DNA from: Pseudomonas capeferrum
GTDB taxonomy: Bacteria; Pseudomonadota; Gammaproteobacteria; Pseudomonadales; Pseudomonadaceae
DNA length: 64,000 bases
Assembly (NCBI RefSeq): GCF_013523055.1
Contig: NZ_JAAMQM010000029.1
Span: 1-64,000 of the forward strand
Direction: 5' to 3'
Part shown: piece by piece, positions 1 through 64,000 of the stretch
Numbering within the stretch: position 1 is the first letter of the stretch
Layout of the letters: every line of letters starts with the position of its first letter
Notes under the pieces: model-generated
What the model was told of the DNA's origin: nothing
The model's database searches: none
Seen by the model: only the letters and a program-made list of their open reading frames with translations
Translations under genes and position numbers: made by a program

Positions 1-10
1 CCAGGTATCA

Positions 11-45
11 GGTGGTGAGCGGGCTTGTCCCGCGAGAGGCCATGA
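11..45. repeat. REP-like palindrome at window edge
   Basis: Positions 18-43 carry the GCGGGCTTGTCCCGCGAGAG form of the REP core seen many times elsewhere in the window. The remaining bases of 1-200 hold no open frame that I would defend. They lie just downstream of the flavin oxidoreductase, which ends at 201 on the minus strand, a usual place for such elements. Confidence 0.6.
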
Positions 46-200
46 GCTTCAAGGAGATTTCAGAAACTGAAAGATGAGCCTCAGCATTGATACGGAACCC
101 GCCCTGCCGCCTGCACATTATTCTCCCGCTGGCTCCAGGTAATGCACTAAGCCTGGTTTCCCCCACTGTCATGACGGAACCACCGAAAGCCTCTTGCAAT

Positions 201-1430
201 TCACTCCCCCGCAGGCTCGCTGTTCAACTGCGCATCCCCCGGGCGACCCAGCACGCAGGAGGTCCCACCGGGGGTATACATCATCGCCACGCAACGGTTG
301 CACGCCGTACAGATCGATTGGCGGCTCGCTCCGCTGGCCAGCTTGTTCACGTAATCGGACTCGGCAATCAGCACACGTCCCATGGCCACCAGTTCGAAGC
401 CCTCGGCCATTACCTGCTCGATGCTCGCCAGGCTCTTGGCACCTCCCAGGTACGCCAGCGGCATCTTCACCGCCGCGCGCACCTTGCGCGCATGCTCGAG
501 CAGGTACAGCTCGCGGAACTCCACGACCGGGTCCATGCGCCGTTGCAGCGCCATCGCCAGGGCGATCAGTGGATTCTTCTGTTGCACGCGGTTCTCCTTG
601 GGGAACGACGAGCCGAACATGGTAGTGATCGACTCGGCGTTCATCCCGGCGCTGAGCACCAGCAGGTGAGCGCCCTCCTGCTCCAGCATCCGGGCGATCC
701 GCGCGCCGTCCTCGGCGCTGTTACCCGCGCGTACCCCTTCGGTGATGCTGTACTTGCAGATCACCGCCATGTCCTGGCCCACCGCGTCGAGCACGGCGCG
801 CAATACTCGCCGGGGGAAGCGCAGGCGATTTTCCAGGCTGCCGCCGTATTGGTCACGGCGCTTGTTGTACAGCGGCGAGATGAACTGGCTGAGCAGGTAA
901 CCATGGCCCATGTGGATTTCCACCGCATCGAAACCGGCCTCACGGGCCAGGCGCGCGCCCTGAGCGAAATCGCGCACCACCTGCTGCATGTCGGTCTCGT
1001 TCATGGCCTGCTTGAGGAACATGCCACTCATCATGCCGATCTTATTGAAGCCGCCACTGGCCGACAACGGCCGCGCGGTGCTGCGCTCGCGAATGAAGGT
1101 GAAACAACCGCCGTGGGTGATCTGCGCGCTGGCCAGGCCACCTTCACGGTGCACCGCGTCGGTAAGAGCCTTGAAGTGTCGCAGGCTCTGGGCTTCGAGA
1201 ATCAACTGGTTAGGCAGTGTGCGACCGTCGCGGCTCACCGCGCAGTAGGCCACGGTGGTCAGCGCGATGCCTCCGCGCGCCAGGTCGGCGTGCAGCTTGG
1301 CCAGTTGTCGCGAGGGAACGCCCTGGGCGCTCATGCCCTCGTTGGTGGCGGCCTTGATGAAGCGGTTCTTGAGTGTCAGCGGGCCGATGCTGACAGGGCT
1401 GAACGGTGATGGATTGGCATTCGGGTTCAT
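201..1430 (-). CDS. NADH:flavin oxidoreductase, old yellow enzyme family (2,4-dienoyl-CoA reductase-like barrel)
   Basis: The 409-residue protein is an FMN-binding TIM barrel of the old yellow enzyme family. Visible marks are KNRFIKAATNEGM near the N-terminus, the substrate-binding His pair in EIHMGHGYLLSQF, and the YGGSLENRLRF motif. Near the C-terminus it has CTACNRC followed eleven residues later by another Cys. That is a four-cysteine pattern like the 4Fe-4S site of 2,4-dienoyl-CoA reductase, but the C-terminal FAD/NAD domain of that family is absent. The ATG at 1430 has GAGG upstream. The gene follows the DUF1302 gene by 72 bases on the same strand, so it is probably last in that operon. 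By context it may reduce or isomerise a ring double bond in a steroid intermediate. The substrate is not shown by the sequence. Confidence 0.88.
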   Translation of the reverse strand: MNPNANPSPFSPVSIGPLTLKNRFIKAATNEGMSAQGVPSRQLAKLHADLARGGIALTTVAYCAVSRDGRTLPNQLILEAQSLRHFKALTDAVHREGGLASAQITHGGCFTFIRERSTARPLSASGGFNKIGMMSGMFLKQAMNETDMQQVVRDFAQGARLAREAGFDAVEIHMGHGYLLSQFISPLYNKRRDQYGGSLENRLRFPRRVLRAVLDAVGQDMAVICKYSITEGVRAGNSAEDGARIARMLEQEGAHLLVLSAGMNAESITTMFGSSFPKENRVQQKNPLIALAMALQRRMDPVVEFRELYLLEHARKVRAAVKMPLAYLGGAKSLASIEQVMAEGFELVAMGRVLIAESDYVNKLASGASRQSICTACNRCVAMMYTPGGTSCVLGRPGDAQLNSEPAGE

Positions 1431-1502
1431 GACAGGCCTCGTCCTCGGTGCATGATCGGGAAACCGGCCAGGCCCACCCGAGGGCAGGCCATGGCCGGTC
1501 GG

Positions 1503-3164
1503 TCAAAAGGTGTACTTGGCGTTCAACGACAGGTAGTCGCGGTCCGCCAGCAGCCGGCCTTGAGCGATGTCCGGCGAGCTGAGGTAGGCGACATAGGTCA
1601 TGCCGACCTGGAAGTTGCCCAGGTACTTGAAGTCGCCACCGACGGTGAGGCGCTTCTCGTCACGGCCCAGGCCCTGGTAGGCGCTGCCGTCGACGTTCTG
1701 CTGCCAGACCACTTTGGTGATCAGGTCCACGCCGTTGGCGATAGAGGGATACTCCATGTAGGCGCCCAGGCCGAACAGGGTCGACCCACGGGTCTGGGTC
1801 TCGGACTCATACTGGTCGAAACTGCCGTCGACGCCAGCGCCGCCGCCCGTCACGACCAGCGTGTCGACGCCTGCGATGCGCTGATGCACCACTTCGCCCA
1901 TGAAGGTGGTCTGCTGGGCCAGGAAGCTGGGACCGAGAATGTACGAGGCATTGAGGTTGCCCTGCCAGATCTGTCCGGTCGTGGGCGCACCGTTGTCCAG
2001 GTAGACCGAGGCGCCATCGCGATAGCTCAGGTCGCCGGCATACTGCACCGAATCGCCCACCTTGGAACTGAAGCTGACCCCGGTCAGCTCGACATCCTCG
2101 AAATAGCCCATGCGGTAGGTCGGCGCCGCGCCGGCAGTGACGCGCTGGCCGATATCCGGGTTCGATGAGTAGCGGGTCTGGCCGGTGAAATCGAAGTACA
2201 GCGAGCCGACCCGTTCGTGGTAGCGGTAGTGGAACAGGCCCACCTCGGTGTTCTCGGTGATCCGGTAGCGTACGCCCAGGCCCCATTGGCCGCTGTCGCG
2301 CGGCTTGTCCTCGCCGGCATAGTTGACCGCGGTGAAGGTATTGTCCGGCAGACTCGCGACCACGCCCGGATTGAGCCGCAGGAACTGCGCTCCCGGGCCG
2401 AAGGTATCACTGCCGAAATAATCGCCTACCGGGTTGAGCTGGGTTTCCTCCCACTCGTACTGATAGAAGCCCAGCAGCGCCAGGTCCTCGTTCAGCGACC
2501 AGGACATCGACACCTGTCCCACGGGCAGGTAGGCGTCCTTGGCTTCGGTGCCGGGTACGTTGAACTTGGTCGCATCCACCGGCGCCTGGCCCTGGCTGAT
2601 GTTCGACCAGAACAGACTCTCGCCCCACGCCACCAGATGTCGACCGGCCTTGAGCGACAGGTACTGGCTTTCGCCCAGCTGGAAATTGCCATAGACGTAG
2701 GCATCGAGCAGTCGCGCCTTGCTCCCGCTCAGGCGTCGGGTGTCCTCGATGAAGCCGTCGGACCGGCCGACCTTGTTCACCGTCTGCGGGGAGTCGTTGT
2801 CGTTGCGCTGGTGATAGACATCATCGTAGAAGTGGCTGCCGCGCAGCACCGCGCCGAGGTTGTCGTGACGCAGACGCAACTCGCCGAACAGGCTGACCCG
2901 ATTGGTGATCAGCGAACCGCGCTTGAAATTGCGCGTGCCGTCATCGTTGTTGATGTCGTCGAGGTACGCGTGCGCCGGCTTGGCGGTACGCATCGACGCG
3001 GTGTAGTTGACCGTCAGCGATGAGTCCAGGGTGGTGTTCTCGCCCAGCTCGAAGGTAGGCCCGGCGCTGGCAGTGCCGCTGGCCAGGCCGATGGCCATGG
3101 CCAGCAGGCCGCGACTCGACAAACCCTTGGCTGCCCCGTGCGCGACCCGATTCGACGTAGACAT
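1503..3164 (-). CDS. DUF1302 family outer-membrane protein
   Basis: The protein is about 553 residues, with an N-terminal signal peptide (GLLAMAIGLASGTASA, then GPTFELGE). The rest is rich in alternating beta-strand sequence and ends in KYTF, the terminal-Phe signature of an outer-membrane beta-barrel. DUF1302 proteins of Pseudomonas are barrel-like exported proteins often encoded with DUF1329, YCF48-like and RND/MMPL proteins in catabolic clusters for hydrophobic compounds. I infer a role in steroid passage through the outer membrane. The start at 3164 is chosen for AAAGGAG just upstream and the signal peptide; an upstream in-frame start at 3233 would add an implausible leader. The leader holds an AACAACAA run overlapping the ribosome binding site and an upstream dyad at 3231-3249. 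A paralogue lies at 21968-23635. Confidence 0.88.
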   Translation of the reverse strand: MSTSNRVAHGAAKGLSSRGLLAMAIGLASGTASAGPTFELGENTTLDSSLTVNYTASMRTAKPAHAYLDDINNDDGTRNFKRGSLITNRVSLFGELRLRHDNLGAVLRGSHFYDDVYHQRNDNDSPQTVNKVGRSDGFIEDTRRLSGSKARLLDAYVYGNFQLGESQYLSLKAGRHLVAWGESLFWSNISQGQAPVDATKFNVPGTEAKDAYLPVGQVSMSWSLNEDLALLGFYQYEWEETQLNPVGDYFGSDTFGPGAQFLRLNPGVVASLPDNTFTAVNYAGEDKPRDSGQWGLGVRYRITENTEVGLFHYRYHERVGSLYFDFTGQTRYSSNPDIGQRVTAGAAPTYRMGYFEDVELTGVSFSSKVGDSVQYAGDLSYRDGASVYLDNGAPTTGQIWQGNLNASYILGPSFLAQQTTFMGEVVHQRIAGVDTLVVTGGGAGVDGSFDQYESETQTRGSTLFGLGAYMEYPSIANGVDLITKVVWQQNVDGSAYQGLGRDEKRLTVGGDFKYLGNFQVGMTYVAYLSSPDIAQGRLLADRDYLSLNAKYTF

Positions 3165-3170
3165 GCTGCT

Positions 3171-3190
3171 CTCCTTTGTTGTTATTTTTT
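3171..3190 (-). promoter_or_regulatory. A-rich Crc/Hfq-like CA motif over the ribosome binding site
   Basis: On the minus strand the bases read AAAAAATAACAACAAAGGAG, directly before the DUF1302 start at 3164. It matches the AANAANAA pattern bound by Hfq/Crc in Pseudomonas catabolite repression and covers the Shine-Dalgarno sequence. Function is inferred from the pattern only. Confidence 0.6.
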
Positions 3191-3230
3191 GCGTATGCCC
3201 GCGCAGCCTGGGACACCGCCCGCGGGCATG

Positions 3231-3249
3231 CATCGTCCGTTTGGTGAAA
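3231..3249 (-). promoter_or_regulatory. Putative regulon operator upstream of DUF1302
   Basis: Read toward the gene, the site ends in ACGGACGATG, 66 bases before the start codon at 3164. The right half GGACGATG is perfect. The left half is degenerate, so this is one of the weaker members of the twelve-site set. Confidence 0.5.
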
Positions 3250-3263
3250 CCGCATGGCGGCCC

Positions 3264-4871
3264 TCAGGCCAGGGCAACCGCCGCGCGCAGCTCGTTCTTG
3301 GCCACTTTGTTGGAAGGGTTCAGGGGCAAGGCTTCGAAGAAACGTACCTGACGCGGCACCTTGTAATTGGCCATGCGCTCGCGGCTCCAGGCGATCAGTT
3401 CAGGCTCCTCCAGCCGCTGCCCCTGGCGCAGCACCACGCAGGCGCAGCCGACCTCCCCCATGCGCGCGTCGGCAACGCCGATCACGGCGACCTGGGCGAT
3501 CGCCGGATGGGCCAGCAAGGCCGCTTCGATCTCCGCCGGGTAGCAGTTGAAACCGCCGACGATGTACATGTCCTTCAGTCGATCGGTAATGACCAGGTTA
3601 CCGTCCGGGTCCAGGCGCCCGACATCGCCGGTGTGCAGCCACCCTTCGGTGTCGATGGCCTCGGCAGTGGCCGCGGGGTCCTGGAAGTAACCCTGCATGA
3701 TGTGAAAGCCGCGCAGGCAGATTTCCCCGGTATCGCCCTGGGGCAGGCCGCGGTTATCAGGGTCGCGGATGCTGACCTCGGTGCCGGGCAAGGGCCTGCC
3801 GCTGGTACCGGCGATGACTTCGGCCGGGGCCTGCGGATCGCAGAGAGTCGCCAGCCCGCCGCATTCGGTCAGGCCATAGGCGGTCGTCACCACGCTGAAG
3901 CCAAGTTCGTTACGCATGCGCTCGATCAGGCTCGGAGGGATGCTCGCCGAGCCGGTCACGGCAATCCGCAGGCTGGACAGGTCGGTCTCGGCCAGGCGCG
4001 GATGGGCCAGCAGGGACAGGTACAAGGTCGGCGCCCCTGGCAACACGCTGATACGCTCGCGGGCAATGCGCTGGAACACCACCTCGGCATCGAACACTGC
4101 ATGCGGCAGGATGGTCGCCCCGGCGATCAGGCAGGTCAGCCAGCCGGCCTTGTAGCCGAAGGCATGGAAAAAGGGATTGACGATGAGGTAGCGATCGCCG
4201 GGGCCCAGGCCAAGCACCCTTACATATTCGCCGAAAGCCCGCAGGTTCTGCCCGTGCGCGCTCATCACGCCCTTGGGCTTGCCGGTCGTGCCCGAGGTGA
4301 ACAACAGGTCGCAGACCGCCTCGGGGCCGATGCACAACGCTCGACGCTCGGCGGTGAGCTTCTCGATGGTCGCGGCGCCGACCAGGAACTGGCTGTAGCT
4401 CAGGTCACAGGCGGCCAACGGCTGGTCGCAGGCGATTACCACCTGGTGCTCAAGGGTCGAGGGCCGGTACGGGGCGAGCAGCGCCGGGTAGTCCACCTCC
4501 AGGAACCGCTGCTGCACGAACAGCACACGACAGCCGCTGCGCGCCAGCACATCGGCGGCCTCGGGGCCTTTCATGCGGGTGTTGATCGGCACCAGCACCG
4601 CCCCGGCACAGTGAACCCCCAACGCCGCGAGGATCCACTCGCGGCTGTTCGGGGCCCAGAGACCGACCCGATCGCCGGTCTTGATGCCGAGTGCCATCAG
4701 GCTGCGGGTAACCCGCAAGGCCTGCTCCGGCAGATCGGCGTAGTCCAGGCGTTCGCCGTTTTCTTCGATGGCGGCGTGGCCGGCGAAGCGTTGCGCGCTG
4801 GCCAACAGCAGGCGGGCGATGGTGTCAGGCGCTTGCGCCTGGGGTGTCGTGAGTTTCAAGCTCGGATTCAT
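3264..4871 (-). CDS. FadD3-like acyl-CoA ligase for C/D-ring propanoate
   Basis: This 535-residue AMP-forming ligase has the P-loop FTSGTTGKPKG at about residues 191-201, TAYGLTECGG, the hinge region TDRLKDMYIVGGFN, and a C-terminal NKVAK carrying the likely catalytic Lys. The stretch PFFHAFGYKAGWLTCLI and the NCYPAEIE region strongly recall mycobacterial FadD3. FadD3 activates the hexahydroindanedione propanoate (HIP) left after rings A and B are removed. The start is the ATG at 4871; a TTG one codon earlier is also possible. It follows the KshB-like gene by about 20 bases in the hsaA-kshB-fadD3 operon. Assignment to HIP is by family resemblance and context. Confidence 0.88.
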   Translation of the reverse strand: MNPSLKLTTPQAQAPDTIARLLLASAQRFAGHAAIEENGERLDYADLPEQALRVTRSLMALGIKTGDRVGLWAPNSREWILAALGVHCAGAVLVPINTRMKGPEAADVLARSGCRVLFVQQRFLEVDYPALLAPYRPSTLEHQVVIACDQPLAACDLSYSQFLVGAATIEKLTAERRALCIGPEAVCDLLFTSGTTGKPKGVMSAHGQNLRAFGEYVRVLGLGPGDRYLIVNPFFHAFGYKAGWLTCLIAGATILPHAVFDAEVVFQRIARERISVLPGAPTLYLSLLAHPRLAETDLSSLRIAVTGSASIPPSLIERMRNELGFSVVTTAYGLTECGGLATLCDPQAPAEVIAGTSGRPLPGTEVSIRDPDNRGLPQGDTGEICLRGFHIMQGYFQDPAATAEAIDTEGWLHTGDVGRLDPDGNLVITDRLKDMYIVGGFNCYPAEIEAALLAHPAIAQVAVIGVADARMGEVGCACVVLRQGQRLEEPELIAWSRERMANYKVPRQVRFFEALPLNPSNKVAKNELRAAVALA

Positions 4872-4891
4872 CAAAGGCTCGGTCAGTGGCG

Positions 4892-5914
4892 TCAGTCGGG
4901 AAAGAGGATCCGCAGCGCAGAGCTGGTGGGCACGGCCTGACAGGCCAGGATCCAGCCCTCGGCCAGTTCGTCGGCGTCCAGCGCATCGTTGTGCAGCAAC
5001 TCGACATCACCGCTCACCAGGGTGCACATGCACGACGCGCAACCACCCACTCGGCAGGCACTGGGCGGATTGAGGCCGGCGCGCTGCATGGCCGCCAGCA
5101 GGGTCTCGCCGCTGTCGCAGGCCAGGCTGTGCTCTTCGCCGTCCAGGCGCACGGCCAGCTGCGCGGCGACGGCGGCCTCGCTGTGCATCGCCAAGGGCAG
5201 TTCGCCTTCGCCAGGCAGCGACACGAAGCGCTCCACGTGCACCCTGGCGCCCGGCATGCCGAGGCTGCCCAGGGCCTCGACCGCGGTATCCATGAAGGGG
5301 CCAGGTCCGCAGATGAAGGCGTGGGCGTCGATCAATGGCCGCGCCAGCTCCGCCAGCTGCGCCGCCGTCGGGATGCCCTGCAGCGCGTCGAGCCAGTGCA
5401 CCACTTGCAGGCGTTGGGGATGGGCCGCGGCGAGAAAGCGGAGCTCGTCGCGGAAGATCACCGAATGCTGGTCGCGGTTGGCGTAGATCAACAGGATCCG
5501 CCCTTGCCCGGCCAACAGCGCCGAACGCAGGATCGACAGTACAGGCGTGATCCCGCTGCCGCCGCCAAACAGCAACAGGTCGCCACCGAGGTCGCGCGGC
5601 ACGAACACGCCGGCCGGTGGCAGTACCTGCAGCGTCTGGCCTTCCTGCAGTTCTTCGCACAGCCAGTTCGACGCGCGACCGTCACGCACACGCTTGATGG
5701 TCACCCGCAGCGGTTCGTCGAGCAGCGGCGTGCTCGACAACGAATAGCAGCGTGGCAGCCAGCCCCCGTCGAACGGCACGCGCAGCGTCAGGAACTGACC
5801 GGGTCGGTAGCGGAAGCGTTCGGCAAGCGACTCGGGCACGTCGAACACCAGCGAACGGGCGTCGGCGGTTTCCTCGATCACCCTCGCTACACGCAAGGCA
5901 AGATAGTCATTCAT
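4892..5914 (-). CDS. KshB-like ferredoxin reductase of 3-ketosteroid 9alpha-hydroxylase
   Basis: The 340-residue protein has the order of a class IA oxygenase reductase. An FAD-binding barrel carries RCYSLSS (about 55-61). The NAD(P)-binding domain carries GGGSGITP (117-124) and CGPGPFM (202-208). A C-terminal plant-type 2Fe-2S ferredoxin domain has Cys at about 287, 292, 295 and 325. KshB has this architecture and length and feeds electrons to the Rieske oxygenase KshA, which opens ring B through 9alpha-hydroxylation. KshA itself is not in the window. The ATG at 5914 fits the family N-terminus; an upstream start at 5965 is possible but gives an atypical leader. It lies between the hsaA-like and fadD3-like genes. 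A phenylacetate-type reductase is the main alternative. Confidence 0.85.
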   Translation of the reverse strand: MNDYLALRVARVIEETADARSLVFDVPESLAERFRYRPGQFLTLRVPFDGGWLPRCYSLSSTPLLDEPLRVTIKRVRDGRASNWLCEELQEGQTLQVLPPAGVFVPRDLGGDLLLFGGGSGITPVLSILRSALLAGQGRILLIYANRDQHSVIFRDELRFLAAAHPQRLQVVHWLDALQGIPTAAQLAELARPLIDAHAFICGPGPFMDTAVEALGSLGMPGARVHVERFVSLPGEGELPLAMHSEAAVAAQLAVRLDGEEHSLACDSGETLLAAMQRAGLNPPSACRVGGCASCMCTLVSGDVELLHNDALDADELAEGWILACQAVPTSSALRILFPD

Positions 5915-5968
5915 GTTCAGGTACTCGGTGTCACCTAGGCAGGGATGCGCCAGGAGCGATGGCACGGA

Positions 5969-7156
5969 TCAAACGAACGGATCCGGGTTGGGCAGGCCCA
6001 GTTGCACCGCGCCGAAGCTGCGCCCGTAGGCCATGAAGTTATTGGCGATATGCCCACGGGCCTGGTGCAGGTCGCGGAACAACCGCGCTACCGGATTACT
6101 GGCGTACAAGCCCGATGCGGCCATGCTGCGCAGCAGGTCGCTGACCCGCTCGGCGCAGATGTTGGTCACGTAGGAAGACTGGTAGCGGTACAGCAGGCGG
6201 GTCTCGGTGTCGGGGTATTCGCCCGCTCGGGCCAGACGCATCAGGTGCTCGTAGTTGCGCTCGAGCACGAGCTTCAGGCTATCGACGGTGATCACTGCCT
6301 CGGCCACTGCAGTCTGGGCCACCGGATCGTCCGCCGTCCGCGCGCCGTGCTTGCCGATGTGCTGGGCGGCGTTCTCGCGGAACGCATCGATCGCCCCTTG
6401 CAGCGCACCGATGGCCGAGGTCGACACGGCGCGAGAAAACACTTGGGCGAAGGGAATCGCATAGATCGGATTGGTGTTGACCAGGCGGCCTGGGGTGGCC
6501 TCGATCTGCCAGTTGTTGGTGCGCTGGACGCGATGGGCCGGGACGAAAGCGTCCTCGACGACGATGTCATGGCTGCCGGTACCGCGCAGGCCGAGCACGT
6601 CCCAGTTGTGTTCGATCCGGTAATCGGCGCGTGGCAGCAGGAAGGTGCCGTGCTCGCTGGCAAAATCGCCATCGGCCGGAAGGATCCCGCCCAGCAGCAC
6701 CCATTGGCAATGCTCGCTGCCACTGGAGAATCCCCAGCGCCCGCTGATACGGTAGCCACCCTGCACCACCGTGATCTTGGCCGACGGCATGTAGGTCGAA
6801 GAAATCAGCGCGCCGTGGTCGTGCTCCCAGACTTCGCGCTGCGCCTCGATCGGGTAGCGGGCTACCTGCCAGGGGTGCACGCCCATCACGCCATAGACCC
6901 AGGCCGTGGACATGCAGCCCTCGCCCAGGATCATCTGGATCTCGAAGAATGTCCGCGGGTCAACTTCGTAACCGCCGAAGGCACGTGGTTGCAGGGCCCG
7001 CAGCAAGCCGGCCGCCTGCAGCTCCTCGATGGTCTGGTCCGGGATCCGCAGGTCGCGGTCGGCCTGCGCCGTGCGCGCCTTGAGCAGCGGCACGAGGCGC
7101 CGCGCACGTTCGATCAGTTCGACTTCTTCCTGGGTCTTTTCTCGCATGCTGTGCAT
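5969..7156 (-). CDS. HsaA-like flavin-dependent monooxygenase (oxygenase component)
   Basis: This 395-residue protein belongs to the acyl-CoA-dehydrogenase-fold, two-component flavin monooxygenases (group D). It matches HsaA in length and in features such as GRWGFSSGSEHCQW, DVLGLRGTGSHD and the C-terminal GRSFGAVQLGLPNPDPF. HsaA hydroxylates the phenolic ring of the 9,10-seco steroid 3-HSA to the catechol 3,4-DHSA, using reduced flavin from a separate reductase. The candidate reductase lies 47 kb away at 54787. The ATG at 7156 has GGGAG at suitable spacing; a GTG at 7186 is the alternative. It is first in the minus-strand operon, with a clear operator-like dyad at 7230-7248. Confidence 0.87.
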   Translation of the reverse strand: MHSMREKTQEEVELIERARRLVPLLKARTAQADRDLRIPDQTIEELQAAGLLRALQPRAFGGYEVDPRTFFEIQMILGEGCMSTAWVYGVMGVHPWQVARYPIEAQREVWEHDHGALISSTYMPSAKITVVQGGYRISGRWGFSSGSEHCQWVLLGGILPADGDFASEHGTFLLPRADYRIEHNWDVLGLRGTGSHDIVVEDAFVPAHRVQRTNNWQIEATPGRLVNTNPIYAIPFAQVFSRAVSTSAIGALQGAIDAFRENAAQHIGKHGARTADDPVAQTAVAEAVITVDSLKLVLERNYEHLMRLARAGEYPDTETRLLYRYQSSYVTNICAERVSDLLRSMAASGLYASNPVARLFRDLHQARGHIANNFMAYGRSFGAVQLGLPNPDPFV

Positions 7157-7229
7157 CACTCGTTTCTCCCGATCTCGCTGCGCCACTGCGCGAGCTGGGA
7201 ACGATCATCGGATTGGCCGAGCGATGAAT

Positions 7230-7248
7230 CATCGTCAAAGCGGACTAG
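7230..7248 (-). promoter_or_regulatory. Putative regulon operator upstream of hsaA-like gene
   Basis: Read toward the gene: CTAGTCCGCTTTGACGATG, 73 bases before the start at 7156. It is identical over all 19 bases to the site before kstD (51471-51489). Confidence 0.7.
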
Positions 7249-7289
7249 GGCCGCGCACCGGCACCTGCGAATCCGTGCCGGTCGGCCAA

Positions 7290-8480
7290 GCGACATTCGA
7301 TGCTTCCAATGTCGAAGCTATCTTTCGGCCGGAGATTTTCAGTGCAACTGCGGGCCTCTTCGCGGGCAAGCCCGCTCCCACCGGTCCGTGGTGGTCCACC
7401 CTTTTTTGGCATGCTATCTACCTGTGGGGGATTCCAGGGTGCATGGGAAGTCCGCCTACAGGTGTCATGCAAATCATGAGCGGTTGCACAACACCGATCC
7501 TCCCGGCCTACATGGTTCCGGTGGGAGCGGGCTTGCCCGCGAAGAGGCCATCAAGTGCACTGAAGATCTCGAAGCCCGAAAGAGAGCTCCAGCACCCCGA
7601 AACCCAGGCTGCTCCTTGCCTCCCCGCATCGAAGCCAACCCGCCAGACCGGGGGCCACGATAGTTGGCCAAGCGACATCCGATGCTTCCAATGTGGAAGC
7701 TCCCTCTTGGCCTGAAATTTTCTGTACAGCTGATGGCCTCTTCGCGGGCAAGCCCGCTCCCACCGGTCCGTGGTGGCTCACCCTTTTTTGGCTGCTATCT
7801 ACCTGTGAGGGGTTCCAGGGTGCATGGGAAGGCCTCTCACAGGGGCCATGCAAATCATGAGCGGTTGCACAACGCCGATCCTCCCGGCCTACACGGTTCC
7901 GGTGGGAGCGGGCTTGCCCGCGAAGAGGCCATCAAGTGCACTGAAGATCTCGAAGCCCGAAAGAGAGCTCCAGCATCCCGAGACCCAGACTGCTCCTTGC
8001 CTCCCCGCATCGAAGCCAACCCGCCAGTCCATGGTGACGTTGCGCCAGCAACCGGGGGCCACGATAGTTGCGCCAAGCGACATCCGATGCTTCCAATGTC
8101 GAAGCTATCTTTCGGCCGGAGATTTTCAGTGCAACTGCGGGCCTCTTCGCGGGCAAGCCCGCTCCCACCGGTCCGTGGTGGCTCACCCTTTTTTGGCTGC
8201 TATCTACCTGTGGGGGGTTCCAGGGTGCATGGGAAGGCCTCTCACAGGTGCCATGCAAATCATGAGCGGTTGCACAACGCCGATTCTCCGGCCTACATGG
8301 TTCCGGTGGGAGCGGGCTTACCCGCGAAGAGGCCATCAAGTGCACTGAAGATCTCGAAGCCCGAAAGAGAGCTCCAGCATCCCGAAACCCAGGCTGGTCC
8401 TTGACTGCCTGGCATAGAGGCAGACGTGCTAGTCCGTTGAGACGATGCACCGGCGACCGGGGGCCACGATAGTCGGCGCA
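7290..8480. repeat. Three ~380-405 bp tandem repeats containing inverted REP pairs
   Basis: The marker GATGCTTCCAATGT(C/G)GAAGC recurs at 7299, 7681 and 8086, giving units of 382 and 405 bases plus a third copy that ends near 8480. Each unit carries two REP cores in opposite orientation (for example 7359-7383 and 7527-7552), so each is a REPIN-like doublet. The open frames across this stretch are made of the repeats and are not supported as genes. The array separates the divergent hsaA and hdhA-like operons without touching either operator. Confidence 0.85.
8429..8447 (+). promoter_or_regulatory. Putative regulon operator upstream of 7alpha-HSD-like operon
   Basis: CTAGTCCGTTGAGACGATG lies 57 bases before the start codon at 8505. 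Eighteen of its 19 bases match the site before the flavin reductase (54709-54727). Confidence 0.7.
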
Positions 8481-8504
8481 TCGACAGCCTGAGGAAGCAC
8501 AGCC

Positions 8505-9278
8505 ATGAGTATCCTGCAGCGATTCCGAATCGATGGCGGCGTCGCCATCGTCACCGGCAGTGGCCGGGGCATCGGCCGCGCCATCGCCCTGGCCTATGCC
8601 GAGGCGGGTGCCGACGTGGTCTGCGCCGCGCGCACGCTGGACGACGTCCTGGCGGTGGCCGAGGAAATCCGGGCCATGGGCCGCAACGCCCTGGCCTTCG
8701 CTTGCGACGTCAACGACAGCGAACAGCGCGAGGCCCTGGTGAGGCAAAGCCACGAGCATCTGCGGCGCATCACCCACCTGGTCAACAACGTGGGCGGCGG
8801 CGGCCCCAACGATCCGCTGGCCCTGAGCCCCGAGCAATTCGACGAGGTCCTGCGCTTCAACGTCTCCAGCGCCTATGCCTTCTCCCAGTTGTGCGTGCCG
8901 CTGATGCGCGATGCCGGTGGCGGCAACATCGTCAATATCAGCTCGGTGGCGGCGCGCTACGCGCAGCGGCATTTCAGCGCCTATGGCACGGCCAAGGCCG
9001 CGCTGAGCCACCTGACCCGCCTGCTCGCCCAGGACTTCGCGCCACAGGTACGGGTCAACGCCGTCGCCCCAGGCCCGACCCTGACCGATGCGCTCAACGG
9101 CGTGATGCCGGTGGCAATGCGCCAAAGCATGGAAGCCAACACCCCGCTCAAATGCCTGGGCACGCCCGAAGACATCGCCGCGGCCGCCCTGTACCTGGCC
9201 AGCCCGGCGTCGGCCTGGGTGACTGGCAAGATCATCGATGTCGACGGCGGCGCCGATTCCACCGTGTGGGTCGGCTGA
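8505..9278 (+). CDS. HdhA-like short-chain dehydrogenase (7alpha-hydroxysteroid dehydrogenase type)
   Basis: This 257-residue classical SDR has TGSGRGIG for the nucleotide, NNVGGGGPND, Ser at about 146-147, and Tyr160/Lys164 in the YxxxK motif. The GGGGP segment, the APGPTLTDAL stretch and the ending SPASAWVTGKIIDVDGG resemble Escherichia coli HdhA closely. HdhA oxidises the 7alpha-hydroxyl of bile acids with NAD. That suggests handling of the 7-hydroxyl of cholate-type substrates, though SDR specificity can drift. It leads a plus-strand operon with the meta-cleavage tail genes and has an operator-like dyad 57 bases upstream. A hairpin with a T-run follows at 9294-9330 and may reduce read-through into the next gene. 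Confidence 0.85.
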   Translation: MSILQRFRIDGGVAIVTGSGRGIGRAIALAYAEAGADVVCAARTLDDVLAVAEEIRAMGRNALAFACDVNDSEQREALVRQSHEHLRRITHLVNNVGGGGPNDPLALSPEQFDEVLRFNVSSAYAFSQLCVPLMRDAGGGNIVNISSVAARYAQRHFSAYGTAKAALSHLTRLLAQDFAPQVRVNAVAPGPTLTDALNGVMPVAMRQSMEANTPLKCLGTPEDIAAAALYLASPASAWVTGKIIDVDGGADSTVWVG

Positions 9279-9293
9279 GCACGCATCTTTTTC

Positions 9294-9330
9294 GGTCGAC
9301 GCCTTGAACCCGTTGGGGTCGACCCTTTTT
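9294..9330 (+). terminator. Possible intrinsic terminator or attenuator
   Basis: GGTCGAC (9294-9300) pairs with GTCGACC (9318-9324) and is followed by CTTTTTCT. It lies in the 77-base gap between the HdhA-like gene and the hydratase gene on the same strand, so it would act inside the operon. The loop of about 17 bases is long, which lowers confidence. Confidence 0.4.
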
Positions 9331-9355
9331 CTACCTTCACTGCAGAGAACCCGTC

Positions 9356-10147
9356 ATGGACGCCCATCTGATCACAGCGCTCGGTGACGAGCTGTTCGAT
9401 GCCCTGCACGGTCGCCAGACCCTACCCCCCCTTACTCGCCGTTACCCGGACATTTCCCTGGACCAGGCCTACCGTATTTCCCTGGCGTTCCTGCAGCGCC
9501 GCGAAGCCCTCGGCGAGCGGGTGGTGGGCAAGAAGATCGGCGTCACCAGCCGTGCCGTGCAGGAGATGCTCGATGTCCATCAGCCGGATTTCGGCTTTCT
9601 CACCGACGCCATGCAGGTGGAGGACGGCAGCGACGTGAGCCTGTCGCGGCACCGACTGATCCAGCCGCGGGCCGAGGGCGAGATCGCCTTTGTCCTGGGC
9701 GAAGACCTGCGAGGCCCCGGTATCACGGCCGATGACGTGCTGGCCGCGACCCAGTGGGTAATGCCCTGCTTCGAAATCGTCGACTCACGGATCGACGCCT
9801 GGCAGATCCGCATCCAGGACACCGTGGCCGACAACGCCTCCTGCGGCGTGTTCGCCCTCGGCGCGCAACGGGTCGATCCGCGCACGCTGGACCTGGCCAG
9901 GGTCGAGATGCAGTTGCTCAAGAACGGCCAGGCGGCTGGCAGCGGCCTGGGCTCGGCGGTCCAGGGTCATCCCTGCGCGGCGGTGGCCTGGCTGGCCAAC
10001 ACCTTGGGCGAGCTCGGCATCCCGTTCCGCCGTGGCGAAATCATCCTGTCCGGCGCCCTGGCGCCCCTGGTGCCGGTGGTGGCCGGCGACCGTATCACCC
10101 TGAGCATGAGCGGGCTGGGCCAATCCAGCCTGCGTTTCATGCCCTGA
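9356..10147 (+). CDS. 2-hydroxypenta-2,4-dienoate hydratase (HsaE/TesE type)
   Basis: The 263-residue protein belongs to the fumarylacetoacetate-hydrolase-like hydratase family (MhpD, TesE, HsaE). Family marks are GKKIGVTSRAVQ near residue 60, QPDFGFLTDAM, and the acidic metal-site segment RAEGEIAFVLGEDL followed by PCFEIVDSRI. The enzyme adds water to the 2-hydroxydienoate made by meta-cleavage of the A-ring. The product goes to the aldolase encoded two genes downstream. The start at 9356 follows the preceding SDR by 77 bases; the acetaldehyde dehydrogenase follows 30 bases later. In steroid degraders the substrate is 2-hydroxyhexa-2,4-dienoate, a substrate choice inferred here from the cluster. 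Confidence 0.92.
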   Translation: MDAHLITALGDELFDALHGRQTLPPLTRRYPDISLDQAYRISLAFLQRREALGERVVGKKIGVTSRAVQEMLDVHQPDFGFLTDAMQVEDGSDVSLSRHRLIQPRAEGEIAFVLGEDLRGPGITADDVLAATQWVMPCFEIVDSRIDAWQIRIQDTVADNASCGVFALGAQRVDPRTLDLARVEMQLLKNGQAAGSGLGSAVQGHPCAAVAWLANTLGELGIPFRRGEIILSGALAPLVPVVAGDRITLSMSGLGQSSLRFMP

Positions 10148-10177
10148 GTCCCTTCCACTCCCCTGGAGCCATAGACA

Positions 10178-11101
10178 ATGAGCGAGAAGATCAGATGTGC
10201 ACTGATCGGGCCGGGCAACATCGGCACCGACCTGCTGTACAAACTCAAACGCAGCGAGGTGCTCGAGCCGGTCTGGATGGTCGGTATCGATGCCAGCTCC
10301 GAAGGCCTCGCGCGGGCCCGCGAACTGGGCCTGAAAACCACGGCGGACGGCGTCGACGGTTTATTGCCCCATGTGCTCGAGGACCGCATCCAGATCGCCT
10401 TCGATGCCACCTCCGCCTATGTGCATGGCGAAAACAGCCGCAAGCTCAACGCCCTGGGCGTGCTGATGATCGACCTGACCCCGGCGGCGATCGGCCCTTA
10501 CTGCGTGCCACCGGTCAATCTCAGGGCCAACCTGGGCCTGGGCGTGATGAACGTCAACATGGTCACCTGCGGCGGCCAGGCGACCATTCCGCTGGTCGCC
10601 GCGGTGTCCAGCGTGCAGTCGGTGGAGTATGCCGAGATCATCGCCACGGCCGCCTCGAAATCCGTCGGCCCCGGCACCCGCAAGAACATCGACGAGTTCA
10701 CCCGCACCACGGCCAATGCCGTGGAGCAGGTCGGTGGTGCGAAGACAGGCAAGGCGATCATCATCATCAACCCGGCCGAACCGCCCTTGATCATGCGCGA
10801 CACCGTGCATTGCCTGACCAGTGACGAACCTGACCAGCCCGCCATTCGCGCCGCCATCGAAGCAATGATTCTCCAGGTGCAGCGCTATGTGCCCGGCTAC
10901 CGCCTGGTGAACGGTCCGGTGTTCGACGGCAATCGCGTGTCGATCTTCATGGAGGTCGAAGGGCTGGGCGACTATCTGCCGCGCTATGCCGGCAACCTCG
11001 ACATCATGACCGCCGCGGCGGCCCGCACCGCCGAGCTGTTCGCCGAGGAAATCCTCAAAGGCGAGCTGGTGCTCCGCCCTGCCCCCTGCGCACTGGCCTA
11101 A
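10178..11101 (+). CDS. Acetaldehyde/propanal dehydrogenase, acylating (HsaG/TesF/MhpF type)
   Basis: The 307-residue protein has the NAD-binding motif [11 protein letters not shown] at residues 10-20 and the catalytic Cys at about 131 in [10 protein letters not shown]. It converts the aldehyde released by the aldolase to the acyl-CoA and normally forms a channelling complex with that aldolase. In steroid degradation the aldehyde is propanal and the product propanoyl-CoA; in aromatic pathways it is acetaldehyde. The aldolase gene starts 10 bases after the stop, consistent with a 1:1 complex. Length and motifs are those of the intact family. Confidence 0.95.
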
Positions 11102-11111
11102 GGAATCGACC

Positions 11112-12134
11112 ATGGATCTCAATGGCAAACGTATCACCGTACATGACATGTGCCTGCGCGACGGCATGCACCCCAAGCGTCACCAGATCAGCCTGGATGA
11201 AATGAAGCGCATCGCCTGCGGCCTCGACGCCGCTGGCGTGCCCTTGATCGAAGTGACCCATGGCGATGGCCTGGGCGGCAGCTCGGTGAACTACGGGTTC
11301 CCCGCGCACAGCGACGAGGCCTATCTGTCGGCGGTCATCCCGCTGATGAAGCGAGCCAAGGTGTCGGCGCTGTTGCTGCCGGGGATCGGCACGGTCGAGC
11401 ATCTGAAGATGGCCCACGAACTGGGCGTCAGTACCTTGCGCGTGGCGACGCATTGCACCGAGGCCGACGTCAGCGAGCAGCACATCGCCCATGCCCGCCA
11501 CTTGGGCATGGACACGGTGGGCTTCCTGATGATGGCGCACATGAACAGCCCTGAGGGCCTGGTGAGCCAGGGCAAACTGATGGAGAGCTACGGGGCCAAC
11601 TGCATCTACCTGACCGACTCTGCCGGCTACCTGCTGCCCCACCAGGTGAGCGAGCGCGTCGCGGCGATGCGCGCGGCGCTGCATCCCGACACTGAAATCG
11701 GCTTCCATGGGCACCATAACTTGTCGATGGGGGTCGCCAACTCCATCGCCGCGGTTGCCGCCGGCGCCAGCCGGATCGACGCCGCCTGCGCGGGATTGGG
11801 CGCAGGCGCGGGGAATACGCCGATGGAAGTGTTGGTGGCGGTGTGCAAGCGGATGGGTATCGAGACAGGTGTCGACGTGTTCGCTATCCAGGATGTGGCC
11901 GAGGACCTGGTAGTGCCGATCATGGACTTCCCGATCCGCAGCGACCGCGATGCATTGACCATGGGTTATGCCGGGGTCTATGGCTCGTTCCTGCTGTTCG
12001 CCAAGCGCGCCGAGCAGAAATACGGCGTGCCGGCGCGGGAGATCCTGGTAGAGATGGGACGACGTGGGATGGTGGGTGGCCAGGAGGACATGATCGAGGA
12101 TACCGCGATGACCCTGGCCCGGCTGCGGGCCTGA
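11112..12134 (+). CDS. dmpG: 4-hydroxy-2-oxovalerate aldolase (HsaF/TesG/DmpG type)
   Basis: This 340-residue class II pyruvate aldolase shows the metal-site segment [10 protein letters not shown], the GFHGHHN motif with metal ligands, and [14 protein letters not shown]. It splits 4-hydroxy-2-oxoacids to pyruvate and an aldehyde that is passed to the dehydrogenase encoded just upstream. In the steroid pathway the substrate is 4-hydroxy-2-oxohexanoate. It is the last gene of the plus-strand operon. REP-derived repeats begin about 75 bases after its stop. Confidence 0.95.
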
Positions 12135-12206
12135 TTGCGAGCATCATCACTCCTGGCATCCCGCTCCGAGGGGCATGGATGCCGTCTGATCGGTGTAACG
12201 GGCTTT

Positions 12207-12680
12207 GCGCAATGTCCGGCCGTTGAAGAAATCACTCGATTTGAGGTTGTGGTCCCGCCGTTCGAGCCTTTGTATGGCTGATGGCCTCTTCGCGGGTAAA
12301 CCCGCTCCCACCGGATGGCCTGCTCCCATCGGATAGCCGCTCCCACCGGATGGCGGTGGCGGCGTGGATGCAAAGACTCGACAAGGCCCGGTGGGAGTGG
12401 GCTTGTCGCAATGTCCGGCCGTTGAAGAAATCACTCGATTTGAGGTTGTGGTCCCGCCGTTCGAGCCTTTGTGTGGCTGATGGCCTCTTCGCGGGTAAAC
12501 CCGCTCCCACCGGATGGCCCGCTCCCACCGGATAGCCGCTCCCACCGGATGGCCTGCTCCCATCGGATAGCCGCTCCCATCGGATAGCCCGCTCCCACCG
12601 GATGGCGGTGGCGGCCTGGATTGCACCGACGCCACAAGGCCCGGTGGGAGCGGGTTTACCCGCGAAGGGGCCATCAGCCA
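12207..12680. repeat. Direct repeat of about 115 bp with REP cores and an 18-bp minisatellite
   Basis: The block starting GCAATGTCCGGCCGTTGAAG occurs at 12208 and again at 12408, each about 115 bases and ending in a REP core. Each copy runs into short tandem units of CCGCTCCCACCGGATAG type. There are about three units at 12302-12354 and six at 12501-12606. An inverted REP core closes the block near 12640-12675. It fills most of the 677-base space between convergent genes; no coding region is supported here. Confidence 0.85.
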
Positions 12681-12811
12681 CACAAATATCTAAAAAGCCC
12701 AATGCCAAGCTGCGGCATCGAAAATCGAATCATTTCTTTAACGGGCGGACATTGGAGCAGGCCCGTGACGCGCCCAGCATGGCTGTTACATGCTGCCCCT
12801 ACGCCACACCC

Positions 12812-13645
12812 TCATCGCCAATCGGCGACGATTCCGTGCTCCAGCGCAAACGCCTGCGCCGCAATGGTTCTGCGCTGGTACTTCGCGGCCTGCTCTTCCC
12901 TGGCCAGCCACAGCATCACCGCCGCCGGTACCTCCGGTGGCGCGCTGCCCGCACGCAAGGCGATCACGCCCTGCTCGCCAATGGTCGCCTTCAGCGCATC
13001 GGTGGTCACCACCCCCGGATTAAGGGTGTAGGCACGGATACCCCGTTCGCCCAGCTCCACCGACAGGATCCCCGAAAGCCGCGAGACCGCCGCCTTGCCG
13101 GAACCATACGCATAGCCCCAGCCACCACGATCGGCCGCCACAGGCGGATCGCTCTCACCGGCGCCTGAGGTGACGTTGATGATCACCCCGCCGCCCTGTC
13201 CGAGCATCCCGTCCACCACGGCCCGGGTCAGCAGCAAAGGGGTAAGGATATAGCCCTTGAACATGCGCTCGAGGGTCCCGGGCTGCAGTGCCATGAACGT
13301 CGAATTGAGGTCGCTGCCCTGGTAGATCGCGTTGTTCACCAGCACGTCGATGCGCCCGTACTCGGCCAGCACCGCCGCGCAGGCCTCTTCGGCCGTGGCG
13401 CTGTCGAGCAGGTCCATGGGCACGACCAGCACCCGCCCACCAAAGGCGCGGATGGCTTCGGCGGTTGCATTGAGGCTGCCCGGCAGTGGCGCCCCCGTTG
13501 CATCGCGCAAGGCGTGGTCATGGCGCTCGCCCTCTTCCAGGGTGCGGGCGCTGATCGCCAGGTCGTACCCCGCTTGCGCGAAGGCCAGCGCCGCCGCACG
13601 ACCGATACCACGGCTGGCGCCGGTAATGAATGCCACTTTGTTCAT
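12812..13645 (-). CDS. Short-chain dehydrogenase/reductase
   Basis: The 277-residue SDR has TGASRGIG at the N-terminus, NNAIYQGSD in place of the usual NNAG context, a Ser in NVTSGAG, and Tyr/Lys in YAYGSGKAA. An insertion around residues 40-65 makes it longer than most classical SDRs. It starts 12 bases after hsdA stops and shares that transcript, with AAGGAT upstream of its ATG. By context it oxidises a steroid hydroxyl or a hydroxyacyl-CoA made during ring or side-chain breakdown. The exact substrate cannot be read from the sequence. Confidence 0.85.
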   Translation of the reverse strand: MNKVAFITGASRGIGRAAALAFAQAGYDLAISARTLEEGERHDHALRDATGAPLPGSLNATAEAIRAFGGRVLVVPMDLLDSATAEEACAAVLAEYGRIDVLVNNAIYQGSDLNSTFMALQPGTLERMFKGYILTPLLLTRAVVDGMLGQGGGVIINVTSGAGESDPPVAADRGGWGYAYGSGKAAVSRLSGILSVELGERGIRAYTLNPGVVTTDALKATIGEQGVIALRAGSAPPEVPAAVMLWLAREEQAAKYQRRTIAAQAFALEHGIVADWR

Positions 13646-13657
13646 GCCGGATCCTTG

Positions 13658-14425
13658 TCAAAAGTGCGGCGCACGCACCATCGCGTCCATGCCGCCATCG
13701 ATGAATATCACGCTGCCATGGATGAACGCCGCCTGCTCCGATTGCAGGAACGTCACCAGCGCGGCGATTTCCTCGGGGCGACCGGCGCGCCCCAGGGGTG
13801 CGACGAAATCCCGTACCGCCTGGCCAAACCGCGCATCGTCGAGCGATGCCTGGTGCAAAGGGGTCTGTACCGCGCCGGGCGCCACAACGTTCAGGCGGAT
13901 GCCACGGCTGGCCCACTCCGGTGCCAGGCGCCGTGCCTGGTGGGTGATCGCATGCTTGGAGCAGGCATAAGCGACATGCGGCTGACCCAGTTCATCGGCC
14001 AACGCCAGCGCCTTGCCTTCGTCACCCTCGAGCATCGCCATGGTCATCGGCTGCTGCCCGGCTCCCGGCTGGGTGGCGGCCACCGAGCCGATGACCAGCG
14101 CCGCTGGGTTGCGGCCGCGGGCCAGCGCCTCCTGAAGCCCATCGAGCAGCTGGCTGACGCCAAAGTAGTTGACCGCCAGCACCAGCCCGCACGAGCGCGC
14201 GGTAACACCAACGCCCGCGCAACAGACCAGACCGTCAAGCATCCCGCCACTGAGTTCGAGCACCTGGGCAATGGCGGCCTGGCGTCCCTGGGCCGTGGAA
14301 AGGTCGGCGATCACCTCGGCATTGTCGCGATCGATGCCGATGACCTGATGCCCCGCAGCGCGAAGGACGGCGCTGACTGCCGCGCCAATGCCCGAGGCAC
14401 TGCCACTGATAGCTGTAACAGACAT
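13658..14425 (-). CDS. hsdA: 3alpha-hydroxysteroid dehydrogenase/carbonyl reductase
   Basis: This 255-residue SDR resembles the Comamonas testosteroni 3alpha-HSD/carbonyl reductase along its whole length. Shared features are the SGSASGIG nucleotide motif, GIDRDNAEVIADLSTAQGR, LDGLVCCAG, the loop insertion before YACSKHAI (Tyr153, Lys157, Ser114), and the C-terminal GSVIFIDGGMDA. It oxidises the 3alpha-hydroxyl of bile acids and androsterone to the 3-ketone with NAD, the entry step of the pathway. This is one of the strongest pointers to bile-acid catabolism. The ATG at 14425 has GGAG upstream, and an operator-like dyad lies at 14479-14497. It leads a two-gene operon. Confidence 0.92.
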   Translation of the reverse strand: MSVTAISGSASGIGAAVSAVLRAAGHQVIGIDRDNAEVIADLSTAQGRQAAIAQVLELSGGMLDGLVCCAGVGVTARSCGLVLAVNYFGVSQLLDGLQEALARGRNPAALVIGSVAATQPGAGQQPMTMAMLEGDEGKALALADELGQPHVAYACSKHAITHQARRLAPEWASRGIRLNVVAPGAVQTPLHQASLDDARFGQAVRDFVAPLGRAGRPEEIAALVTFLQSEQAAFIHGSVIFIDGGMDAMVRAPHF

Positions 14426-14478
14426 AGTGAATCTCCATGAAGGGTCCGGCCAGTATCGGCAGGAGCAGAGCGCGCCAG

Positions 14479-14497
14479 CATCGTCCTTGCGGACTAA
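14479..14497 (-). promoter_or_regulatory. Putative regulon operator upstream of hsdA
   Basis: Read toward the gene: TTAGTCCGCAAGGACGATG, 53 bases before the start at 14425. The inner GTCC-GCAA-GGAC is a perfect dyad. The regulator gene ends just beyond it at 14520. Confidence 0.7.
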
Positions 14498-14519
14498 AAC
14501 CGGCGCGGGCGGGACGCGC

Positions 14520-15755
14520 TCAGGCCCGACGAGGCACCGGGATGGCCAGCTGCGGTGGCGGTACCTTGAGGCGGTCGACGGCCTTGAGCACCACCTTGGG
14601 CTTGCCTAGCGCCACCACGCTGTTGAGCAGGATCCGCACCAGCTCGGTCTGCCGCCGCACGCCGGTCTTGGAGAAGATCGAGCGCAGGTGCGCACGGGCG
14701 GTGTTGCGGCGGATGTTCAACGCCTCGGCGGCCTCCTCCAGCGACAGTCCGTTGGCCAGCTCCATGGCCAGTGCGGTTTCGGCCCGGGTGAGATTGAACA
14801 GTTGCTTGGTCACTACCTCGCTGGCCAGCGACTTGCTCGCCGCGTCGCGGATGTACACCAGCGCCGCCGGCTTGCCCTTCTCTTCCGCCCAGTCCAGCGA
14901 CGGAATCGACTCCACCACCAGGCCGAGATTGACCTGGCCCGAAGGCCGGGTGACCGACATGGCTTCGGCGCTCTTCGGCGCATCCGGGGAAAACGCGGAG
15001 CGGATCAGGCGCTGCAGCTCGCGGTTGTCGCTCGGGTAGGTCGCCTCCAGGCGTCCACCCACCAGCTTCAGGCCGTCGGCGTTGGCCAGGATCTCCTGCG
15101 CCACCGGATTGACCCGCAATACGCTGCCGCTCTCGTCCAGCACCAGGGTAGCCACCGACAGGCGGCTGATGGCCTGGGAATACAGCTCGCTGAGCGACTC
15201 GCTGCGGTCGAGCAGATTGTGCACCTGCAGCGCGCGCCGCAGGTGCGGCAGGAACATGCCGCACAGGGCGCGTTCATGGGCCGAGAAGTTGGCCGCGTGC
15301 TTGGGCCGGGTGATCCGGAAACGCAACTTGCCGCCATCGGGGGTGGAGATGTCGGCCCCCATCACGTGGTACACCCCTTGCGGGCCGCAGAACATCTTGA
15401 AGTAGGCGCTGTGCTCCCATTCGGTCGAAGTCATGATGTCATCGACGGTGAAGACGTGGTCCAGCGGCTGGTTGGCGAAGGGGGTATTGGTCTGCGGGTA
15501 GGTCATGTAGCTGACGTCGCCGGCCCCTTCGATATCGCCGGAAATGATCATCACGCCCATGTCCGGCTGGTCCGGCACACGCAGGATCAGGGTGACGTAG
15601 TTGGCTTCGTAGAGCGTGCGGAAGCTGGTCAGCGCATGGGCCATCAGCTTGGGGTCGAGGGCGCCTTCGTAGATCTCGCCGACCAGGCGATCATAGGTGG
15701 CCAGGTCGTGGCCGAGACTGGCCAGTACATCATGGGTCAAGACAGCTTTGTCCAC
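14520..15755 (-). CDS. LuxR-family transcriptional regulator, TeiR-like
   Basis: The 411-residue protein ends in a LuxR/GerE helix-turn-helix at about residues 319-378 (LTRAETALAMELANGLS, then NTARAHLRSIFSKTGVRRQT). The first 300 residues hold a sensor region with a PAS-like segment around 195-300 (LVLDESGSVLRVNPVAQEIL). This plan and size recall TeiR, the LuxR-type activator of steroid catabolism in Comamonas testosteroni. It starts with GTG at 15755 after AGGAG. It is the only transcription factor gene recognised in the island, apart from the MarR-like tail of the flavin reductase. That makes it the natural candidate for the protein reading the twelve shared dyads. The A-rich stretch AAAAATAACAAGGGAAGG upstream may be a Crc/Hfq target. 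Confidence 0.87.
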   Translation of the reverse strand: MDKAVLTHDVLASLGHDLATYDRLVGEIYEGALDPKLMAHALTSFRTLYEANYVTLILRVPDQPDMGVMIISGDIEGAGDVSYMTYPQTNTPFANQPLDHVFTVDDIMTSTEWEHSAYFKMFCGPQGVYHVMGADISTPDGGKLRFRITRPKHAANFSAHERALCGMFLPHLRRALQVHNLLDRSESLSELYSQAISRLSVATLVLDESGSVLRVNPVAQEILANADGLKLVGGRLEATYPSDNRELQRLIRSAFSPDAPKSAEAMSVTRPSGQVNLGLVVESIPSLDWAEEKGKPAALVYIRDAASKSLASEVVTKQLFNLTRAETALAMELANGLSLEEAAEALNIRRNTARAHLRSIFSKTGVRRQTELVRILLNSVVALGKPKVVLKAVDRLKVPPPQLAIPVPRRA

Positions 15756-15903
15756 AGTCTTCTCCTCGCTGGGACAAGGCCCGTAGGCCTTCCCTTGTTA
15801 TTTTTATAATTTCGGCTCGGGGCGCCTGGCCCCACTGCCGCAACACGTGCCCGCGCCACAGTCTCGTTCGCCGCCCCGGCGCCGACAATAGGGGCGTCAG
15901 GGT

Positions 15904-18315
15904 TTATTTTTCGTTACCGGATGTCACAAGTGCATCGTGCCGGCCGGCACCGCGTGGCACGGTGTGCGGCTTGACCAATGCCTGACCGCGGTTGAACCAG
16001 GCGGCGAGCGCGGGCAGCAGGAAGATCGCCCCAAGCACGTTGACCAGGAACATGAACGACAGCAGCACGCCCATGTCGGCCTGGAACTTGAGCGGCGCGA
16101 ACGCCCAGGTGCAGACCCCGATCGACATGGTCAGCGCGGTGAACACCGCTGCCGTCCCGCGCTGGCACATGGCGAGGTAGAACGCCTCGCGCAGGTTCGC
16201 TCCCGCGCTCATCTCGTGCTGGATGCGTTCGTAAAGATAGATGCCATAGTCCACGCCGACCCCGACGCCCAGCGCCATTACTGGCAGGGTAGCCACCTTG
16301 AGGCCGATGCCGAGCATGGCCATCAGGGCATTGCAGAGGATCGCCACGATGGCCAGGGGGACCAGGATGCACAGCACCGCGCGCAGCGAGAGGAAGGTCA
16401 GCCAGCAGAACAGCGCCACCGAGCCGAACAGCGCCGCCAGCATGATGACCTCGGCACGCTTGACCGCTTCGTTGGAGGCGGCCATCACCCCGACATTGCC
16501 ACCTGCCAGCAGGAACTCGACCCGCGGCGTGCGCACCTGCTCGATGATCCGCCGCGCCTCGCCGATGGCATGGCCGACGGTGGCCCCCTCATGGTCGGCG
16601 AGAAACACCAGGATCTGCATCTGCTGGCAGCCCTCGGTCACCAGCCCATCGTCGGGCATGTAGGCCCGCGCGCCCTGGCTCAGCCCACGGGCCGAACCGG
16701 GAATGGCCGCCCAGCGCGGATTGCCTTCGTTATTGCCGGCGATCACCCGCTTGCCCATGCCCGCCACGCTCTGCACCGACTGCACGCCGCTGACCGCGCG
16801 CATGCGGAAATCGAAGGCTTCGACGGCGCGCATCACCTCCGGCGACAGGCATCCCTCCTCGATGCCCTTGACCTCGACGAAGACCGACATCACGTCCAGG
16901 CCGATCGAGTAGCTGCCGATGATCTGCGCATTGTCCTGGTTGTAGCGCGAGTCGGCGCGCAGCTCCGGCGCACCGGCGCCGATATCGCCCACCGCCAGGT
17001 CGCGTGCCTTCCAGGCGCCAGCCACCAGCAGCGTCAGGCTCACCGCGAACACCGCCAGCGCGGGGCCCGGCTCGGCCAGTGCCGACAGTCGCCACCATAG
17101 CCGGTGACGCCCGCCCTGCCGAGCCTGGGCACGGCGCAGGGAGGCAGGCTCCAGGCGCAGCCAGGAGAGAATGATCGGCAGCATCAGTTTGTTGGTGATG
17201 ATCATCAGCATCACCCCGATGCAGGCAGTCACGCCCAGTTCATGAACGATCGGGATGTCGATCAGCATGATCACCGCAAAGCCCAGGGCGTTCATCAGCA
17301 AGGCCAGGGAGCCGGGGATGAAGATCTTGCAGAAGGCCGAGCGCGCCGCCTCCAGCGAACTGGCACCGGCCACCACATCCTGTTTCCAGGCGTTGGTCAT
17401 CTGCACCGCATGCGACACGCCGATGGAAAAGATCAGGAACGGCACCAGGATCGACATCGGGTCGATGCCCAGCCCCAACAGCGGCAGCAGCCCCAGCAGC
17501 CAGACCACCGGCAGCAAGGCGACCACCAGGGCGACCAAGGTCAGGCGCAGCGAACGGGCATACACCCACAACAGCAGTGCGGTGATGGCAAAGGCAATCA
17601 CGAAGAAGCCGATCACCGTGTTCAGCCCTTCCACCACATCGCCGACCAGCTTGGCGAAGCCGACGATGTTGATCTCGATCTGCTCGTTGGCGTACTTGTG
17701 CCGGATCGCCTCCAGGCGTGTGGCGACCTCGGCGTAATCCACCGCCTTGCCGGTCTGGGGGTCGATGTCCTGCAGGTCGGCGCGGACCATCGCCGATTTC
17801 AGGTCATTGGCCACCAGCCGGCCGATCTGTCCGGAAGCGGCGGCATTGCTGCGCACCTGTGCCAGGTCCTCGGCGCTGCCATTGAAGCGCGGCGGCACCA
17901 CCACGTCGCCGTAGAAACCTTCCTCGGTGATCTCGATATAGCGCACGTTGGCGGTGAACAAGGAGGTCACGCTGGCACGGTTGACTCCCGAGATGAAGAA
18001 CACATCGTCGGTGACCTTTCTCAGCGTCTCGAGGAATTCCGGATTGTACAGGTCACCCTCGCCCTTCCAGCGCACGCTGACCAGGAAACGGTTGGCGCCG
18101 GTGAAGTACTGGCTGAACCTGAGGAAATTGACCATGAAAGCATGGCGTACCGGTATCTGCTTGTTGAAGCCGGGGTCCAGCTGGGTGTGAGTGGCGCTGT
18201 AGCCCAGCCCCAACGACAGCAGCACGAACAACAACAGCAAGCCTTTTCGCCAGCTCATCAATGTGTTGGCGGTGGTCTCGACGCAACGTGCTACCCGGGT
18301 CTCTGCTCTTTTCAT
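15904..18315 (-). CDS. RND superfamily (MMPL-type) transporter
   Basis: The protein of about 803 residues has the duplicated RND plan: one N-terminal membrane helix, a large periplasmic loop, five helices, then the same again. Hydrophobic runs include GLLLLFVLLSLGLGYSA near the start, and the second half has MALGVGVGVDYGIYLYERI. It resembles HpnN/MMPL lipid exporters rather than drug-efflux RND pumps, and no membrane-fusion partner gene is nearby. It starts 11 bases after the YCF48-like gene with GAGGGAC upstream. Such pairs recur with DUF1302 and DUF1329 proteins in clusters for hydrophobic substrates. I infer steroid or acyl-lipid movement across the envelope; direction is unknown. Confidence 0.87.
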   Translation of the reverse strand: MKRAETRVARCVETTANTLMSWRKGLLLLFVLLSLGLGYSATHTQLDPGFNKQIPVRHAFMVNFLRFSQYFTGANRFLVSVRWKGEGDLYNPEFLETLRKVTDDVFFISGVNRASVTSLFTANVRYIEITEEGFYGDVVVPPRFNGSAEDLAQVRSNAAASGQIGRLVANDLKSAMVRADLQDIDPQTGKAVDYAEVATRLEAIRHKYANEQIEINIVGFAKLVGDVVEGLNTVIGFFVIAFAITALLLWVYARSLRLTLVALVVALLPVVWLLGLLPLLGLGIDPMSILVPFLIFSIGVSHAVQMTNAWKQDVVAGASSLEAARSAFCKIFIPGSLALLMNALGFAVIMLIDIPIVHELGVTACIGVMLMIITNKLMLPIILSWLRLEPASLRRAQARQGGRHRLWWRLSALAEPGPALAVFAVSLTLLVAGAWKARDLAVGDIGAGAPELRADSRYNQDNAQIIGSYSIGLDVMSVFVEVKGIEEGCLSPEVMRAVEAFDFRMRAVSGVQSVQSVAGMGKRVIAGNNEGNPRWAAIPGSARGLSQGARAYMPDDGLVTEGCQQMQILVFLADHEGATVGHAIGEARRIIEQVRTPRVEFLLAGGNVGVMAASNEAVKRAEVIMLAALFGSVALFCWLTFLSLRAVLCILVPLAIVAILCNALMAMLGIGLKVATLPVMALGVGVGVDYGIYLYERIQHEMSAGANLREAFYLAMCQRGTAAVFTALTMSIGVCTWAFAPLKFQADMGVLLSFMFLVNVLGAIFLLPALAAWFNRGQALVKPHTVPRGAGRHDALVTSGNEK

Positions 18316-18325
18316 CGTCCGTCCC

Positions 18326-19294
18326 TCATTTGCCCAGCGTGACAAGATTGCCCGCGGTGCCGTCGAATACTCCTTGCTCGCCGCCCAGCAGTAGCCGCGA
18401 ACCGACCATCGCCGCCGACGTCAGCGTGCCGCGCCCGGCCATCCGCGCGCTGCTCACCAGCGCACCGCGGCCATCCAGATGCAGCACCAGGCTGCCTGCG
18501 CCGACGATGACCACGCCACCGCCCGGCAGCCGCGCATGGCCGTACAGAGGCAGTGGGTTGCCGGTCTCGACCTGCTGCCAGCGCTCGCCGAAGTCATGAC
18601 TGACGAACACATGTCCGCGCATGCCGTAGGCCACCCAGTCGTTCGCGCTCAGGCGCACGATGCCGAACAGCGAGCCGGTGTAGAACGCCGGCAGCGGTTC
18701 CCAGTGCGCGCCTGCGTCGTGGCTGCGCAACACCAGGCCTTGTTCGCCGACCAGCATGCGTCGGCCATCGGCGCCGCCGTCCAGGCCGTTGAGGTGGGCA
18801 TTGTCGATATCCAGTGCCAGGCGGTGCCAGTTCAGCCCGGCGTCTTCGGACTGATAGAACTTGCCGAAACTGCCGAAGGCCAGGACCCGGTCGCCACCTG
18901 CCGCCCATACGCCCAACAGCGGCTCGCCCAGCTGACTGTCGTGACGCACCTCGCGCCACTGCTCGCCACCGTCGTCGGAACGCAGGATCCAGCCGTCATG
19001 CCCCACCGCCAGCAGGCGTTGGCCATCCAGGGCCACCAGTGCGGTCAGCGCGACCTGGCGTTGCGGCGTCACCTGCGCCGCTTGCCAACTCACGCCTTGA
19101 TCGTCGCTGAACAGGATGCTGCCTCGCTCGCCCACCGCCAGCACGCGACGGTCGAGGTCGAGCAACGCGTTGATCTGCACTCGGTCGACGCGCGGCGGTT
19201 GCGTGGCCGGTATCGGTTCGGGACGGGGAAGAAAGGTAAAGACGATGGTCAGGCCAACGAACAGGCAGACCAGATAGCCGATCACCGAGCGCAT
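18326..19294 (-). CDS. YCF48-like/BNR-repeat exported protein
   Basis: The 322-residue protein has an N-terminal membrane anchor or signal (VIGYLVCLFVGLTIVFTFL). Repeated beta-propeller blades follow, with Asp-box-like motifs such as SDDQGVSWQ, SDDGGEQWRE, SEDAGLNWHR and SHDAGAHWEP. The fold is that of the YCF48/sortilin-like propellers. It is probably a periplasmic accessory of the RND protein encoded 11 bases downstream, perhaps as an assembly or substrate-presenting factor; that role is inference. The start at 19294 is favoured over 19318 because AGGAG precedes it. The leader contains ACAAGAACAAGAGG and a distant dyad at 19442-19460. Confidence 0.83.
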   Translation of the reverse strand: MRSVIGYLVCLFVGLTIVFTFLPRPEPIPATQPPRVDRVQINALLDLDRRVLAVGERGSILFSDDQGVSWQAAQVTPQRQVALTALVALDGQRLLAVGHDGWILRSDDGGEQWREVRHDSQLGEPLLGVWAAGGDRVLAFGSFGKFYQSEDAGLNWHRLALDIDNAHLNGLDGGADGRRMLVGEQGLVLRSHDAGAHWEPLPAFYTGSLFGIVRLSANDWVAYGMRGHVFVSHDFGERWQQVETGNPLPLYGHARLPGGGVVIVGAGSLVLHLDGRGALVSSARMAGRGTLTSAAMVGSRLLLGGEQGVFDGTAGNLVTLGK

Positions 19295-19441
19295 GGACGT
19301 CGCTCCTGATCGTGACACGCGAACAAAGCAGCCATGGAGCCATTCCTCTTGTTCTTGTCAGGCGCCGAGCCCGCTGAAGCGGGCTGGGTCAGGCATTGCC
19401 GCAAGGGGCACTGGGATAGTCGGCCGGGGACGTGATCGCCA

Positions 19442-19460
19442 CATCGTCCAAATGGCCTAC
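19442..19460 (-). promoter_or_regulatory. Putative regulon operator upstream of YCF48-RND operon
   Basis: Read toward the gene: GTAGGCCATTTGGACGATG, 147 bases before the start at 19294. The right half is exact and the left half has GGCC in place of GTCC, so it is a weaker and more distant site. Confidence 0.45.
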
Positions 19461-19592
19461 GTGGCGTCTTGCTCCCCGAGGACGGGTAGGAGAAGGCGAA
19501 CCGGAGCCGGCTCCGATGCCAGTCGATCAGGAGAGGGGCTTTGATTTCCAGGTGCTGGAACTCATCTCGGTTCGTAAGACCCTCGGTGCGAC

Positions 19593-19651
19593 TGCTGGCC
19601 TCATCGCGAGTGATCCGGCATTCCGGGAAGCCCGCGATGAGGCCAGCGATC
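19593..19651. repeat. Imperfect inverted repeat in intergenic gap
   Basis: CTGGCCTCATCGCG (about 19594-19607) pairs with CGCGATGAGGCCAG (about 19638-19651), giving a long hairpin. A second perfect hairpin AGCCCGCT-GA-AGCGGGCT lies near 19367-19384. These sit in the 459-base gap 19295-19753 between the DUF35-MaoC gene and the YCF48-like gene. I see no gene in that gap. Neither hairpin has a clear T-run in the direction of transcription. Confidence 0.5.
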
Positions 19652-19753
19652 GCACAGCGAAGGTCAGAAATCGACAAAAGATCTCAGACCCTCAAAATCA
19701 ATGACTGCCCTCATCAAACTGGCATCGGACCGTTTCTGGCCGATTGACGGGGA

Positions 19754-20701
19754 TCAGCGCTGATAGAGAATCACCAGGTCGTTGATCACCGAGGGCCGCT
19801 CCTGGCCGACCACATGGGTGTTGATCTCCAGGGTCAGCTGGGTGCCGCGTTCACGTACCTCGACCGCTTTGACCCGCGCCCGCGCATGAATGCGCGAACC
19901 GGCCGGCACCGGCGCCGGGAAGCGCAGGCGATCGGAGCCGTAGTTGATCTGGGTCGAGAAACCGGTGATCTCGAAGCCCAGGGCCAGCTTCAGCCGCGAC
20001 TGCAATACCTGCACCAGCGCGCCGTGAGCGATGGTGCCGCCAAACGGGCTGCTGCGTCGGGCGCGGTCGGGATCGGTGTGAATCCAGTAGTCGTCGCCGG
20101 ACAGTTGCGCGAAGGCATCGATCAGCGCCTGGTCCACCAGCAGGCTGTTGCTCCATTCGCTGAAACGCTCGCTGACCAAGGCCTGCAAGGCAGCTTCGTC
20201 CTTGCAGTCGACCTGCTGTCGGTCGCTCTGCTCGACCGCGAGCGGTGGCGCTTGCTGGGCATCGGGCATCGTCTCGAAGCCGATGGCATCCTGGTCCAGG
20301 CCGGTAAAGCGCAGCAGCCGACCGCCCTTGGCATCGACCTGGGCGAACACGGGTTGCAGCGGCATGCCGATGCGGATCTGCGCTTCATCGAGGCCGACCA
20401 GGGTGGTGTTGATCCGCACCCCTTCGGCCAACTCCACCACCGCCAGTTTCTGCGGCATTTCGTCGATGAAGTCGGGCAAGGTCGGGATGCGTGCCACGGT
20501 AAAGCTGTACAGGCTGGCCTGGCCCGACACCTCGCGCCACGCCAGGTCATGCCCAAGGCAGGCCGGACAGTGACGGCGCGGGTAGAACAGCCATTGGTCA
20601 CAGGCGGCGCACTGCTGAATCAGCAGGCGCCGGGCCTTCAGGCCCTCCCAGAACGGCGCGGAGATTTCCGTCGCCACGGGCATCGGTTTGTTGTTGGACA
20701 T
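19754..20701 (-). CDS. DUF35 OB-fold/MaoC-like hydratase fusion
   Basis: The first 130 or so of the 315 residues are a DUF35 unit with a zinc ribbon (CAACDQWLFYPRRHCPAC) and an OB-fold. The C-terminal part, from about 180, is a MaoC hot-dog domain with SGDDYWIHTDPDRAR followed by GGTIAHG. The Asp and His of the hydratase motif are kept, so it may catalyse enoyl-CoA hydration. The domain order is the reverse of ChsH2 (MaoC then DUF35), whose homologue lies at 43738. DUF35 units pair with Ltp-type aldolases, and a thiolase-like gene ends five bases upstream. I infer one hydratase-aldolase module for a side-chain cycle. Confidence 0.85.
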   Translation of the reverse strand: MSNNKPMPVATEISAPFWEGLKARRLLIQQCAACDQWLFYPRRHCPACLGHDLAWREVSGQASLYSFTVARIPTLPDFIDEMPQKLAVVELAEGVRINTTLVGLDEAQIRIGMPLQPVFAQVDAKGGRLLRFTGLDQDAIGFETMPDAQQAPPLAVEQSDRQQVDCKDEAALQALVSERFSEWSNSLLVDQALIDAFAQLSGDDYWIHTDPDRARRSSPFGGTIAHGALVQVLQSRLKLALGFEITGFSTQINYGSDRLRFPAPVPAGSRIHARARVKAVEVRERGTQLTLEINTHVVGQERPSVINDLVILYQR

Positions 20702-20706
20702 GCTGG

Positions 20707-21918
20707 TTATGCTCCCTGAAGGATCAATGCGCCCTGCTCGCTCATCACGCCACCGGTGCCGGAGACGTAGACACTGTCGCAGCGTTCGAGCTGGCGTTCG
20801 CCCGCGGCTCCAGCGATCTGCGTGACCGCCTCGATGACCTGCGACATGCCACCGGCGGAGCCGGCCTGACCAAAGCTGAGCTGGCCGCCGTGGGTGTTCA
20901 TGGGGAAATCGCCGCGCCAGGTCAGGTCGTGCTCGCGCACGAAGGCCATGCCCTCGCCCTTGCCGCAGAAACCGGCGTCTTCCAAGGTCAGCAAGGCAGT
21001 GATGGTGTAGCAGTCGTAGATCTGCGCGGCATCGACGTCTGCAGGTTTCAGCCCGGCCATGTCGAAGGCGCGGCGCGAGGCCGGACCGATCGGCGTGCGC
21101 AGCATGTCCTGGGCGTAGGACGGCGACTTGAAGGCCAGGTGCTCGCCAAAGCCGGTGATGAAGGCTGGCCGTTTGCGGGCACGGGCCGCCAGTTCCTTGG
21201 AGGCGATGATCAACGCCGCGCCGCCCGCCACCGGCATGACGATTTCCAGGACATGCAACGGGTCGGCGACCTTGCGGCTGGCCAGCACTTGCTCGACGGT
21301 CAACGGCTGGCCGAAGAACATCGCTTGCGGGTTGGCCTGAGCGTTGCTGCGCTGGTCCACGGCGATCTTGGCCAGCGCGCGTGGGTCATAGCCGTACTGC
21401 GCGGCATAGCGCTGGGCGATCATGGCGTAGCCGGTGTTCTGGCCCATGTGCCCGTAAGGCAGGTCGAACTCTGCCTCGGGTGCGCCAAACGCGGTGCTGT
21501 GGCCTCCGAAGCGCATGGCCCGGGCCATCCAGCTCGGATCTTCATCCGGGCCCAGCGGCGCCATGCGTGCCGGCAGCACGCACAGCACGGCCTGGCACAG
21601 CCCCAGCTCGATGGCGGCTGCGGCACGCCAGACCATGCCCACCGAGGTGCAACCACCGAGGTCGACCACTTCGGCGAAATTCAGCTGCAAGCCCAGGTAC
21701 TCGGCCGCCATGGCCGGTACGAACACCGAGGCCTCATGGAACTGCGGCCCATTGATCACCAGGCCGTCGAGGTCGGAAGCCTGCAGACCAGCATCGCGCA
21801 AAGCCTGGGCCGCCAGGTCGGCGACCTGTTCGAGGTGGAACATCCTGGGCGCCGTCGCGTACTTTTCCGGCTTGTACTGCGCGCTACCCACTATTGCTGC
21901 GTGGCCTTTGAGCCCCAT
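20707..21918 (-). CDS. Thiolase-like lipid-transfer protein, probable steroid side-chain aldolase
   Basis: This 403-residue protein has the thiolase fold of the SCP-X/Ltp group: AAIVGSAQYKPEKYA at the start, VVDLGGCTSVGM, YDCYTITALLTLEDAGFCGKGE, and the C-terminal NTHGGQLSFGQAGSAGG. Members such as Ltp2 and the Pseudomonas Sal proteins act as retro-aldolases on steroid hydroxyacyl-CoAs together with a DUF35 partner. That partner is encoded five bases downstream. It differs clearly from the second Ltp-like protein at 41005, which suggests separate side-chain rounds. The start at 21918 gives a full-length family N-terminus. Confidence 0.85.
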   Translation of the reverse strand: MGLKGHAAIVGSAQYKPEKYATAPRMFHLEQVADLAAQALRDAGLQASDLDGLVINGPQFHEASVFVPAMAAEYLGLQLNFAEVVDLGGCTSVGMVWRAAAAIELGLCQAVLCVLPARMAPLGPDEDPSWMARAMRFGGHSTAFGAPEAEFDLPYGHMGQNTGYAMIAQRYAAQYGYDPRALAKIAVDQRSNAQANPQAMFFGQPLTVEQVLASRKVADPLHVLEIVMPVAGGAALIIASKELAARARKRPAFITGFGEHLAFKSPSYAQDMLRTPIGPASRRAFDMAGLKPADVDAAQIYDCYTITALLTLEDAGFCGKGEGMAFVREHDLTWRGDFPMNTHGGQLSFGQAGSAGGMSQVIEAVTQIAGAAGERQLERCDSVYVSGTGGVMSEQGALILQGA

Positions 21919-21967
21919 GGTGCCTCCATGCCAGGGCGCTTGGCCCCGGCCTTGTCCAGATGATCGG

Positions 21968-23635
21968 TCAGAAGGTGTATTTCAACGAGAAGGTCGCGTA
22001 GTCACGGTCAGCGAAGGGACGCTTGATCGCATCGGGCGAGCCCAGGTAGCCGGTGTAGTTGAGCCCGACTTCCAGGTTGCCCAGGTACTTGAAGGTGGTG
22101 CCTACGCTGATCCGGCGGTCTCCCTGTACGCCGGCGATGCTGCCGGACATGGGCGTCGAGCCGCTGAACACGTTGGAGAAGCGCACCGGCACTTCCAGAT
22201 CCCAGCCCTGGAAAACCCCTGGATAACTGAACGATGCGCCCAGGGTGTAGGCGCTGGCATCGCGGGAACGCCAGCCGGAAGCGGACTTGTAGGTGTAGTC
22301 ATCGGAAGCTCCGACCAGAGGTGCCAGGCTCGGCAACAGGTTCACGTCCTGCAGGTTCCCGGCGGCGGACGTGGCATCGACGCTGTCGACGCGCACATGA
22401 ACGATTTCGCCGGTCAGGGTGGTCTGGCTGGCCCAGGGCATGTCGCCCAGCACGCGCATGGCCGAGAGCTGGATCTGCTGGCCCTTGCCCCTGGCCGGCG
22501 TCGGCCCGAGGCCCGTATTGACCATTACCGGGGCCCCGTCGCGGTACGACCATTCGGCGCCGATCTGGGTTTCGCCGAGCTTGGTCGAGGCGCTGATGCC
22601 GGTCAGCTTGATGTCCTCGAAGTACTTCACCCGATAGCCGTTGCTGGCGAAGGCGAACTGGTCGCCGCCGACGGCCACGGTGTTGTAGCCGAGCAGCGCG
22701 GTCGCCGGGTTCTTGTCGTGGTAATTGACGTGGAACAGCGACAGCTCCAGGGCCGGCACTGGCCGGTAGCGCAGTTGCACGCCCCACTGGCCGCTGTCTC
22801 GAGGCTCGTCGGTTCCACGGTACGGCGCGTTGCCGGTCGGCGTGATGAGAAATTCGCGGCCCGGGCCGATCACGTCGCTGCTCGACAGGTAGCTGCCCAC
22901 CGGCGGCAGCTCGGTGCCCTTCCATTCATATTGGACATAGGCACCGACGGTGAACTGAGGGTTGAAGCGGTACGAGGCCGACACCTGCCCCACGGGCAGC
23001 AGCACTTCCTTGACCTCGACCCCGGGCTGCGCGGCCTTGACCGCGTCCGATGGGTTCTGCACGCCGTTGACGCCCGGGTAGTAGAGGCTCTCGCCCCATG
23101 ATTCGATATGCCGCCCGGCCTTGGCGTCGAGCATCGAGCCGTTGTCGAAACGCCAGCCACCGAAGACGTAGGCGTCGAGCAGGCGGGTACGGCCGCCGCT
23201 GTAGTAGCGGGTGTCGCTGGTGAACTCGTCGTTATCGCCACCCTTGTTCACGGTGCCTGGCGAGTCGTTGTCATTCTCGTTGTGGTACACGTCGTCGTAG
23301 AAGGTACTGGCGCGTATCACGGCGCCATAGTTGTCCATGCGCAGGATCATTTCGCCCAGCGCGCCCACGCGGTTGGTGGTCAGGCTGCCGCGGTCGAAGT
23401 TGCGGTTGGCGTCGTCGGCGTTGACCCCCAGCAGGCGATCGCTGGGCTTGCCCAGGCGCATGCCGATGCCGTAGCTGGTCGTCACCGACCAGTCGATGGT
23501 CGCGCCGTTGTCGAATTCGATGGTTTCCCCTGACCAGGCCGGCGTCGAGGCCAGCGCGATCACCGCCGTCAGGCTGGCCGCCTGGACGCCCCGTGAAGCA
23601 AGTCCGGTCCCGTTATTGTTGTTCTTGTCGATCAC
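21968..23635 (-). CDS. DUF1302 family outer-membrane protein (second copy)
   Basis: The protein is about 555 residues, with a signal peptide (LTAVIALASTPAWSG) and a predicted beta-barrel body ending in FSLKYTF. It shares many blocks with the copy at 1503-3164, for instance STFYDDVYHNENDNDSPGTV versus SHFYDDVYHQRNDNDSPQTV, so the two are paralogues. The GTG at 23635 is chosen because CAGGAGAG precedes it. Codons 3-8 encode DKNNNN, written AAGAACAACAATAACG in DNA, a Crc/Hfq-like run. The start overlaps the end of the MBL gene by 23 bases. I infer outer-membrane transport of steroids. Confidence 0.86.
   Translation of the reverse strand: MIDKNNNNGTGLASRGVQAASLTAVIALASTPAWSGETIEFDNGATIDWSVTTSYGIGMRLGKPSDRLLGVNADDANRNFDRGSLTTNRVGALGEMILRMDNYGAVIRASTFYDDVYHNENDNDSPGTVNKGGDNDEFTSDTRYYSGGRTRLLDAYVFGGWRFDNGSMLDAKAGRHIESWGESLYYPGVNGVQNPSDAVKAAQPGVEVKEVLLPVGQVSASYRFNPQFTVGAYVQYEWKGTELPPVGSYLSSSDVIGPGREFLITPTGNAPYRGTDEPRDSGQWGVQLRYRPVPALELSLFHVNYHDKNPATALLGYNTVAVGGDQFAFASNGYRVKYFEDIKLTGISASTKLGETQIGAEWSYRDGAPVMVNTGLGPTPARGKGQQIQLSAMRVLGDMPWASQTTLTGEIVHVRVDSVDATSAAGNLQDVNLLPSLAPLVGASDDYTYKSASGWRSRDASAYTLGASFSYPGVFQGWDLEVPVRFSNVFSGSTPMSGSIAGVQGDRRISVGTTFKYLGNLEVGLNYTGYLGSPDAIKRPFADRDYATFSLKYTF
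23611..23626 (-). promoter_or_regulatory. A-rich Crc/Hfq-like CA motif in first codons of DUF1302
   Basis: The minus strand reads AAGAACAACAATAACG within codons 4-8 after the GTG start at 23635. It fits AANAANAA repeats near a start codon, a typical Hfq/Crc target position. Confidence 0.5.
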
Positions 23636-24788
23636 ACTGACTCTCCTGAAGGGCAACCGGCTGGCTGCCTGGAATGTTCAACGTCGTCGCCGAGCCGAGC
23701 GCCTGGCCGCCACCAGGCGCCGCGACAGCGGGCTGTGTTCGCGGACCACGCCGGTAGCGGTAGTGCGTCTGGTGGTGTTCGCGTACGAGCAGCCCTTCGG
23801 CCATGAGGTAGTTGGCATGGGCCAACGTTTCGCCAAGCGCCATCAGTTCGTCGAAACGACCTGACAGCGTGGGGAACAGCACGGCCATCAGCTCGAGCGC
23901 GCTACGCGGCTCGTCACAGCTGGCCAGCAACAGTGCGAGATGGGCCTGGTGATGGGCCTGCAACTGGTCCAGGCGCGCATGCAGGTTGAAGAACGGCCGC
24001 TCGTGGGCCGGCAAGACCAGCACGCTGTCCGGTAGCTGGCGCAGGTGCTCGAGCGAGGTCAGCCAATCGCGCAGCGGATCGGCCTCGGGTTCGGTGGCAT
24101 GCACACCTACCGTGGAAGTGATCCGCGGGAGCACCTGGTCACCGGCAATCAGCAGGCCCTCGTCTTCTGCGTACAGACAGGCGTGTTCGGGGGAGTGGCC
24201 GCGACCGATCACCACTTGCCAGTGCCGTGCGCCGATGCGCAAACGGTCGCCCTCGCGCAGGCGCCGGAAGCTGTTGAAATGCAGCGGGCGAAAATGCCCG
24301 TTCTGGATCAACCGGTACAGTTCGCCAGCGTGCTCCTCGGTAAACCCCGCCTTGCGGTAGAAATCGACGAAATCCCAACCCGCCGGCGAGGCCTCGGGCA
24401 CCGCCACGTACAGCGAACGGTACTCGGCGGCGGTCATGTACACCGGGCAGCGAAAGCGTTCGGCCAGCCAGCCGGCCACCCCGGAATGATCGGAGTGGTA
24501 ATGGGTGCAGATCACCGCCAGCAACGGCTGGCCCCCGAACAGCCGCTCGAATACCTGCTCCCAGACCTCGCGGGTCTGATCGGTGTTCATGCCGGTGTCG
24601 ACCACGACCCACCCTTCGTCATGGCGCAGCAGGTAGAGGTTGATGTGGTCCAGGCGAAACGGCAGCGGCATGCGCAACCACCACACACCTGCCGCCACCT
24701 CGCGCACCTGGCCGCTGTCCGGGGCCTGCGGCCAGGGGTAGCGAAGGCCGGCGTACAGCTCATGGCCATTGGCATCGAGCTCATCCAT
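23613..24788 (-). CDS. MBL-fold metallo-hydrolase
   Basis: The protein is about 391 residues, with the metallo-beta-lactamase motif THYHSDHSG at residues 95-103. Later ligands are in GRGHSPEHACLY, GDQVLPRITS and LVLPAHERPF. Large members of this group hydrolyse thioesters, lactones or glutathione adducts. No product type can be assigned from sequence. The start at 24788 is chosen because it overlaps the end of the upstream ligase gene by 8 bases; a longer reading from 24893 would lie inside that gene. It sits between the FATP-like ligase and the second DUF1302 gene. A CoA thioesterase or steroid lactonase would make sense there, as inference. Confidence 0.82.
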   Translation of the reverse strand: MDELDANGHELYAGLRYPWPQAPDSGQVREVAAGVWWLRMPLPFRLDHINLYLLRHDEGWVVVDTGMNTDQTREVWEQVFERLFGGQPLLAVICTHYHSDHSGVAGWLAERFRCPVYMTAAEYRSLYVAVPEASPAGWDFVDFYRKAGFTEEHAGELYRLIQNGHFRPLHFNSFRRLREGDRLRIGARHWQVVIGRGHSPEHACLYAEDEGLLIAGDQVLPRITSTVGVHATEPEADPLRDWLTSLEHLRQLPDSVLVLPAHERPFFNLHARLDQLQAHHQAHLALLLASCDEPRSALELMAVLFPTLSGRFDELMALGETLAHANYLMAEGLLVREHHQTHYRYRRGPRTQPAVAAPGGGQALGSATTLNIPGSQPVALQESQCDRQEQQ

Positions 24789-26634
24789 GTCGGCCACCGA
24801 CGAAGGCCGGCAGGCCGACGCGCGCCAACGCCTGCGGCGAGTACGGCTGGTAGGTGCGGCTGGCCTCGTCGCGGATGAACAGCGGATCGGCACAGGCCTG
24901 CGGGCAATAGCCCTGGCGCTGCAGGTCGACCTTGCGCAGCTTGAAGGTACTGGTCAGGTCCGCCGCCGCGCTCACCCGGACGAACACCGGCGCCGCGTAG
25001 CGCGGCAAGCGGGCTTCGGTGAGGGCGTAGAAGGCCTGCGGGTCGAACGCTTGGCCCGCTTGCATCAACACCGCGGCCATGCCCGCCCTGCCCTCATGCT
25101 CGGGCACCTGCACGCCGTAGATGTTGATCAGTTCCAGGGCCGGCAGGTCGCTCAAGGCGTCGGCCACCTCCTGGGTGGAGACGTTCTCGCTCTTCCAGCG
25201 GAAGGTATCGCCGATACGGTCGACGAAGTAGCAGTAGCCGTCGGCGTCCTGGCGCAGCAGATCGCCGGAGCTCCACCAGGCGTCGCCCTCGCGCAGGACA
25301 TTGCGGCGGATCTTGCTTTCGGTGGCCGCGGCACAGGTATAGCCCTCGAAGCGGCCACCGCCGATGTCCGGGTGGTCGATGACCATGCCCATGGCTTCGC
25401 CCACTTCCCCGACCTCGCAGAGTTGGTAGAAACCGTTTTCATCGCGCGGGTGGCAGTCGTTCTCGACATCGAAGCGCACCAGGCGCAGGTTGGTGCGGTT
25501 CCAGTCCGGCACCCGGCCACAGGAGCCGAGGAAGTTGTCGACATTGATCAGGTTGGTATTGGCTTCGGTCGCGCCCCAACCCTCGAAGACCTGGATCGGC
25601 CCGAAACGCTCGACCCAGCGCTGCCAGGATTCGCTCGACAAGCCGGCGCCAAGCATGCAGCGCAGACTGTGCTCGCGCTCTCCCGCAACGGGCGGACGGT
25701 TCAGCAGGTAGCGGCAGATTTCGCCGATGTACTGGAACACGCTGATCCGATGGCGGGCGACATCGTTCCAGAACTCGCGCACGCTGAACTTGCGTCGCAC
25801 CACGATGCTCGCCCCGGCACGCAGCGCGGTCGAGGTCACCGAGGTCGCGGCGGCGCCGTGGTAGAGCGGCAGGCAGCAGTAGAAGACGTCATCGACGGTG
25901 GCGTTGAGCGTCACCTCCATCACATCGCCCGACGACAACCAGCGCATGTGGCTGTAGCGCGCGGCCTTGGGCAGGCCGGTGGTGCCCGAGGTGAAGATCA
26001 GCAAGGTCGTCGCTTGAGCCTCGATAGCGGCACGCATGTGGCGAGGAAAAGTGCTGCATGGCGCGCTGGCCAGGCGCGTGCCGAAATGTCGGTCGAGGCC
26101 CTTGGGCAGTTTGCCCGACCAGGGATTTTGCGCATCGTCGACCAGCCACATCGGCAAGGCCGGCAAGCCTTCGGTGGCGTGCAGGTTGGCCAGGCACTCC
26201 TCACCGACCACCAGCGCCTTGGCGCCTGTCGTGTCCAGGGCATGCAGCAAGGGCTTGCCCGAGACCTGGGTATTGATCAGCGCTACCACCACGCCGAGCT
26301 TGACCAGGCCGAACCAGCAGATGAAGAACGCCGGACGGTTCTCCATCAGGATGGCGCAGACGTCACCGGGCTGCAGGCCCAAGGCATGACAGGCATGGGC
26401 CATCTGGTTGGCCTGGCTGTCGACCTCGGCGTAACTCAGGGTCTGTTCGCCATGGATCAGGAAAGGCCGTTCGCCGTGACGCGCCGATTGTTCCTCCAGG
26501 CGGTCGGCCAGGGTGTAGTGATCGCGAGGCTTGATCCGGGCACTGGCGGCGGCGCGCAGGTCGAGCAAGGCCTGGGTCTGCTCACGGCTTACCGGTGCCT
26601 GGGCCTGAACCGCCATCGATTGCGGCATGTTCAT
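24781..26634 (-). CDS. FATP/very-long-chain-type acyl-CoA synthetase
   Basis: The 617-residue AMP-forming ligase has the P-loop FTSGTTGLPKAARYSH at about 214-229. It also has GWGATEANTNLINVDN, the DRIGDTFRWKSENVST hinge, and a C-terminal LTSTFKLRKVDLQRQGY with the catalytic Lys. The WKSENVST and YGVQVPEHEGRAGMAA stretches place it in the FATP/bile-acid-CoA-ligase branch rather than with short-chain ligases. Eukaryotic relatives activate bile acids and very long chain acids. It may attach CoA to the intact C5 side chain. The ATG at 26634 overlaps the stop of the upstream old yellow enzyme gene by four bases (ATGA). Confidence 0.87.
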   Translation of the reverse strand: MNMPQSMAVQAQAPVSREQTQALLDLRAAASARIKPRDHYTLADRLEEQSARHGERPFLIHGEQTLSYAEVDSQANQMAHACHALGLQPGDVCAILMENRPAFFICWFGLVKLGVVVALINTQVSGKPLLHALDTTGAKALVVGEECLANLHATEGLPALPMWLVDDAQNPWSGKLPKGLDRHFGTRLASAPCSTFPRHMRAAIEAQATTLLIFTSGTTGLPKAARYSHMRWLSSGDVMEVTLNATVDDVFYCCLPLYHGAAATSVTSTALRAGASIVVRRKFSVREFWNDVARHRISVFQYIGEICRYLLNRPPVAGEREHSLRCMLGAGLSSESWQRWVERFGPIQVFEGWGATEANTNLINVDNFLGSCGRVPDWNRTNLRLVRFDVENDCHPRDENGFYQLCEVGEVGEAMGMVIDHPDIGGGRFEGYTCAAATESKIRRNVLREGDAWWSSGDLLRQDADGYCYFVDRIGDTFRWKSENVSTQEVADALSDLPALELINIYGVQVPEHEGRAGMAAVLMQAGQAFDPQAFYALTEARLPRYAAPVFVRVSAAADLTSTFKLRKVDLQRQGYCPQACADPLFIRDEASRTYQPYSPQALARVGLPAFVGGRHG

Positions 26635-27713
26635 GGTGCTATCTCCAAGTTGGCCTGCCAATTGGGGTAATCGCAGTAGCCCTGGGCGCCGGGGGTATAG
26701 AGCGTCTTTCGGTCGAACCCGGCCAGGGGCCGCCCGTGTCGAAGGCGCTCGACCAGGTCGGGATTGGCGATGAAGTGGCGGCCGAACGAGACCGCGGCGC
26801 CCTCGCCCGCCTCCAGCGCCGCGCGGGCCGAGGCACCGTCGAAGCTGTCGTTGAGGATCAGCGACTGGCCGCTGTGCCGTCGCGCCAAGGCAAAGGCGTC
26901 CAGGCTCGGCAGCGGCGAACGCATGATGTGCAGGTAGGCCAGCTCCAGGGGCGCCACGGCAGCGCACAGAGCCGTGGCCGTCGCGGCCGGCTCGCTGTCG
27001 TCGATGTCGTTGAACGGGTTGCCTGGGCACATCCGCAAGCCGACCCGGCCGGCGCCGATGGCCTCGGCCATGGCCTCGATCACCTCCTTGGCGAAACGCA
27101 CCCGGTTCTGCGCGCTGCCGCCGTAGGCATCATTGCGTTGATTGCTGCCCGAGGCCATGAACTGCATGGGCAGGTAGCCGCTGGTGCAGTGCAGCTCGAC
27201 CCCGTCGAACCCGGCCTCGCGAGCGTTCAGGGCCGCCTGGCGATACTCGCCGATCACGCCGGCGATGCCTTCCAAGGTCAACGCCTGGGGCTCGTCGGCA
27301 TCGACCAGGCCCGCAATGTCGGTAAACAGCTGCACGCGAGCGCGGATCGCCGAGGGCGCCACCGTCGAGGCGTCGACCGGTTTGTTGTGATGGCTGGCGG
27401 CCCGGCCTACATGCATCAGTTGCAGAACGATTCGCCCGCCCCGCTGGTGTACGGCGCGAGTGACCTGGCGCCAGGCAGCGATCTGTTCGGCGCTGTAGAT
27501 CGCCGGCGTACGGCAATAACCCAGGCCACTGGCCGAAGGCGCGGTGCCCTCGGCCACGATCAGGCCCGCGCTTGCCCGCTGACGGTAGTACTCGACCATG
27601 TCGCTGCCCGGCACCCCACTGCTGTCGGCGCGGCTGCGGGTCATCGGGGCCATGATGATGCGGTTGGCCAGTTGCAGTTCGCCCAGGCGCACAGGCTCGA
27701 ACAAGATGCTCAT
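26631..27713 (-). CDS. Old yellow enzyme family alkene reductase
   Basis: The 360-residue FMN barrel has ANRIIMAPMTRSRA, LQLMHVGRAASHHN, NDAYGGSAQNRVRF and the C-terminal FGRHFIANPDLVERL. Where most members have the substrate-binding pair in HGANGYL, this one reads HCTSGYL. The His is kept but the usual Asn or second His is Ser. That may change the anchoring of the carbonyl oxygen. It leads the minus-strand operon 27713-19754, with a dyad operator at 27805-27823 and AAACAAGAAGA in its leader. It probably reduces a conjugated enone of a steroid; the actual bond is unknown. Confidence 0.88.
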   Translation of the reverse strand: MSILFEPVRLGELQLANRIIMAPMTRSRADSSGVPGSDMVEYYRQRASAGLIVAEGTAPSASGLGYCRTPAIYSAEQIAAWRQVTRAVHQRGGRIVLQLMHVGRAASHHNKPVDASTVAPSAIRARVQLFTDIAGLVDADEPQALTLEGIAGVIGEYRQAALNAREAGFDGVELHCTSGYLPMQFMASGSNQRNDAYGGSAQNRVRFAKEVIEAMAEAIGAGRVGLRMCPGNPFNDIDDSEPAATATALCAAVAPLELAYLHIMRSPLPSLDAFALARRHSGQSLILNDSFDGASARAALEAGEGAAVSFGRHFIANPDLVERLRHGRPLAGFDRKTLYTPGAQGYCDYPNWQANLEIAP

Positions 27714-27804
27714 TTCAGCTCCTCAACGTCTTCTTGTTTCCGGCTCGCAGGGGCCGCGAAACACCGGATATGAGCTGAATCATTCACCCTGGGCAGGTGC
27801 GAAA

Positions 27805-27823
27805 CATCGTCCGTCGAGACTAG
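27805..27823 (-). promoter_or_regulatory. Putative regulon operator upstream of old yellow enzyme operon
   Basis: Read toward the gene: CTAGTCTCGACGGACGATG, 91 bases before the start at 27713. It shares the divergent promoter region with the site at 27874-27892 for the MFS gene. Confidence 0.65.
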
Positions 27824-27873
27824 GTTCGGCGAGGACGGCAGCCCGCGACAAAAGGCGGCATCGCCTCCGAAAA

Positions 27874-27892
27874 CTGGTCTGAACAGACGATG
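27874..27892 (+). promoter_or_regulatory. Putative regulon operator upstream of MFS transporter
   Basis: CTGGTCTGAACAGACGATG lies 60 bases before the GTG start at 27953. The inner GTCTGAACAGAC is a near-perfect dyad, and the right half GACGATG is exact. Confidence 0.65.
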
Positions 27893-27928
27893 AAATATCG
27901 CTAGGATGCGTCGAGCATCGTGCGCATC

Positions 27929-27944
27929 AAAACAAGAAGCGGAG
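27929..27944 (+). promoter_or_regulatory. A-rich leader next to ribosome binding site of MFS gene
   Basis: AAAACAAGAAGCGGAG runs into the Shine-Dalgarno sequence eight bases before the GTG at 27953. It is a weaker AANAANAA match than those at 3171 and 35567. Confidence 0.4.
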
Positions 27945-27952
27945 CCCCCTAC

Positions 27953-29281
27953 GTGAACGCACCCAACCCCGTTACCTGGCGTACCCACTACGCCCTGCTG
28001 GTGCTGGCCAGCATCTACGTCTTCAACTACATCGACCGCCAGCTGATGGCGATCCTGATCGAGCCTGTGAAACTCGAGTTCGGGATTTCCGACACCGGTA
28101 TCGGCCTGCTCTCGGGGGTGACTTTCGCCGTGTTCTATACGGTGTTCGGGTTCCCGCTGGGGCGGCTGTCCGACCGGATCGGGCGCAAGCCGGTGATCGC
28201 CTTCAGCTGCATGGCCTGGAGCCTGATGACCATGCTTTGCGGCATGGCGGGCAACTTCCTTACCCTGGTGCTGGCGCGGATCGGTGTGGCCGTGGGCGAG
28301 GCTGGTGGGACCGCGCCATCGGTGGCGATGGTCTCGGACCTGTACCCGGCGAACCGCCGTTCCACGGCATTGGCGGTATTGATGCTTGGGTCGAGCCTGG
28401 GCGCGGTCGTCGGCCTGGGGCTGGGGGGCTGGATTGCGCAGCATCATGGCTGGCGTCACGCGTTCCTGCTGATCGGCGCGCCGGGGATCTTTCTAGGGTT
28501 GGTGCTGTTGCTGACCGTGCGTGCGCCGACGCCTGTGCGTGTCATGCAGGCTGTCGCTGGGCAGCCGCAAGGGTGGGTGCAGACGCTGGTCGAGCTCATG
28601 CGCATGCCGTCGTTCCTGTGGCTGGTGCTGACGGGTGGCGCGGCGGCGATCGCCGGTTATGCGATCGGGACCTGGAGCCCGAGTTTCCTGATTCGCTCGC
28701 ATGGGCTGAACATGCAGCAGGCGGGGTTTCTGGTGGGCGTGGTGGGTGGCACGGGGTCGGCCATCGGCACCTTGGTATGCGGGATGTTGACGGACCGACT
28801 GGCCCGGCGGGATGTGGGGTGGCAGATCGGGGTGCCGCTGCTGGGGACCTTGATCAGTATTCCGTTCGCCCTCGCCTACTTCCTCTGGCCGCAGGGGGTG
28901 GCGTTTCATATCGGGGATACGCCGGTGCCGCAGGCGTTCCTGTTCTATAGCGCATTCGGGTTCTTTGGGGTGTGGTGGGCAACGCCTTGCCTGGGGGCCA
29001 TCACTCATCTGTTTCCGGCCAATCGATTGGCGCAGGCCACGGCGATCTTCGTCATGGCGATGACGCTGCTTGGGGTTGGCCTCGGGCCGTTGTTGATAGG
29101 GGTGCTCAGTGATCTGTTGCTGCCGAGTCTGCAAGGTGAGTCGCTGCGGTATGCGTTGGCGGCTTCGGTGATGTTGCTGGTGCTGGCGGCGGTGTTTCTG
29201 GCGCTGGCGTTGCCGCGCTACAGGGCGCAGATGAAAGGAGGCGCTGAACGGGCTGTTTCGGCCAGGCCGGTGGTTGTCTGA
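27953..29281 (+). CDS. MFS transporter, spinster/aromatic-acid type
   Basis: The protein is about 442 residues with twelve predicted membrane helices. It has the MFS loop motif GRLSDRIGRKPVIAF between helices 2 and 3, and FNYIDRQLMAILIEPVKLEF in helix 1. It resembles transporters found in catabolic clusters for hydrophobic acids and is a paralogue of the one at 55767-57101, which starts with a similar IGRQILAVMIEPIKAEF. The GTG at 27953 is preferred to 27920 because GCGGAG sits eight bases upstream. It is transcribed alone, divergently from the old yellow enzyme operon, and probably imports a steroid or a partly degraded intermediate. Confidence 0.87.
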   Translation: MNAPNPVTWRTHYALLVLASIYVFNYIDRQLMAILIEPVKLEFGISDTGIGLLSGVTFAVFYTVFGFPLGRLSDRIGRKPVIAFSCMAWSLMTMLCGMAGNFLTLVLARIGVAVGEAGGTAPSVAMVSDLYPANRRSTALAVLMLGSSLGAVVGLGLGGWIAQHHGWRHAFLLIGAPGIFLGLVLLLTVRAPTPVRVMQAVAGQPQGWVQTLVELMRMPSFLWLVLTGGAAAIAGYAIGTWSPSFLIRSHGLNMQQAGFLVGVVGGTGSAIGTLVCGMLTDRLARRDVGWQIGVPLLGTLISIPFALAYFLWPQGVAFHIGDTPVPQAFLFYSAFGFFGVWWATPCLGAITHLFPANRLAQATAIFVMAMTLLGVGLGPLLIGVLSDLLLPSLQGESLRYALAASVMLLVLAAVFLALALPRYRAQMKGGAERAVSARPVVV

Positions 29282-29291
29282 GCAACGGCTT

Positions 29292-30318
29292 CACAGACGC
29301 TCCGATCGCCCAGCCCCCGGGCCGCGCTATCGAATAGACACAAAGCCCGTAGCGCCCCATATCGCCTGTGGGAGCGGGTTTACCCGCGAAACAGGCACCG
29401 CGGTTTCTGGCACCGGCTTTGCCGGTGTTCGCGGGTAAACCCGCTCCCACAGGTCTCTAAAATCAATGTACGGTTCCACAGACGCTCCGATAGCCCAGCC
29501 TCCGGGCCGCGCTATCGAATAGACACACAGCCCGTAAGCGCCGTACATCGTCTGTGGGAGCGGGTTTACCCGCGAAGCAGGCACCGCGATTTCTGGCACC
29601 GGCTTTGCCGGTGTTCGCGGGTAAACCCGCTCCCACAGGCCTCCAAAATCGATATACGGCTTCACAGACGCTCCGATCGCCCAGCCTCCGGGCCGCGCTA
29701 TCGAATAGACACAGAGCCTGTAGCGCCCCACAACACCTGTGGGAGCGGGTTCACCCGCGAAGCAGGCACCGCGGTTTCTGGCACCGGCTTTGCCGGTGTT
29801 CGCGGGTAAACCCGCTCCCACAGGTCTCTAGAATCGATGTACGGTTCACAGACGCGCCGATAGCCTCCCCGGGCCGCGCTATCGAATAGATACAAAGCCC
29901 GTAAGCGCCGCATATCGCCTGTGGGAGCGGGTTCACCCGCGAAGCAGGCACCGCGGTTTCTGGCACCGGCTTTGCCGGTGTTCGCGGGTAAACCCGCTCC
30001 CACAGGCCCTCTAGAATCGATGTACGGTTTCACAGACGCTCCGATCGCTCCCCGGGCCGCGCTATCGAATAGACACACAGCCCGTAGCGCCCCACAACAC
30101 CTGTGGGAGCGGGTTCACCCGCGAAGCAGGCACCGCGGTTTCTGGCACCGGCTTTGCCGGTGTTCGCGGGTAAACCCGCTCCCACAGGTCTCTAAAATCG
30201 ATATACGGTTTCACAGACGCTCCAATCGCCCAGCCCCCGGGCCGCGCTATCGAATAGACACAGAGCCTGTAGCGCCGCACAACACCTGTGGGAGCGGGTT
30301 CACCCGCGAAGCAGGCAC
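29292..30318. repeat. Six tandem ~185-bp repeats with inverted REP pairs
   Basis: CACAGACGCTCCGAT or close variants occurs at 29292, 29477, 29663, 29847, 30031 and 30212, so the period is 181-186 bases. Each full unit has a REP core (TGTGGGAGCGGGTTTACCCG) and, about 70 bases on, its inverse, with GCACCGGCTTTGCCGGTG between them. The sixth unit is cut off after the first REP at about 30318. No coding is supported from 29282 to 30604. The array starts right after the MFS stop. Confidence 0.9.
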
Positions 30319-30604
30319 CCTCCTGGGCCAGAGCGTCTGACCTGCGCTCTCACGATCGCCCAGCAAGCCGTCCTCCTTCATTCCAGGCCCGCCGGCCAGG
30401 TTTTGACCCTTGCCACCCTGCATGAAAATCGAAACGCCCGCAGTCTGGTCGAGATCGCTCTGAGCCGGGTGCAGGCTCGGCACTGATTGCGTTACCAGGA
30501 CTGGCGCCGATCCCTGAAGCAAGAAGATTCGTCATGAACGGACTCAGGGGCCAGATCTGGACGCCAGTCAGCCATGAGCAGCTTGAACGTATGGAGGGTG
30601 CTTC

Positions 30605-30898
30605 ATGAACGATGAGTGCAAGAACAATCGTGTTACCAAGCTGCAGTCCATCGGCGCCGGTGCCTTCGGCGGAGGAGTCGACGGGAGTATCGGTCATCGC
30701 CTTTTTCGAGCGGTAACCGGGCATGATCTGGACTTCGTGCCGGAACAGTCGTCATTGATGATGGGCTGCGTGTACAAGCTGACGCGTGAGGCGAGCCTGC
30801 AGCCAGATGACACCCGGGTCCTGGCAGCGGATTACCTGAGTGGAATGGCCAAGGCATTGGTCGAAGATATTGCATTGGCGCGAACACTGGAGGCTTAG
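30605..30898 (+). CDS. Small hypothetical protein
   Basis: The 97-residue frame begins with ATG after a good GGAGGG ribosome binding site, which is the main reason to accept it. The protein has a Gly-rich segment (IGAGAFGGGVDGSIG), two Cys residues and no clear signal peptide or membrane helix. I do not recognise the family. It stands alone between the 185-bp repeat array and a convergent SDR gene. The 280 bases upstream show nothing definite. It could be a real orphan gene or a chance frame. Confidence 0.45.
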   Translation: MNDECKNNRVTKLQSIGAGAFGGGVDGSIGHRLFRAVTGHDLDFVPEQSSLMMGCVYKLTREASLQPDDTRVLAADYLSGMAKALVEDIALARTLEA

Positions 30899-31000
30899 GC
30901 TACGTGCTTGACCGTACCCTCGGCTAAGAATCAAGCCTGAGCGCAAGGGGCGTCGTGCGTGAGTGAAGGTCGTCACTGCAGGACGTGCCTGGACCGATCA

Positions 31001-31789
31001 TCAAGCCAACTTAGGCGCCCAATGAACACCATTGATATGCGCACCCCCATCGACGAACAAGGTATTGCCGGTGACATACCGACTGGCGTCGCTGGCAAGA
31101 AACAGTGCCACGGGAGCAATGTCGGTAAGCGGATCACCTATTCGACCCATGGGGTTGGCGTTAGCCATCGCTAGCGCATTTTCAGGGTGGCTGCGCGCGA
31201 AACGTTGATAGGCATCGCTGGCAGCTCCAGGGCAGATGACATTGCAGCACACCTGATATTCGGCCCACTCGCGCGCAGCTGTTCGGGTCAGGGTCCGCAG
31301 CGCTTCCTTGCCCGCGTTGTAGTCGGCGCTGTACAAGTGCGCATTCACGCCGTTGAGTGAGCACAGGTTGATGACGCGCCCTGCTCCAATACGCCGAAAT
31401 TCCGGCAGCGAGGCCTGCATGGCCCAGAACGCCGCCATGACTGCCATGTCGAAGGCACCGCGCATTTTCTCGTCGGTCTGTTCCTCCAGGCGCGCCAGGC
31501 CCGATCCACGCCATGCATTGTTGACCAGAATATCCAGGCGCCCGAATCGGCTCACAGCCTGGGCCACCATTGCGTGTACCTGCGCTTTGTCCGTCACATC
31601 CACTTGCATGAAGCTGATCCGCTCCTGAAGGTCGGTGGGCAGGCCGTCGAGAAAGCCATCGCCCGCTGAAACGTCGATATCGGCCATCAGCACCGACGCA
31701 CCGGCATGCAGATAAGCTTGCGTTATTCCATGACCGATTCCCGCGGCACCGCCCGTCACGATGGCGACCCGGCCTTCAAGCATTCCCAT
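31001..31789 (-). CDS. Short-chain dehydrogenase/reductase
   Basis: The 262-residue SDR has TGGAAGIG, NNAWRGSG, Ser in LCSLNGV, and the Tyr/Lys pair in YNAGKEAL. Its C-terminal region reads VTGNTLFVDGGAHINGVHW. The ATG at 31789 has GGAG six bases upstream; longer readings to 31882 lack support. It lies downstream of, and on the same strand as, an HSL-type esterase with a gap of about 130 bases. It has neither the dyad operator nor an A-rich leader, so it may be outside the steroid regulon. Substrate unknown. Confidence 0.83.
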   Translation of the reverse strand: MGMLEGRVAIVTGGAAGIGHGITQAYLHAGASVLMADIDVSAGDGFLDGLPTDLQERISFMQVDVTDKAQVHAMVAQAVSRFGRLDILVNNAWRGSGLARLEEQTDEKMRGAFDMAVMAAFWAMQASLPEFRRIGAGRVINLCSLNGVNAHLYSADYNAGKEALRTLTRTAAREWAEYQVCCNVICPGAASDAYQRFARSHPENALAMANANPMGRIGDPLTDIAPVALFLASDASRYVTGNTLFVDGGAHINGVHWAPKLA

Positions 31790-31918
31790 ATCGGCTCCAT
31801 TGATGTTACCGCTGCAACGGCTAGCGTGGACGAATGTATGGGCAAAACCATGAGGGATTGAAACAGTCTCGACATCGTCCATTCGAACCAGAGAAAGGCG
31901 GCCAAACTCTCTTGAGCG

Positions 31919-32836
31919 TCAAATCACGAGCAGATCCCTTACCCATGCATGGGTACGCGCAAGCACCCGATCCGCCATCGCTACTGGAAAATGAAGGAAA
32001 CCATGCGGGGCTCCCGGAAGCAGGTGTACTTCGACTGTCGCCTCCTTTGCCCAGCGTGCGGCAAGGCCGAGCGTGTCATCCCGCAGCGGGTCCAGTTCGC
32101 CGGCGAACATCAGTGCGGGAGGGAAATCCGTGAAGTCTCCATACAAGGGTGATACAGGCGCAAGTTGTCGCTGTCGGTCAGTAAGTCCAGGGGTAAGCGT
32201 GCGGAAAGCCTCGACCATGCCTGGCCCGTCCAGTACGAGGGTGTCGGGTCCGGCCGAGCGGACACTTGCCGTTCCGCTCAAGTCATAGACGCCATAATGG
32301 AGTACCGCGCCCCTCACGCGCCGCAGCAGATCCGGCCATGCCTTGAGGCCCAGCAAGGTAGCAGCCGCGAGATGCGCGCCCGCCGACTCGCCCACGACGA
32401 TGACCGGCAGGTTGGCCCATTCTGGATCGTCACTGCCCAGCAGCCAGCGAGCGGCGGTCAGGCAATCCTGCATCAGGCCTTCGAGCGGCGTGGACACCGC
32501 AAGCCGATAGTCGACGGAAACGACCGTCACCTCACACGCCTTGACGAACCCAAGATTCAGCGGGTCATTCATCTGGGCATTCCCGATCACCCAACCGCCA
32601 CCATGAAAGTCGAGCACGATCCCCTTCGCCTTGCCGACCGGCCTCAGGATCCTCACCGGAACCTGTGCATCCAGAGGTCCCACGATCCTTCGCTCGGCCT
32701 GGATTCCCTGCCTAGCCAGCTTGCCCGCAGCGCCGATCTGGCCAATACGCAGAAGCCCCTGGATAGCCAGCGGGGCAAGACGATTCCTGATCCTGAAGCG
32801 TGGCATCCAGGCGAGCTTCCTGTTGAACCGTTGCAT
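31919..32836 (-). CDS. Alpha/beta hydrolase, hormone-sensitive-lipase family
   Basis: The protein is about 305 residues, with the HSL-family oxyanion motif HGGGW at 78-82, nucleophile Ser151 in GESAG, Asp in GELDPLRDD and His in GAPHGF. All triad residues are visible, so it should be an active carboxylesterase. I use the ATG at 32836; a TTG at 32881 would add 15 residues. Ester-linked steroids or short acyl esters are possible substrates, but no operator-like dyad precedes it. It is followed on the same strand by the SDR at 31001-31789. Confidence 0.83.
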   Translation of the reverse strand: MQRFNRKLAWMPRFRIRNRLAPLAIQGLLRIGQIGAAGKLARQGIQAERRIVGPLDAQVPVRILRPVGKAKGIVLDFHGGGWVIGNAQMNDPLNLGFVKACEVTVVSVDYRLAVSTPLEGLMQDCLTAARWLLGSDDPEWANLPVIVVGESAGAHLAAATLLGLKAWPDLLRRVRGAVLHYGVYDLSGTASVRSAGPDTLVLDGPGMVEAFRTLTPGLTDRQRQLAPVSPLYGDFTDFPPALMFAGELDPLRDDTLGLAARWAKEATVEVHLLPGAPHGFLHFPVAMADRVLARTHAWVRDLLVI

Positions 32837-32982
32837 CTGTACGATTTCGTGCTCGGAACACTCAAGCGCTTTGCCGTTCAATTGCCAGCTACCTTATCGT
32901 TGCCTTGTCGCTGGATGTGGATACTTTGTTCAGGCTCCAGTTCAGAAGCATGGAACAGATCGTCGATGAACCCGTGCGACAA

Positions 32983-33252
32983 TCAATCCACACACGGCAA
33001 GGGCATCGCATTGGCTTTCAGGCAATCGCGCTCCTGTCTATCCAGGGAGCTGACGGTCTGTCGATAGGCAGCATCGGCCGCGTCCTTGAGCAGTTGCCAA
33101 TCCTCCAGACTCAGCAAACCCCGCAACACCAACTCATCGGCGCGGGCCATCAGCGTCTTGTAATAGTCCTCAAGGTGGTCGAGGCGATAGGCATCGTCTT
33201 CGTATAACAGCCGCCAGGCTGTCAGCGCGGTCTTGCGATTGTCATCGTTCAT
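32983..33252 (-). CDS. Small hypothetical protein
   Basis: The 89-residue frame starts with ATG after GAGGAAAT, a good ribosome binding site. The protein looks all-helical and charged, with YRLDHLEDYYKTLMARADELV and then SLEDWQLLKDAADAAYRQ. It has no signal peptide, metal motif or membrane helix. I do not recognise the family. It may be an intact small regulator-like protein or a fragment. Confidence 0.55.
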   Translation of the reverse strand: MNDDNRKTALTAWRLLYEDDAYRLDHLEDYYKTLMARADELVLRGLLSLEDWQLLKDAADAAYRQTVSSLDRQERDCLKANAMPLPCVD

Positions 33253-33401
33253 TGGATTTCCTCGAATCTTCAGGTGATGAATTGAAGCCGACGCCTGACA
33301 TGAGGCCTTGTTATTAGAAGCAGGCAGCCCTGGGCGGTTGTAAACATCATCCCAAAGAACGACGAGCGGCGAACGCCATACAGCCGCTTGTCCATCGTTC
33401 G

Positions 33402-33695
33402 GAATTCTGCTCGCAAGGACACCTGGACGTCTTCTACTTCAGCCAGAACTTCTTTCTGGAGCAGGATCAACTGATTCGCGAGGCGGGACGCATCAGCCAT
33501 TTGCCGTGCGCCCTCATCCAGGATGGACATGACGTGATCACCACACCCGACTCCGCTTCCCGCTTGCATGAAGCCTGGCCAAGGTCGCTACTCAAGTTGA
33601 TCCCCGATGCCGGGCATGCGCCGACCGAACCGGGAACCGTGCACGCGCTGATCAAATCGACGGAGCAATTCAAGTGCACGGGCAGATTCGCGTAG
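33402..33695 (+). pseudogene. C-terminal remnant of proline iminopeptidase
   Basis: Reading the plus strand in the frame of 33402 gives FYFSQNFFLEQDQLIREAGR, then CALIQDGHDVITTPDSASRL and LIPDAGHAPTEPGTVHALI, up to a stop at 33695. This matches the last ~95 residues of proline iminopeptidase, including the terminal catalytic Asp (GHD) and His (AGH) region. The N-terminal two thirds, with the GGSWG nucleophile, is missing upstream. It is a 5'-truncated relic. A minus-strand frame across the same bases (33270-33569) is better explained as its shadow. Confidence 0.7.
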
Positions 33696-33939
33696 GCGAG
33701 CGAGAGCAGCTGGCGCACTTCCCTATACCTCGCCATTTGTCTCGAACCGGAAGCCAATGAGCCAGCCGTTCATCCCAAAGGACTCGTCGGTTGATGGGAC
33801 GACCTGATCTTCAGTGCGCAGCTCGGGACGCCGCTCCGAGGAATGGGCCGCCTCTTGTGGTCCATTTCTCGAACGTTCTTGATGAGTGCAGCACTGACCG
33901 GTCCGACCGCCAACGTAGAGACTAGCGCCCGACAGCCGA

Positions 33940-34092
33940 GGATGGGCCAAGGCCGCGCGCGATGGCATTACCGGCGGGCATTGGCCTGCCAAGTCCGAGC
34001 GTAATGCCCGTTTGCTCGAAGCCGTGAGGATCATTCGCGCACTATGGGCAGGCGATGAGGTACCCCACGACGGTTTGATATATAGGCGGTAG
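33940..34092 (+). pseudogene. Fragment of an LLM-class flavin-dependent oxidoreductase
   Basis: The plus-strand frame from 33940 reads DGITGGHWPAKSERNARLLE, then AVRIIRALWAGDEVPHDG, and meets a TAG at 34090. That segment is typical of F420/FMN luciferase-like oxidoreductases, where a hGghWP loop precedes LeEAvevIRaLWsGe. Both ends of the gene are missing. With the peptidase relic just upstream, it marks 33.3-34.2 kb as decayed sequence. The bases 33696-33939 and 34093-34201 show nothing else that I can name. Confidence 0.65.
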
Positions 34093-34201
34093 AGGTGCTT
34101 ATCTTGACCGAGCGACAGTGGGCCTGGCGGGGGGCTGCATCCCGCCTACCAAGCCCAAAAGCCCATCAAGAGAAGTAGAACCGACCTCGAGCTTCAGCCA
34201 A

Positions 34202-35584
34202 TCATCGCCCGATCGCCCGCGCCGCATCCGAGGTATACATGTCCGGGGTGAACTTGCTCTCGTTGAGAATCGGCCCCTTCTTCGCCTCGTTGGTCATCCC
34301 ATACCCGGTGTACTGCCCCGAGTTCAGGTCCATGAAGAACTGCGACCCTGCCTGCCAGCCGCTCATGTCCGGATGGTAGTAGTAGTTGACCATCGCATGC
34401 TTCCATAGCTGCCCACGGGCGTCGTAGTTGTCGGCCATCACCGCGTTCCAGGTGTCCTCGTCGATGAACAGCACACGCTTGCCATAGACATGGCGGTAGC
34501 CTTCCTTGAGATCCGCTTCGACTACCCACACCCGGCGCAGCTCATAGCGCATCAGCTCCGGATTGGGGTGGTTGGGTGTCAACATCTGGGCGTACTTGAT
34601 GGTCCCGGCGTTCGGCTTGAAGGCGTTGGCGGGGCTGTAGATCTCGCGCTTGCCCAGCAGTTTCCAGGTGTAGCGCTCCGGCGCGCCGTTGAACAGGCGG
34701 TCTTCGTCCACGGTCATGGTGCCGTTGGTGCCGATCATCGGCTGGTCGTAGCCGTATCCCGGCATCTGCCGCACACGTCGGGTCGAGGGGCTGTAGGACC
34801 AGGCCTGACGGGACGAGGTGACGAAGTTGTAGGGCTCATGGGCAATGCTGATCACGCCATTGTCACGGGCCGGCTTGAGGGTGGTGTTGTAGCTCATCGC
34901 CTGGATCATGTCCTGCGTCTTGGGTTCGACGGTGGGCGAATTGGCCTGGGAGAGGTTGCGAGCGTGGGCACGCCCCCAGCCGATGCTGCCGTTGGGCAAT
35001 ACCGAAGCCAGGTCGGAGATCTTCTCTTCGGTATAGGCCCGCGCCGGCAGCTGATGATTCCACAGCACTTCCATGCCGTTCTTGGGGATGGGGAACGGTA
35101 TCTGCCCCAGCCCTTCCACCCCTAGCCCGTCGTTCACCAACTTGGCATTCAGGGCATTTTCCTTGACCCGGCGGCAGACGTAATCGGGGTAGCGGAAGTC
35201 GCGGTGGCCTGGATAGATGTTCATCTTGTAGGTGGTGGGATACTTCTTCAGCAGGGCCCTTTGCCCGTCGGTGAGGTGCGCCGCGTACTGATCCATGTTC
35301 TGCGCGGTGATCACCAGGATGGGCTTCTCGTCGGCATAAGGATCCACCGGCTGGTCACCGGAGAACTTCACGTGGTTCCAGCCAGGCACCTCGCCCAGGT
35401 ATTTTCCGGTATAGGGCGGAATGGTGCCCTCGGCATTGCCCGCCTGCTCGGCACCGACACAGGTCAGCTCCTTGCCGAGCTTGGCGGCTTCCTCGGGCGA
35501 GACGGCGGCGTAGACGCAGGTCACGAGCCCGCTATTGAGGGTCAATACGGCCGCGAGCATCACACCTGTTGTTGTTGTTTTCAT
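34202..35584 (-). CDS. DUF1329 family exported protein
   Basis: The protein is about 460 residues, with a signal peptide (MKTTTTGVMLAAVLTLNSG, cleavage after VYA). The mature body is rich in Tyr and Trp, with the DUF1329 region (RMPGYGYDQP-type segment, then RYELRRVWVVEADLKEGYRH). DUF1329 proteins are thought to adopt a LolA/LolB-like fold and are usually encoded with DUF1302 proteins. A periplasmic steroid- or lipid-carrying role is inferred. The ATG at 35584 has AAGGAGG directly upstream, which decides the start over 35626. Codons 2-6 form an AAAACAACAACAACA run, and a dyad lies at 35650-35668. It closes the large minus-strand operon but seems to have its own promoter. Confidence 0.88.
   Translation of the reverse strand: MKTTTTGVMLAAVLTLNSGLVTCVYAAVSPEEAAKLGKELTCVGAEQAGNAEGTIPPYTGKYLGEVPGWNHVKFSGDQPVDPYADEKPILVITAQNMDQYAAHLTDGQRALLKKYPTTYKMNIYPGHRDFRYPDYVCRRVKENALNAKLVNDGLGVEGLGQIPFPIPKNGMEVLWNHQLPARAYTEEKISDLASVLPNGSIGWGRAHARNLSQANSPTVEPKTQDMIQAMSYNTTLKPARDNGVISIAHEPYNFVTSSRQAWSYSPSTRRVRQMPGYGYDQPMIGTNGTMTVDEDRLFNGAPERYTWKLLGKREIYSPANAFKPNAGTIKYAQMLTPNHPNPELMRYELRRVWVVEADLKEGYRHVYGKRVLFIDEDTWNAVMADNYDARGQLWKHAMVNYYYHPDMSGWQAGSQFFMDLNSGQYTGYGMTNEAKKGPILNESKFTPDMYTSDAARAIGR
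35567..35581 (-). promoter_or_regulatory. A-rich Crc/Hfq-like CA motif in first codons of DUF1329
   Basis: Immediately after the ATG at 35584 the minus strand reads AAAACAACAACAACA. This is the cleanest AAYAAYAA repeat in the window and lies where Hfq/Crc binding would block initiation. Confidence 0.6.
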
Positions 35585-35649
35585 GTACTGCCTCCTTCGC
35601 TGATAGAGCTTCTGGTATGGCTTCATTGTTCCTGTTCCAGGGAGACCGG

Positions 35650-35668
35650 CATCGTCCGGAGGGACTAA
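35650..35668 (-). promoter_or_regulatory. Putative regulon operator upstream of DUF1329
   Basis: Read toward the gene: TTAGTCCCTCCGGACGATG, 65 bases before the start at 35584. It sits in the 87-base gap after the CoA ligase gene, so DUF1329 probably has its own promoter inside the larger operon. Confidence 0.65.
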
Positions 35669-35671
35669 GGA

Positions 35672-37360
35672 TCAACCGACGTACAGGCGTGCCTTGAGGT
35701 CGGCCTTGAGCACTTTTCCGGTGGCATTGCGCGGCAAGGGTTCGCTCACTCGATACACCCGCGCGGGCACCTTGTAGGCCGCCAGACGCTCGCCGATGAA
35801 GGCGCAGACCTGCTCGTCGCCCGGCAGCGCGGTGGGATCGCCATGGATCGCCAGCGCCACCACTTCGCCCAATAGCGGGTCTTCCAGGGCGAATGCCGCG
35901 GCTTCCAGCACGCCGGGCATGTCGCTGGCACAGGTCTCGATTTCGGCGGCCGAGATCTTTTCGCCGCCGCGGTTGATCAGGTCCTTGAGGCGGCCGCTGA
36001 TGCACAGGAAGCCCTCCTCGTCCAGGTAACCGAGGTCACCGGTGTCGAGCCACCCATCGCGCAGGGCTTCGGCGCTGGCACCTGGGAGGTTCCAGTAGCC
36101 TTCCATCAATGTCGGCGAGCGGAGCCAGATCAAACCGGGGCTCCCGTCCGACTGGGGGTGCCGGGGGTCGTCGCCGATGCGCACGTCGACGATCGGCAAG
36201 GGCCAGCCGGCCGTGGCTGGCCGGTGTACGAACGGGTCGCCCCCGATGGCCGCGCCGATACCATTGCTCTCGGTCAGGCCGTAGCCACTGCCGCCGATCA
36301 CCTGAGGCCTGCGCGAGAGCATCTCGGTCAGGAGTCCGGCCGATGACGCGCCCCCTCCCAGGCCAAGGCCGAACAGGCTGACCGTGTCGTCACCGCCATA
36401 GCGCGGCGAGGCAAGCAACTGCTGCATCATCACCGGCGCGCCGTTGAACTGGGTGCAACGCTCGTCGCGGATCAGGTCCAGGGCTTGGGTGGCGTCCCAC
36501 TTGTACATCAGCAACAGACGTCGGCCGCCACGCAGCGCGCCGAGGAACTGGGCATGCAGGCCGCTGACATGGAACAACGGCACCGCCATCAGCGTGGTCG
36601 GCGCATAGCCGCTCTGGAGCATGCCCTGTACCCGCTCCGGCGAACTGAGGGCGCAGAACGCCCCCTGGAACTCCAGCGCGGCCAGCGCCTGGCAGACGGC
36701 CCGGTGGCTCGACAGCACGCCCTTGGCGCGATTGGTGGTGCCGGACGTATAGAGGATCAGGGCCGGCGCTTCGGGCGCGATGTCCAGCGCCGCGACCGGC
36801 AACGGCTCGGCGGCCAGCAGGTCTTCGTAGCGCAGGCAATGCTCGGGCAGATCGCTTGCAGGCACGCGGCCCACCACGATGCAGGTGCGCTCGCCAGCCG
36901 CCAGATCGTCCCGCAGCATCGCCAGGCGCGCTTCATCGCACAGCAGCAAGCGCGCGCCGCTGTCCTCCACGCCATGCAGCAGCTCATCACGCAGCCCCCA
37001 GCTGTTGAGCGGCACGCACACCGCACCGCAGCGCTGGATGGCAGCGAAGGCGATCAGCCAGGCCGGTTGATTGCGCAGGGCGATGGCCACCCGCTCGCCG
37101 GGACGCAGATCCAGGCGGCCGGCCAACTGCCCGGCCAGACGGTCGACCGCGTCGTAATAGGCGGCGAAGGTCAGGCGCTGCTGCTGCCACACCACGAACT
37201 CCTTCTCGCCATGCACGCGGCCCGCGTCGATCACCTGCAACAGGTTGCGCGCCGCATGGCGGAAATAGCGAGGACCGCCATCGGCCGGGGTGATCACTTC
37301 AAAGGGCGAGCCAGGCGCGATCAGCTGCTGCCAGGCCTGTCGCCAGCGTTCAATGCTCAT
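35672..37360 (-). CDS. AMP-dependent acyl-CoA ligase with atypical P-loop
   Basis: The 562-residue ligase has YTSGTTNRAKG at about 204-214, GSGYGLTESNG, DTGDLGYLDEEGFLCISGRL, LINRGGEKISAAEIE and the C-terminal NATGKVLKADL with the catalytic Lys. The usual P-loop GTTGxPKG is changed to GTTNRAKG; the final Lys remains. It is last of the long side-chain operon, 24 bases after an acyl-CoA dehydrogenase gene. It probably activates a shortened side-chain acid, for example the C22 acid formed after the aldehyde dehydrogenase step. Which of the three ligases acts first cannot be told from sequence. Confidence 0.87.
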   Translation of the reverse strand: MSIERWRQAWQQLIAPGSPFEVITPADGGPRYFRHAARNLLQVIDAGRVHGEKEFVVWQQQRLTFAAYYDAVDRLAGQLAGRLDLRPGERVAIALRNQPAWLIAFAAIQRCGAVCVPLNSWGLRDELLHGVEDSGARLLLCDEARLAMLRDDLAAGERTCIVVGRVPASDLPEHCLRYEDLLAAEPLPVAALDIAPEAPALILYTSGTTNRAKGVLSSHRAVCQALAALEFQGAFCALSSPERVQGMLQSGYAPTTLMAVPLFHVSGLHAQFLGALRGGRRLLLMYKWDATQALDLIRDERCTQFNGAPVMMQQLLASPRYGGDDTVSLFGLGLGGGASSAGLLTEMLSRRPQVIGGSGYGLTESNGIGAAIGGDPFVHRPATAGWPLPIVDVRIGDDPRHPQSDGSPGLIWLRSPTLMEGYWNLPGASAEALRDGWLDTGDLGYLDEEGFLCISGRLKDLINRGGEKISAAEIETCASDMPGVLEAAAFALEDPLLGEVVALAIHGDPTALPGDEQVCAFIGERLAAYKVPARVYRVSEPLPRNATGKVLKADLKARLYVG

Positions 37361-37384
37361 TTCGGGTTCTCCAGGCTGGGGCGC

Positions 37385-38539
37385 TCAGGCGCAGGCTTCG
37401 TCGAGGGCCGAGTAACGTTCGCAGTGGAAGTCGCGGTCGCCCAGGCAGGCTTGCGCCACGCGCACACGCTTGAGGTACAGGCCGACATCCAGCTCATCGG
37501 TCACGCCGATCCCGCCATGCATCTGCACCGCTTCGTTGGCGACCTTGATCGCGGTGTCACCGGCCTTCCATTTCGCCAGGCTGACCAGGCGACCGCGCTG
37601 GGCGTCATTGAGCTCATGCGCATCGAGCGCCGCCAAACCGGCCATCACCGCGCTGCGCGCCAGGGCCAGATCGACATACAGCTGCGCGGCACGGTGTTGC
37701 AGGGCCTGGAAGGAGCCGATCGGCACGTCGAACTGCACCCGGGTCTTGAGGTAGTCCAGGGTGGTCTGGAACAGCTGCTGTGCCGCGCCCAGCAGCTCTG
37801 CGGCCAGGCATGCGCGGCCGCGGTCCAGCGCCGCGTCCAGTGCCGACCAGGCCTGGCCTGGCGCTCCAAGCAGCGCCTGGGCATCCAGCTGTACCTGGTC
37901 GAGGCGCAACCGACCGCAGTTGCGCGAGTCGATCAGTGGCAACGGGCTGCATTCCACGCCTGGGGTATCGGCCGGCACCAGGAACAGGCTGATCCCGTGC
38001 GCATCGCCTGGCTGCCCGTCGGTACGCGCCGCCACCACGAAGGCATCGGCGCCGACACCGTCGACCACCCAGAACTTCTCGCCATGCAGCCGGAACCCCT
38101 CAGCGTTGGCCACCGCCGCCATGGCGATGTCGCGTGGCTGATGGCGGGCACGCTCGTCCACGGCCAGGGCCAGGCGTCGTTCGCCGCTGATCAGCGGTTG
38201 CAACCAGGTGGCCTGCTGCCGGGCCGAACCCGCCAGGTGCAGCAGCGAGCCTGCCAGCACTACGCTGGATAGCAGCGGCGTGGGTGCCAGGTTGTGGCCG
38301 ATGGCTTCGAATACCGGACCCAGGCCCATGCAACCGAAATCCAGCCCGCCCAGTTGTTCCGGGAACGGGATGGCGCTCCAACCCAGCTCCACGGCATCGC
38401 GCCAGAGCTGTGTATCGAATCCTGCCCGCGCGCCTTCGTCACGCAGCCTTCGCTGCGCCGATACCGGGCTGCGCGCCGCCAGAAAATCCCGTGCGCTGTC
38501 GGCCAGCAGCCGTTGTTCTTCGTTGTAACGCAGCGTCAT
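37385..38539 (-). CDS. Acyl-CoA dehydrogenase, probable subunit of a heteromeric steroid enzyme
   Basis: The 384-residue protein has the acyl-CoA dehydrogenase fold with IGSFQALQHRAAQLYVDL and VQMHGGIGVTDELDVGLYLKR. The mid-domain lacks the canonical GxTEPxAGSD flavin loop (it reads LALAVDERARHQ). This is typical of one half of alpha2beta2 ChsE/Scd enzymes, in which the active site is shared. Its start overlaps the stop of the partner gene at 38536 by four bases, strongly suggesting a 1:1 complex. The reaction would be alpha-beta desaturation of a steroid side-chain acyl-CoA. Confidence 0.87.
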   Translation of the reverse strand: MTLRYNEEQRLLADSARDFLAARSPVSAQRRLRDEGARAGFDTQLWRDAVELGWSAIPFPEQLGGLDFGCMGLGPVFEAIGHNLAPTPLLSSVVLAGSLLHLAGSARQQATWLQPLISGERRLALAVDERARHQPRDIAMAAVANAEGFRLHGEKFWVVDGVGADAFVVAARTDGQPGDAHGISLFLVPADTPGVECSPLPLIDSRNCGRLRLDQVQLDAQALLGAPGQAWSALDAALDRGRACLAAELLGAAQQLFQTTLDYLKTRVQFDVPIGSFQALQHRAAQLYVDLALARSAVMAGLAALDAHELNDAQRGRLVSLAKWKAGDTAIKVANEAVQMHGGIGVTDELDVGLYLKRVRVAQACLGDRDFHCERYSALDEACA

Positions 38540-39741
38540 GCGGTCACTCCTTTCTTGCCATCAGGCAGGCCAAGCACGCGCTTGGCGATGACATTGAGCT
38601 GTACTTCCGAAGCACCTCCGGAAATGGTCAGCGCATAGCTGTTCAACCAGGATCGGGTCACCGCCAGCTCTCGCTCGCTGAAGGCCTCGCTCTCCCAGCC
38701 GAAGGCGTGGCCTCCCATGGCATCGAGCAACACCTCGAACTTGCTGCGCTCCTGCTCGGTATGGGTCAGCTTCATGATCGCCATCAGGCCGCTGACATCG
38801 TCGCCGCAGCGACCCTCCTCGGCCATGCGCTGCACGGTCAGGCCATAGGCGTGCTCATCCATCGCGCAAGCGACGACCCGGGCCTGCAACGCCTGCTCGC
38901 CCTGAGTACGTGGCCGTGGCAGGTATTCGCGCAGCAGGGCCAGCAGGTCGAAGTGCGAGGGCAGGCTGAACTCTCCGAACTTCGACATCGCCTTGCGCTC
39001 GTGCTGCAGCAGGTACTTGGCCAGGTTCCAGCCACCGTTCAAGGGGCCGACCAGTTGGCTTTTCGGCACCTTGACCGCATCGAAAAACACCTGGCAGAAC
39101 GCCGACTTGCCGCTGATCAGGTCGATCGGCATGGCGTTGATCCCGGGGCTGCGCATATCCAGCACGATCAGACTGATACCTTCATGCTTCGACGCCTGGG
39201 GGTCGGTGCGCACCAAGGCATACATCCAGTCGGACTTGTCGCCGTAGGAAGTCCAGATCTTGCTGCCATCGACCACGAAGTGATCGCCCGCATCGCGGGC
39301 CGACATTTTCAGGCTGGCCAGGTCGGAGCCGGCATTGGGCTCGGAAAAACCCTGGCACCAGCGTACTTCGCCACGCGCCATGGGCGGCAACAGACTGAGC
39401 TTCTGAGCCTCGCTGCCATAGGCCAGCAGCACCGGCCCGAGCATCCAGATCCCCAGGTTGATCTGCGGCGGGCGGCACTTGAGGCGACGCATTTCGCTCT
39501 CCAGCACCGCGACCTGCTCGGCATCGAGGCCGGCGCCGCCGTAGGCTTCGGGCCACTCGGGGCAGAACCAGCGCTTGTCACGCATGCGCTCGAACCACAG
39601 ACGCGCATCGTCATTGGGAAACTGCGGCTGGCTGCCTCCCCAGACCACATCACCCTCGGCCATCGCCGCGCGCATGGACGGCGGGCAGTTGGCTTCCAGC
39701 CAGGCACGGGTTTCGTGCCTGAATTGCTCGATCGTGCTCAT
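38536..39741 (-). CDS. Acyl-CoA dehydrogenase, partner subunit with full flavin loop
   Basis: The 401-residue protein has the complete flavin/substrate loop GFSEPNAGSDLASLK, KIWTSYGDKSDWMYALVRTD and a C-terminal SGGASEVQLNVIAKRVLGLP. The ATG at 39741 starts a normal family N-terminus (MSTIEQFRHETRAWLE). A much longer reading to 40260 runs antisense-like through the next gene and is not credible. It overlaps the 37385-38539 gene by four bases. An AACAACAAAAGG stretch lies in the 83-base gap before it. I infer a heterotetramer with the downstream subunit. Confidence 0.87.
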   Translation of the reverse strand: MSTIEQFRHETRAWLEANCPPSMRAAMAEGDVVWGGSQPQFPNDDARLWFERMRDKRWFCPEWPEAYGGAGLDAEQVAVLESEMRRLKCRPPQINLGIWMLGPVLLAYGSEAQKLSLLPPMARGEVRWCQGFSEPNAGSDLASLKMSARDAGDHFVVDGSKIWTSYGDKSDWMYALVRTDPQASKHEGISLIVLDMRSPGINAMPIDLISGKSAFCQVFFDAVKVPKSQLVGPLNGGWNLAKYLLQHERKAMSKFGEFSLPSHFDLLALLREYLPRPRTQGEQALQARVVACAMDEHAYGLTVQRMAEEGRCGDDVSGLMAIMKLTHTEQERSKFEVLLDAMGGHAFGWESEAFSERELAVTRSWLNSYALTISGGASEVQLNVIAKRVLGLPDGKKGVTA

Positions 39742-39780
39742 CGGATGCGACCCTCTATCCGGCTCCGGCGGCTGCGGGAG

Positions 39781-39800
39781 CGGATCCTTTTGTTGTTGTA
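39781..39800 (-). promoter_or_regulatory. A-rich CA motif in gap before acyl-CoA dehydrogenase
   Basis: The minus strand reads TACAACAACAAAAGGATCCG in the 83-base gap before the ATG at 39741, the widest internal gap between the operon's catabolic genes. It could be a Crc/Hfq site acting inside the operon, though it is about 40 bases from the start codon. Confidence 0.4.
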
Positions 39801-39824
39801 CTGGCTGAGCTGCGTGACGAACGC

Positions 39825-40994
39825 TCAGCGTTGAGTGCGCGGCATGCCCAGGCCGAACTGGGCGATCAGCTCGCGCTGGATCTCGTTGGTGCCGCCGCCG
39901 AAGGTCACGGTGACCGAGGCGCGCAGTTCGTATTCCAGTTCCCCCTGCAGCGCCGTGGCAGCGGAGCCGGCGCGCACCACGCCATTGGCGCCGACGATGG
40001 CCGACAGACGCCGCAGGATCTCGATCGCCGACTCCGACCCGTACACCTTGGTGGTCGAGCTCAGGGCCACGTCCATGTGCTCGCGTTCGAGGTGGGCGGC
40101 GATGCGCAAGTTGATCAGGCGCATGGCTTCCAGGCGGGCATAGCACTCGGCCAGGGAACCGCGCACCCAGGCCTTGTCCATGGCGCGACGCCCCTGCTCG
40201 TCGCGGGCCTTGGCCCACAGGTAGACCCTGCGGAACAGGCCCACCACCTTGTCCGACCACGAGCCGAGCCCCAGCCGTTCATGGTTGAGCTGGGAGGTGA
40301 TCAGTTTCCAGCCGCCGTGCAGCTCGCCGACCAGCATGTCCCTGGACACCCGAACGTTGTCGTAGTAGGTGGCGGCGGTCGGATTGCTGGTGGTCGGAAT
40401 GACGGTGGTGGAGAAACCCGGCAGGCGGGTGTCGAGAATCAGGATGGAAATGCCCTTGTGCCGCGCCTGGCTCGGATCGGTGCGCGCCGCCAGCCAGATG
40501 AAGTCCGCGGACTCGGCACCGGAGGTCCAGAGTTTGTTGCCATTGACCACGAAGGTATCACCCTCCAGGCGCGCGCTGGTCCTCAGGACCGCGAGGTCGC
40601 TGCCGGCGTCGGGTTCGGAGTAACCGATGGCGAACATGATTTCGCCCGCGGCGATCCCCGGCAGGAAACGCGCTTTCTGCTCGGCGCTGCCATGCTCCAT
40701 CAGTGCCGGGCCAACGGTACTGATGGTCACGAACGGCAACGGCGCGCCGGCGATGTTGGCTTCCTCGAAGAAGATCAACTGTTCGGTGGCGGCATAGCCC
40801 TGGCCGCCATGGGCCTTGGGCCAGCCCACCGCAAGCCAGCCATCGCGGCCCATCTGCCGCACCGTCTGCCGGTAGAGTTCGCCGCCTTCCTGGCCGCGCA
40901 GGCGGTCACGCAGCTCGGGGGTCATCAAGGCCTGGAAGTAATCGCGTACCTGGCGGCGCAAGGCGTGTTGCTCGGGGGTGAGATCGACGAACAT
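39825..40994 (-). CDS. Acyl-CoA dehydrogenase, ChsE2/FadE29-like
   Basis: The 389-residue protein has the flavin loop IGYSEPDAGSDLAVLRT, NGNKLWTSGAESADFIWLAARTD, and the C-terminal TVTFGGGTNEIQRELIAQ. It resembles FadE29/ChsE2 of the mycobacterial igr operon, the subunit carrying the flavin loop and catalytic base of the ChsE1-ChsE2 complex. Neighbours match igr closely: Ltp2-like, ChsH1-like, a second dehydrogenase and ChsH2-like genes come just upstream in transcription order. The start at 40994 has AGGAG upstream; 41018 is an alternative. The likely substrate is a three-carbon side-chain CoA such as 3-oxo-pregnene-20-carboxyl-CoA. Confidence 0.88.
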   Translation of the reverse strand: MFVDLTPEQHALRRQVRDYFQALMTPELRDRLRGQEGGELYRQTVRQMGRDGWLAVGWPKAHGGQGYAATEQLIFFEEANIAGAPLPFVTISTVGPALMEHGSAEQKARFLPGIAAGEIMFAIGYSEPDAGSDLAVLRTSARLEGDTFVVNGNKLWTSGAESADFIWLAARTDPSQARHKGISILILDTRLPGFSTTVIPTTSNPTAATYYDNVRVSRDMLVGELHGGWKLITSQLNHERLGLGSWSDKVVGLFRRVYLWAKARDEQGRRAMDKAWVRGSLAECYARLEAMRLINLRIAAHLEREHMDVALSSTTKVYGSESAIEILRRLSAIVGANGVVRAGSAATALQGELEYELRASVTVTFGGGTNEIQRELIAQFGLGMPRTQR

Positions 40995-41004
40995 GCTGCG
41001 CTCC

Positions 41005-42183
41005 TCAGGCCGTGCCAAGAATCAGGCCGCTGGTGGGTACGCCGGTGCCAGCGGTGACCAGCACGTTTGCCACATCGGCCACCTGGTTGACCGCCGTGCC
41101 TCGTACCTGGCGCACCGCCTCGGCGATGCCGTTCATGCCATGGATGTAGGCCTCGCCCAACTGCCCGCCATGGGTGTTGATCGGCAGCTTGCCGCCGCGG
41201 GCATGGTGCCCCTCGCGGATGAACTCCTTGGCCTCGCCGCGCCGGACGAAGCCGAACTCTTCCAGTTGCGGCAGCACGAACGGGGTGAAGTGGTCGTAGA
41301 TCACGGCCGTCTGCAGGTCCTGCGGACCGAGCCCGGATTGGCGATACAGTTCGCGGGCGACCACGCCCATCTCGGGCAGCCCGGTGATGTCGTCGCGGTA
41401 GAACGAGGTCATGCTCTGCTGGCCGCTGGTGATGCCCTGGGAGCCGGCCTTGATGGTCACGGGCGTTTGCCGCAGATCGCGAGCCCGCTCGGCCGAGGTG
41501 ATGACCATCGCTACCGCGCCGTCGGACTCCTGGCAGCAGTCGAGCAGGTGCAGCGGCTCGCAGATCCAGCGCGAGGCCTGGTGCTCTTGCAGGGTGATCG
41601 GCTTGCCATGGAAGAATGCCTTGGGGTTGCTGGCGGCGAAATCGCGCGCGGCCACGGCGACCCGGCCGAAGTCCTCGGAGGTAGCGCCATAGGTGTGCAT
41701 GTAGCGCTGAGCGAACATCCCGACCCACGCGGCCGGGGTGTGGAAGCCGTGGGGCATGTACCAGCCGTAGTTGACGTTCTCGAAGATCGGTGTCGAAGCG
41801 AAGCCGTAGCTGCCACTGCCGAAGCGGTACCAGGAGCGCTCGTTCATCGCCCGGTACACCACCACCACCTTGGCCACGCCCGTGGCTACCGCCATGGCGG
41901 CGTGCATCACCGGCGCGCAGGCCGCGCCGCCGCCGTGGGGCACCTGGGAGAAGAACTTCACATCCTTGCAGCCAAGCAGACGGGCGATTTCGTATTCGGG
42001 AACCTTGTCCACCGAATAGGAGCTGAAGCCCTCGACTTCGGAAGGATCGATACCCGCGTCGCGCAATGCCTCCAGGGTGGCTTCCAGGGCCAGGCGCAGC
42101 TCGGTGCGCCCGGAGTTCTTGGAAAATTCGGTCGCGCCCAGTCCGACAATCGCGGCGCGCCCAGAAATCGACAGGTTGGTCAT
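41005..42183 (-). CDS. Ltp2-like steroid side-chain aldolase
   Basis: The 392-residue thiolase-fold protein has YDHFTPFVLPQLEEFGF, RRGEAKEFI and NTHGGQLGEAYIHGMNGIAE. All are hallmark stretches of mycobacterial Ltp2. Ltp2 cleaves the 17-hydroxy side-chain CoA, releasing propanoyl-CoA and the 17-ketosteroid, and works only with the DUF35 domain of ChsH2. That partner gene is present at 43738. It overlaps the ChsH1-like gene by four bases (ATGA). The gene order (ChsE, Ltp2, ChsH1, ChsE, ChsH2) is an igr-like module. It is clearly distinct from the thiolase-like protein at 20707. Confidence 0.9.
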   Translation of the reverse strand: MTNLSISGRAAIVGLGATEFSKNSGRTELRLALEATLEALRDAGIDPSEVEGFSSYSVDKVPEYEIARLLGCKDVKFFSQVPHGGGAACAPVMHAAMAVATGVAKVVVVYRAMNERSWYRFGSGSYGFASTPIFENVNYGWYMPHGFHTPAAWVGMFAQRYMHTYGATSEDFGRVAVAARDFAASNPKAFFHGKPITLQEHQASRWICEPLHLLDCCQESDGAVAMVITSAERARDLRQTPVTIKAGSQGITSGQQSMTSFYRDDITGLPEMGVVARELYRQSGLGPQDLQTAVIYDHFTPFVLPQLEEFGFVRRGEAKEFIREGHHARGGKLPINTHGGQLGEAYIHGMNGIAEAVRQVRGTAVNQVADVANVLVTAGTGVPTSGLILGTA

Positions 42184-42620
42184 GCAACTGCCTCCGGTTG
42201 TCCTGGCAAGACCAGCGCGACCGTGCCGGTCACGTGGTTGCCCAGGGAATTCTTGCCGCTCAGGGTCACTTCCACCGTGCGGGTCTGCGGGTCCCGGCCG
42301 GTCACGCTGCCGCTGAAGGACATACGGTCGCCGGGGTAGTTGGGCACGCCCAGCTTGATCTTCAGCGAGGTGAAACGCGCCAGCGGCCCGGCCCAGCCCT
42401 CGACGAAACGTTGCACCAGACCATTGGTGGTGAGGATGTTCATGAAGACATGGGGCGAACCCAGCTCGCGCGCGGCGTCCAGGTCGTGGTGGCCGGGGAA
42501 GTAATCACGGGTGGCGATCGCCCCGCCGGCGATCAGCGCCACGGTGATCGGTACTTCGAGCGTCGGCAATACTTCGCCGGGGCGCACGTCGTCAAAGCGC
42601 TTGGTGTTCTTCGAAGTCAT
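42180..42620 (-). CDS. ChsH1-like MaoC hydratase subunit
   Basis: The 146-residue single hot-dog domain has the hydratase motif TRDYFPGHHDLDAARELG, with the Asp and His expected for catalysis, and FMNILTTNGLVQRFV after it. In mycobacteria ChsH1 pairs with the MaoC domain of ChsH2 to hydrate the 17(20)-enoyl-CoA. Here too the catalytic pair is in this protein and is missing from the ChsH2-like partner. It overlaps the preceding dehydrogenase gene by 29 bases and the Ltp2-like gene by four, consistent with tight co-translation. Confidence 0.88.
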   Translation of the reverse strand: MTSKNTKRFDDVRPGEVLPTLEVPITVALIAGGAIATRDYFPGHHDLDAARELGSPHVFMNILTTNGLVQRFVEGWAGPLARFTSLKIKLGVPNYPGDRMSFSGSVTGRDPQTRTVEVTLSGKNSLGNHVTGTVALVLPGQPEAVA

Positions 42621-43725
42621 ATTTCCATCCCAGCTTGTCGTTGTCGCTCAGCCAGTCGCCGAGCCGTTCCAGGCTTGCCGCCGATCCCCCCAGGGCGATG
42701 CCCAGGGCGCGGCTCCAGTAAAGAAAACGATGGATCGGATAGCTCAGGTCGACGCCGATGCCCCCATGCACGTGCTGCGCGATGTGGCCGATGCGGTGGC
42801 CCGCCTCACAGGCCAGGTACGCCGTGGCCAGCGCCTCGGAGGGCGCAGGCAGGCCGGCATCGAGGCGATAGCACAGTTGCCACAGGGTGCTGCGCAAGGT
42901 TTCCAGGGCGATATGGGCGTCGGCCATGCTCATCTGCACCGCCTGGAAGCTGCCGATGCGCCGCTCGAACTGTTGGCGTTCGCTGACATAGGCCACGGTG
43001 CGGCGGATCTGCTCGGCGCTGACCCCCAGTTGCAAGGCGGCCAAAGCAGCGATGGTCCGTGGTTCCAGCCAGGCCAGCGCAGCATCCGGCAAGATCCGGT
43101 CGGCGCTTGCCTGCAGGCCCTCGATCCGCAGGTCGGTGACCGCCTCGCCGTGGGTCAGAACACCGGGCACATGGCGCACCGCGGGATCGGTGAGATCGAG
43201 CAGCAGCAGGCGTATCCGGCCCTCCATCCGCACCGGCACCAACGCCGCCTGCGCCTGTCCGCCCGAGGCCAGCGCGGGCACACGGCCATCGATGCGCACG
43301 CCCTCGCGGCAGGCGCTGGCGTTCAGCGCGATGCCACAGACGGCGTTCGCACCCTCGAGGGACAGGCTCAGCAGCACTTCGCCACGCGCCGCCTGCGCGC
43401 CCAACGATGCACTGTCGCCCAGACCGAAAAGGGCCAGGGTCGCGGCGGCCAACTGGTGCCGCCACAGGGGCACTTGCGCAAGACTGCGGCCCTGGGCTTG
43501 CAGCACCAGCATCAGCTCGGTCATACCTAGGCCGCTGCCACCCTCGCCTTCGGGAATGGCCAGCGCGTGCAGCCCGGTTTCCAGGCACAGCGCCCACAGC
43601 GGGGCCATCATCGCCTCGCCCGAAGCATCCCATTGACGCATGTAGTCGTCATGGCAGTGATCGCTGAACAGGCTGTCGGCCATCTGCTCGATGGCGCGCT
43701 GGTCTTCGCTCAATTCGAAATCCAT
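42592..43725 (-). CDS. Acyl-CoA dehydrogenase, ChsE1/FadE28-like subunit
   Basis: The 377-residue protein has the family fold (FERRIGSFQAVQMSMADAHI and AQHVHGGIGVDLSYPIHRF), but the central flavin loop is replaced (LLSLSLEGANAVCGIAL). This is the pattern of FadE28/ChsE1, the subunit that completes the active site with ChsE2. It lies between the ChsH2-like and ChsH1-like genes. Its best partner is the 39825-40994 product, although the other pair (37385/38536) is close by. The start at 43725 is 12 bases after the ChsH2-like stop. Confidence 0.87.
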   Translation of the reverse strand: MDFELSEDQRAIEQMADSLFSDHCHDDYMRQWDASGEAMMAPLWALCLETGLHALAIPEGEGGSGLGMTELMLVLQAQGRSLAQVPLWRHQLAAATLALFGLGDSASLGAQAARGEVLLSLSLEGANAVCGIALNASACREGVRIDGRVPALASGGQAQAALVPVRMEGRIRLLLLDLTDPAVRHVPGVLTHGEAVTDLRIEGLQASADRILPDAALAWLEPRTIAALAALQLGVSAEQIRRTVAYVSERQQFERRIGSFQAVQMSMADAHIALETLRSTLWQLCYRLDAGLPAPSEALATAYLACEAGHRIGHIAQHVHGGIGVDLSYPIHRFLYWSRALGIALGGSAASLERLGDWLSDNDKLGWKYDFEEHQAL

Positions 43726-43737
43726 GATGCCGCCCTC

Positions 43738-44712
43738 CTACTCGCCCACGGGCCGGAACAACGGCAGCGCCAGCTGCTCGTCGAAGGTCTGGAACTCGAC
43801 CTGCAACTGCTGGCCGATGCGTAGCCCATCGCGCTGTACCCCGGTCAGCCCGGCGATCAGGCGCACGCCCTCTTCCAGTTCGATCAGGCCGATAGGGTTG
43901 GGATGATCGAAGGGCGCTACCTCCGGGTAATGCATGACCACGAAGGAGTACAGGCTGCCGCGGCCACTGGCCTGGACGCTGTCCCACTCGAAGCTGTGGC
44001 AGTGCGTGCACACGGGCGCCGGTGGATGGCGCAAGGTGGCGCAGGCGCTGCAGCGCTGGATCAGCAGCTTGCCTTCGGCGCAGCCTTCCCAGAAGAAGCG
44101 GGTGTCGTCGCTGACGCCTGGCAGTGGGCGCTTGGCCTTGGCAGGCTCGTTCTCGATCGGGGCCTGGGCGGCGGTTCGCGCACTGGCCGGACGGAACTTG
44201 AAGACCCTGAACAGCAGCTCGCCCACGGGCTCGTCGCCCTCGGGTTTCTCGACGAAATGGCTCATGACCAGGGTGACGAAGAAGCCCGTGCCCAGGCCAG
44301 TGGTCTTCTCGTCGCCGACCGACTCCAGGCGAGTGGTGTAGTAGAGGCGCTCGCCCAGGTACACCGGGCGGGTGAAGCTCAGTTCGGAGTTGACCGCGAC
44401 CACCGAGGCGTAGCCGTATTCCTCGATCAGCTTGAGCACTTCGTAGGGGTTCTGATCCGTGGAGCCCGGCGGGTAGTTGTTGGCGTGCAGGCCCTCCATG
44501 GTCCACACCTGGAGCATGGCCGGCGGTGCGACCAGCCCGCCATGCGGTCCGTCCGCCGCGTAAGCCGCGTCGGTGTAGAGCGGGTTGTCGACGCCCATGA
44601 TCTCGCACCACTGGCGGATCATCGGCGCGTTGACCGCGTCCCAGGCATACACCCGGCCATATTGGCGCCCCACGAGGGTGCGCACACTGGATAGCAATTG
44701 TGGATCAGCCAA
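43738..44712 (-). CDS. ChsH2-like MaoC-DUF35 protein
   Basis: The 324-residue protein has an N-terminal MaoC hot-dog domain (about 1-160) and a C-terminal DUF35 unit (about 200-320) with the zinc ribbon CSACATLRHPPAPVCTHC. The hydratase motif position reads MGVDNPLYTD: the catalytic His is Tyr, so this half is non-catalytic, as in mycobacterial ChsH2. The DUF35 domain should bind and activate the Ltp2-like aldolase, and the MaoC domain should pair with ChsH1. A Pro/Ala/Lys linker separates the two. It is the second gene of the long operon, 57 bases after the SDR gene. Confidence 0.9.
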   Translation of the reverse strand: MADPQLLSSVRTLVGRQYGRVYAWDAVNAPMIRQWCEIMGVDNPLYTDAAYAADGPHGGLVAPPAMLQVWTMEGLHANNYPPGSTDQNPYEVLKLIEEYGYASVVAVNSELSFTRPVYLGERLYYTTRLESVGDEKTTGLGTGFFVTLVMSHFVEKPEGDEPVGELLFRVFKFRPASARTAAQAPIENEPAKAKRPLPGVSDDTRFFWEGCAEGKLLIQRCSACATLRHPPAPVCTHCHSFEWDSVQASGRGSLYSFVVMHYPEVAPFDHPNPIGLIELEEGVRLIAGLTGVQRDGLRIGQQLQVEFQTFDEQLALPLFRPVGE

Positions 44713-44769
44713 AGTCGTCTCCTGTAGCGTGAGGGCGGCGACCGGAAGCGGCCGCCGCCGGAGGGTCGA

Positions 44770-45543
44770 TCAGGTGGGCAGGACTTGCGCCGCGTGCAGG
44801 AACGCCGGGCGCTCGCCGCCGCCGTGCAGCAGCAGGTTGCAACCGCTGGCATAGCTGGCCATGGGCGACCCCATGTACAGGCAGGCATTGGCGATATCGC
44901 TGGCATCGGCCATGCGCCCGGCCGGGATGCTGGCCTTGACGGCGGTGATCCCGGCGTCGTCGCCGTAGTGCAGGTGCGCTTGATCGGTCAGCACCAGGCC
45001 TGGGCTGACGGCCACCACGCGCACCTTGGGTGCCCACTCCACCGCCAGCGATTGCACCAGGGCCAGTACGCCGGCCTTGGCGGCCCCGTAGGCGGCGGTT
45101 CCCGGAGAGGCGCGCAGGGCGCTGATGCTGCCGATGAAGACGATGCAACCGCCCTGCGCCTGGGCCTGCATCAACCGGTTGGCGTGCTGGGCGGCGTTGA
45201 GTGGCGCGATCAGGTTCAGCCGCAGGATGCTTTCGTGGAAGCGTGGCGACGCGGTGGCAGCGATGGCCGAAGGACTGCCGCCAGCGTTGTTGATCAGTAC
45301 ATCGAGGCGACCGAAATCACGCTCGATGGTGTCGAACAGCGCTTTGAGCGAATCGCCGTCGCGGACGTCGGTGGCGATGAACATCGCACGACGCCCGCCT
45401 ACGCAAGGCAGTTGTTCGGGCTCGCTTCGAGCGCAGACGATGACCTGCGCTCCGGCGGCGAGAAAGCCCTGGGCGATACCCGCGCCGATGCCCTTGCTGC
45501 CACCGGTGACGAGCACCACCTTGCCACTGTAATCAAGCCACAT
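44770..45543 (-). CDS. Short-chain dehydrogenase/reductase
   Basis: The 257-residue SDR has TGGSKGIG, NNAGGSPSAI, Ser in IGSISALRA and Tyr/Lys in YGAAKAGV. It is the first gene of the minus-strand side-chain operon, and a dyad site centred near 45610 lies about 60 bases upstream. SDRs in comparable clusters act on hydroxysteroids or hydroxyacyl-CoAs. The C-terminal tail (HGGGERPFLHAAQVLPT type) differs from the usual VDGG ending. No definite substrate can be assigned. Confidence 0.85.
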   Translation of the reverse strand: MWLDYSGKVVLVTGGSKGIGAGIAQGFLAAGAQVIVCARSEPEQLPCVGGRRAMFIATDVRDGDSLKALFDTIERDFGRLDVLINNAGGSPSAIAATASPRFHESILRLNLIAPLNAAQHANRLMQAQAQGGCIVFIGSISALRASPGTAAYGAAKAGVLALVQSLAVEWAPKVRVVAVSPGLVLTDQAHLHYGDDAGITAVKASIPAGRMADASDIANACLYMGSPMASYASGCNLLLHGGGERPAFLHAAQVLPT

Positions 45544-45600
45544 CTCATGCTCCTTGGTCTGCTGTCAGGGAGCACTCTAGGCGCTATGCCCGGCGCATTC

Positions 45601-45619
45601 TTCGTCTGAACGGACGATG
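45601..45619. promoter_or_regulatory. Putative bidirectional regulon operator
   Basis: TTCGTCTGAACGGACGATG lies in the 140-base divergent region between the side-chain operon (start 45543) and the crotonase gene (start 45684). Its flanks are near-symmetric (TTCGTC on one side, GACGATGAA on the other). It is about 58 and 64 bases from the two starts, so it could serve both. Confidence 0.65.
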
Positions 45620-45683
45620 AATGCGCAATGGCCGGGCGCAACACTGGCGGGCATATCGATAACGCCTGGCACGTGAGGAAACC

Positions 45684-46469
45684 ATGCCCGACACCCCTGC
45701 CCCACCGGTCCTGCTCGAACGGCCTTCATCGGGCGTTGCCCTCCTGCGGCTCAACCGGCCACAGGCGACCAACGCCCTGAGCCTGGAGTTGCAGATGCTT
45801 CTCTCAAGGTATTTCAGCGAGCTGGGCATGGACCCAGGGGTGCGTTGCATCGTGGTGACGGGGGGCGACAAGGTATTCGCTGCCGGTGGCGACATCGGCA
45901 GCATGGCCGACGTCGGCCCGATCGATATCTACCAGCGCCATACCGAGCGGGTCTGGGCGCCGATCCAGCATTGCCCCAAGCCGGTGATCGCGGCGGTCTG
46001 CGGGTATGCCTATGGGGGTGGCTGCGAACTGGCGATGCTCGCCGACCTGATCGTCGCGGGGCGTGGCGCGCGGTTCTGCCAGCCGGAGATTCGCATCGGC
46101 ATCATGCCCGGAATTGGCGGGACCCAACGGCTGGTGCGGGCGGTGGGCAAGGTCAAGGCCATGCGCATGGCGCTCACCGGGCAACCGATCAGCGCCGAGG
46201 AAGCCTGGGTGGCGGGGTTGGTGAGTGATCTGGTGGACGATGACCAGGTCCAGGCCCATGCGCTGGAATTGGCAGGGGTGATTGCCGCGATGCCGGCATT
46301 GGCGGCCGAACAGATCAAGGAAGTGATCCTGGCGGGGATGGACGCGCCCCTGGAGACAGGCCTGGCGCTGGAGCGCAAGGCCAATGCCTTGCTGTTCGCC
46401 TCGCGGGATCAGAAGGAAGGCATGCAGGCATTCATCGAGAAGCGGGCGCCGCGGTTCGAGGGGTGTTGA
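45684..46469 (+). CDS. Enoyl-CoA hydratase/isomerase (crotonase family)
   Basis: The 261-residue crotonase has FAAGGDIGSM for the oxyanion hole, YGGGCELAM with one likely catalytic Glu, and QPEIRIGIMPGIGGTQRL with the second. Both acids are kept, so hydratase activity is likely. The ATG at 45684 has TGAGGAAA upstream. It is transcribed alone and divergently from the side-chain operon, with a shared operator-like dyad. In steroid degraders such enzymes act on C/D-ring or side-chain enoyl-CoAs. The exact step is not visible. Confidence 0.88.
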   Translation: MPDTPAPPVLLERPSSGVALLRLNRPQATNALSLELQMLLSRYFSELGMDPGVRCIVVTGGDKVFAAGGDIGSMADVGPIDIYQRHTERVWAPIQHCPKPVIAAVCGYAYGGGCELAMLADLIVAGRGARFCQPEIRIGIMPGIGGTQRLVRAVGKVKAMRMALTGQPISAEEAWVAGLVSDLVDDDQVQAHALELAGVIAAMPALAAEQIKEVILAGMDAPLETGLALERKANALLFASRDQKEGMQAFIEKRAPRFEGC

Positions 46470-46488
46470 GGGGAGTCAGCGTTGGGCT

Positions 46489-47193
46489 GCATGGCAGGAG
46501 ATTGCAGGAAGGCCGATAGGTGCATGCCGGTTGGTTCTTTGTTGTCCTTGAGACGAGCGCCGCCCGCGCGGCGCTTCGCGGGTAAACCCGCTCCCACATT
46601 TGTTGCACCGTGCCATGGCCTGATAGACCGAGGTCTTAGCCTTTGTTTGTATGGCAAGGATAATGAGGTGCCAACAACAGCCTTGATGCAGTCTTTAGCC
46701 ATGCACCAAGGCTGACAACTCCAATCTCACAGGCCATGGCACGGTGCAACAAATGTGGGAGCGGCGGTTCGCCGATGCGATTTACCCGCGAAGCGCCGCG
46801 CGGGCGGCGCTCGATCTCAAGGACACTGAAGATCTACTGACAAACACCTCGCGAAGCACCGCGCGAGCAGCACTTGATCTCAAGAGCGCTGAAGATCTAC
46901 CGACATACACCTCGCGAAGCGCCACGCGGGCAGCACTCGATCTCAAGAGCGCCGAAGATCTACCGACAAACACTCGCGAAGCGCCGCGCGGGCGGCGCTC
47001 GATCTCAAGGACACTGAAGATCTACCGACAAACACCTCGCGAAGCACCGCACGGGCAGCACTCGATCTCAAGAGCGCTGAAGATCTACCGACAGGCACCG
47101 CGCGAAGCACCGTGCGGGCGGCGCTCGTTCTCAAGGGCGCTGCAAAGACCATGGCATGCACCTATCGGCCATTCTGCAACCCCCTGCCATGCA
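46489..47193. repeat. 705-bp element with long terminal inverted repeats
   Basis: The left arm GCATGGCAGGAGATTGCAGG (from 46489) continues through GCCGATAGGTGCATGCC and TTGAGACGAGCGCCGCCCGC to about 46575. The right arm (about 47105-47193) is its reverse complement with few changes. Nested inside is a perfect 35-bp inverted repeat (about 46588-46622 and 46730-46764) with the core CCCACATTTGTTGCACCGTG. The rest is a tandem array (46788-47147). No transposase gene is present. It lies between convergent genes and looks like a non-autonomous, REP-related element. Confidence 0.75.
46788..47147. repeat. Six tandem ~63-bp repeats
   Basis: Units begin GCGAAGC at 46788, 46851, 46914, 46975, 47039 and 47102, so the period is 61-64 bases. 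The unit contains CTCGATCTCAAG and, in the first five copies, GAAGATCTAC; the last is partial. Because the period is near 63, an open frame of 174 codons crosses it, but the frame shifts where the period is 61 or 64 and it has no support as a gene. Confidence 0.85.
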
Positions 47194-47215
47194 CCAGCCT
47201 GTCACGGCCCTCTCG

Positions 47216-47983
47216 TCAGATCGACATCACCAACTGCCCACTGTCGATCCGCAACTCCACGCCATTGACCGCGCGCGACTCATCGCTGGCCAGGTACAGC
47301 ACACTGGCAGCCACGTCTTCGGGCAGACACATGCGGTTCATCGGGTCACTGTCGATGGTCAACCGGGCCGGGTCGATGCCTTCCGGGAAGCCGCCGCGGG
47401 TCATGTCGGTCAATACGCCGTCGGGATGCAACGAGTTGCAGCGGATCCGATACCTGCGACGCCTGCACAAGGCCGCCACCGAGCGTGTCAATGCCGCCAC
47501 CGCGCCTTTCGAGGCGCTGTAAGCCAGGTAATCATCGCGCCCGGCCAGCGCGGCGACCGACGACAGGTTGATGATCGACCCGCCTCGCTCCTTCATCAAG
47601 GCGATCCCCGCGCGACATCCCAGGAATACGCTGGTGGCATTCACCCGCATGAGCCTGTCCCAGTCCTGCAACCTTGTGTCCTCGATGCCTCCGGGCTGTA
47701 GCATGCCTGCGTTGTTGAGGAGAATATCGAGACGGCCATGGCGCTCACGCAACACGTCCATGACCCGTTGCCAATCCTCTTCGCTGCTGGCGTCGTGGCG
47801 GATGAACATGGCCGCCGCACCCAGCTCCGCGGCCAGTCTCTCGCCGGCCTGCTCATCGATATCGCTGATCAGCACCTGCGCGCCTTGAGCCACCAGCAGG
47901 CGCGCGCTCGCCCGGCCAATACCCTTGGCGCCTCCGGTTACCAACGCGACTTTGCCCTGAACCCATCCGCTGCCCTCGTTCAT
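47216..47983 (-). CDS. 3beta/17beta-hydroxysteroid dehydrogenase
   Basis: The 255-residue SDR closely resembles the Comamonas testosteroni 3beta/17beta-HSD. Shared features are MFIRHDASSEEDW, NNAGMLQPGGIED, VFLGCRAGIALMKERGGSII, Ser141/142 with Tyr155 and Lys159 (YSASK), and RIRCNSLHPDG. It interconverts 3beta- or 17beta-hydroxyls and ketones on the steroid nucleus. Its start overlaps the stop of the delta4-dehydrogenase gene by four bases, so ring-oxidising enzymes are co-translated. It is last in the three-gene minus-strand operon starting at 51371. Confidence 0.9.
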   Translation of the reverse strand: MNEGSGWVQGKVALVTGGAKGIGRASARLLVAQGAQVLISDIDEQAGERLAAELGAAAMFIRHDASSEEDWQRVMDVLRERHGRLDILLNNAGMLQPGGIEDTRLQDWDRLMRVNATSVFLGCRAGIALMKERGGSIINLSSVAALAGRDDYLAYSASKGAVAALTRSVAALCRRRRYRIRCNSLHPDGVLTDMTRGGFPEGIDPARLTIDSDPMNRMCLPEDVAASVLYLASDESRAVNGVELRIDSGQLVMSI

Positions 47984-49653
47984 GACACCACCTCGCGGTT
48001 CACTTCCGGCTGCACTCCCAGCGCCACCGCCATCCCGGCGCGACGCCCGGAGAACACGCAGTCGGCCAGGGACAGGCCGCTGATATAAAGATGTGAAGGA
48101 ATCCCCACGGCCGCGCGCCCGGCGGCAAACAGGCCGGCGACAGGCTGGCCGTGGGCATCGAGCACGGCGCCGCTGCGCTCATCCACACGCAAACCGCCAA
48201 GGGTCAACGCGCCTAGGGGAAAGACCGGATTGCCCACCGAGATGTCGCAGGCGTAGAAAGGCCCTTGCTCCAATGCCTGACGGCCATCGGCGGATTTGCC
48301 GAACGGCTCGGGCGCCTGGCCACGGGCCGCAGCGTTGTTGAGCAGCACCGATTGGCGTAGCGTCTCGGCGTGCATGCCAGTAACCGCCGCCAACTGCCGC
48401 AGGTCCTTGGCCTTGCGCGCACCCAGCATCAGTGCCAGTGCCGGCAGTGCCTGGAACCACCAGTAGCCGCCGAACACCGCCTCGCGCAAGGCTTTCTTGC
48501 GCAGGGGAGCGTCCAGTACCAACCAGGCCTGACCACCCTGCTCTTCCATCAGGGGCTGGCCCAGGGTCGCGCCATACACTTCCTCGTTGCAGAAACGCTG
48601 ACCCGCTCGATTGACCACGATGCCCTTGTGCCAGCTGTAGGGCGGGTTGATGAAACGCCAGGCCGAAACCCGTTCCAGCCTGTCGCTGGCAGCGCCGACG
48701 CTTAGCCCCAGGCGCAGTCCGCTGCCATCGCAGCCGGTCGCGCCCACCTTGAAGTTGCGACGAAACTTGGGCGCATGCACCTTGATCATCTCGCGGTTGA
48801 AGATGAACCCGCCCGTGCCGAGGATCACGCCCTTGCCAGCTCGCACCAGGCAGCGCCTGGCGTGGGCCTGCTCGAGCGCATTGACCCGCTTGCGCAAGCG
48901 GTCGCAATAACCAGGGGCGAAGTTCTGCAAGCGCTCGGCTCGCGCTGCCAGCCGCGCATGTTGCAAGGCTTCCTTGCTGCCAGGCGCCAGGCACCACAAC
49001 TCGGCCCCGATCACGCGCCCGCTGCGATCGACCACCAGGCGCCTGGCCGCCGACTGCGGCATGGGCCGTACACCAGCGCGCAGGCAGGCTGCCTGCAAGT
49101 GCCCATACAGGACCGCGCCGCACTGCCCCCTGCCTACCGTGCGATGGCCGCGAGGCGCGGGCGGATGCTCGCCGCCATAGGCGGGCACCAGTTCGTTACC
49201 CGAGTAATAGAGGTAAGCACCATCAGGCGGATAGGATGTCTTGCCGCCCGGCGGCATCTGGTGGGCATAGGGCGCGCCATGGCTTTCCAGCCATTGCAGG
49301 TTGGTGACACTGTCGGCGCAGAAGCGTCGCAAGGTCTCGTCGCTGATCACACCCTGAGTTTCGTGCCGGAGATAGTCGAACATCGCCTCGGGCGTATCGC
49401 TGAAACCTGCCGCGCGCTGATGCCGGGTGCCACCGCCGGCGTACACCACCCCGCCGCTCCTGGCGCTGGCGCCGCCACCGGTGAAGCGGTCGGCGATCAC
49501 CACATCGGCGCCTTCGGCACGGGCTTGCAGAGCCGCGCAGGCACCGGCGGCGCCCCAGCCGATGACCAGCACATCGCACCGCGCGTCCCATTGCAGCGCA
49601 CTGGCGTCGTCCACCCGCAGGGGCTCGAGGATCGGCGTCACCGTGGAGCTCAT
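47980..49653 (-). CDS. 3-ketosteroid delta4-dehydrogenase-like flavoprotein (TesI/delta4-KstD type)
   Basis: The 557-residue FAD protein has VLVIGWGAAGACAALQA, the ASARSGGVVYAGGG segment and the C-terminal GLFAAGRAAVGIPSHLYISG. It belongs to the fumarate-reductase/ketosteroid-dehydrogenase superfamily, in the branch with TesI and delta4-(5alpha)-KstD. These introduce the 4,5 double bond into saturated 3-ketosteroids. Bile acids have a 5beta A/B junction, so a delta4-dehydrogenase is needed after HsdA. It overlaps both neighbours by four bases. Distinction from the delta1 enzyme rests on the very different N- and C-terminal motifs of the two genes. Confidence 0.85.
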   Translation of the reverse strand: MSSTVTPILEPLRVDDASALQWDARCDVLVIGWGAAGACAALQARAEGADVVIADRFTGGGASARSGGVVYAGGGTRHQRAAGFSDTPEAMFDYLRHETQGVISDETLRRFCADSVTNLQWLESHGAPYAHQMPPGGKTSYPPDGAYLYYSGNELVPAYGGEHPPAPRGHRTVGRGQCGAVLYGHLQAACLRAGVRPMPQSAARRLVVDRSGRVIGAELWCLAPGSKEALQHARLAARAERLQNFAPGYCDRLRKRVNALEQAHARRCLVRAGKGVILGTGGFIFNREMIKVHAPKFRRNFKVGATGCDGSGLRLGLSVGAASDRLERVSAWRFINPPYSWHKGIVVNRAGQRFCNEEVYGATLGQPLMEEQGGQAWLVLDAPLRKKALREAVFGGYWWFQALPALALMLGARKAKDLRQLAAVTGMHAETLRQSVLLNNAAARGQAPEPFGKSADGRQALEQGPFYACDISVGNPVFPLGALTLGGLRVDERSGAVLDAHGQPVAGLFAAGRAAVGIPSHLYISGLSLADCVFSGRRAGMAVALGVQPEVNREVVS

Positions 49654-51371
49654 GAGGCCTCCTGGCGGCGCGTGGCCAGATGATTGGCGGCGATGTAGCC
49701 GAAGGTCATCGCCGGCCCCAGGGTTCCGCCCGCGCCGGGATAGCTGGTGCCCATCACCGAGGCCGAGCAGTTGCCGATGGCGTACAGGCCGGGAATCGGC
49801 GAGCTATCTTCGCGCACCACCTGGGCCTGGGCATTGGTCAGCAAGCCGCCCTTGGTACCGATATCACCGGCATCCAGGCGCATGGCGTAGTACGGCCCCT
49901 TGCGCAGGGGCGCCAGGCAGGGGTTGGGCTTGATATTGCAATCGCCGTAGTAGCGGTCGAAGACATTGCCGCCACGACCGAAGTCCAGGTCCACGCCGGT
50001 ACGGGCGTAATCGTTGACCCGCGCCACGGTGGTGGCCAGGCCCTGCGGGTCGACGCCGATCTGCTGCGCCAGTGCTTCCAGTGTGTCGGCCTTCCAGTAC
50101 AGGGTGTCGAGCCACTCCTTGCGCAGGCGGCTGTCGGGCATGACCTGGGCCGGCATCAACGGCCCCATGGCATAGTGGAAGCGAAAATGTCCGTCGAAGA
50201 CCACCCAGGCCGGCACCGAACTTCCGCCGCTGTGCGCGTTGTCGCGGTGCATGGCATCGACGAATTCCAGGTAAGGCGCGGCCTCGTTGACGAAGCGCCG
50301 ACCCTGGCCATTGACCACGATGGCGCCGGGGAATGCCCGCTCGGCGAAGATCCCGCGGGGCTTGTCTTCACCGGGTACGGCGATGGTCGGTGCCCACCAG
50401 GCCCAGTCCATCAACGCGGTGGCCGCGCCCTGGGCGAGGCCGGCTTCGAGCGCGGCGCCGGTGTTGTTGCCTGGGGGCGTGGCGCTCCAGGCGGCGCGTG
50501 TCGGCTTGGGCAGGTACTGCTCGCGCAAGGTCTGGCTCTGTTCGAACCCCCCGGCGGCAAGGATCACCCCATGGCGGGCGTGCAGCTCGATGTCTCGCCC
50601 GTCGCGATGAATGCGCACCCCGCTGACACGGCCCTGCTCGGTAAGCAGCTCTCGGAAGTCGCTGTTCAACCACAGCGGTACGTTGCGGTCCATCAGCGAG
50701 CGGCGCAACGAACAGACCAGCGAACTGCCCAGCGCCGCGCGGCGGTCGAGACGGCTCTTGCGCCGCCATTTGAAGTCGAGCTTGTAGCGCAGCATCAGCC
50801 GCAGGATCAGCAGTTGCCAGCCGAAACCGCGAGCCATGGCCTTGTGGGCATCGCGCGCGGTCCAGGCGATGCGTCCCATGAGCAAGGTCGAGGGCGACGG
50901 TTTGCGCAGGTTGTCCAGCTCTTCCTCGAGCAGGCTGCTGTCGAACAGCTCCGGGTCGAGGGTGCGACCACCCGGCAAGGCGCCGGGCAGGTGCGGATAG
51001 TAGTCGGGGTATTTCGCCGCCACCGCGTAGCGCACGCGGCTTGTGCGGGTGAGCGCTTCGATCATCTTCGGCGCATTGTCCAGGTAGGCTTGCAGACGCG
51101 TCTGATCGACCTGTCCTCCCGCGGCCGCGGTGAGGTATCGCAAGGCCTGCTCAGCGCTGTCGTTGCCGCCCTGACGGGCGAAATAATGGTTGTTGGGTAT
51201 CCAGATGCCGCCACCGGAGATCGCCGAAGTGCCGCCGAACTTGTCGCTTTTTTCCAGGACCAGCACGCTGAAGCCTTGGTCGGCGAGAAACACCGCGCAG
51301 GTCATCGCACCAGCACCCGAACCGACCACTATGACGTCGTAACGGGTTTGAGACTGATCTTGAGCCGTCAT
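49650..51371 (-). CDS. kstD: 3-ketosteroid delta1-dehydrogenase
   Basis: The protein is about 573 residues. It has the dinucleotide motif VIVVGSGAGAMTCAVFLA, KFGGTSAISGGGIWIPNN near residue 45-60, and the C-terminal TSYPGAGGTLGPAMTFGYIAA, all typical of KstD/TesH. It desaturates the C1-C2 bond of ring A with FAD, preparing ring B opening together with KshAB. I place the start at the ATG at 51371, directly after ACAACAACA. There is no good Shine-Dalgarno sequence there, and an upstream ATG near 51446 is a possible alternative. A strong dyad lies at 51471-51489. It is first in the kstD, delta4-dehydrogenase, HSD operon. Confidence 0.9.
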   Translation of the reverse strand: MTAQDQSQTRYDVIVVGSGAGAMTCAVFLADQGFSVLVLEKSDKFGGTSAISGGGIWIPNNHYFARQGGNDSAEQALRYLTAAAGGQVDQTRLQAYLDNAPKMIEALTRTSRVRYAVAAKYPDYYPHLPGALPGGRTLDPELFDSSLLEEELDNLRKPSPSTLLMGRIAWTARDAHKAMARGFGWQLLILRLMLRYKLDFKWRRKSRLDRRAALGSSLVCSLRRSLMDRNVPLWLNSDFRELLTEQGRVSGVRIHRDGRDIELHARHGVILAAGGFEQSQTLREQYLPKPTRAAWSATPPGNNTGAALEAGLAQGAATALMDWAWWAPTIAVPGEDKPRGIFAERAFPGAIVVNGQGRRFVNEAAPYLEFVDAMHRDNAHSGGSSVPAWVVFDGHFRFHYAMGPLMPAQVMPDSRLRKEWLDTLYWKADTLEALAQQIGVDPQGLATTVARVNDYARTGVDLDFGRGGNVFDRYYGDCNIKPNPCLAPLRKGPYYAMRLDAGDIGTKGGLLTNAQAQVVREDSSPIPGLYAIGNCSASVMGTSYPGAGGTLGPAMTFGYIAANHLATRRQEAS

Positions 51372-51380
51372 TGTTGTTGT
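51372..51380 (-). promoter_or_regulatory. A-rich CA motif at the kstD start codon
   Basis: The minus strand reads ACAACAACA immediately before ATG. No good Shine-Dalgarno sequence is visible next to it, so initiation here could depend on and be blocked at this A-rich run. Confidence 0.4.
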
Positions 51381-51470
51381 GCCATTCGCTAAGGTCAGGG
51401 AGATGCCGCCACGCCATTGCGCGGCCGCTGGCGGCGTGCACTCCATGATCGGCGCTGGTCGGCTGGCGCT

Positions 51471-51489
51471 CATCGTCAAAGCGGACTAG
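51471..51489 (-). promoter_or_regulatory. Putative regulon operator upstream of kstD
   Basis: Read toward the gene: CTAGTCCGCTTTGACGATG, 99 bases before the start at 51371. It is identical over 19 bases to the hsaA site at 7230-7248. Confidence 0.7.
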
Positions 51490-51559
51490 TCGTCTTTACG
51501 GCTGATCCGAGCATTCGAATCAGCCACCCACGCCACCAGGTGAGTCGGTCGATGATTGC

Positions 51560-53131
51560 CTAGAGCATGGCGCGCCGTGCGGCCCAGGGACGGTCCTGTT
51601 CGAGCTGGCTGGCCAGACGCAGCAGCACATCCTCGCCACCCAGTCGGGCAGTGAACAGCATGCCCACCGGCAGGCCGTTGTCGCTTTGGCCCAGTGGCAA
51701 GGAAATAGCCGGTTGGCCACTGACGTTGGCCAGGACGGTGAAACCTGCGCTGCCCATCGCCCGTTGGGCATAGCTGTCCCATGGCTGGTCGAGGCTTAGC
51801 TGACCCAGCTCGGGGGTGAGGTTGGCAGTGACCGGCGAGAGGATCACATCGAAGCGCTCGAAGGGTTGCTCCATGGCCGCGCCGATCCGCTCGAAACTTT
51901 GCCGGGCCCGGTACAAGCCCTCTCCGGTAGTCGCTTTGGCGCGTTCGAGGACGACCTGGGTGATCTGCTCCAGATCCTGCGCGTTGGCCGCGCGCCCCAT
52001 TGCTTGTTCGCGTTCGTGCACCAGGTTCGACAACGCTGTACCGATCACCGTGCCATGGGCACCGAAGAGTTCGCGAGGGTCTACGCCCAGCTTCAGCTCC
52101 TCGACCTCATGACCCAGGCCGGTCAGCTGCTTGATGGTCTGCTCCAGGGTCGCGGCCACCGCTGCATCGAGCGGCGCACCGGTCAGGGACTGGCGCACCA
52201 CGGCTACGCGCAAGCTGCCCGGGTCGCGGCGCAGTTCCTCGACGTAGGCGCGTGCCAAGGGCGCGCTCCAGTAGGCGCTGCCCGCCTCGTGACCCTGCCC
52301 CGCGTCGAGAAACAATGCGGTATCGCGGACACTGCGCGACACCACATTGCCTACGCTGGCCCCGAACCAGCCCTCGAAATGGCCGGGTCCGCTCGGTGTG
52401 CGGTAGCGGCTGGGCTTGAGCCCCACCAGGCCGCAGTACGAGGCCGGGATGCGGATCGAGCCGCCGCCATCGGTGGCATGTGCCACAGGGACTATCCCCG
52501 CCGCCACTGCCGCGGCCGCGCCGCCCGAGGATCCCCCCGCGCTCATGGCCAGGTTCCAGGGATTGCGGGTCTGCCCCCAGAGCAACGATTCGGTGGTCGT
52601 GGTCAGGCCGAACTCCGGACAGGTGGTCTTGCCGAACGGTACCGCTCCAGCCTGCTCGTAGCGGGCGATCAGGGTGCTGGTGCGAGGCGCGGGCGGAGCG
52701 TCGCGGAACAGCCTGCTGCCGTTGCTGGTCGGCGTACCTTGCAAGTAGGTGTTGAGGTCCTTGAGCAGGATCGGCACGCCGGCCAACGCGCCCTGAGCGC
52801 CATGACCGGCGCTGCGGCGCTGGGCCAGCAAGGTCCGCGCGTATTCCTCGTGCAGCATGTTGACGGCCTTGACCTGCGGATTGACCGCGGCGCAGCGGGC
52901 CAGGGCCGCTGCCAGCAGGTCCTCGCCACTGAGGCTGCCGGCACGTACCGCCTCGGCCATGGCCCAGGCATCCAGGCCTTGATAGTCGGTGGCTGACACC
53001 CCGGCCGCACGGGCCTCGGCGAAGCGGCCGAGCAGCCCGGCCCCCACGACGATGGCGCCGGCCTTGAGCACACTGCGTCTTGGCCAAGTGGTCGGGGTAT
53101 CGGTGTTCGGTGTGTGCTGATCGATCTGCAT
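51560..53131 (-). CDS. Tat-exported amidase-signature hydrolase, candidate bile-salt amidase
   Basis: The 523-residue protein begins with a twin-arginine signal ([18 protein letters not shown], residues 18-35). It carries the amidase-signature triad: Lys124 in GVPILLKDL, cis-Ser about 201 in GGSSGG, and nucleophile Ser225 in DGGGSIRIP. An exported amidase in a bile-acid cluster suggests periplasmic hydrolysis of glycine or taurine conjugates. This is inference; other amides are possible. It lies 41 bases after the aldehyde dehydrogenase gene on the same strand, and its leader has AACACAACGACAAAC. The start at 53131 is decided by the position of the Tat motif. Confidence 0.86.
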
Positions 53132-53172
53132 GGGAATGGGCGCGTCCTGTTTGTCGTTGTGTTGAATGTAGG

Positions 53173-54609
53173 TCAGTCGCGGGTGACCTGGGCCAGCATG
53201 GCGGCGAGGAAGTGTTCGCCATAGGGCGGCAGCAGGCCCCACTCGCGGCGTGGATCGTGCGCTGGAGCCTGGAATACCGTGCGCAGGTGACTGAATTCCA
53301 GAAACCCCTCGCGCCCGTGATAATGACCCATGCCGGAGGCGCCGATCCCGCCGAATGGGGCATCGTGCAGAGCGGCATGCATCATCACCTCATTGAGCGT
53401 CACGCCGCCGGACAGCGTATGGTCGAGGACCTGTCGCTGCTCCTGCGCATCATCACCGAAGTAGTACAGCGCCAGGGGCCGTGGCCGCGCATTGATCTGG
53501 GCAATGACCTCCTCGAGTGTCTCGTAGGTCAGCACCACCAGGGCCGGGCCGAAAATCTCTTCCTGCAGGATCCGAGCCTCTTGAGGTGGATCGATGACGA
53601 CCCGTAACGGCCGACGCCGGTCTTCGTTTTCGACGATACATTCTTCGGGCAGTGATTCGATGCGGGCACCCAGCGCCTGCGCCTGCTGCACCAATCCCTC
53701 GACCCGCGCCAGGTGGCGCGCGTTGACCACGGCCACCACATCCGGGTTGCCTGCCACCGTCGGATTGAGATCACCGTAGGCAGCGCTCAATGCATCGATG
53801 AAGGCTTGCAGCGAAGCCTCGGGCACGTAGACCAGATCCGGGCTGATGCAGATCTGCCCGCCATTGGTGGCCTTGGCCACCGCGATACTGAAGGCAGCCT
53901 TGCCCAGGTCGGCGCCGCGAGACAGGATCACCGGCGACTTGCCCCCCAGCTCCAGTGTCACCGGCACCAGGTTTTGCGCGGCGTTGCGCATGACCGAGCG
54001 ACCTATGGCCGTGCCGCCGGTGAACACCAGATGATCGAATGGCTGGGCCGTGAAGGCTTCGGCGAGGTCGGCGCCGCCGGTTACCACAGCTACGTCCAAT
54101 GGGTCCAGGTGCTCGGCGCACAGTTCGGCGACCAGCGCGGCGGTGCGTGGCAGCACCTCCGACGGCTTGAGGATCGCCCGGTTGCCCGCCGCCAAGGCCG
54201 ATGCCAGCGGGCTGAACAAGGTATACAACGGCGCGTTCCAGGTGCCGATGATGCCCACCGAGCCCTTGGGCTGGTAACGAATCCAGGCCTTGGCCCCGAG
54301 CTGATCATAGGGTGCGAATGGTGGGCGCGACTCGTCTCGCATCCAGCCCTGCAGATGATCCCTGGCGTGCTTGAGGCTTGCCAGGGCGCCAAGCACGTCG
54401 TTCATCAGGGTGAAACCCGCGGGTCGACCGCCGAAATCCTGGTCGATGGCCTCGGTGAGCGCGCCATGGTGATCCACCAGCAGGTCGATCACTCGCTGGA
54501 GGCGCTGGCGACGAGTGTCGGCATCTACCGCGCCCTCGGCGATGAAGGCGCGTTTTTGCCGCGTTAACAGGTCGCTGAGCGCCTGGACCGATGACGGAGC
54601 TGGATGCAT
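53173..54609 (-). CDS. Steroid-aldehyde dehydrogenase-like (coniferyl aldehyde dehydrogenase family)
   Basis: The 478-residue enzyme has Asn125 (TWNAP), GGTAIGRSVM, Glu220 in TLELGGKSP and the catalytic Cys254 in GQICISPD, all intact. It belongs to the coniferyl-aldehyde-dehydrogenase-like branch, the same branch as Sad of cholate-degrading Pseudomonas. Sad oxidises the C22 aldehyde left by the first aldolase cleavage. The resulting acid would then be reactivated by a CoA ligase. The ATG at 54609 follows AAGGGGAT. A perfect 18-bp palindrome (54676-54693) lies upstream, in the region divergent from the flavin reductase gene. Confidence 0.88.
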   Translation of the reverse strand: MHPAPSSVQALSDLLTRQKRAFIAEGAVDADTRRQRLQRVIDLLVDHHGALTEAIDQDFGGRPAGFTLMNDVLGALASLKHARDHLQGWMRDESRPPFAPYDQLGAKAWIRYQPKGSVGIIGTWNAPLYTLFSPLASALAAGNRAILKPSEVLPRTAALVAELCAEHLDPLDVAVVTGGADLAEAFTAQPFDHLVFTGGTAIGRSVMRNAAQNLVPVTLELGGKSPVILSRGADLGKAAFSIAVAKATNGGQICISPDLVYVPEASLQAFIDALSAAYGDLNPTVAGNPDVVAVVNARHLARVEGLVQQAQALGARIESLPEECIVENEDRRRPLRVVIDPPQEARILQEEIFGPALVVLTYETLEEVIAQINARPRPLALYYFGDDAQEQRQVLDHTLSGGVTLNEVMMHAALHDAPFGGIGASGMGHYHGREGFLEFSHLRTVFQAPAHDPRREWGLLPPYGEHFLAAMLAQVTRD

Positions 54610-54675
54610 GCGTATCCCCTTTGGTTGCGCCCCATGCGCATGGCGCCACACTAGCCATGGAACACGGCCTCGCGC

Positions 54676-54693
54676 CTCGTCCGATCGGACGAG
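54676..54693 (-). promoter_or_regulatory. Putative regulon operator upstream of aldehyde dehydrogenase
   Basis: CTCGTCCGATCGGACGAG is a perfect 18-base palindrome containing GTCC-N4-GGAC, 66 bases before the start at 54609. It is the most symmetric member of the set. Confidence 0.65.
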
Positions 54694-54708
54694 AATCGGG
54701 CGAAAGCG

Positions 54709-54727
54709 TTAGTCCGTTGAGACGATG
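54709..54727 (+). promoter_or_regulatory. Putative regulon operator upstream of flavin reductase
   Basis: TTAGTCCGTTGAGACGATG lies 59 bases before the start at 54787. Eighteen of its 19 bases match the HdhA-operon site at 8429-8447. Confidence 0.7.
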
Positions 54728-54786
54728 CAGGGCGTGCCTGGCCCACCAATACTGGCGCCACGAACACCCATCCCATGAGGCCAGCC

Positions 54787-55770
54787 ATGGCAGCACAACA
54801 CATCGGTTTCGACCCCCAGGCCTTCCGCGCGGCGCTCGGCACCTTTACCACCGGCGTCACCATCATCACCTCCCAGGCCGAGGACGGCTCGCCCGTCGGC
54901 ATCACCGCCAACAGCTTCAACTCGGTCTCGCTCGACCCGCCTCTGGTACTCTGGAGCTTGTCCAAGCAGGCGCGCAGCCTGCAGACCTTCAGCAGTGGCA
55001 AGCACTGGAACGTGCACGTGCTGTCGATCGAGCAGGAAACGCTCTCCGGCCGCTTCGCCACCCAGGGCGAGGACAAGTTCGCCGAAATCCAGCTCGACAC
55101 CGGCATCAGCGAGGCACCGCTGCTGCACGACTGCACGGCACGCTTCCAGTGCCGTACGGCGTTCCAGTACGAGGGCGGCGACCACGTGATCTTCGTCGGC
55201 GAGGTGCTGGCCTTCGACCATAGCGACCGCGCGCCGCTGGCGTTCCAGAGTGGCCAGTACGCCCTGGCCACGCGCAAGCCGCGCAGCGAACTGCGCCTGG
55301 CGACCACCCCGCCGCCGCCGGAGTGCAGCTACACCGAAGACCTGCTCGGCTACCTGCTCGGGCGTGGCCATTACCAGGTGCTCAACCTGTTGCGCCATCT
55401 GCTGAGCAACCAGCAGCTGGACGAGCAGGCGTTCTTCGTCCTTGCGGTGCTGTCGATCCGCGACAACCTGAGCCTGAAAGAAATCAATACCTTCGTCAGC
55501 TACACCGGCCATGTGGTGACCCTGGCCGGCATGCGCTTCCTCGAGCGGCAGGACCTGGTGGCGATCGAGGGCGACGCCGCGCAGCTGCGCTTCGTGCTCA
55601 CCGCCAAGGGCCGCGAGATGTCGTTGCAGCACGTGGCCCTGGCCAAGGTCGTGGAAGAAGAACTGACCGCCAAGCTTGGCGCGGCCGATGCCCAGGCGCT
55701 GAAGGTGCTGCTCAAGCGCATGATCGTGGTCAGTGACCCCGGTTTGCCGGATCTCTGGGCGCCGCGGTGA
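54787..55770 (+). CDS. Flavin reductase with MarR-like C-terminal domain (HsaB/C1-reductase type)
   Basis: Of 327 residues, about 1-165 form a short-chain flavin reductase domain (FTTGVTIITSQ, ITANSFNSVSLDPPLVLWSL). About 200-320 resemble a MarR winged helix (HLLSNQQLDEQAFFVLAVLS, then TYTGHVVTLAGMRFLERQDLV-type wing). The same fusion occurs in the C1 reductase of Acinetobacter p-hydroxyphenylacetate hydroxylase, where the MarR-like part binds the phenolic substrate and releases autoinhibition. It probably supplies reduced flavin to the HsaA-like oxygenase at 5969. The MFS gene starts within its stop codon (GTGA overlap). Confidence 0.88.
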   Translation: MAAQHIGFDPQAFRAALGTFTTGVTIITSQAEDGSPVGITANSFNSVSLDPPLVLWSLSKQARSLQTFSSGKHWNVHVLSIEQETLSGRFATQGEDKFAEIQLDTGISEAPLLHDCTARFQCRTAFQYEGGDHVIFVGEVLAFDHSDRAPLAFQSGQYALATRKPRSELRLATTPPPPECSYTEDLLGYLLGRGHYQVLNLLRHLLSNQQLDEQAFFVLAVLSIRDNLSLKEINTFVSYTGHVVTLAGMRFLERQDLVAIEGDAAQLRFVLTAKGREMSLQHVALAKVVEEELTAKLGAADAQALKVLLKRMIVVSDPGLPDLWAPR

Positions 55771-57101
55771 GCGGCGCCGTAACCAGCCTGCCCCCGGCCT
55801 CGGTCGGCTGGCGCAGTCATGGCCTGCTGTTGCTGCTGGGTGCGGTGTTCGCCGACAACTTCATCGGCCGCCAGATCCTGGCGGTGATGATCGAACCGAT
55901 CAAGGCGGAATTCGGTGTCGGCGACACTGCCCTGGGGCTCATCTCCGGCCTGGCCTTCGCGGCGGTCTACGCCGTGCTTGGCCTGCCGGCGGGACGTCTG
56001 GTGGACCGTCTGCCGCGCACCCGGCTGCTGGCCGTGGCGTGCCTGCTGTGGGCGTTGGCGACCATGGCCTGCGGGCTGGCTGGCAGTTTCCTGGCACTGG
56101 CGTTGGCGCGCATGCTGGTGGCGGTCAGCGAATCGCCGACCACGTCGGCCTCGCTGTCATTGATCGCCGACCTCTACCCACCCCAACGCCGCTCGTTCGC
56201 CATCAGTTGCTTCACGGCCGCGCCGACCTTTTCCTCGATCATCGGCCTGAGCATCGGGGCCTGGGTGGTCGAGCACCATGGCTGGCGCAATGCGTTCATC
56301 GCTCTGGGTCTGCCCGCCCTCGCCTTTTCCGTGGTCCTGGCACTGCTGGTGCGCGATCCGCAGCGCGGCCGTTGGGACTTGAGCAGCCATCCGGCGCCCA
56401 CCGCGCGGCTGGGTCTAGGCGCCGAAGCGCGCGCACTGTGGGCACTGGCACCTTACCGCTGGTTGATCCTGGCGGGCGGGCTGACGACGCTGGGCTCCTA
56501 TGCCGTGGCGATGTGGAACACCAGCTTCCTGGTGCGCTCGCATGGCCTGTCCGTGCAGGATGCGGGGATGTTGGCCGGTGTCATCTGTGGCACCGCGGCT
56601 GGCATCGGCGGGCTGTTCAGCGGCTGGTTGAGCGACCGGCTCAGCCGCCGCGCCGCGCACTGGCAGCTTTCCCTTCCGATCCTCGGTCACCTGACCGCGA
56701 TGAGCGCCCTGAGCACGTACCTGCTCTGGCCCGCCGACCCGCTGGTGTACCTGGGCAGCCTGCCAGTGCCCACGGCCATGCTCTGGTGCGCGCTCTACAG
56801 TTTCTTCGCGGTCTGGTGGGTAGCGCCGTCCTACAACCTGGTCACCCAACTGGTGGCACCGCAACGACGCGGCACCGCGATGGCCCTGCAGACCATCGTC
56901 AGCACCTTGCTCGGCGTCGGCATAGGGCCGTTGCTCACCGGTTTGGTCAGCGACCTGCTGCAACCGCTATTCGGCCAGGAGTCGCTGCGCTATGCCCTGT
57001 TGCTGGTCAGTCTGCCCGTGCTGGGCGCGGTATTGTTGCTGCTGCGCACTTCGCTGTACAACCGCGAGCAAGCCCGACTACAGGTCTTGCTCGTGAAGTG
57101 A
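55767..57101 (+). CDS. MFS transporter (paralogue of 27953-29281)
   Basis: The 444-residue protein has twelve predicted helices, with FADNFIGRQILAVMIEPIKAEF in helix 1 and GRLVDRLPRTRLLA after helix 2. The basic RxGR pattern of the loop is weaker than in the paralogue. The GTG start overlaps the flavin reductase stop by four bases, so the two are translationally coupled. A transporter coupled to the ring-hydroxylation reductase may move a seco-steroid or a shunt product, as inference. It converges with the crotonase gene, which ends at 57110. Confidence 0.87.
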   Translation: MSGAVTSLPPASVGWRSHGLLLLLGAVFADNFIGRQILAVMIEPIKAEFGVGDTALGLISGLAFAAVYAVLGLPAGRLVDRLPRTRLLAVACLLWALATMACGLAGSFLALALARMLVAVSESPTTSASLSLIADLYPPQRRSFAISCFTAAPTFSSIIGLSIGAWVVEHHGWRNAFIALGLPALAFSVVLALLVRDPQRGRWDLSSHPAPTARLGLGAEARALWALAPYRWLILAGGLTTLGSYAVAMWNTSFLVRSHGLSVQDAGMLAGVICGTAAGIGGLFSGWLSDRLSRRAAHWQLSLPILGHLTAMSALSTYLLWPADPLVYLGSLPVPTAMLWCALYSFFAVWWVAPSYNLVTQLVAPQRRGTAMALQTIVSTLLGVGIGPLLTGLVSDLLQPLFGQESLRYALLLVSLPVLGAVLLLLRTSLYNREQARLQVLLVK

Positions 57102-57109
57102 GGCACCTT

Positions 57110-57862
57110 TCAACGTGGTCGCTGCCGCTGGCCGAAAGCGGTAATGGCTGTCTGTGCCGCTTCACTCTGCAGCAACCGGGCGAATGCCTGCGCTTCCTCA
57201 TCGATGCGGGCATGCACCTCTGCCAGCCCGCCGCGCTTGAGCAGACGCTTGGTTTCGGTCACGGCCAAGGCTGGCTTCTGCGCAATCTTGCGCGCCTGGG
57301 CAAGCGCCCAGGGGAGTACTTCCGGCGCCGGCAAGATGCGGTTGACCAGGCCGGCGCTCAAGGCGAAACGGGCGTCGAAGGGGTCGCCGGTCAGCAGAAC
57401 CTCCGCGGCGCCCTGGTAACCCAGCGACCGGGGCAACAGCAGACTGCAGGCAGCCTCGGGGCACAGACCGAGGTTGATGAAGGGCAGACTGAAGCGTGCG
57501 TCGCTGGCGGCGTAGACCAGATCACAATGCAGCAGCAGGGTCGTGCCGATGCCCACCGCTACCCCGCATACGGCTGCTACCAAGGGCTTGGGGAAGGCGC
57601 TCAGGGCATGCAGGAACCGCCAGACGGGGGCTTGCGGGTCCAGGGGTGGGTCGCTGATGAAGTCATCCAGATCGTTGCCTGCGGTAAACATCGTCTCGCT
57701 GCCGCGCAGCACCACGACACGAATGTCGTCATCGCTGGCTGCCTCCTGAAGGATATCCGTCAGGGCCCGATACATCGGGATGGTAATTGCATTCTTTCTG
57801 GCTTCTCGGTTGAAGCCAACCGTGAGAACACCCGCGCAACGGGTGCTGAGAATCTCGCTCAT
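57110..57862 (-). CDS. Enoyl-CoA hydratase/isomerase family protein
   Basis: The 250-residue crotonase has MFTAGNDLDDF for the oxyanion loop and FINLGLCPEAACSLLLPRSLG with an acidic residue at the ECI2/PECI-type position. The first Glu position of hydratases (GGxxEL) reads VGIGTTLLL. With one catalytic acid it fits a delta3,delta2-enoyl-CoA isomerase better than a hydratase. The ATG at 57862 has AGAGG upstream. No convincing dyad precedes it (a weak CATCGGCAAAACGTCC occurs near 57920). It may therefore belong to the core genome beside tamB rather than to the steroid regulon. The 242 bases 57863-58104 hold no other feature I can name. Confidence 0.86.
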   Translation of the reverse strand: MSEILSTRCAGVLTVGFNREARKNAITIPMYRALTDILQEAASDDDIRVVVLRGSETMFTAGNDLDDFISDPPLDPQAPVWRFLHALSAFPKPLVAAVCGVAVGIGTTLLLHCDLVYAASDARFSLPFINLGLCPEAACSLLLPRSLGYQGAAEVLLTGDPFDARFALSAGLVNRILPAPEVLPWALAQARKIAQKPALAVTETKRLLKRGGLAEVHARIDEEAQAFARLLQSEAAQTAITAFGQRQRPR

Positions 57863-58104
57863 AGTCGCCTCTTGGTGGACAGGCTGCCGACAGTGGCACA
57901 CCAGGTATAAAGCCCGATGGTCATCGGCAAAACGTCCATTTCGAGTAGAGGGCGATATTCTTCCAGCGTTGGTCACCCTGAAGCCGAGGTTGGCGGTCCA
58001 GACACCACCAATGTCGGCACGCTTGAACGGTGGCCCCAGGTCAGGCACCCGAACGAGCCGTCGAAGCCCATGGGGTCGACGGCCCATCGCTTGAGCCTGG
58101 TGCG

Positions 58105-61100
58105 TCAGAAGTCTCGCTTGTAGAAGATATCCAGCGAACTGGCCAGGCCACTCGCCGCTTCCAGGTACACCTTCTGACTCAGCTTGTAACGCAAGGCAAT
58201 CGTGTTGGCCGGCTCGAACACCCCGACGCCATAGCGCAGGCTGAGCTTCTCGGTCAGGTTACCGCTGGCCACCACACTGGTGGTGTCGCCGCTGCCTTCG
58301 GTGTCGAGTTGGAAATCCTCGATGCCCAGGCTGTTCGCCAGGTTCTTGGTGATCCCCGCGCTTCCTGCCAGGCCCAGGCCTAGCGCCGCCTGGGCCAGCA
58401 TGTTGTTGTCCTCCCCCGACGTGCTCAGGGGTCGCCCCAGCACCAGGTAGGACAATGCCTGTTCCTGGCTCATGCTCGGCTCGGAGAAGACCTGGGTAGT
58501 GGGTTGTTCGGCGCTGCCGCTGAGGCGGATGCCGGCAATCACGTCATCGACCTGGCGAATCGCCTCGATATCCAGATAAGGCTGGCCGATAGGCCCGGCG
58601 AACAACAACCGGGCTCGCCGAATGATCAGTCGCTGGCCGTAGGCACGGTAGCGACCGTCGGCAAGGCTCAGTTCGCCGCGGGTGTCCATGTTGTCGCCGA
58701 TATGCACGTGGCCCAGCAGGTTGGCGGTCAGGCCGAAGCCGTTGAACGAGAGTTTATCGCGCCCCACCTCGACGTCGATGTCCATGGCCATGGCCATCGG
58801 CGGCTTGCCCTCCTCGGTCTGGTTGCCGACGATGACCGTGTCTTCCGAGACCTTGACCGTCGAAGGCGGCAACTCGCGCACCGTGATCTGGCCTTTGGGT
58901 ACCTTCACCTTGCCGGTGACCGCCAGTTTGTCGTCCAGCAGGCTTATGGTCAGGTCGGGTGCCACTTCAAGCGTCGCGTAAGGTTCGACGGTGACCGGCA
59001 GTTGCTGGCCCTGCAAGCGCACGTCCACCGCCAGTGCCGGGCTCCAGGTGATGTTGCCGGCGAGCTGGCCGCGACCGGCCGTGCCACTGCGCCAGTCGCC
59101 CTTGAGCTGCACTTGCTCTCCGGCGATCTGCGCTTGCAGCGACAGGCCTTCGAGGCTGATCGGCAGCTCGGCGCCGCTCACTTCGCCGCCGGTCAGGGCC
59201 AGGTTGCCGTTGACCTGAGGCGCGAGCAGTGTCCCGGAGAGTCGACCGCTGCCGTTCAACTGCCCGGTCAGCCGTTCGACCATGGGCACGAACGGTCGGG
59301 CGATGGACAGGTCCAGGCCCGTCAGGGTGAAGTCGCCGGTCAGGGGCTTGTCGGCGGCGAGCGGGTCGATTCGAGTGGTCAGGTCCAGTTGGCCCAGACG
59401 CTCGCCACGGAAGCTCAGCCGGGTGTCGACCTGGCGTGGGCTCAGGGTGCTGTCCAGGCGCAAGGTCTGGTAGGGGAAGTCGATCCAGCGATCCGTGTCG
59501 CGTATGCGCAAGGTACCGCCGCTGGCGTCGATCCTGAAGCTGCCCTTGGGGCCGCTTTGCGGGATATCGAGGTTGATATCGGCGCTAAGCAGCCCTTGCC
59601 AGGCGAAATCGCGCGGCATCCATTGCGCCAGGCTTTCCAGCGGGAACTGCTTGAGGTGGTAGCGCAGGCGTGGTTCCGGCGCCAGGCGCTGGTCCTCTCC
59701 GCACAGGCTAGCCTGCCCGGAGCGCCAGCAGTGGGCGCCGAAGTCCAGCTGGCCGCTGGCCAGACGTTGCAGGCGCGCGGGCGACTGCAGCTTCCAGTCC
59801 TGGCCGCCTGCCTGGATGCGTCCACTGGCCAGGCGACCGCGCCAGTCCCCCTTGTCCAGCGTGCCATCGAGTCCCAGATCGAGCTTGAGCTGCGGGCCGT
59901 CGAGGGCCAGGGTCATCGCTTGCTGGCGCATGTCGCCCTTGCCGGTGACATCGAGCGTGCCCAACGAGGTCTCGCCCAGTCGAATGGCACCTGCCTTGAG
60001 CGTCAGTACGGCGCGCTGGGCCGAATCCAGACGCGCGTTCAGATCCAGTTTCTGTATGCGATTTTCCTCTTGGGCCAACTGTCGACCCGTGAGGGTCAGG
60101 GTGCCTTGAGGGGCATCCAGGGTACCGGCCACGTCCAGACGGCCTTTTACCTGGCCTTGCAAGCGCGGCCAGAGCTGTCCGAGGCGTGGCAGGTTGAGGT
60201 CGATCTGGCCGGCCAGACGCTGCTGCAGGCTGCCGCTGCCGGTAATGCGGTTGTCCCCCAGTTGCACGGCCAGCGCGCCGAGGGTCCAGGTCTGCTCGGC
60301 GCCTTCGGCCTCGACCTTGAGCACGGCCGGTTGCCCGCGCAGTCGGCCCTTGAGGTCGAGCTGCGCGTCCAGGCGCATCTTCTCGTCCTTTATCTCGCCC
60401 TTGCTGCGCAGCGGGCCGGCCAGGGTGCCCGGCAGCTCGGCCAGCCAGTAGGCGGGATCGAGGGCGGACAGTTGCAGGTCGACATCCCAGGCCAGGGTGT
60501 CGGCGAAACGCAACGCGACACTGCCGGCCGCCTTGCCTTGACCGGCGACCAGCGCCAACTCGGGCAGACGTACCTGGGTCAGGTCGCCTTCGAAAGGACT
60601 GGCCAGGGTAAAGGCCCCGGCAGGACCATCCAGATTGCCCTTGAAGGTGCCTTTATAGTTGCCATCGCGGTACTGCACGTCGGCGACCAGACGCTTGAGG
60701 TCGACCTGAGGCGCTTCATCCAGTGGATACAGACGCAGCCAGGGGAAATCCAGCCAATCGATCCTGGCGTCGGCGCTCAGGCCCTCTTGCCAGTCGGCAT
60801 TAGCCTGCAACTTCAGGCGCTGCTGCTCGCTGGCGCTGAGGTCGAGGGCCGCCAGTTGCGCGCCCTTGGCATCCACCCGCCCGGCCAGCATCAGCGCGAT
60901 GGGGCCCTTGTCGGCCGGCAACGATGCCGAACCCGAGAGCGCGTAGCCCTTGAGCAGGTCGCCTTCGGCGTCGAGTTGCAGTTGCTTGAGCTGCAAGGTA
61001 TCAGGCAGCGCCGCGGACGGCTTGAAGGCGTCCGAGCGCAGCTGCAGCCTTGCCGGCAGGTTTTCGGCCAGCGCCTGCAGCTCCCCCGTCAGGCGTGCAT

Positions 61101-61779
61101 TGAGGTAACCGATGCTGTCGGCCGTGAGGGCCAAGGTCTTCTGCAGTTCGCCCTTGGCTTGCAAGACCAGGTGCCAGGCCTTGCCATCCACGGCGGGCAA
61201 TTGCACCTCGCCTCCGAGTTCCACCGGCCAATCGCCTTCGGGTTGCACCAGGCCCTGCAGCTTGAGGTGCAGGTCTTCACGTTGCAGTTGCAGGCTGTCG
61301 ATGCGCAGACCTTCATGGGTCCAGTGCGCGGCGACCTGCAGGTCGCCCAGCAGGTCGCTGCCATCGAGGCGCAAGCGGCCAACGCGTACCTCGCCCAGCT
61401 CGATGCCCACGGGCAGGCGCAGCTCGGGAAGTTGCAGAGGGCTCGTGTCTTCGGTCTTCTCGCCCGGCGCGAAGGCCATGTCGACCTGATCGGCCTCCAG
61501 CCGTTCGATGCACAGGGTCATGCGCAGCAGGCACAGCGGCGACCAGGCCAGGCGCGGTGCCTGGAGCTCGACCCGATCCGCGCCCTGTATCCACGACAGG
61601 TGATCGGCCTGCCAGTGGCCACCCAGCCGCCCCTGGAAATTGTCGACCGCAAGACCCGGCACCAGGCCCAAGGCCCAGCGGCTCCCCGCCTGGGTACCCA
61701 GGATCAGGCCGAGGGCCAGGATGATCAACAACAGAATCGCCAACAGCGTCAGCAAAACGGGTTTGAGCAGACGCGTCAC
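58105..61779 (-). CDS. tamB: Translocation and assembly module subunit TamB
   Basis: The 1224-residue protein has one N-terminal membrane helix (VLLTLLAILLLIILALGLIL), a very long beta-helical periplasmic body and a C-terminal DUF490/TamB domain (about the last 350 residues) ending in DIFYKRDF. TamB spans the periplasm and works with the Omp85 protein TamA in outer-membrane protein insertion and phospholipid transport. The GTG start overlaps the tamA stop by four bases. Length, order and partner are standard for Pseudomonas, so this marks the end of the island and the return to core genome. Confidence 0.95.
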   Translation of the reverse strand: MTRLLKPVLLTLLAILLLIILALGLILGTQAGSRWALGLVPGLAVDNFQGRLGGHWQADHLSWIQGADRVELQAPRLAWSPLCLLRMTLCIERLEADQVDMAFAPGEKTEDTSPLQLPELRLPVGIELGEVRVGRLRLDGSDLLGDLQVAAHWTHEGLRIDSLQLQREDLHLKLQGLVQPEGDWPVELGGEVQLPAVDGKAWHLVLQAKGELQKTLALTADSIGYLNARLTGELQALAENLPARLQLRSDAFKPSAALPDTLQLKQLQLDAEGDLLKGYALSGSASLPADKGPIALMLAGRVDAKGAQLAALDLSASEQQRLKLQANADWQEGLSADARIDWLDFPWLRLYPLDEAPQVDLKRLVADVQYRDGNYKGTFKGNLDGPAGAFTLASPFEGDLTQVRLPELALVAGQGKAAGSVALRFADTLAWDVDLQLSALDPAYWLAELPGTLAGPLRSKGEIKDEKMRLDAQLDLKGRLRGQPAVLKVEAEGAEQTWTLGALAVQLGDNRITGSGSLQQRLAGQIDLNLPRLGQLWPRLQGQVKGRLDVAGTLDAPQGTLTLTGRQLAQEENRIQKLDLNARLDSAQRAVLTLKAGAIRLGETSLGTLDVTGKGDMRQQAMTLALDGPQLKLDLGLDGTLDKGDWRGRLASGRIQAGGQDWKLQSPARLQRLASGQLDFGAHCWRSGQASLCGEDQRLAPEPRLRYHLKQFPLESLAQWMPRDFAWQGLLSADINLDIPQSGPKGSFRIDASGGTLRIRDTDRWIDFPYQTLRLDSTLSPRQVDTRLSFRGERLGQLDLTTRIDPLAADKPLTGDFTLTGLDLSIARPFVPMVERLTGQLNGSGRLSGTLLAPQVNGNLALTGGEVSGAELPISLEGLSLQAQIAGEQVQLKGDWRSGTAGRGQLAGNITWSPALAVDVRLQGQQLPVTVEPYATLEVAPDLTISLLDDKLAVTGKVKVPKGQITVRELPPSTVKVSEDTVIVGNQTEEGKPPMAMAMDIDVEVGRDKLSFNGFGLTANLLGHVHIGDNMDTRGELSLADGRYRAYGQRLIIRRARLLFAGPIGQPYLDIEAIRQVDDVIAGIRLSGSAEQPTTQVFSEPSMSQEQALSYLVLGRPLSTSGEDNNMLAQAALGLGLAGSAGITKNLANSLGIEDFQLDTEGSGDTTSVVASGNLTEKLSLRYGVGVFEPANTIALRYKLSQKVYLEAASGLASSLDIFYKRDF

Positions 61780-63518
61780 AGTTCCGGCCCCATGGAGAAG
61801 TGCAAGCGGATACCACCTTCGTCATCCAGCGCCTTGGCCAGGTCCAGGCGCAATGGCCCGACCGGCGAGACCCAGCGCACGCCGACGCCGACGCCGGTCT
61901 TGAGACTGGGCAGATCCAGGCTGTTGAAAGAGTTGCCTTGGTCGATGAACGTGGCCACGCGCCACTTCTCGGCCACCGAATACTGGTATTCGGCGCTGCC
62001 GGCAATCATGTAGCGGCCACCGATCCGGTCGCCATCGCTGTTTTCCGGCGACAAGGTCTGGTAGTCGTAGCCGCGCACACTCTGGTCGCCACCGGCGAAG
62101 AAGCGCAGCGACGGGGGGATATTGTTCTTGTAGCCATTGGTGGCGCTGCCGCCGACCTGCAACCGGCCCAAAAGACGGTGACGTTGGCCCAAGGTGGTCA
62201 GGCCCTTGAGCAGCACGTTGCCGTGCAGCAGGTTGGTGTCGGAGAGGAGCCCTTCCTTGGCGGCCCTGAGCTCGAACTGCAGACGGTAGCCGTTATGCGG
62301 GTCGATGCGGTTGTCGCTGCGCAGGTAGGAGTAGCTGATGCCGGGCATCAACAGGTTGCTCAGGCCGGAGTCGTCGCCCAGGCGATACTCCTCGCGCTGG
62401 TACTTGAGCGAGATGACCCGCTGCCAACCGCTCGGCAACTTGCTGTGCCACTCGGGGCCGACCGTGAGCAGCTTGCTGAGGGTATCGGTGCCGGCCAGCT
62501 CTTCGTTCTGGTAGCCGCCGGCGAAGCGCAGCTTGTCGGTCAGCGGCGGATCGAGGGGGATGTCATACCAGAGCCCGACGTTCTGCCGAGGCGCCGACAG
62601 CTCGGTTTCCCAGCCATAGCTGTGCCCTTGCGGGTTGACCCAGTGGCGGGTCCAGTTGGCCTTGCCGCGTGGCCCCACGTCGGTCGAATAGCCCAGGCCA
62701 AGGCCCAGGGTGCGCGGCTTGCGGATGTCCAGCAGCACCTCGACGGGGATGACCTGGTCGACCGCGGCAGGCGGCGCCGCGTCGACGCGCACGCCTTCGA
62801 AATAGCCGCTGGACTGCAGGTCGTTGTTGAGCTCGGCGATCAGTTCGGAGTCGTAGGGCGTGCCGGGCTTGAACGACACCATGCGCTGCAACAGGTCATC
62901 GTCCAGGGGCGCGTCACCGGCGAACGTGACCGCGCCCAGTCGATAGCGTTGCCCGCTCTGGTAGATCAGTTCGATGTCCGCCACGCCGGCCTGCGGATCG
63001 ACCGCCAGGCGCTGGCGCTCGAAGTGCCCGCTGAAGAAACCGTAGCGCGAAGCCTGGTTCTGGATCACCTGCTTGGCATCTTCGTAGTTACCGTGGTTGA
63101 GCACCTCGCCCGGGCGCAGTGCCTTGCTGTCGGGTACGCGAAACGACTTGAGCTCGCTGGCCGGCCCCTCGACGCGCACGGTAACATTGCGCAGGCGTAC
63201 CGGCTCGCCGGGATCGATGCGGATGATCAATTGCGGGGGCTGGTCTGCCCGAGCCCCCGGCCTGACTTGCGTATCGATCTGCGCCTGGTAGTAGCCAAGT
63301 GCCTGCGCCGCCTTGCGCGCCTGCTCCTCGGCTCCCCGACTGAAACGCACCAAGGCGTCTTCGTCGCGGTCTCCCAGGCTACCGATATAGCCCTCGACAT
63401 TGGCCCGCAGCGCCTTGTTGGCCGGTTTCACTTCGACCCGCAATTCACTCTGAGCACATGCTACAAAACTGGCGGCCGAAAAAATCAGACCCCAGAAAAT
63501 CTTTCCTGAATACGTCAT
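61776..63518 (-). CDS. tamA: Translocation and assembly module subunit TamA (Omp85 family)
   Basis: The 580-residue protein has a signal peptide (IFWGLIFSAASFVACA), three POTRA-like repeats to about residue 270 and an Omp85 barrel ending in LHFSMGPEL. The barrel holds the conserved GGDQSVRGYDYQTL and RIGGRYMIAGSAEYQY motifs of the lid-lock and strand regions. It forms the outer-membrane half of the TAM complex with TamB. The start at 63518 is the family start. No steroid-regulon operator precedes it. Confidence 0.95.
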   Translation of the reverse strand: MTYSGKIFWGLIFSAASFVACAQSELRVEVKPANKALRANVEGYIGSLGDRDEDALVRFSRGAEEQARKAAQALGYYQAQIDTQVRPGARADQPPQLIIRIDPGEPVRLRNVTVRVEGPASELKSFRVPDSKALRPGEVLNHGNYEDAKQVIQNQASRYGFFSGHFERQRLAVDPQAGVADIELIYQSGQRYRLGAVTFAGDAPLDDDLLQRMVSFKPGTPYDSELIAELNNDLQSSGYFEGVRVDAAPPAAVDQVIPVEVLLDIRKPRTLGLGLGYSTDVGPRGKANWTRHWVNPQGHSYGWETELSAPRQNVGLWYDIPLDPPLTDKLRFAGGYQNEELAGTDTLSKLLTVGPEWHSKLPSGWQRVISLKYQREEYRLGDDSGLSNLLMPGISYSYLRSDNRIDPHNGYRLQFELRAAKEGLLSDTNLLHGNVLLKGLTTLGQRHRLLGRLQVGGSATNGYKNNIPPSLRFFAGGDQSVRGYDYQTLSPENSDGDRIGGRYMIAGSAEYQYSVAEKWRVATFIDQGNSFNSLDLPSLKTGVGVGVRWVSPVGPLRLDLAKALDDEGGIRLHFSMGPEL

Positions 63519-63570
63519 GCGCCGAATGCTACCAGAGCTGATCGCCTGAGGGAGCCCATTACCCCGCCTG

Positions 63571-64000
63571 TCAAGTCGTTTCCCGATGTTCAGACGTTGG
63601 GTCAGGATGGAAGAACACTCTTTCTCTGACCGTTCCTACAGCGACTTCGCCGATTTCCTGATACCCCTGGCGCTCGTAGAACGACAGATAGCGCTCATTG
63701 ACGGTATCCAGCACGACGCCTTGCGTATTGGCATCTTCCGCGCACCAGTCGTGTACGGCCTGCAACAGCTGCTCGGCGTAATCCTGGTTCTGGAACTGTG
63801 GATGCACGCCCAGCATCGGGATGACGTGCACCTGCTCGCTGGGCAGGCAGCCCGCCAACGCGGCCTGATAGTCGAGGTAGCGCCGTGTGCAGCGCCTGCC
63901 CGCCCACATGAGCATGCGCAGTCGCCAGGCCCAGCTGTCGGTGACGCCAAGGCGTCGCCGTGGCGGCACGATGAGGGCCACGGCGACCAGGCGATCATCC
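63571..64000 (-). CDS. GNAT family N-acetyltransferase (partial, runs off window)
   Basis: The frame is open from the window edge to a stop at 63571 and lacks its N-terminus. The visible 140 or so residues show HVIPMLGVHPQFQNQDYAEQ, the acetyl-CoA-binding region of GNAT proteins. GVVLDTVNERYLSFYERQGY follows, the usual GNAT beta5-alpha4 end. A start codon inside the window (GTG at 63981) would give a truncated domain, so the true start is probably upstream of the window. It precedes tamA on the same strand. The acceptor substrate is unknown. Confidence 0.8.
   Translation of the reverse strand, partial: DDRLVAVALIVPPRRRLGVTDSWAWRLRMLMWAGRRCTRRYLDYQAALAGCLPSEQVHVIPMLGVHPQFQNQDYAEQLLQAVHDWCAEDANTQGVVLDTVNERYLSFYERQGYQEIGEVAVGTVRERVFFHPDPTSEHRETT

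Follow-up and report, generated by a model that had tools for sequence, protein, structure and literature searches.

How bile acids and other steroids cross the envelope of the bacteria that degrade them is the question raised by a 64,000-nucleotide stretch of the genome of the soil bacterium Pseudomonas capeferrum (the window), which holds genes of a steroid-degradation island. A 2021 review described the uptake of bile acids by degraders as "largely unknown" and, for Gram-negative degraders and in the part of its text used here, names only TonB-dependent receptors in alphaproteobacteria (PMC8399759). Similarly, a 2016 survey states, in the part used, that no steroid uptake systems had been identified outside mycolic-acid bacteria (PMC4810484). 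The initial annotation of the window proposed that five of its genes, spread over four transcription units, form one trans-envelope path for hydrophobic acids.

Envelope protein families and their operator

Pfam confirms the two DUF1302 proteins and the DUF1329, YCF48-like and RND proteins where they had first been recognised (Table 1); the four families are referred to below as A (DUF1302), B (DUF1329), C (YCF48-like), and D (RND). The DUF1302 domain is full-length in both A1 (411.7 bits) and A2 (468.6 bits), against a cut-off of 23.2. The ORF at 34202-35626, within which the start of B1 was set at 35584, matches DUF1329 with 390.4 bits and, additionally, LolA_like with 42.8 bits. The ORF of C1 (18326-19318) matches YCF48/BNR with 57.6 bits, and its YCF48/COG4447-like periplasmic type is backed by Pfam together with sequence matches in the PDB; identity with the photosystem II factor Ycf48 was rejected (48.5 bits vs a cut-off of 326). 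D1 is an MMPL/RND protein (86.5 bits) whose best NCBIfam match, TIGR00921 (HAE3), reaches 170.6 bits, below the cut-off of 351.9. Of its earlier description as "HpnN/MMPL-like", the MMPL/RND part holds and the HpnN part proved loose, with scores far under the cut-offs of both HpnN models (64.0 vs 751.85 and 36.8 vs 1100 bits); BstA was rejected in the same way (25.6 bits vs 1400). The hydropathy scan did not cleanly resolve 12 membrane segments in D1. The protein carries S311-H312 in its first half and D699-Y700, aligned to the Asp-Tyr of MmpL exporters, in its second half. The A proteins of related loci end in F in all 31 full-length ORFs, a feature not found in all eight paralogues of the genome.

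Table 1. Positions of the envelope-system genes, neighbouring genes and putative operator sites in the window.
Feature	Position	Strand	Remarks
A1, DUF1302 outer-membrane barrel	1503..3164	-	Pfam; inside HsaA (ring-degradation) operon; partner B2 on contig C31
D1, RND (MMPL/HAE3-like) inner-membrane protein	15904..18345	-	Pfam, NCBIfam
C1, YCF48-like beta-propeller	18326..19294	-	N-terminal signal (read by eye) or anchor
A2, DUF1302 outer-membrane barrel	21968..23635	-	Pfam; among side-chain genes; partner B1
B1, DUF1329 exported carrier, LolA fold (model)	34202..35584	-	Partner A2; signal peptide read by eye
LuxR-type (TeiR-like) regulator	14520..15755	-	Downstream of RND gene
MFS1 inner-membrane transporter	27920..29281	+	Possible bile-acid importer
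MFS2, second MFS transporter	55767..57101	+	
Acyl-CoA ligase in A2 operon	24781..26571	-	Possible trapping step after uptake
Operator ahead of HsaA-A1 operon	7230..7247	-	1 mismatch
Operator ahead of C1-D1	19442..19459	-	2 mismatches
Operator ahead of operon holding A2	27805..27822	-	2 mismatches
Operator ahead of MFS1	27875..27892	+	3 mismatches
Operator ahead of B1	35650..35667	-	1 mismatch; 65 bp ahead of DUF1329

Within the window ORFs scanned, the RND gene has neither a TolC-type channel nor a membrane fusion protein encoded beside it, unlike a classical HAE1 tripartite pump. In agreement with the initial annotation, the same ORFs include no classical porin or TonB receptor, TamA aside. 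Two MFS transporters, absent from that annotation, are also encoded in the window.

The structure models of B1 and A2 are of low confidence (pLDDT 53 and 50, respectively). The B1 model matches structures of the LolA superfamily with Z scores of 9.3-10.7, while the A2 model has 18 long strands, and its fold search returned OmpF, AlgE, OpdK, OccAB4, FadL, and TonB receptors, all with TM scores of about 0.3. At the level of a model, this search shows A2 to be an outer-membrane barrel, with no nearer relative singled out. By sequence, A2 has no match in the PDB up to an E value of 1, and the sole match of B1 has an E value of 0.54.

The same putative operator, TAGTCCGNNNGGACGATG, was found upstream of all four units, as originally claimed. 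Allowing up to three mismatches, the window contains 16 matches at 13 places, against 1.76 expected, and none of 100 shuffles reached 16; both strands contribute a match at three near-palindromic places, and the place at 25364 is intragenic. The site ahead of C1-D1 recurs with identical sequence ahead of a second pair, C2-D2, on contig C31. In the whole genome, both exact matches lie in the island and, with at most one mismatch, eight of ten sites fall on contigs C21 (that of the window) and C31, the rest being on C39 and C6; at three mismatches the genome-wide count is uninformative (289 sites vs 395 for the reversed control). Among 80 related loci there are 96 sites with at most one mismatch and 221 with two, compared with 0 or 1 and 0-20, respectively, for each of 20 shuffled-half control patterns. 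A TeiR-like gene is present in 70 of these 80 loci, and its product may be the protein that binds the operator.

Co-inheritance and pairing

The P. capeferrum genome carries eight copies each of A, B, C, and D, and in five of the eight sets the genes form one cassette, whereas in the window they do not share a single ordered cassette but are dispersed. The two island copies are sisters with a support of 1.000 in all four family trees, and the divergence of the families is correlated (Mantel r 0.62-0.87, with only 9-89 of 40320 permutations as good). Outside the island pair, agreement among the four trees is partial, and their complete match was rejected: C33 clusters with C66 in the A and B trees, and C77 groups with the island pair in the C tree and with C11 and others in the D tree. 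Across 199 genomes of the phylum, in the co-occurrence check that had been suggested for the four families, strong DUF1329 matches and strong matches to this type of RND fall in exactly the same 26 genomes, each of which also has DUF1302. Given the eight co-diversified sets, this co-occurrence, the operator common to these genes here and in relatives, and the precedent of AmeABCD (PMC6394551), the four families very probably form one system.

Co-regulated bystanders, sharing operator and island while taking part in unrelated processes, would be in keeping with the four separate units of the window and with five P. fragi-type loci in which no C gene lies beside the RND gene. Such a coincidence is highly improbable in view of the correlated divergence, the co-occurrence in 26 of 26 genomes, and a pairing that holds clade by clade.

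This pairing was examined by type in 34 related genomes, using tree clades for the counts. A2 pairs with B1, and A1 pairs with B2, a DUF1329 protein encoded on contig C31. The number of A1 copies equals that of B2 in 33 of 34 genomes, and that of A2 equals that of B1 also in 33 of 34, with weak clade support for A1 (0.49) and B1 (0.736). In the six genomes of a single type, A and B agree with each other and D follows them with one near tie, and in Marinobacter A1 adjoins B2 and A2 adjoins B1. Moreover, A2/B1 tracks the side-chain genes: every one of the 31 genomes that have A2/B1 also has the side-chain aldolase, which is absent from the three genomes lacking this pair; those three have the ring-degradation genes and the A1/B2 pair only. 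Five island maps agree with this tracking, and MFS1 is present in both mapped A2/B1-only islands and absent from all three mapped A1/B2-only ones. On the opposing side, the three A1/B2-only genomes may trace to one event, and they retain OYE2, SDR44, and ECH45, whose window counterparts sit among the side-chain genes.

Two substrate-dedicated barrel/carrier pairs are the likely arrangement. The single five-gene path of the initial annotation does not stand, because there are two such pairs, the DUF1329 partner of A1 lies outside the window, and the pairs follow different gene sets; what survives of the claim of one transport system is that the four families act together. In three islands mapped whole, two A-B pairs occur with one C-D, that is, with one RND of this type, and it is reasonably probable that both pairs share one C-D engine. 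A constant equality of RND and barrel counts was rejected, as the two are equal in 19 of 34 genomes and the RND is fewer in 15, in a comparison that excluded two RND hits with 51% identity and used a stricter cut-off for the RND than for the barrels. In genomes that lack D2, A1-B2 could be served by an RND from a different cassette.

The tracking of substrate genes also bears on a role in outer-membrane maintenance, where the parts would move lipid or build vesicles on amphipathic substrates and affect steroid entry only indirectly. The LolA-like fold modelled for B would suit this role, as would the far fewer vesicles and nanopods reported for a Delftia mutant in the YCF48-like gene phnL, and the DUF1302 and DUF1329 proteins contained in nanopod material (PMC3110197, PMC3958437). 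However, a generic membrane role gives no reason for A-B pairs to follow substrate genes, sits poorly with eight diverged sets in a single genome, and is considered improbable.

Proposed working and direction of transport

The five genes are proposed to be parts of an AmeABCD-type system, unbundled and doubled in the steroid-degradation island and equipped with substrate-dedicated pairs; together with the working set out here, the chances of this proposal are about even. Set 1 (A2, B1, C1, and D1) would serve bile acids, and set 2 (A1 with B2, C2, and D2 of contig C31) steroids without the bile-acid side chain. The A barrel would pass the steroid through the outer membrane and the LolA-fold B would ferry it across the periplasm, while D, with C as a scaffold and driven by the proton gradient, would deliver it to the inner membrane or take it away from there. 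Two A-B pairs would plug, presumably by physical contact, into one C-D engine. MFS1 might then take bile-acid anions inward and the CoA ligase trap them.

Whether the net flow is inward is judged an even bet, lowered from slightly better than even by two published results that weaken uptake. In favor of uptake, growth of the ameABCD mutant is poor when limonene is the only substrate and normal with acetate and limonene up to 5 mM (PMC6394551), and PP_0765/0766 and PP_2018/2019 of P. putida are reported as required on Tween 20 (PMC10866462). The loss of phnL in Delftia points the same way, with a phenanthrene lag of 48 h vs 6 h and metabolites accumulating outside the cell (PMC3110197, PMC3958437). 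This leakage is not specific to phnL, since leakage is also described for M3, a Delftia mutant in the S-layer, which lies outside this system.

RND proteins are mostly exporters, which counts against uptake. The RND of the Chol1 steroid cluster has likewise been named a candidate efflux system, and CCCP is reported to make Chol1 more sensitive to cholate. Together with the alignment of D699-Y700 to MmpL exporters, this suits a proton-driven exporter that would use the DUF1302 barrel to clear the inner membrane and periplasm of toxic bile acids or accumulating steroid intermediates. AmeABCD itself was reported as an exporter, its authors concluding so from a mutant with more Nile Red under CCCP and less growth above 5 mM limonene; the deletion mutant was, in addition, normal on perillic acid, an acid, which also speaks against uptake (PMC6394551). 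However, the same paper calls the Nile Red difference slight, with real-time efflux almost identical, and the normal growth with acetate and limonene up to 5 mM is not what efflux would lead one to expect (PMC6394551). Tween 20, moreover, is a food and, in our judgement, not known as a poison here (PMC10866462). Efflux is regarded as unlikely, though worth keeping in mind.

The most complete version of the uptake reading, a pair for C24 bile acids and a pair for side-chain-free steroids acting on a single proton-driven RND importer with exchangeable entrances that Proteobacteria at large would use for a wide range of hydrophobic substrates, is doubtful as a whole. Should the RND prove to work inward, the common picture of the superfamily would be overturned, and the mechanism could extend to users of monoterpenes, aromatic hydrocarbons, or Tween with the same parts. 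Named genes with predicted substrates are already available for direct tests of steroid envelope transport, thanks to the pairing rule and to the way the pairs track substrate genes.

Comparison with known systems

Among RND-superfamily relatives, the HpnN hopanoid and BstA sterol transporters handle polycyclic lipids; D1 differs from them in scoring far under the model cut-offs of both. The vectorial acylation by FadL-FadD shares the logic of a barrel with a CoA ligase, but A is DUF1302 by Pfam and the window system has a carrier and an RND engine in addition. In the PMC literature under CC0, CC BY, and CC BY-SA licenses, DUF1302 gave no match with steroid or bile, and DUF1329 appears with steroid in a P. 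aeruginosa pangenome paper only, as far as the text used goes. The statement that none of these proteins has a firmly assigned function overlooked mutants already described in the literature for the same families.

In Delftia, DelCs14_1756-1758 encode DUF1302, DUF1329, and the YCF48-like phnL (PMC3110197, PMC3958437), and a benzene "Nanopod" cluster comprises porin-like, DUF1329, YCF48-related, and MMPL proteins (PMC13101534). Unlike the window, both clusters concern aromatic hydrocarbons, and the authors connect them with vesicles or nanopods (PMC3110197, PMC3958437, PMC13101534). The benzene paper also cites a DUF1329 deletion, DelCs14_1722, which a word search did not find in the part used of the cited source (PMC13101534). 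In P. putida, PP_0765 is a DUF1302 and PP_0766 a DUF1329 protein, and PP_2018 and PP_2019, described as a periplasmic protein and a multidrug efflux transporter, would correspond to the YCF48-like and RND parts. These genes lie in two loci, like the set C66 + C77 of P. capeferrum; unlike the window, they serve on Tween 20, comprise one A-B pair, and are linked to no named steroid island in the part of the paper used (PMC10866462).

The closest counterpart is AmeABCD from Castellaniella defragrans, where A is DUF1302, B is DUF1329, C is YCF48-like, and D is an RND, as in the window, compared by family rather than by sequence. It also belongs to a catabolic island for a hydrophobic substrate, and its one-cassette form is seen in five sets of the P. 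capeferrum genome. In the window, on the other hand, the parts lie over separate units, there are two A-B pairs, and the probable substrates are steroids, while export is the conclusion for AmeABCD (PMC6394551). Because its genes are dispersed, the window system is classed as a variant of AmeABCD rather than a canonical member: the kind of system is already known, and the window holds an unbundled, doubled form of it.

Island composition

The window covers much of a steroid-degradation island; its genes encode an HsaA-type monooxygenase and a FadD3-type ligase, along with FAD-binding KstD-type proteins, acyl-CoA dehydrogenases, and ChsH2-type proteins. KstD, the aldolase, and several further gene names in the window are presumed assignments, based on analogy or on general background. 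On contig C31, which belongs to the same genome, lie ring-degradation genes, a KshA-type oxygenase, and the run C2-D2-TeiR2-B2 (YCF48-like propeller, RND protein, TeiR-like regulator, DUF1329 carrier), and in P. umsongensis the gene blocks of both contigs share a single contig. Contig C39 (L122, 6 kb), with SDR genes, an alpha/beta-hydrolase-like gene, and a divergent operator pair, is probably a third piece. A Pfam-based gene check confirmed the coordinates of the five window genes that the initial annotation had combined into an envelope system (A1, A2, B1, C1, and D1), and their grouping was right as well: the families make up a system of the type of AmeABCD from Castellaniella.

Features of the island and of related sequences
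Feature	Position	Remark
A1, DUF1302 barrel	1503-3164	
Intergenic stretch	7187-8504	Between two divergent operons; by eye, recurring stretches (same text near 7400 and 8200) and REP-like GAGCGGGC runs
D1, RND protein	15904-18345	
C1, YCF48-like propeller	18326-19294	
A2, DUF1302 barrel	21968-23635	
MFS1, transporter	27920-29281	
B1, DUF1329 carrier	34202-35584	
Side-chain aldolase	41005-42183	
MFS2, transporter	55767-57101	
TamA/TamB genes	58105-63518	Border the island; housekeeping role in assembling the outer membrane, probably with no link to the island system
Operator pair, contig C39	4460, 4651	
Tandem DUF1329 genes, locus L075	13960-16815	

Four families under a common operator

The genome encodes eight proteins each of the DUF1302, DUF1329, D-type RND, and YCF48-like families. 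Five of the eight sets are complete cassettes, A-B on contig C66 and C-D on contig C77 are taken as one split set, and the other two sets are those of the island. In every one of the four family trees the two island members are sisters (support 1.000), the remaining topology being only partly congruent. Mantel r for all six family pairs is 0.62-0.87 (equalled by 9 to 89 of 40320 permutations), and 0.42-0.71 without the second island set (37 to 133 of 5040).

The co-occurrence across genomes that had been proposed as a check on the four families was found for DUF1302, DUF1329, and RND, the three covered by a census of 199 genomes from the window's phylum (taken to be Pseudomonadota, own genome included), with the YCF48-like family outside it. 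Strong matches, at cut-offs chosen after viewing the lists (E<=1e-24, 1e-50, and 1e-100, respectively), occur in 28, 26, and 26 genomes, counts that ignore relatedness. The same 26 genomes hold strong DUF1329 and RND matches, all 26 also hold DUF1302, 2 hold DUF1302 alone, and 171 hold none of the three; including the weaker matches, excluded here, gives 59, 64, and 44. Distant weak matches to the three families cluster in small genomes of other families (G033:C2, G084:C90, G144:C26), and may represent an old or divergent cassette form.

The operator TAGTCCGNNNGGACGATG has 16 matches at 13 places in the window with up to 3 mismatches (1.76 expected). Genome-wide, both exact matches and 8 of the 10 sites with at most 1 mismatch lie on the window's contig or C31, the others being on C39 and C6; C39 has two operator sites in all. 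One shared sequence, TAGGCCATTTGGACGATG, precedes both C1-D1 and C2-D2. The loci of the best 80 of the 225 RND relatives found (1.57 Mb) contain 96 sites with at most 1 mismatch, against 0 or 1 for each of 20 control patterns. Among these 80 loci, island marker genes occur in 70, ring-degradation markers in 57, and TeiR-like genes in 70; of the 10 loci lacking a marker, three are contigs of ~5 kb, three contain TeiR-like and SDR genes only, and four are limited to B, C, D or A, B, D. For ORFs starting >500 bases into a locus, a correctly oriented site (<=3 mismatches, -600 to +120 bases of the ORF start) accompanies 60/64 YCF48-like, 13/20 DUF1329, 18/83 RND, and 0/32 DUF1302 ORFs, the low values of the last two being expected because these genes lie inside operons. 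Six loci (L095, L096, L102, L105, L108, L109) have two or three TeiR-like LuxR genes downstream of the RND gene.

Although weak, the model of B1 resembles structures of the LolA superfamily (Foldseek E 4e-8 to 1e-5; Z 9.3-10.7), and that of A2, of low confidence, is a many-stranded barrel with 18 long strands. D699-Y700 of D aligns with the MmpL Asp-Tyr and is retained in 82/83 related ORFs, while S311-H312, read as the matching first-half position, is found in 83/83. In all eight paralogues Ser-His occupies the first-half position at which Asp-Tyr is expected, and the second half keeps Asp-Tyr, a split that possibly reflects an asymmetric proton path.

Barrel/carrier pairing and substrate

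Rather than the one path initially drawn through all five genes, two barrel/carrier pairs emerge, A1-B2 and A2-B1. A1 and A2 are 45% identical, B1 and B2 52%. Named loci led to 34 genomes; with types assigned by trees (clade support: A1 0.49, A2 1.0, B1 0.736, B2 0.996), A1-type and B2-type counts are equal in 33 of these, as are A2-type and B1-type counts in 33. The two departures, the sole exceptions to the 1:1 rule, are extra DUF1329 copies, in tandem next to a single barrel of the type (L075, G227:C62). S. stutzeri K1, P. oryzagri, and P. linyingensis carry two extra barrels and two extra carriers outside both trees' clades. Single-type genomes have either A2, B1, and a D1-type RND (G208, G211, G217) or A1, B2, and a D2-type RND (G215, G216, G221; G216 is a near tie, 78 and 78%). 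Marinobacter has A1 adjoining B2 in the ring operon, A2 and B1 side by side amid side-chain genes and separated by an operator site, and a single C-D-TeiR unit; the scatter in the window is therefore probably a secondary break-up.

Island-type RND genes, tallied without two RND matches at 51% identity, equal the barrels in 19/34 genomes, are fewer in 15/34, and never exceed them. In P. umsongensis, Marinobacter, and Leaf48 the whole arrangement of two A and two B genes and a single C-D lies in an island on one contig; judged from coordinates, the same applies to G200, G204, and G210. Leaf48 keeps FadA6-TeiR2-B2-KshA intact, with C2-D2 absent from its place. Such gene content suggests that one C-D engine may be shareable between two A-B pairs. 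Five P. fragi-type loci (L079, L080, L081, L083, L084) hold one cassette of an RND gene (78-79% to D2, 78% to D1), B2, and A1, with no YCF48-like gene near it, which suggests that the propeller is dispensable or provided from elsewhere.

A close homologue of the side-chain aldolase (85-96% identity) is present in 31/34 genomes: all 31 that have A2/B1, and not one of the three restricted to A1/B2. The three A1/B2-only islands, mapped over 58-60 kb for homologues at >=40% identity, show ring genes and retained OYE2, SDR44, and ECH45, with no A2, B1, side-chain aldolase, MFS1, or acyl-CoA dehydrogenases of the side-chain block. Two of the three A2/B1-only islands, mapped at the same identity, have side-chain genes and MFS1, and neither A1 nor OYE1. 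On this evidence A2-B1 would serve bile acids, and A1-B2 steroids that lack the bile-acid side chain. The A1/B2-only cases, three in number, could trace to a single event.

Direction of transport and relation to AmeABCD

Carrier-plus-RND pairs work outward in MmpL7-LppX and inward in NPC2-NPC1. According to PMC6394551, ameABCD deletion gives poor growth on apolar monoterpenes alone and normal growth on perillic acid, or with limonene (up to 5 mM) when acetate is also supplied; its authors interpret this as tolerance and report export. Growth on Tween 20 requires PP_0765/0766 (DUF1302 and DUF1329) and PP_2018/2019, presumably YCF48-like and RND (PMC10866462). Both the normal growth with acetate and the need for these genes on Tween 20 can be read as favouring use or uptake. 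Weaker evidence in that direction would come from the lag and external metabolites of a Delftia phnL mutant (PMC3110197 and PMC3958437), since metabolites also leaked from an S-layer mutant. This control and the perillic acid result lowered uptake from slightly favoured to an even chance. The two MFS genes could provide the inner-membrane step for bile-acid anions.

A steroid-cluster RND gene was previously noted in P. stutzeri Chol1 (PMC8399759). As far as searches of open-licence PMC papers go, the novel elements are the occurrence of such a system in a steroid island, the rule of barrel/carrier pairing, the tracking of substrate genes, and the probable sharing of one engine. The window system is an AmeABCD variant, unbundled and doubled, its parts being dispersed here in contrast to those of AmeABCD.
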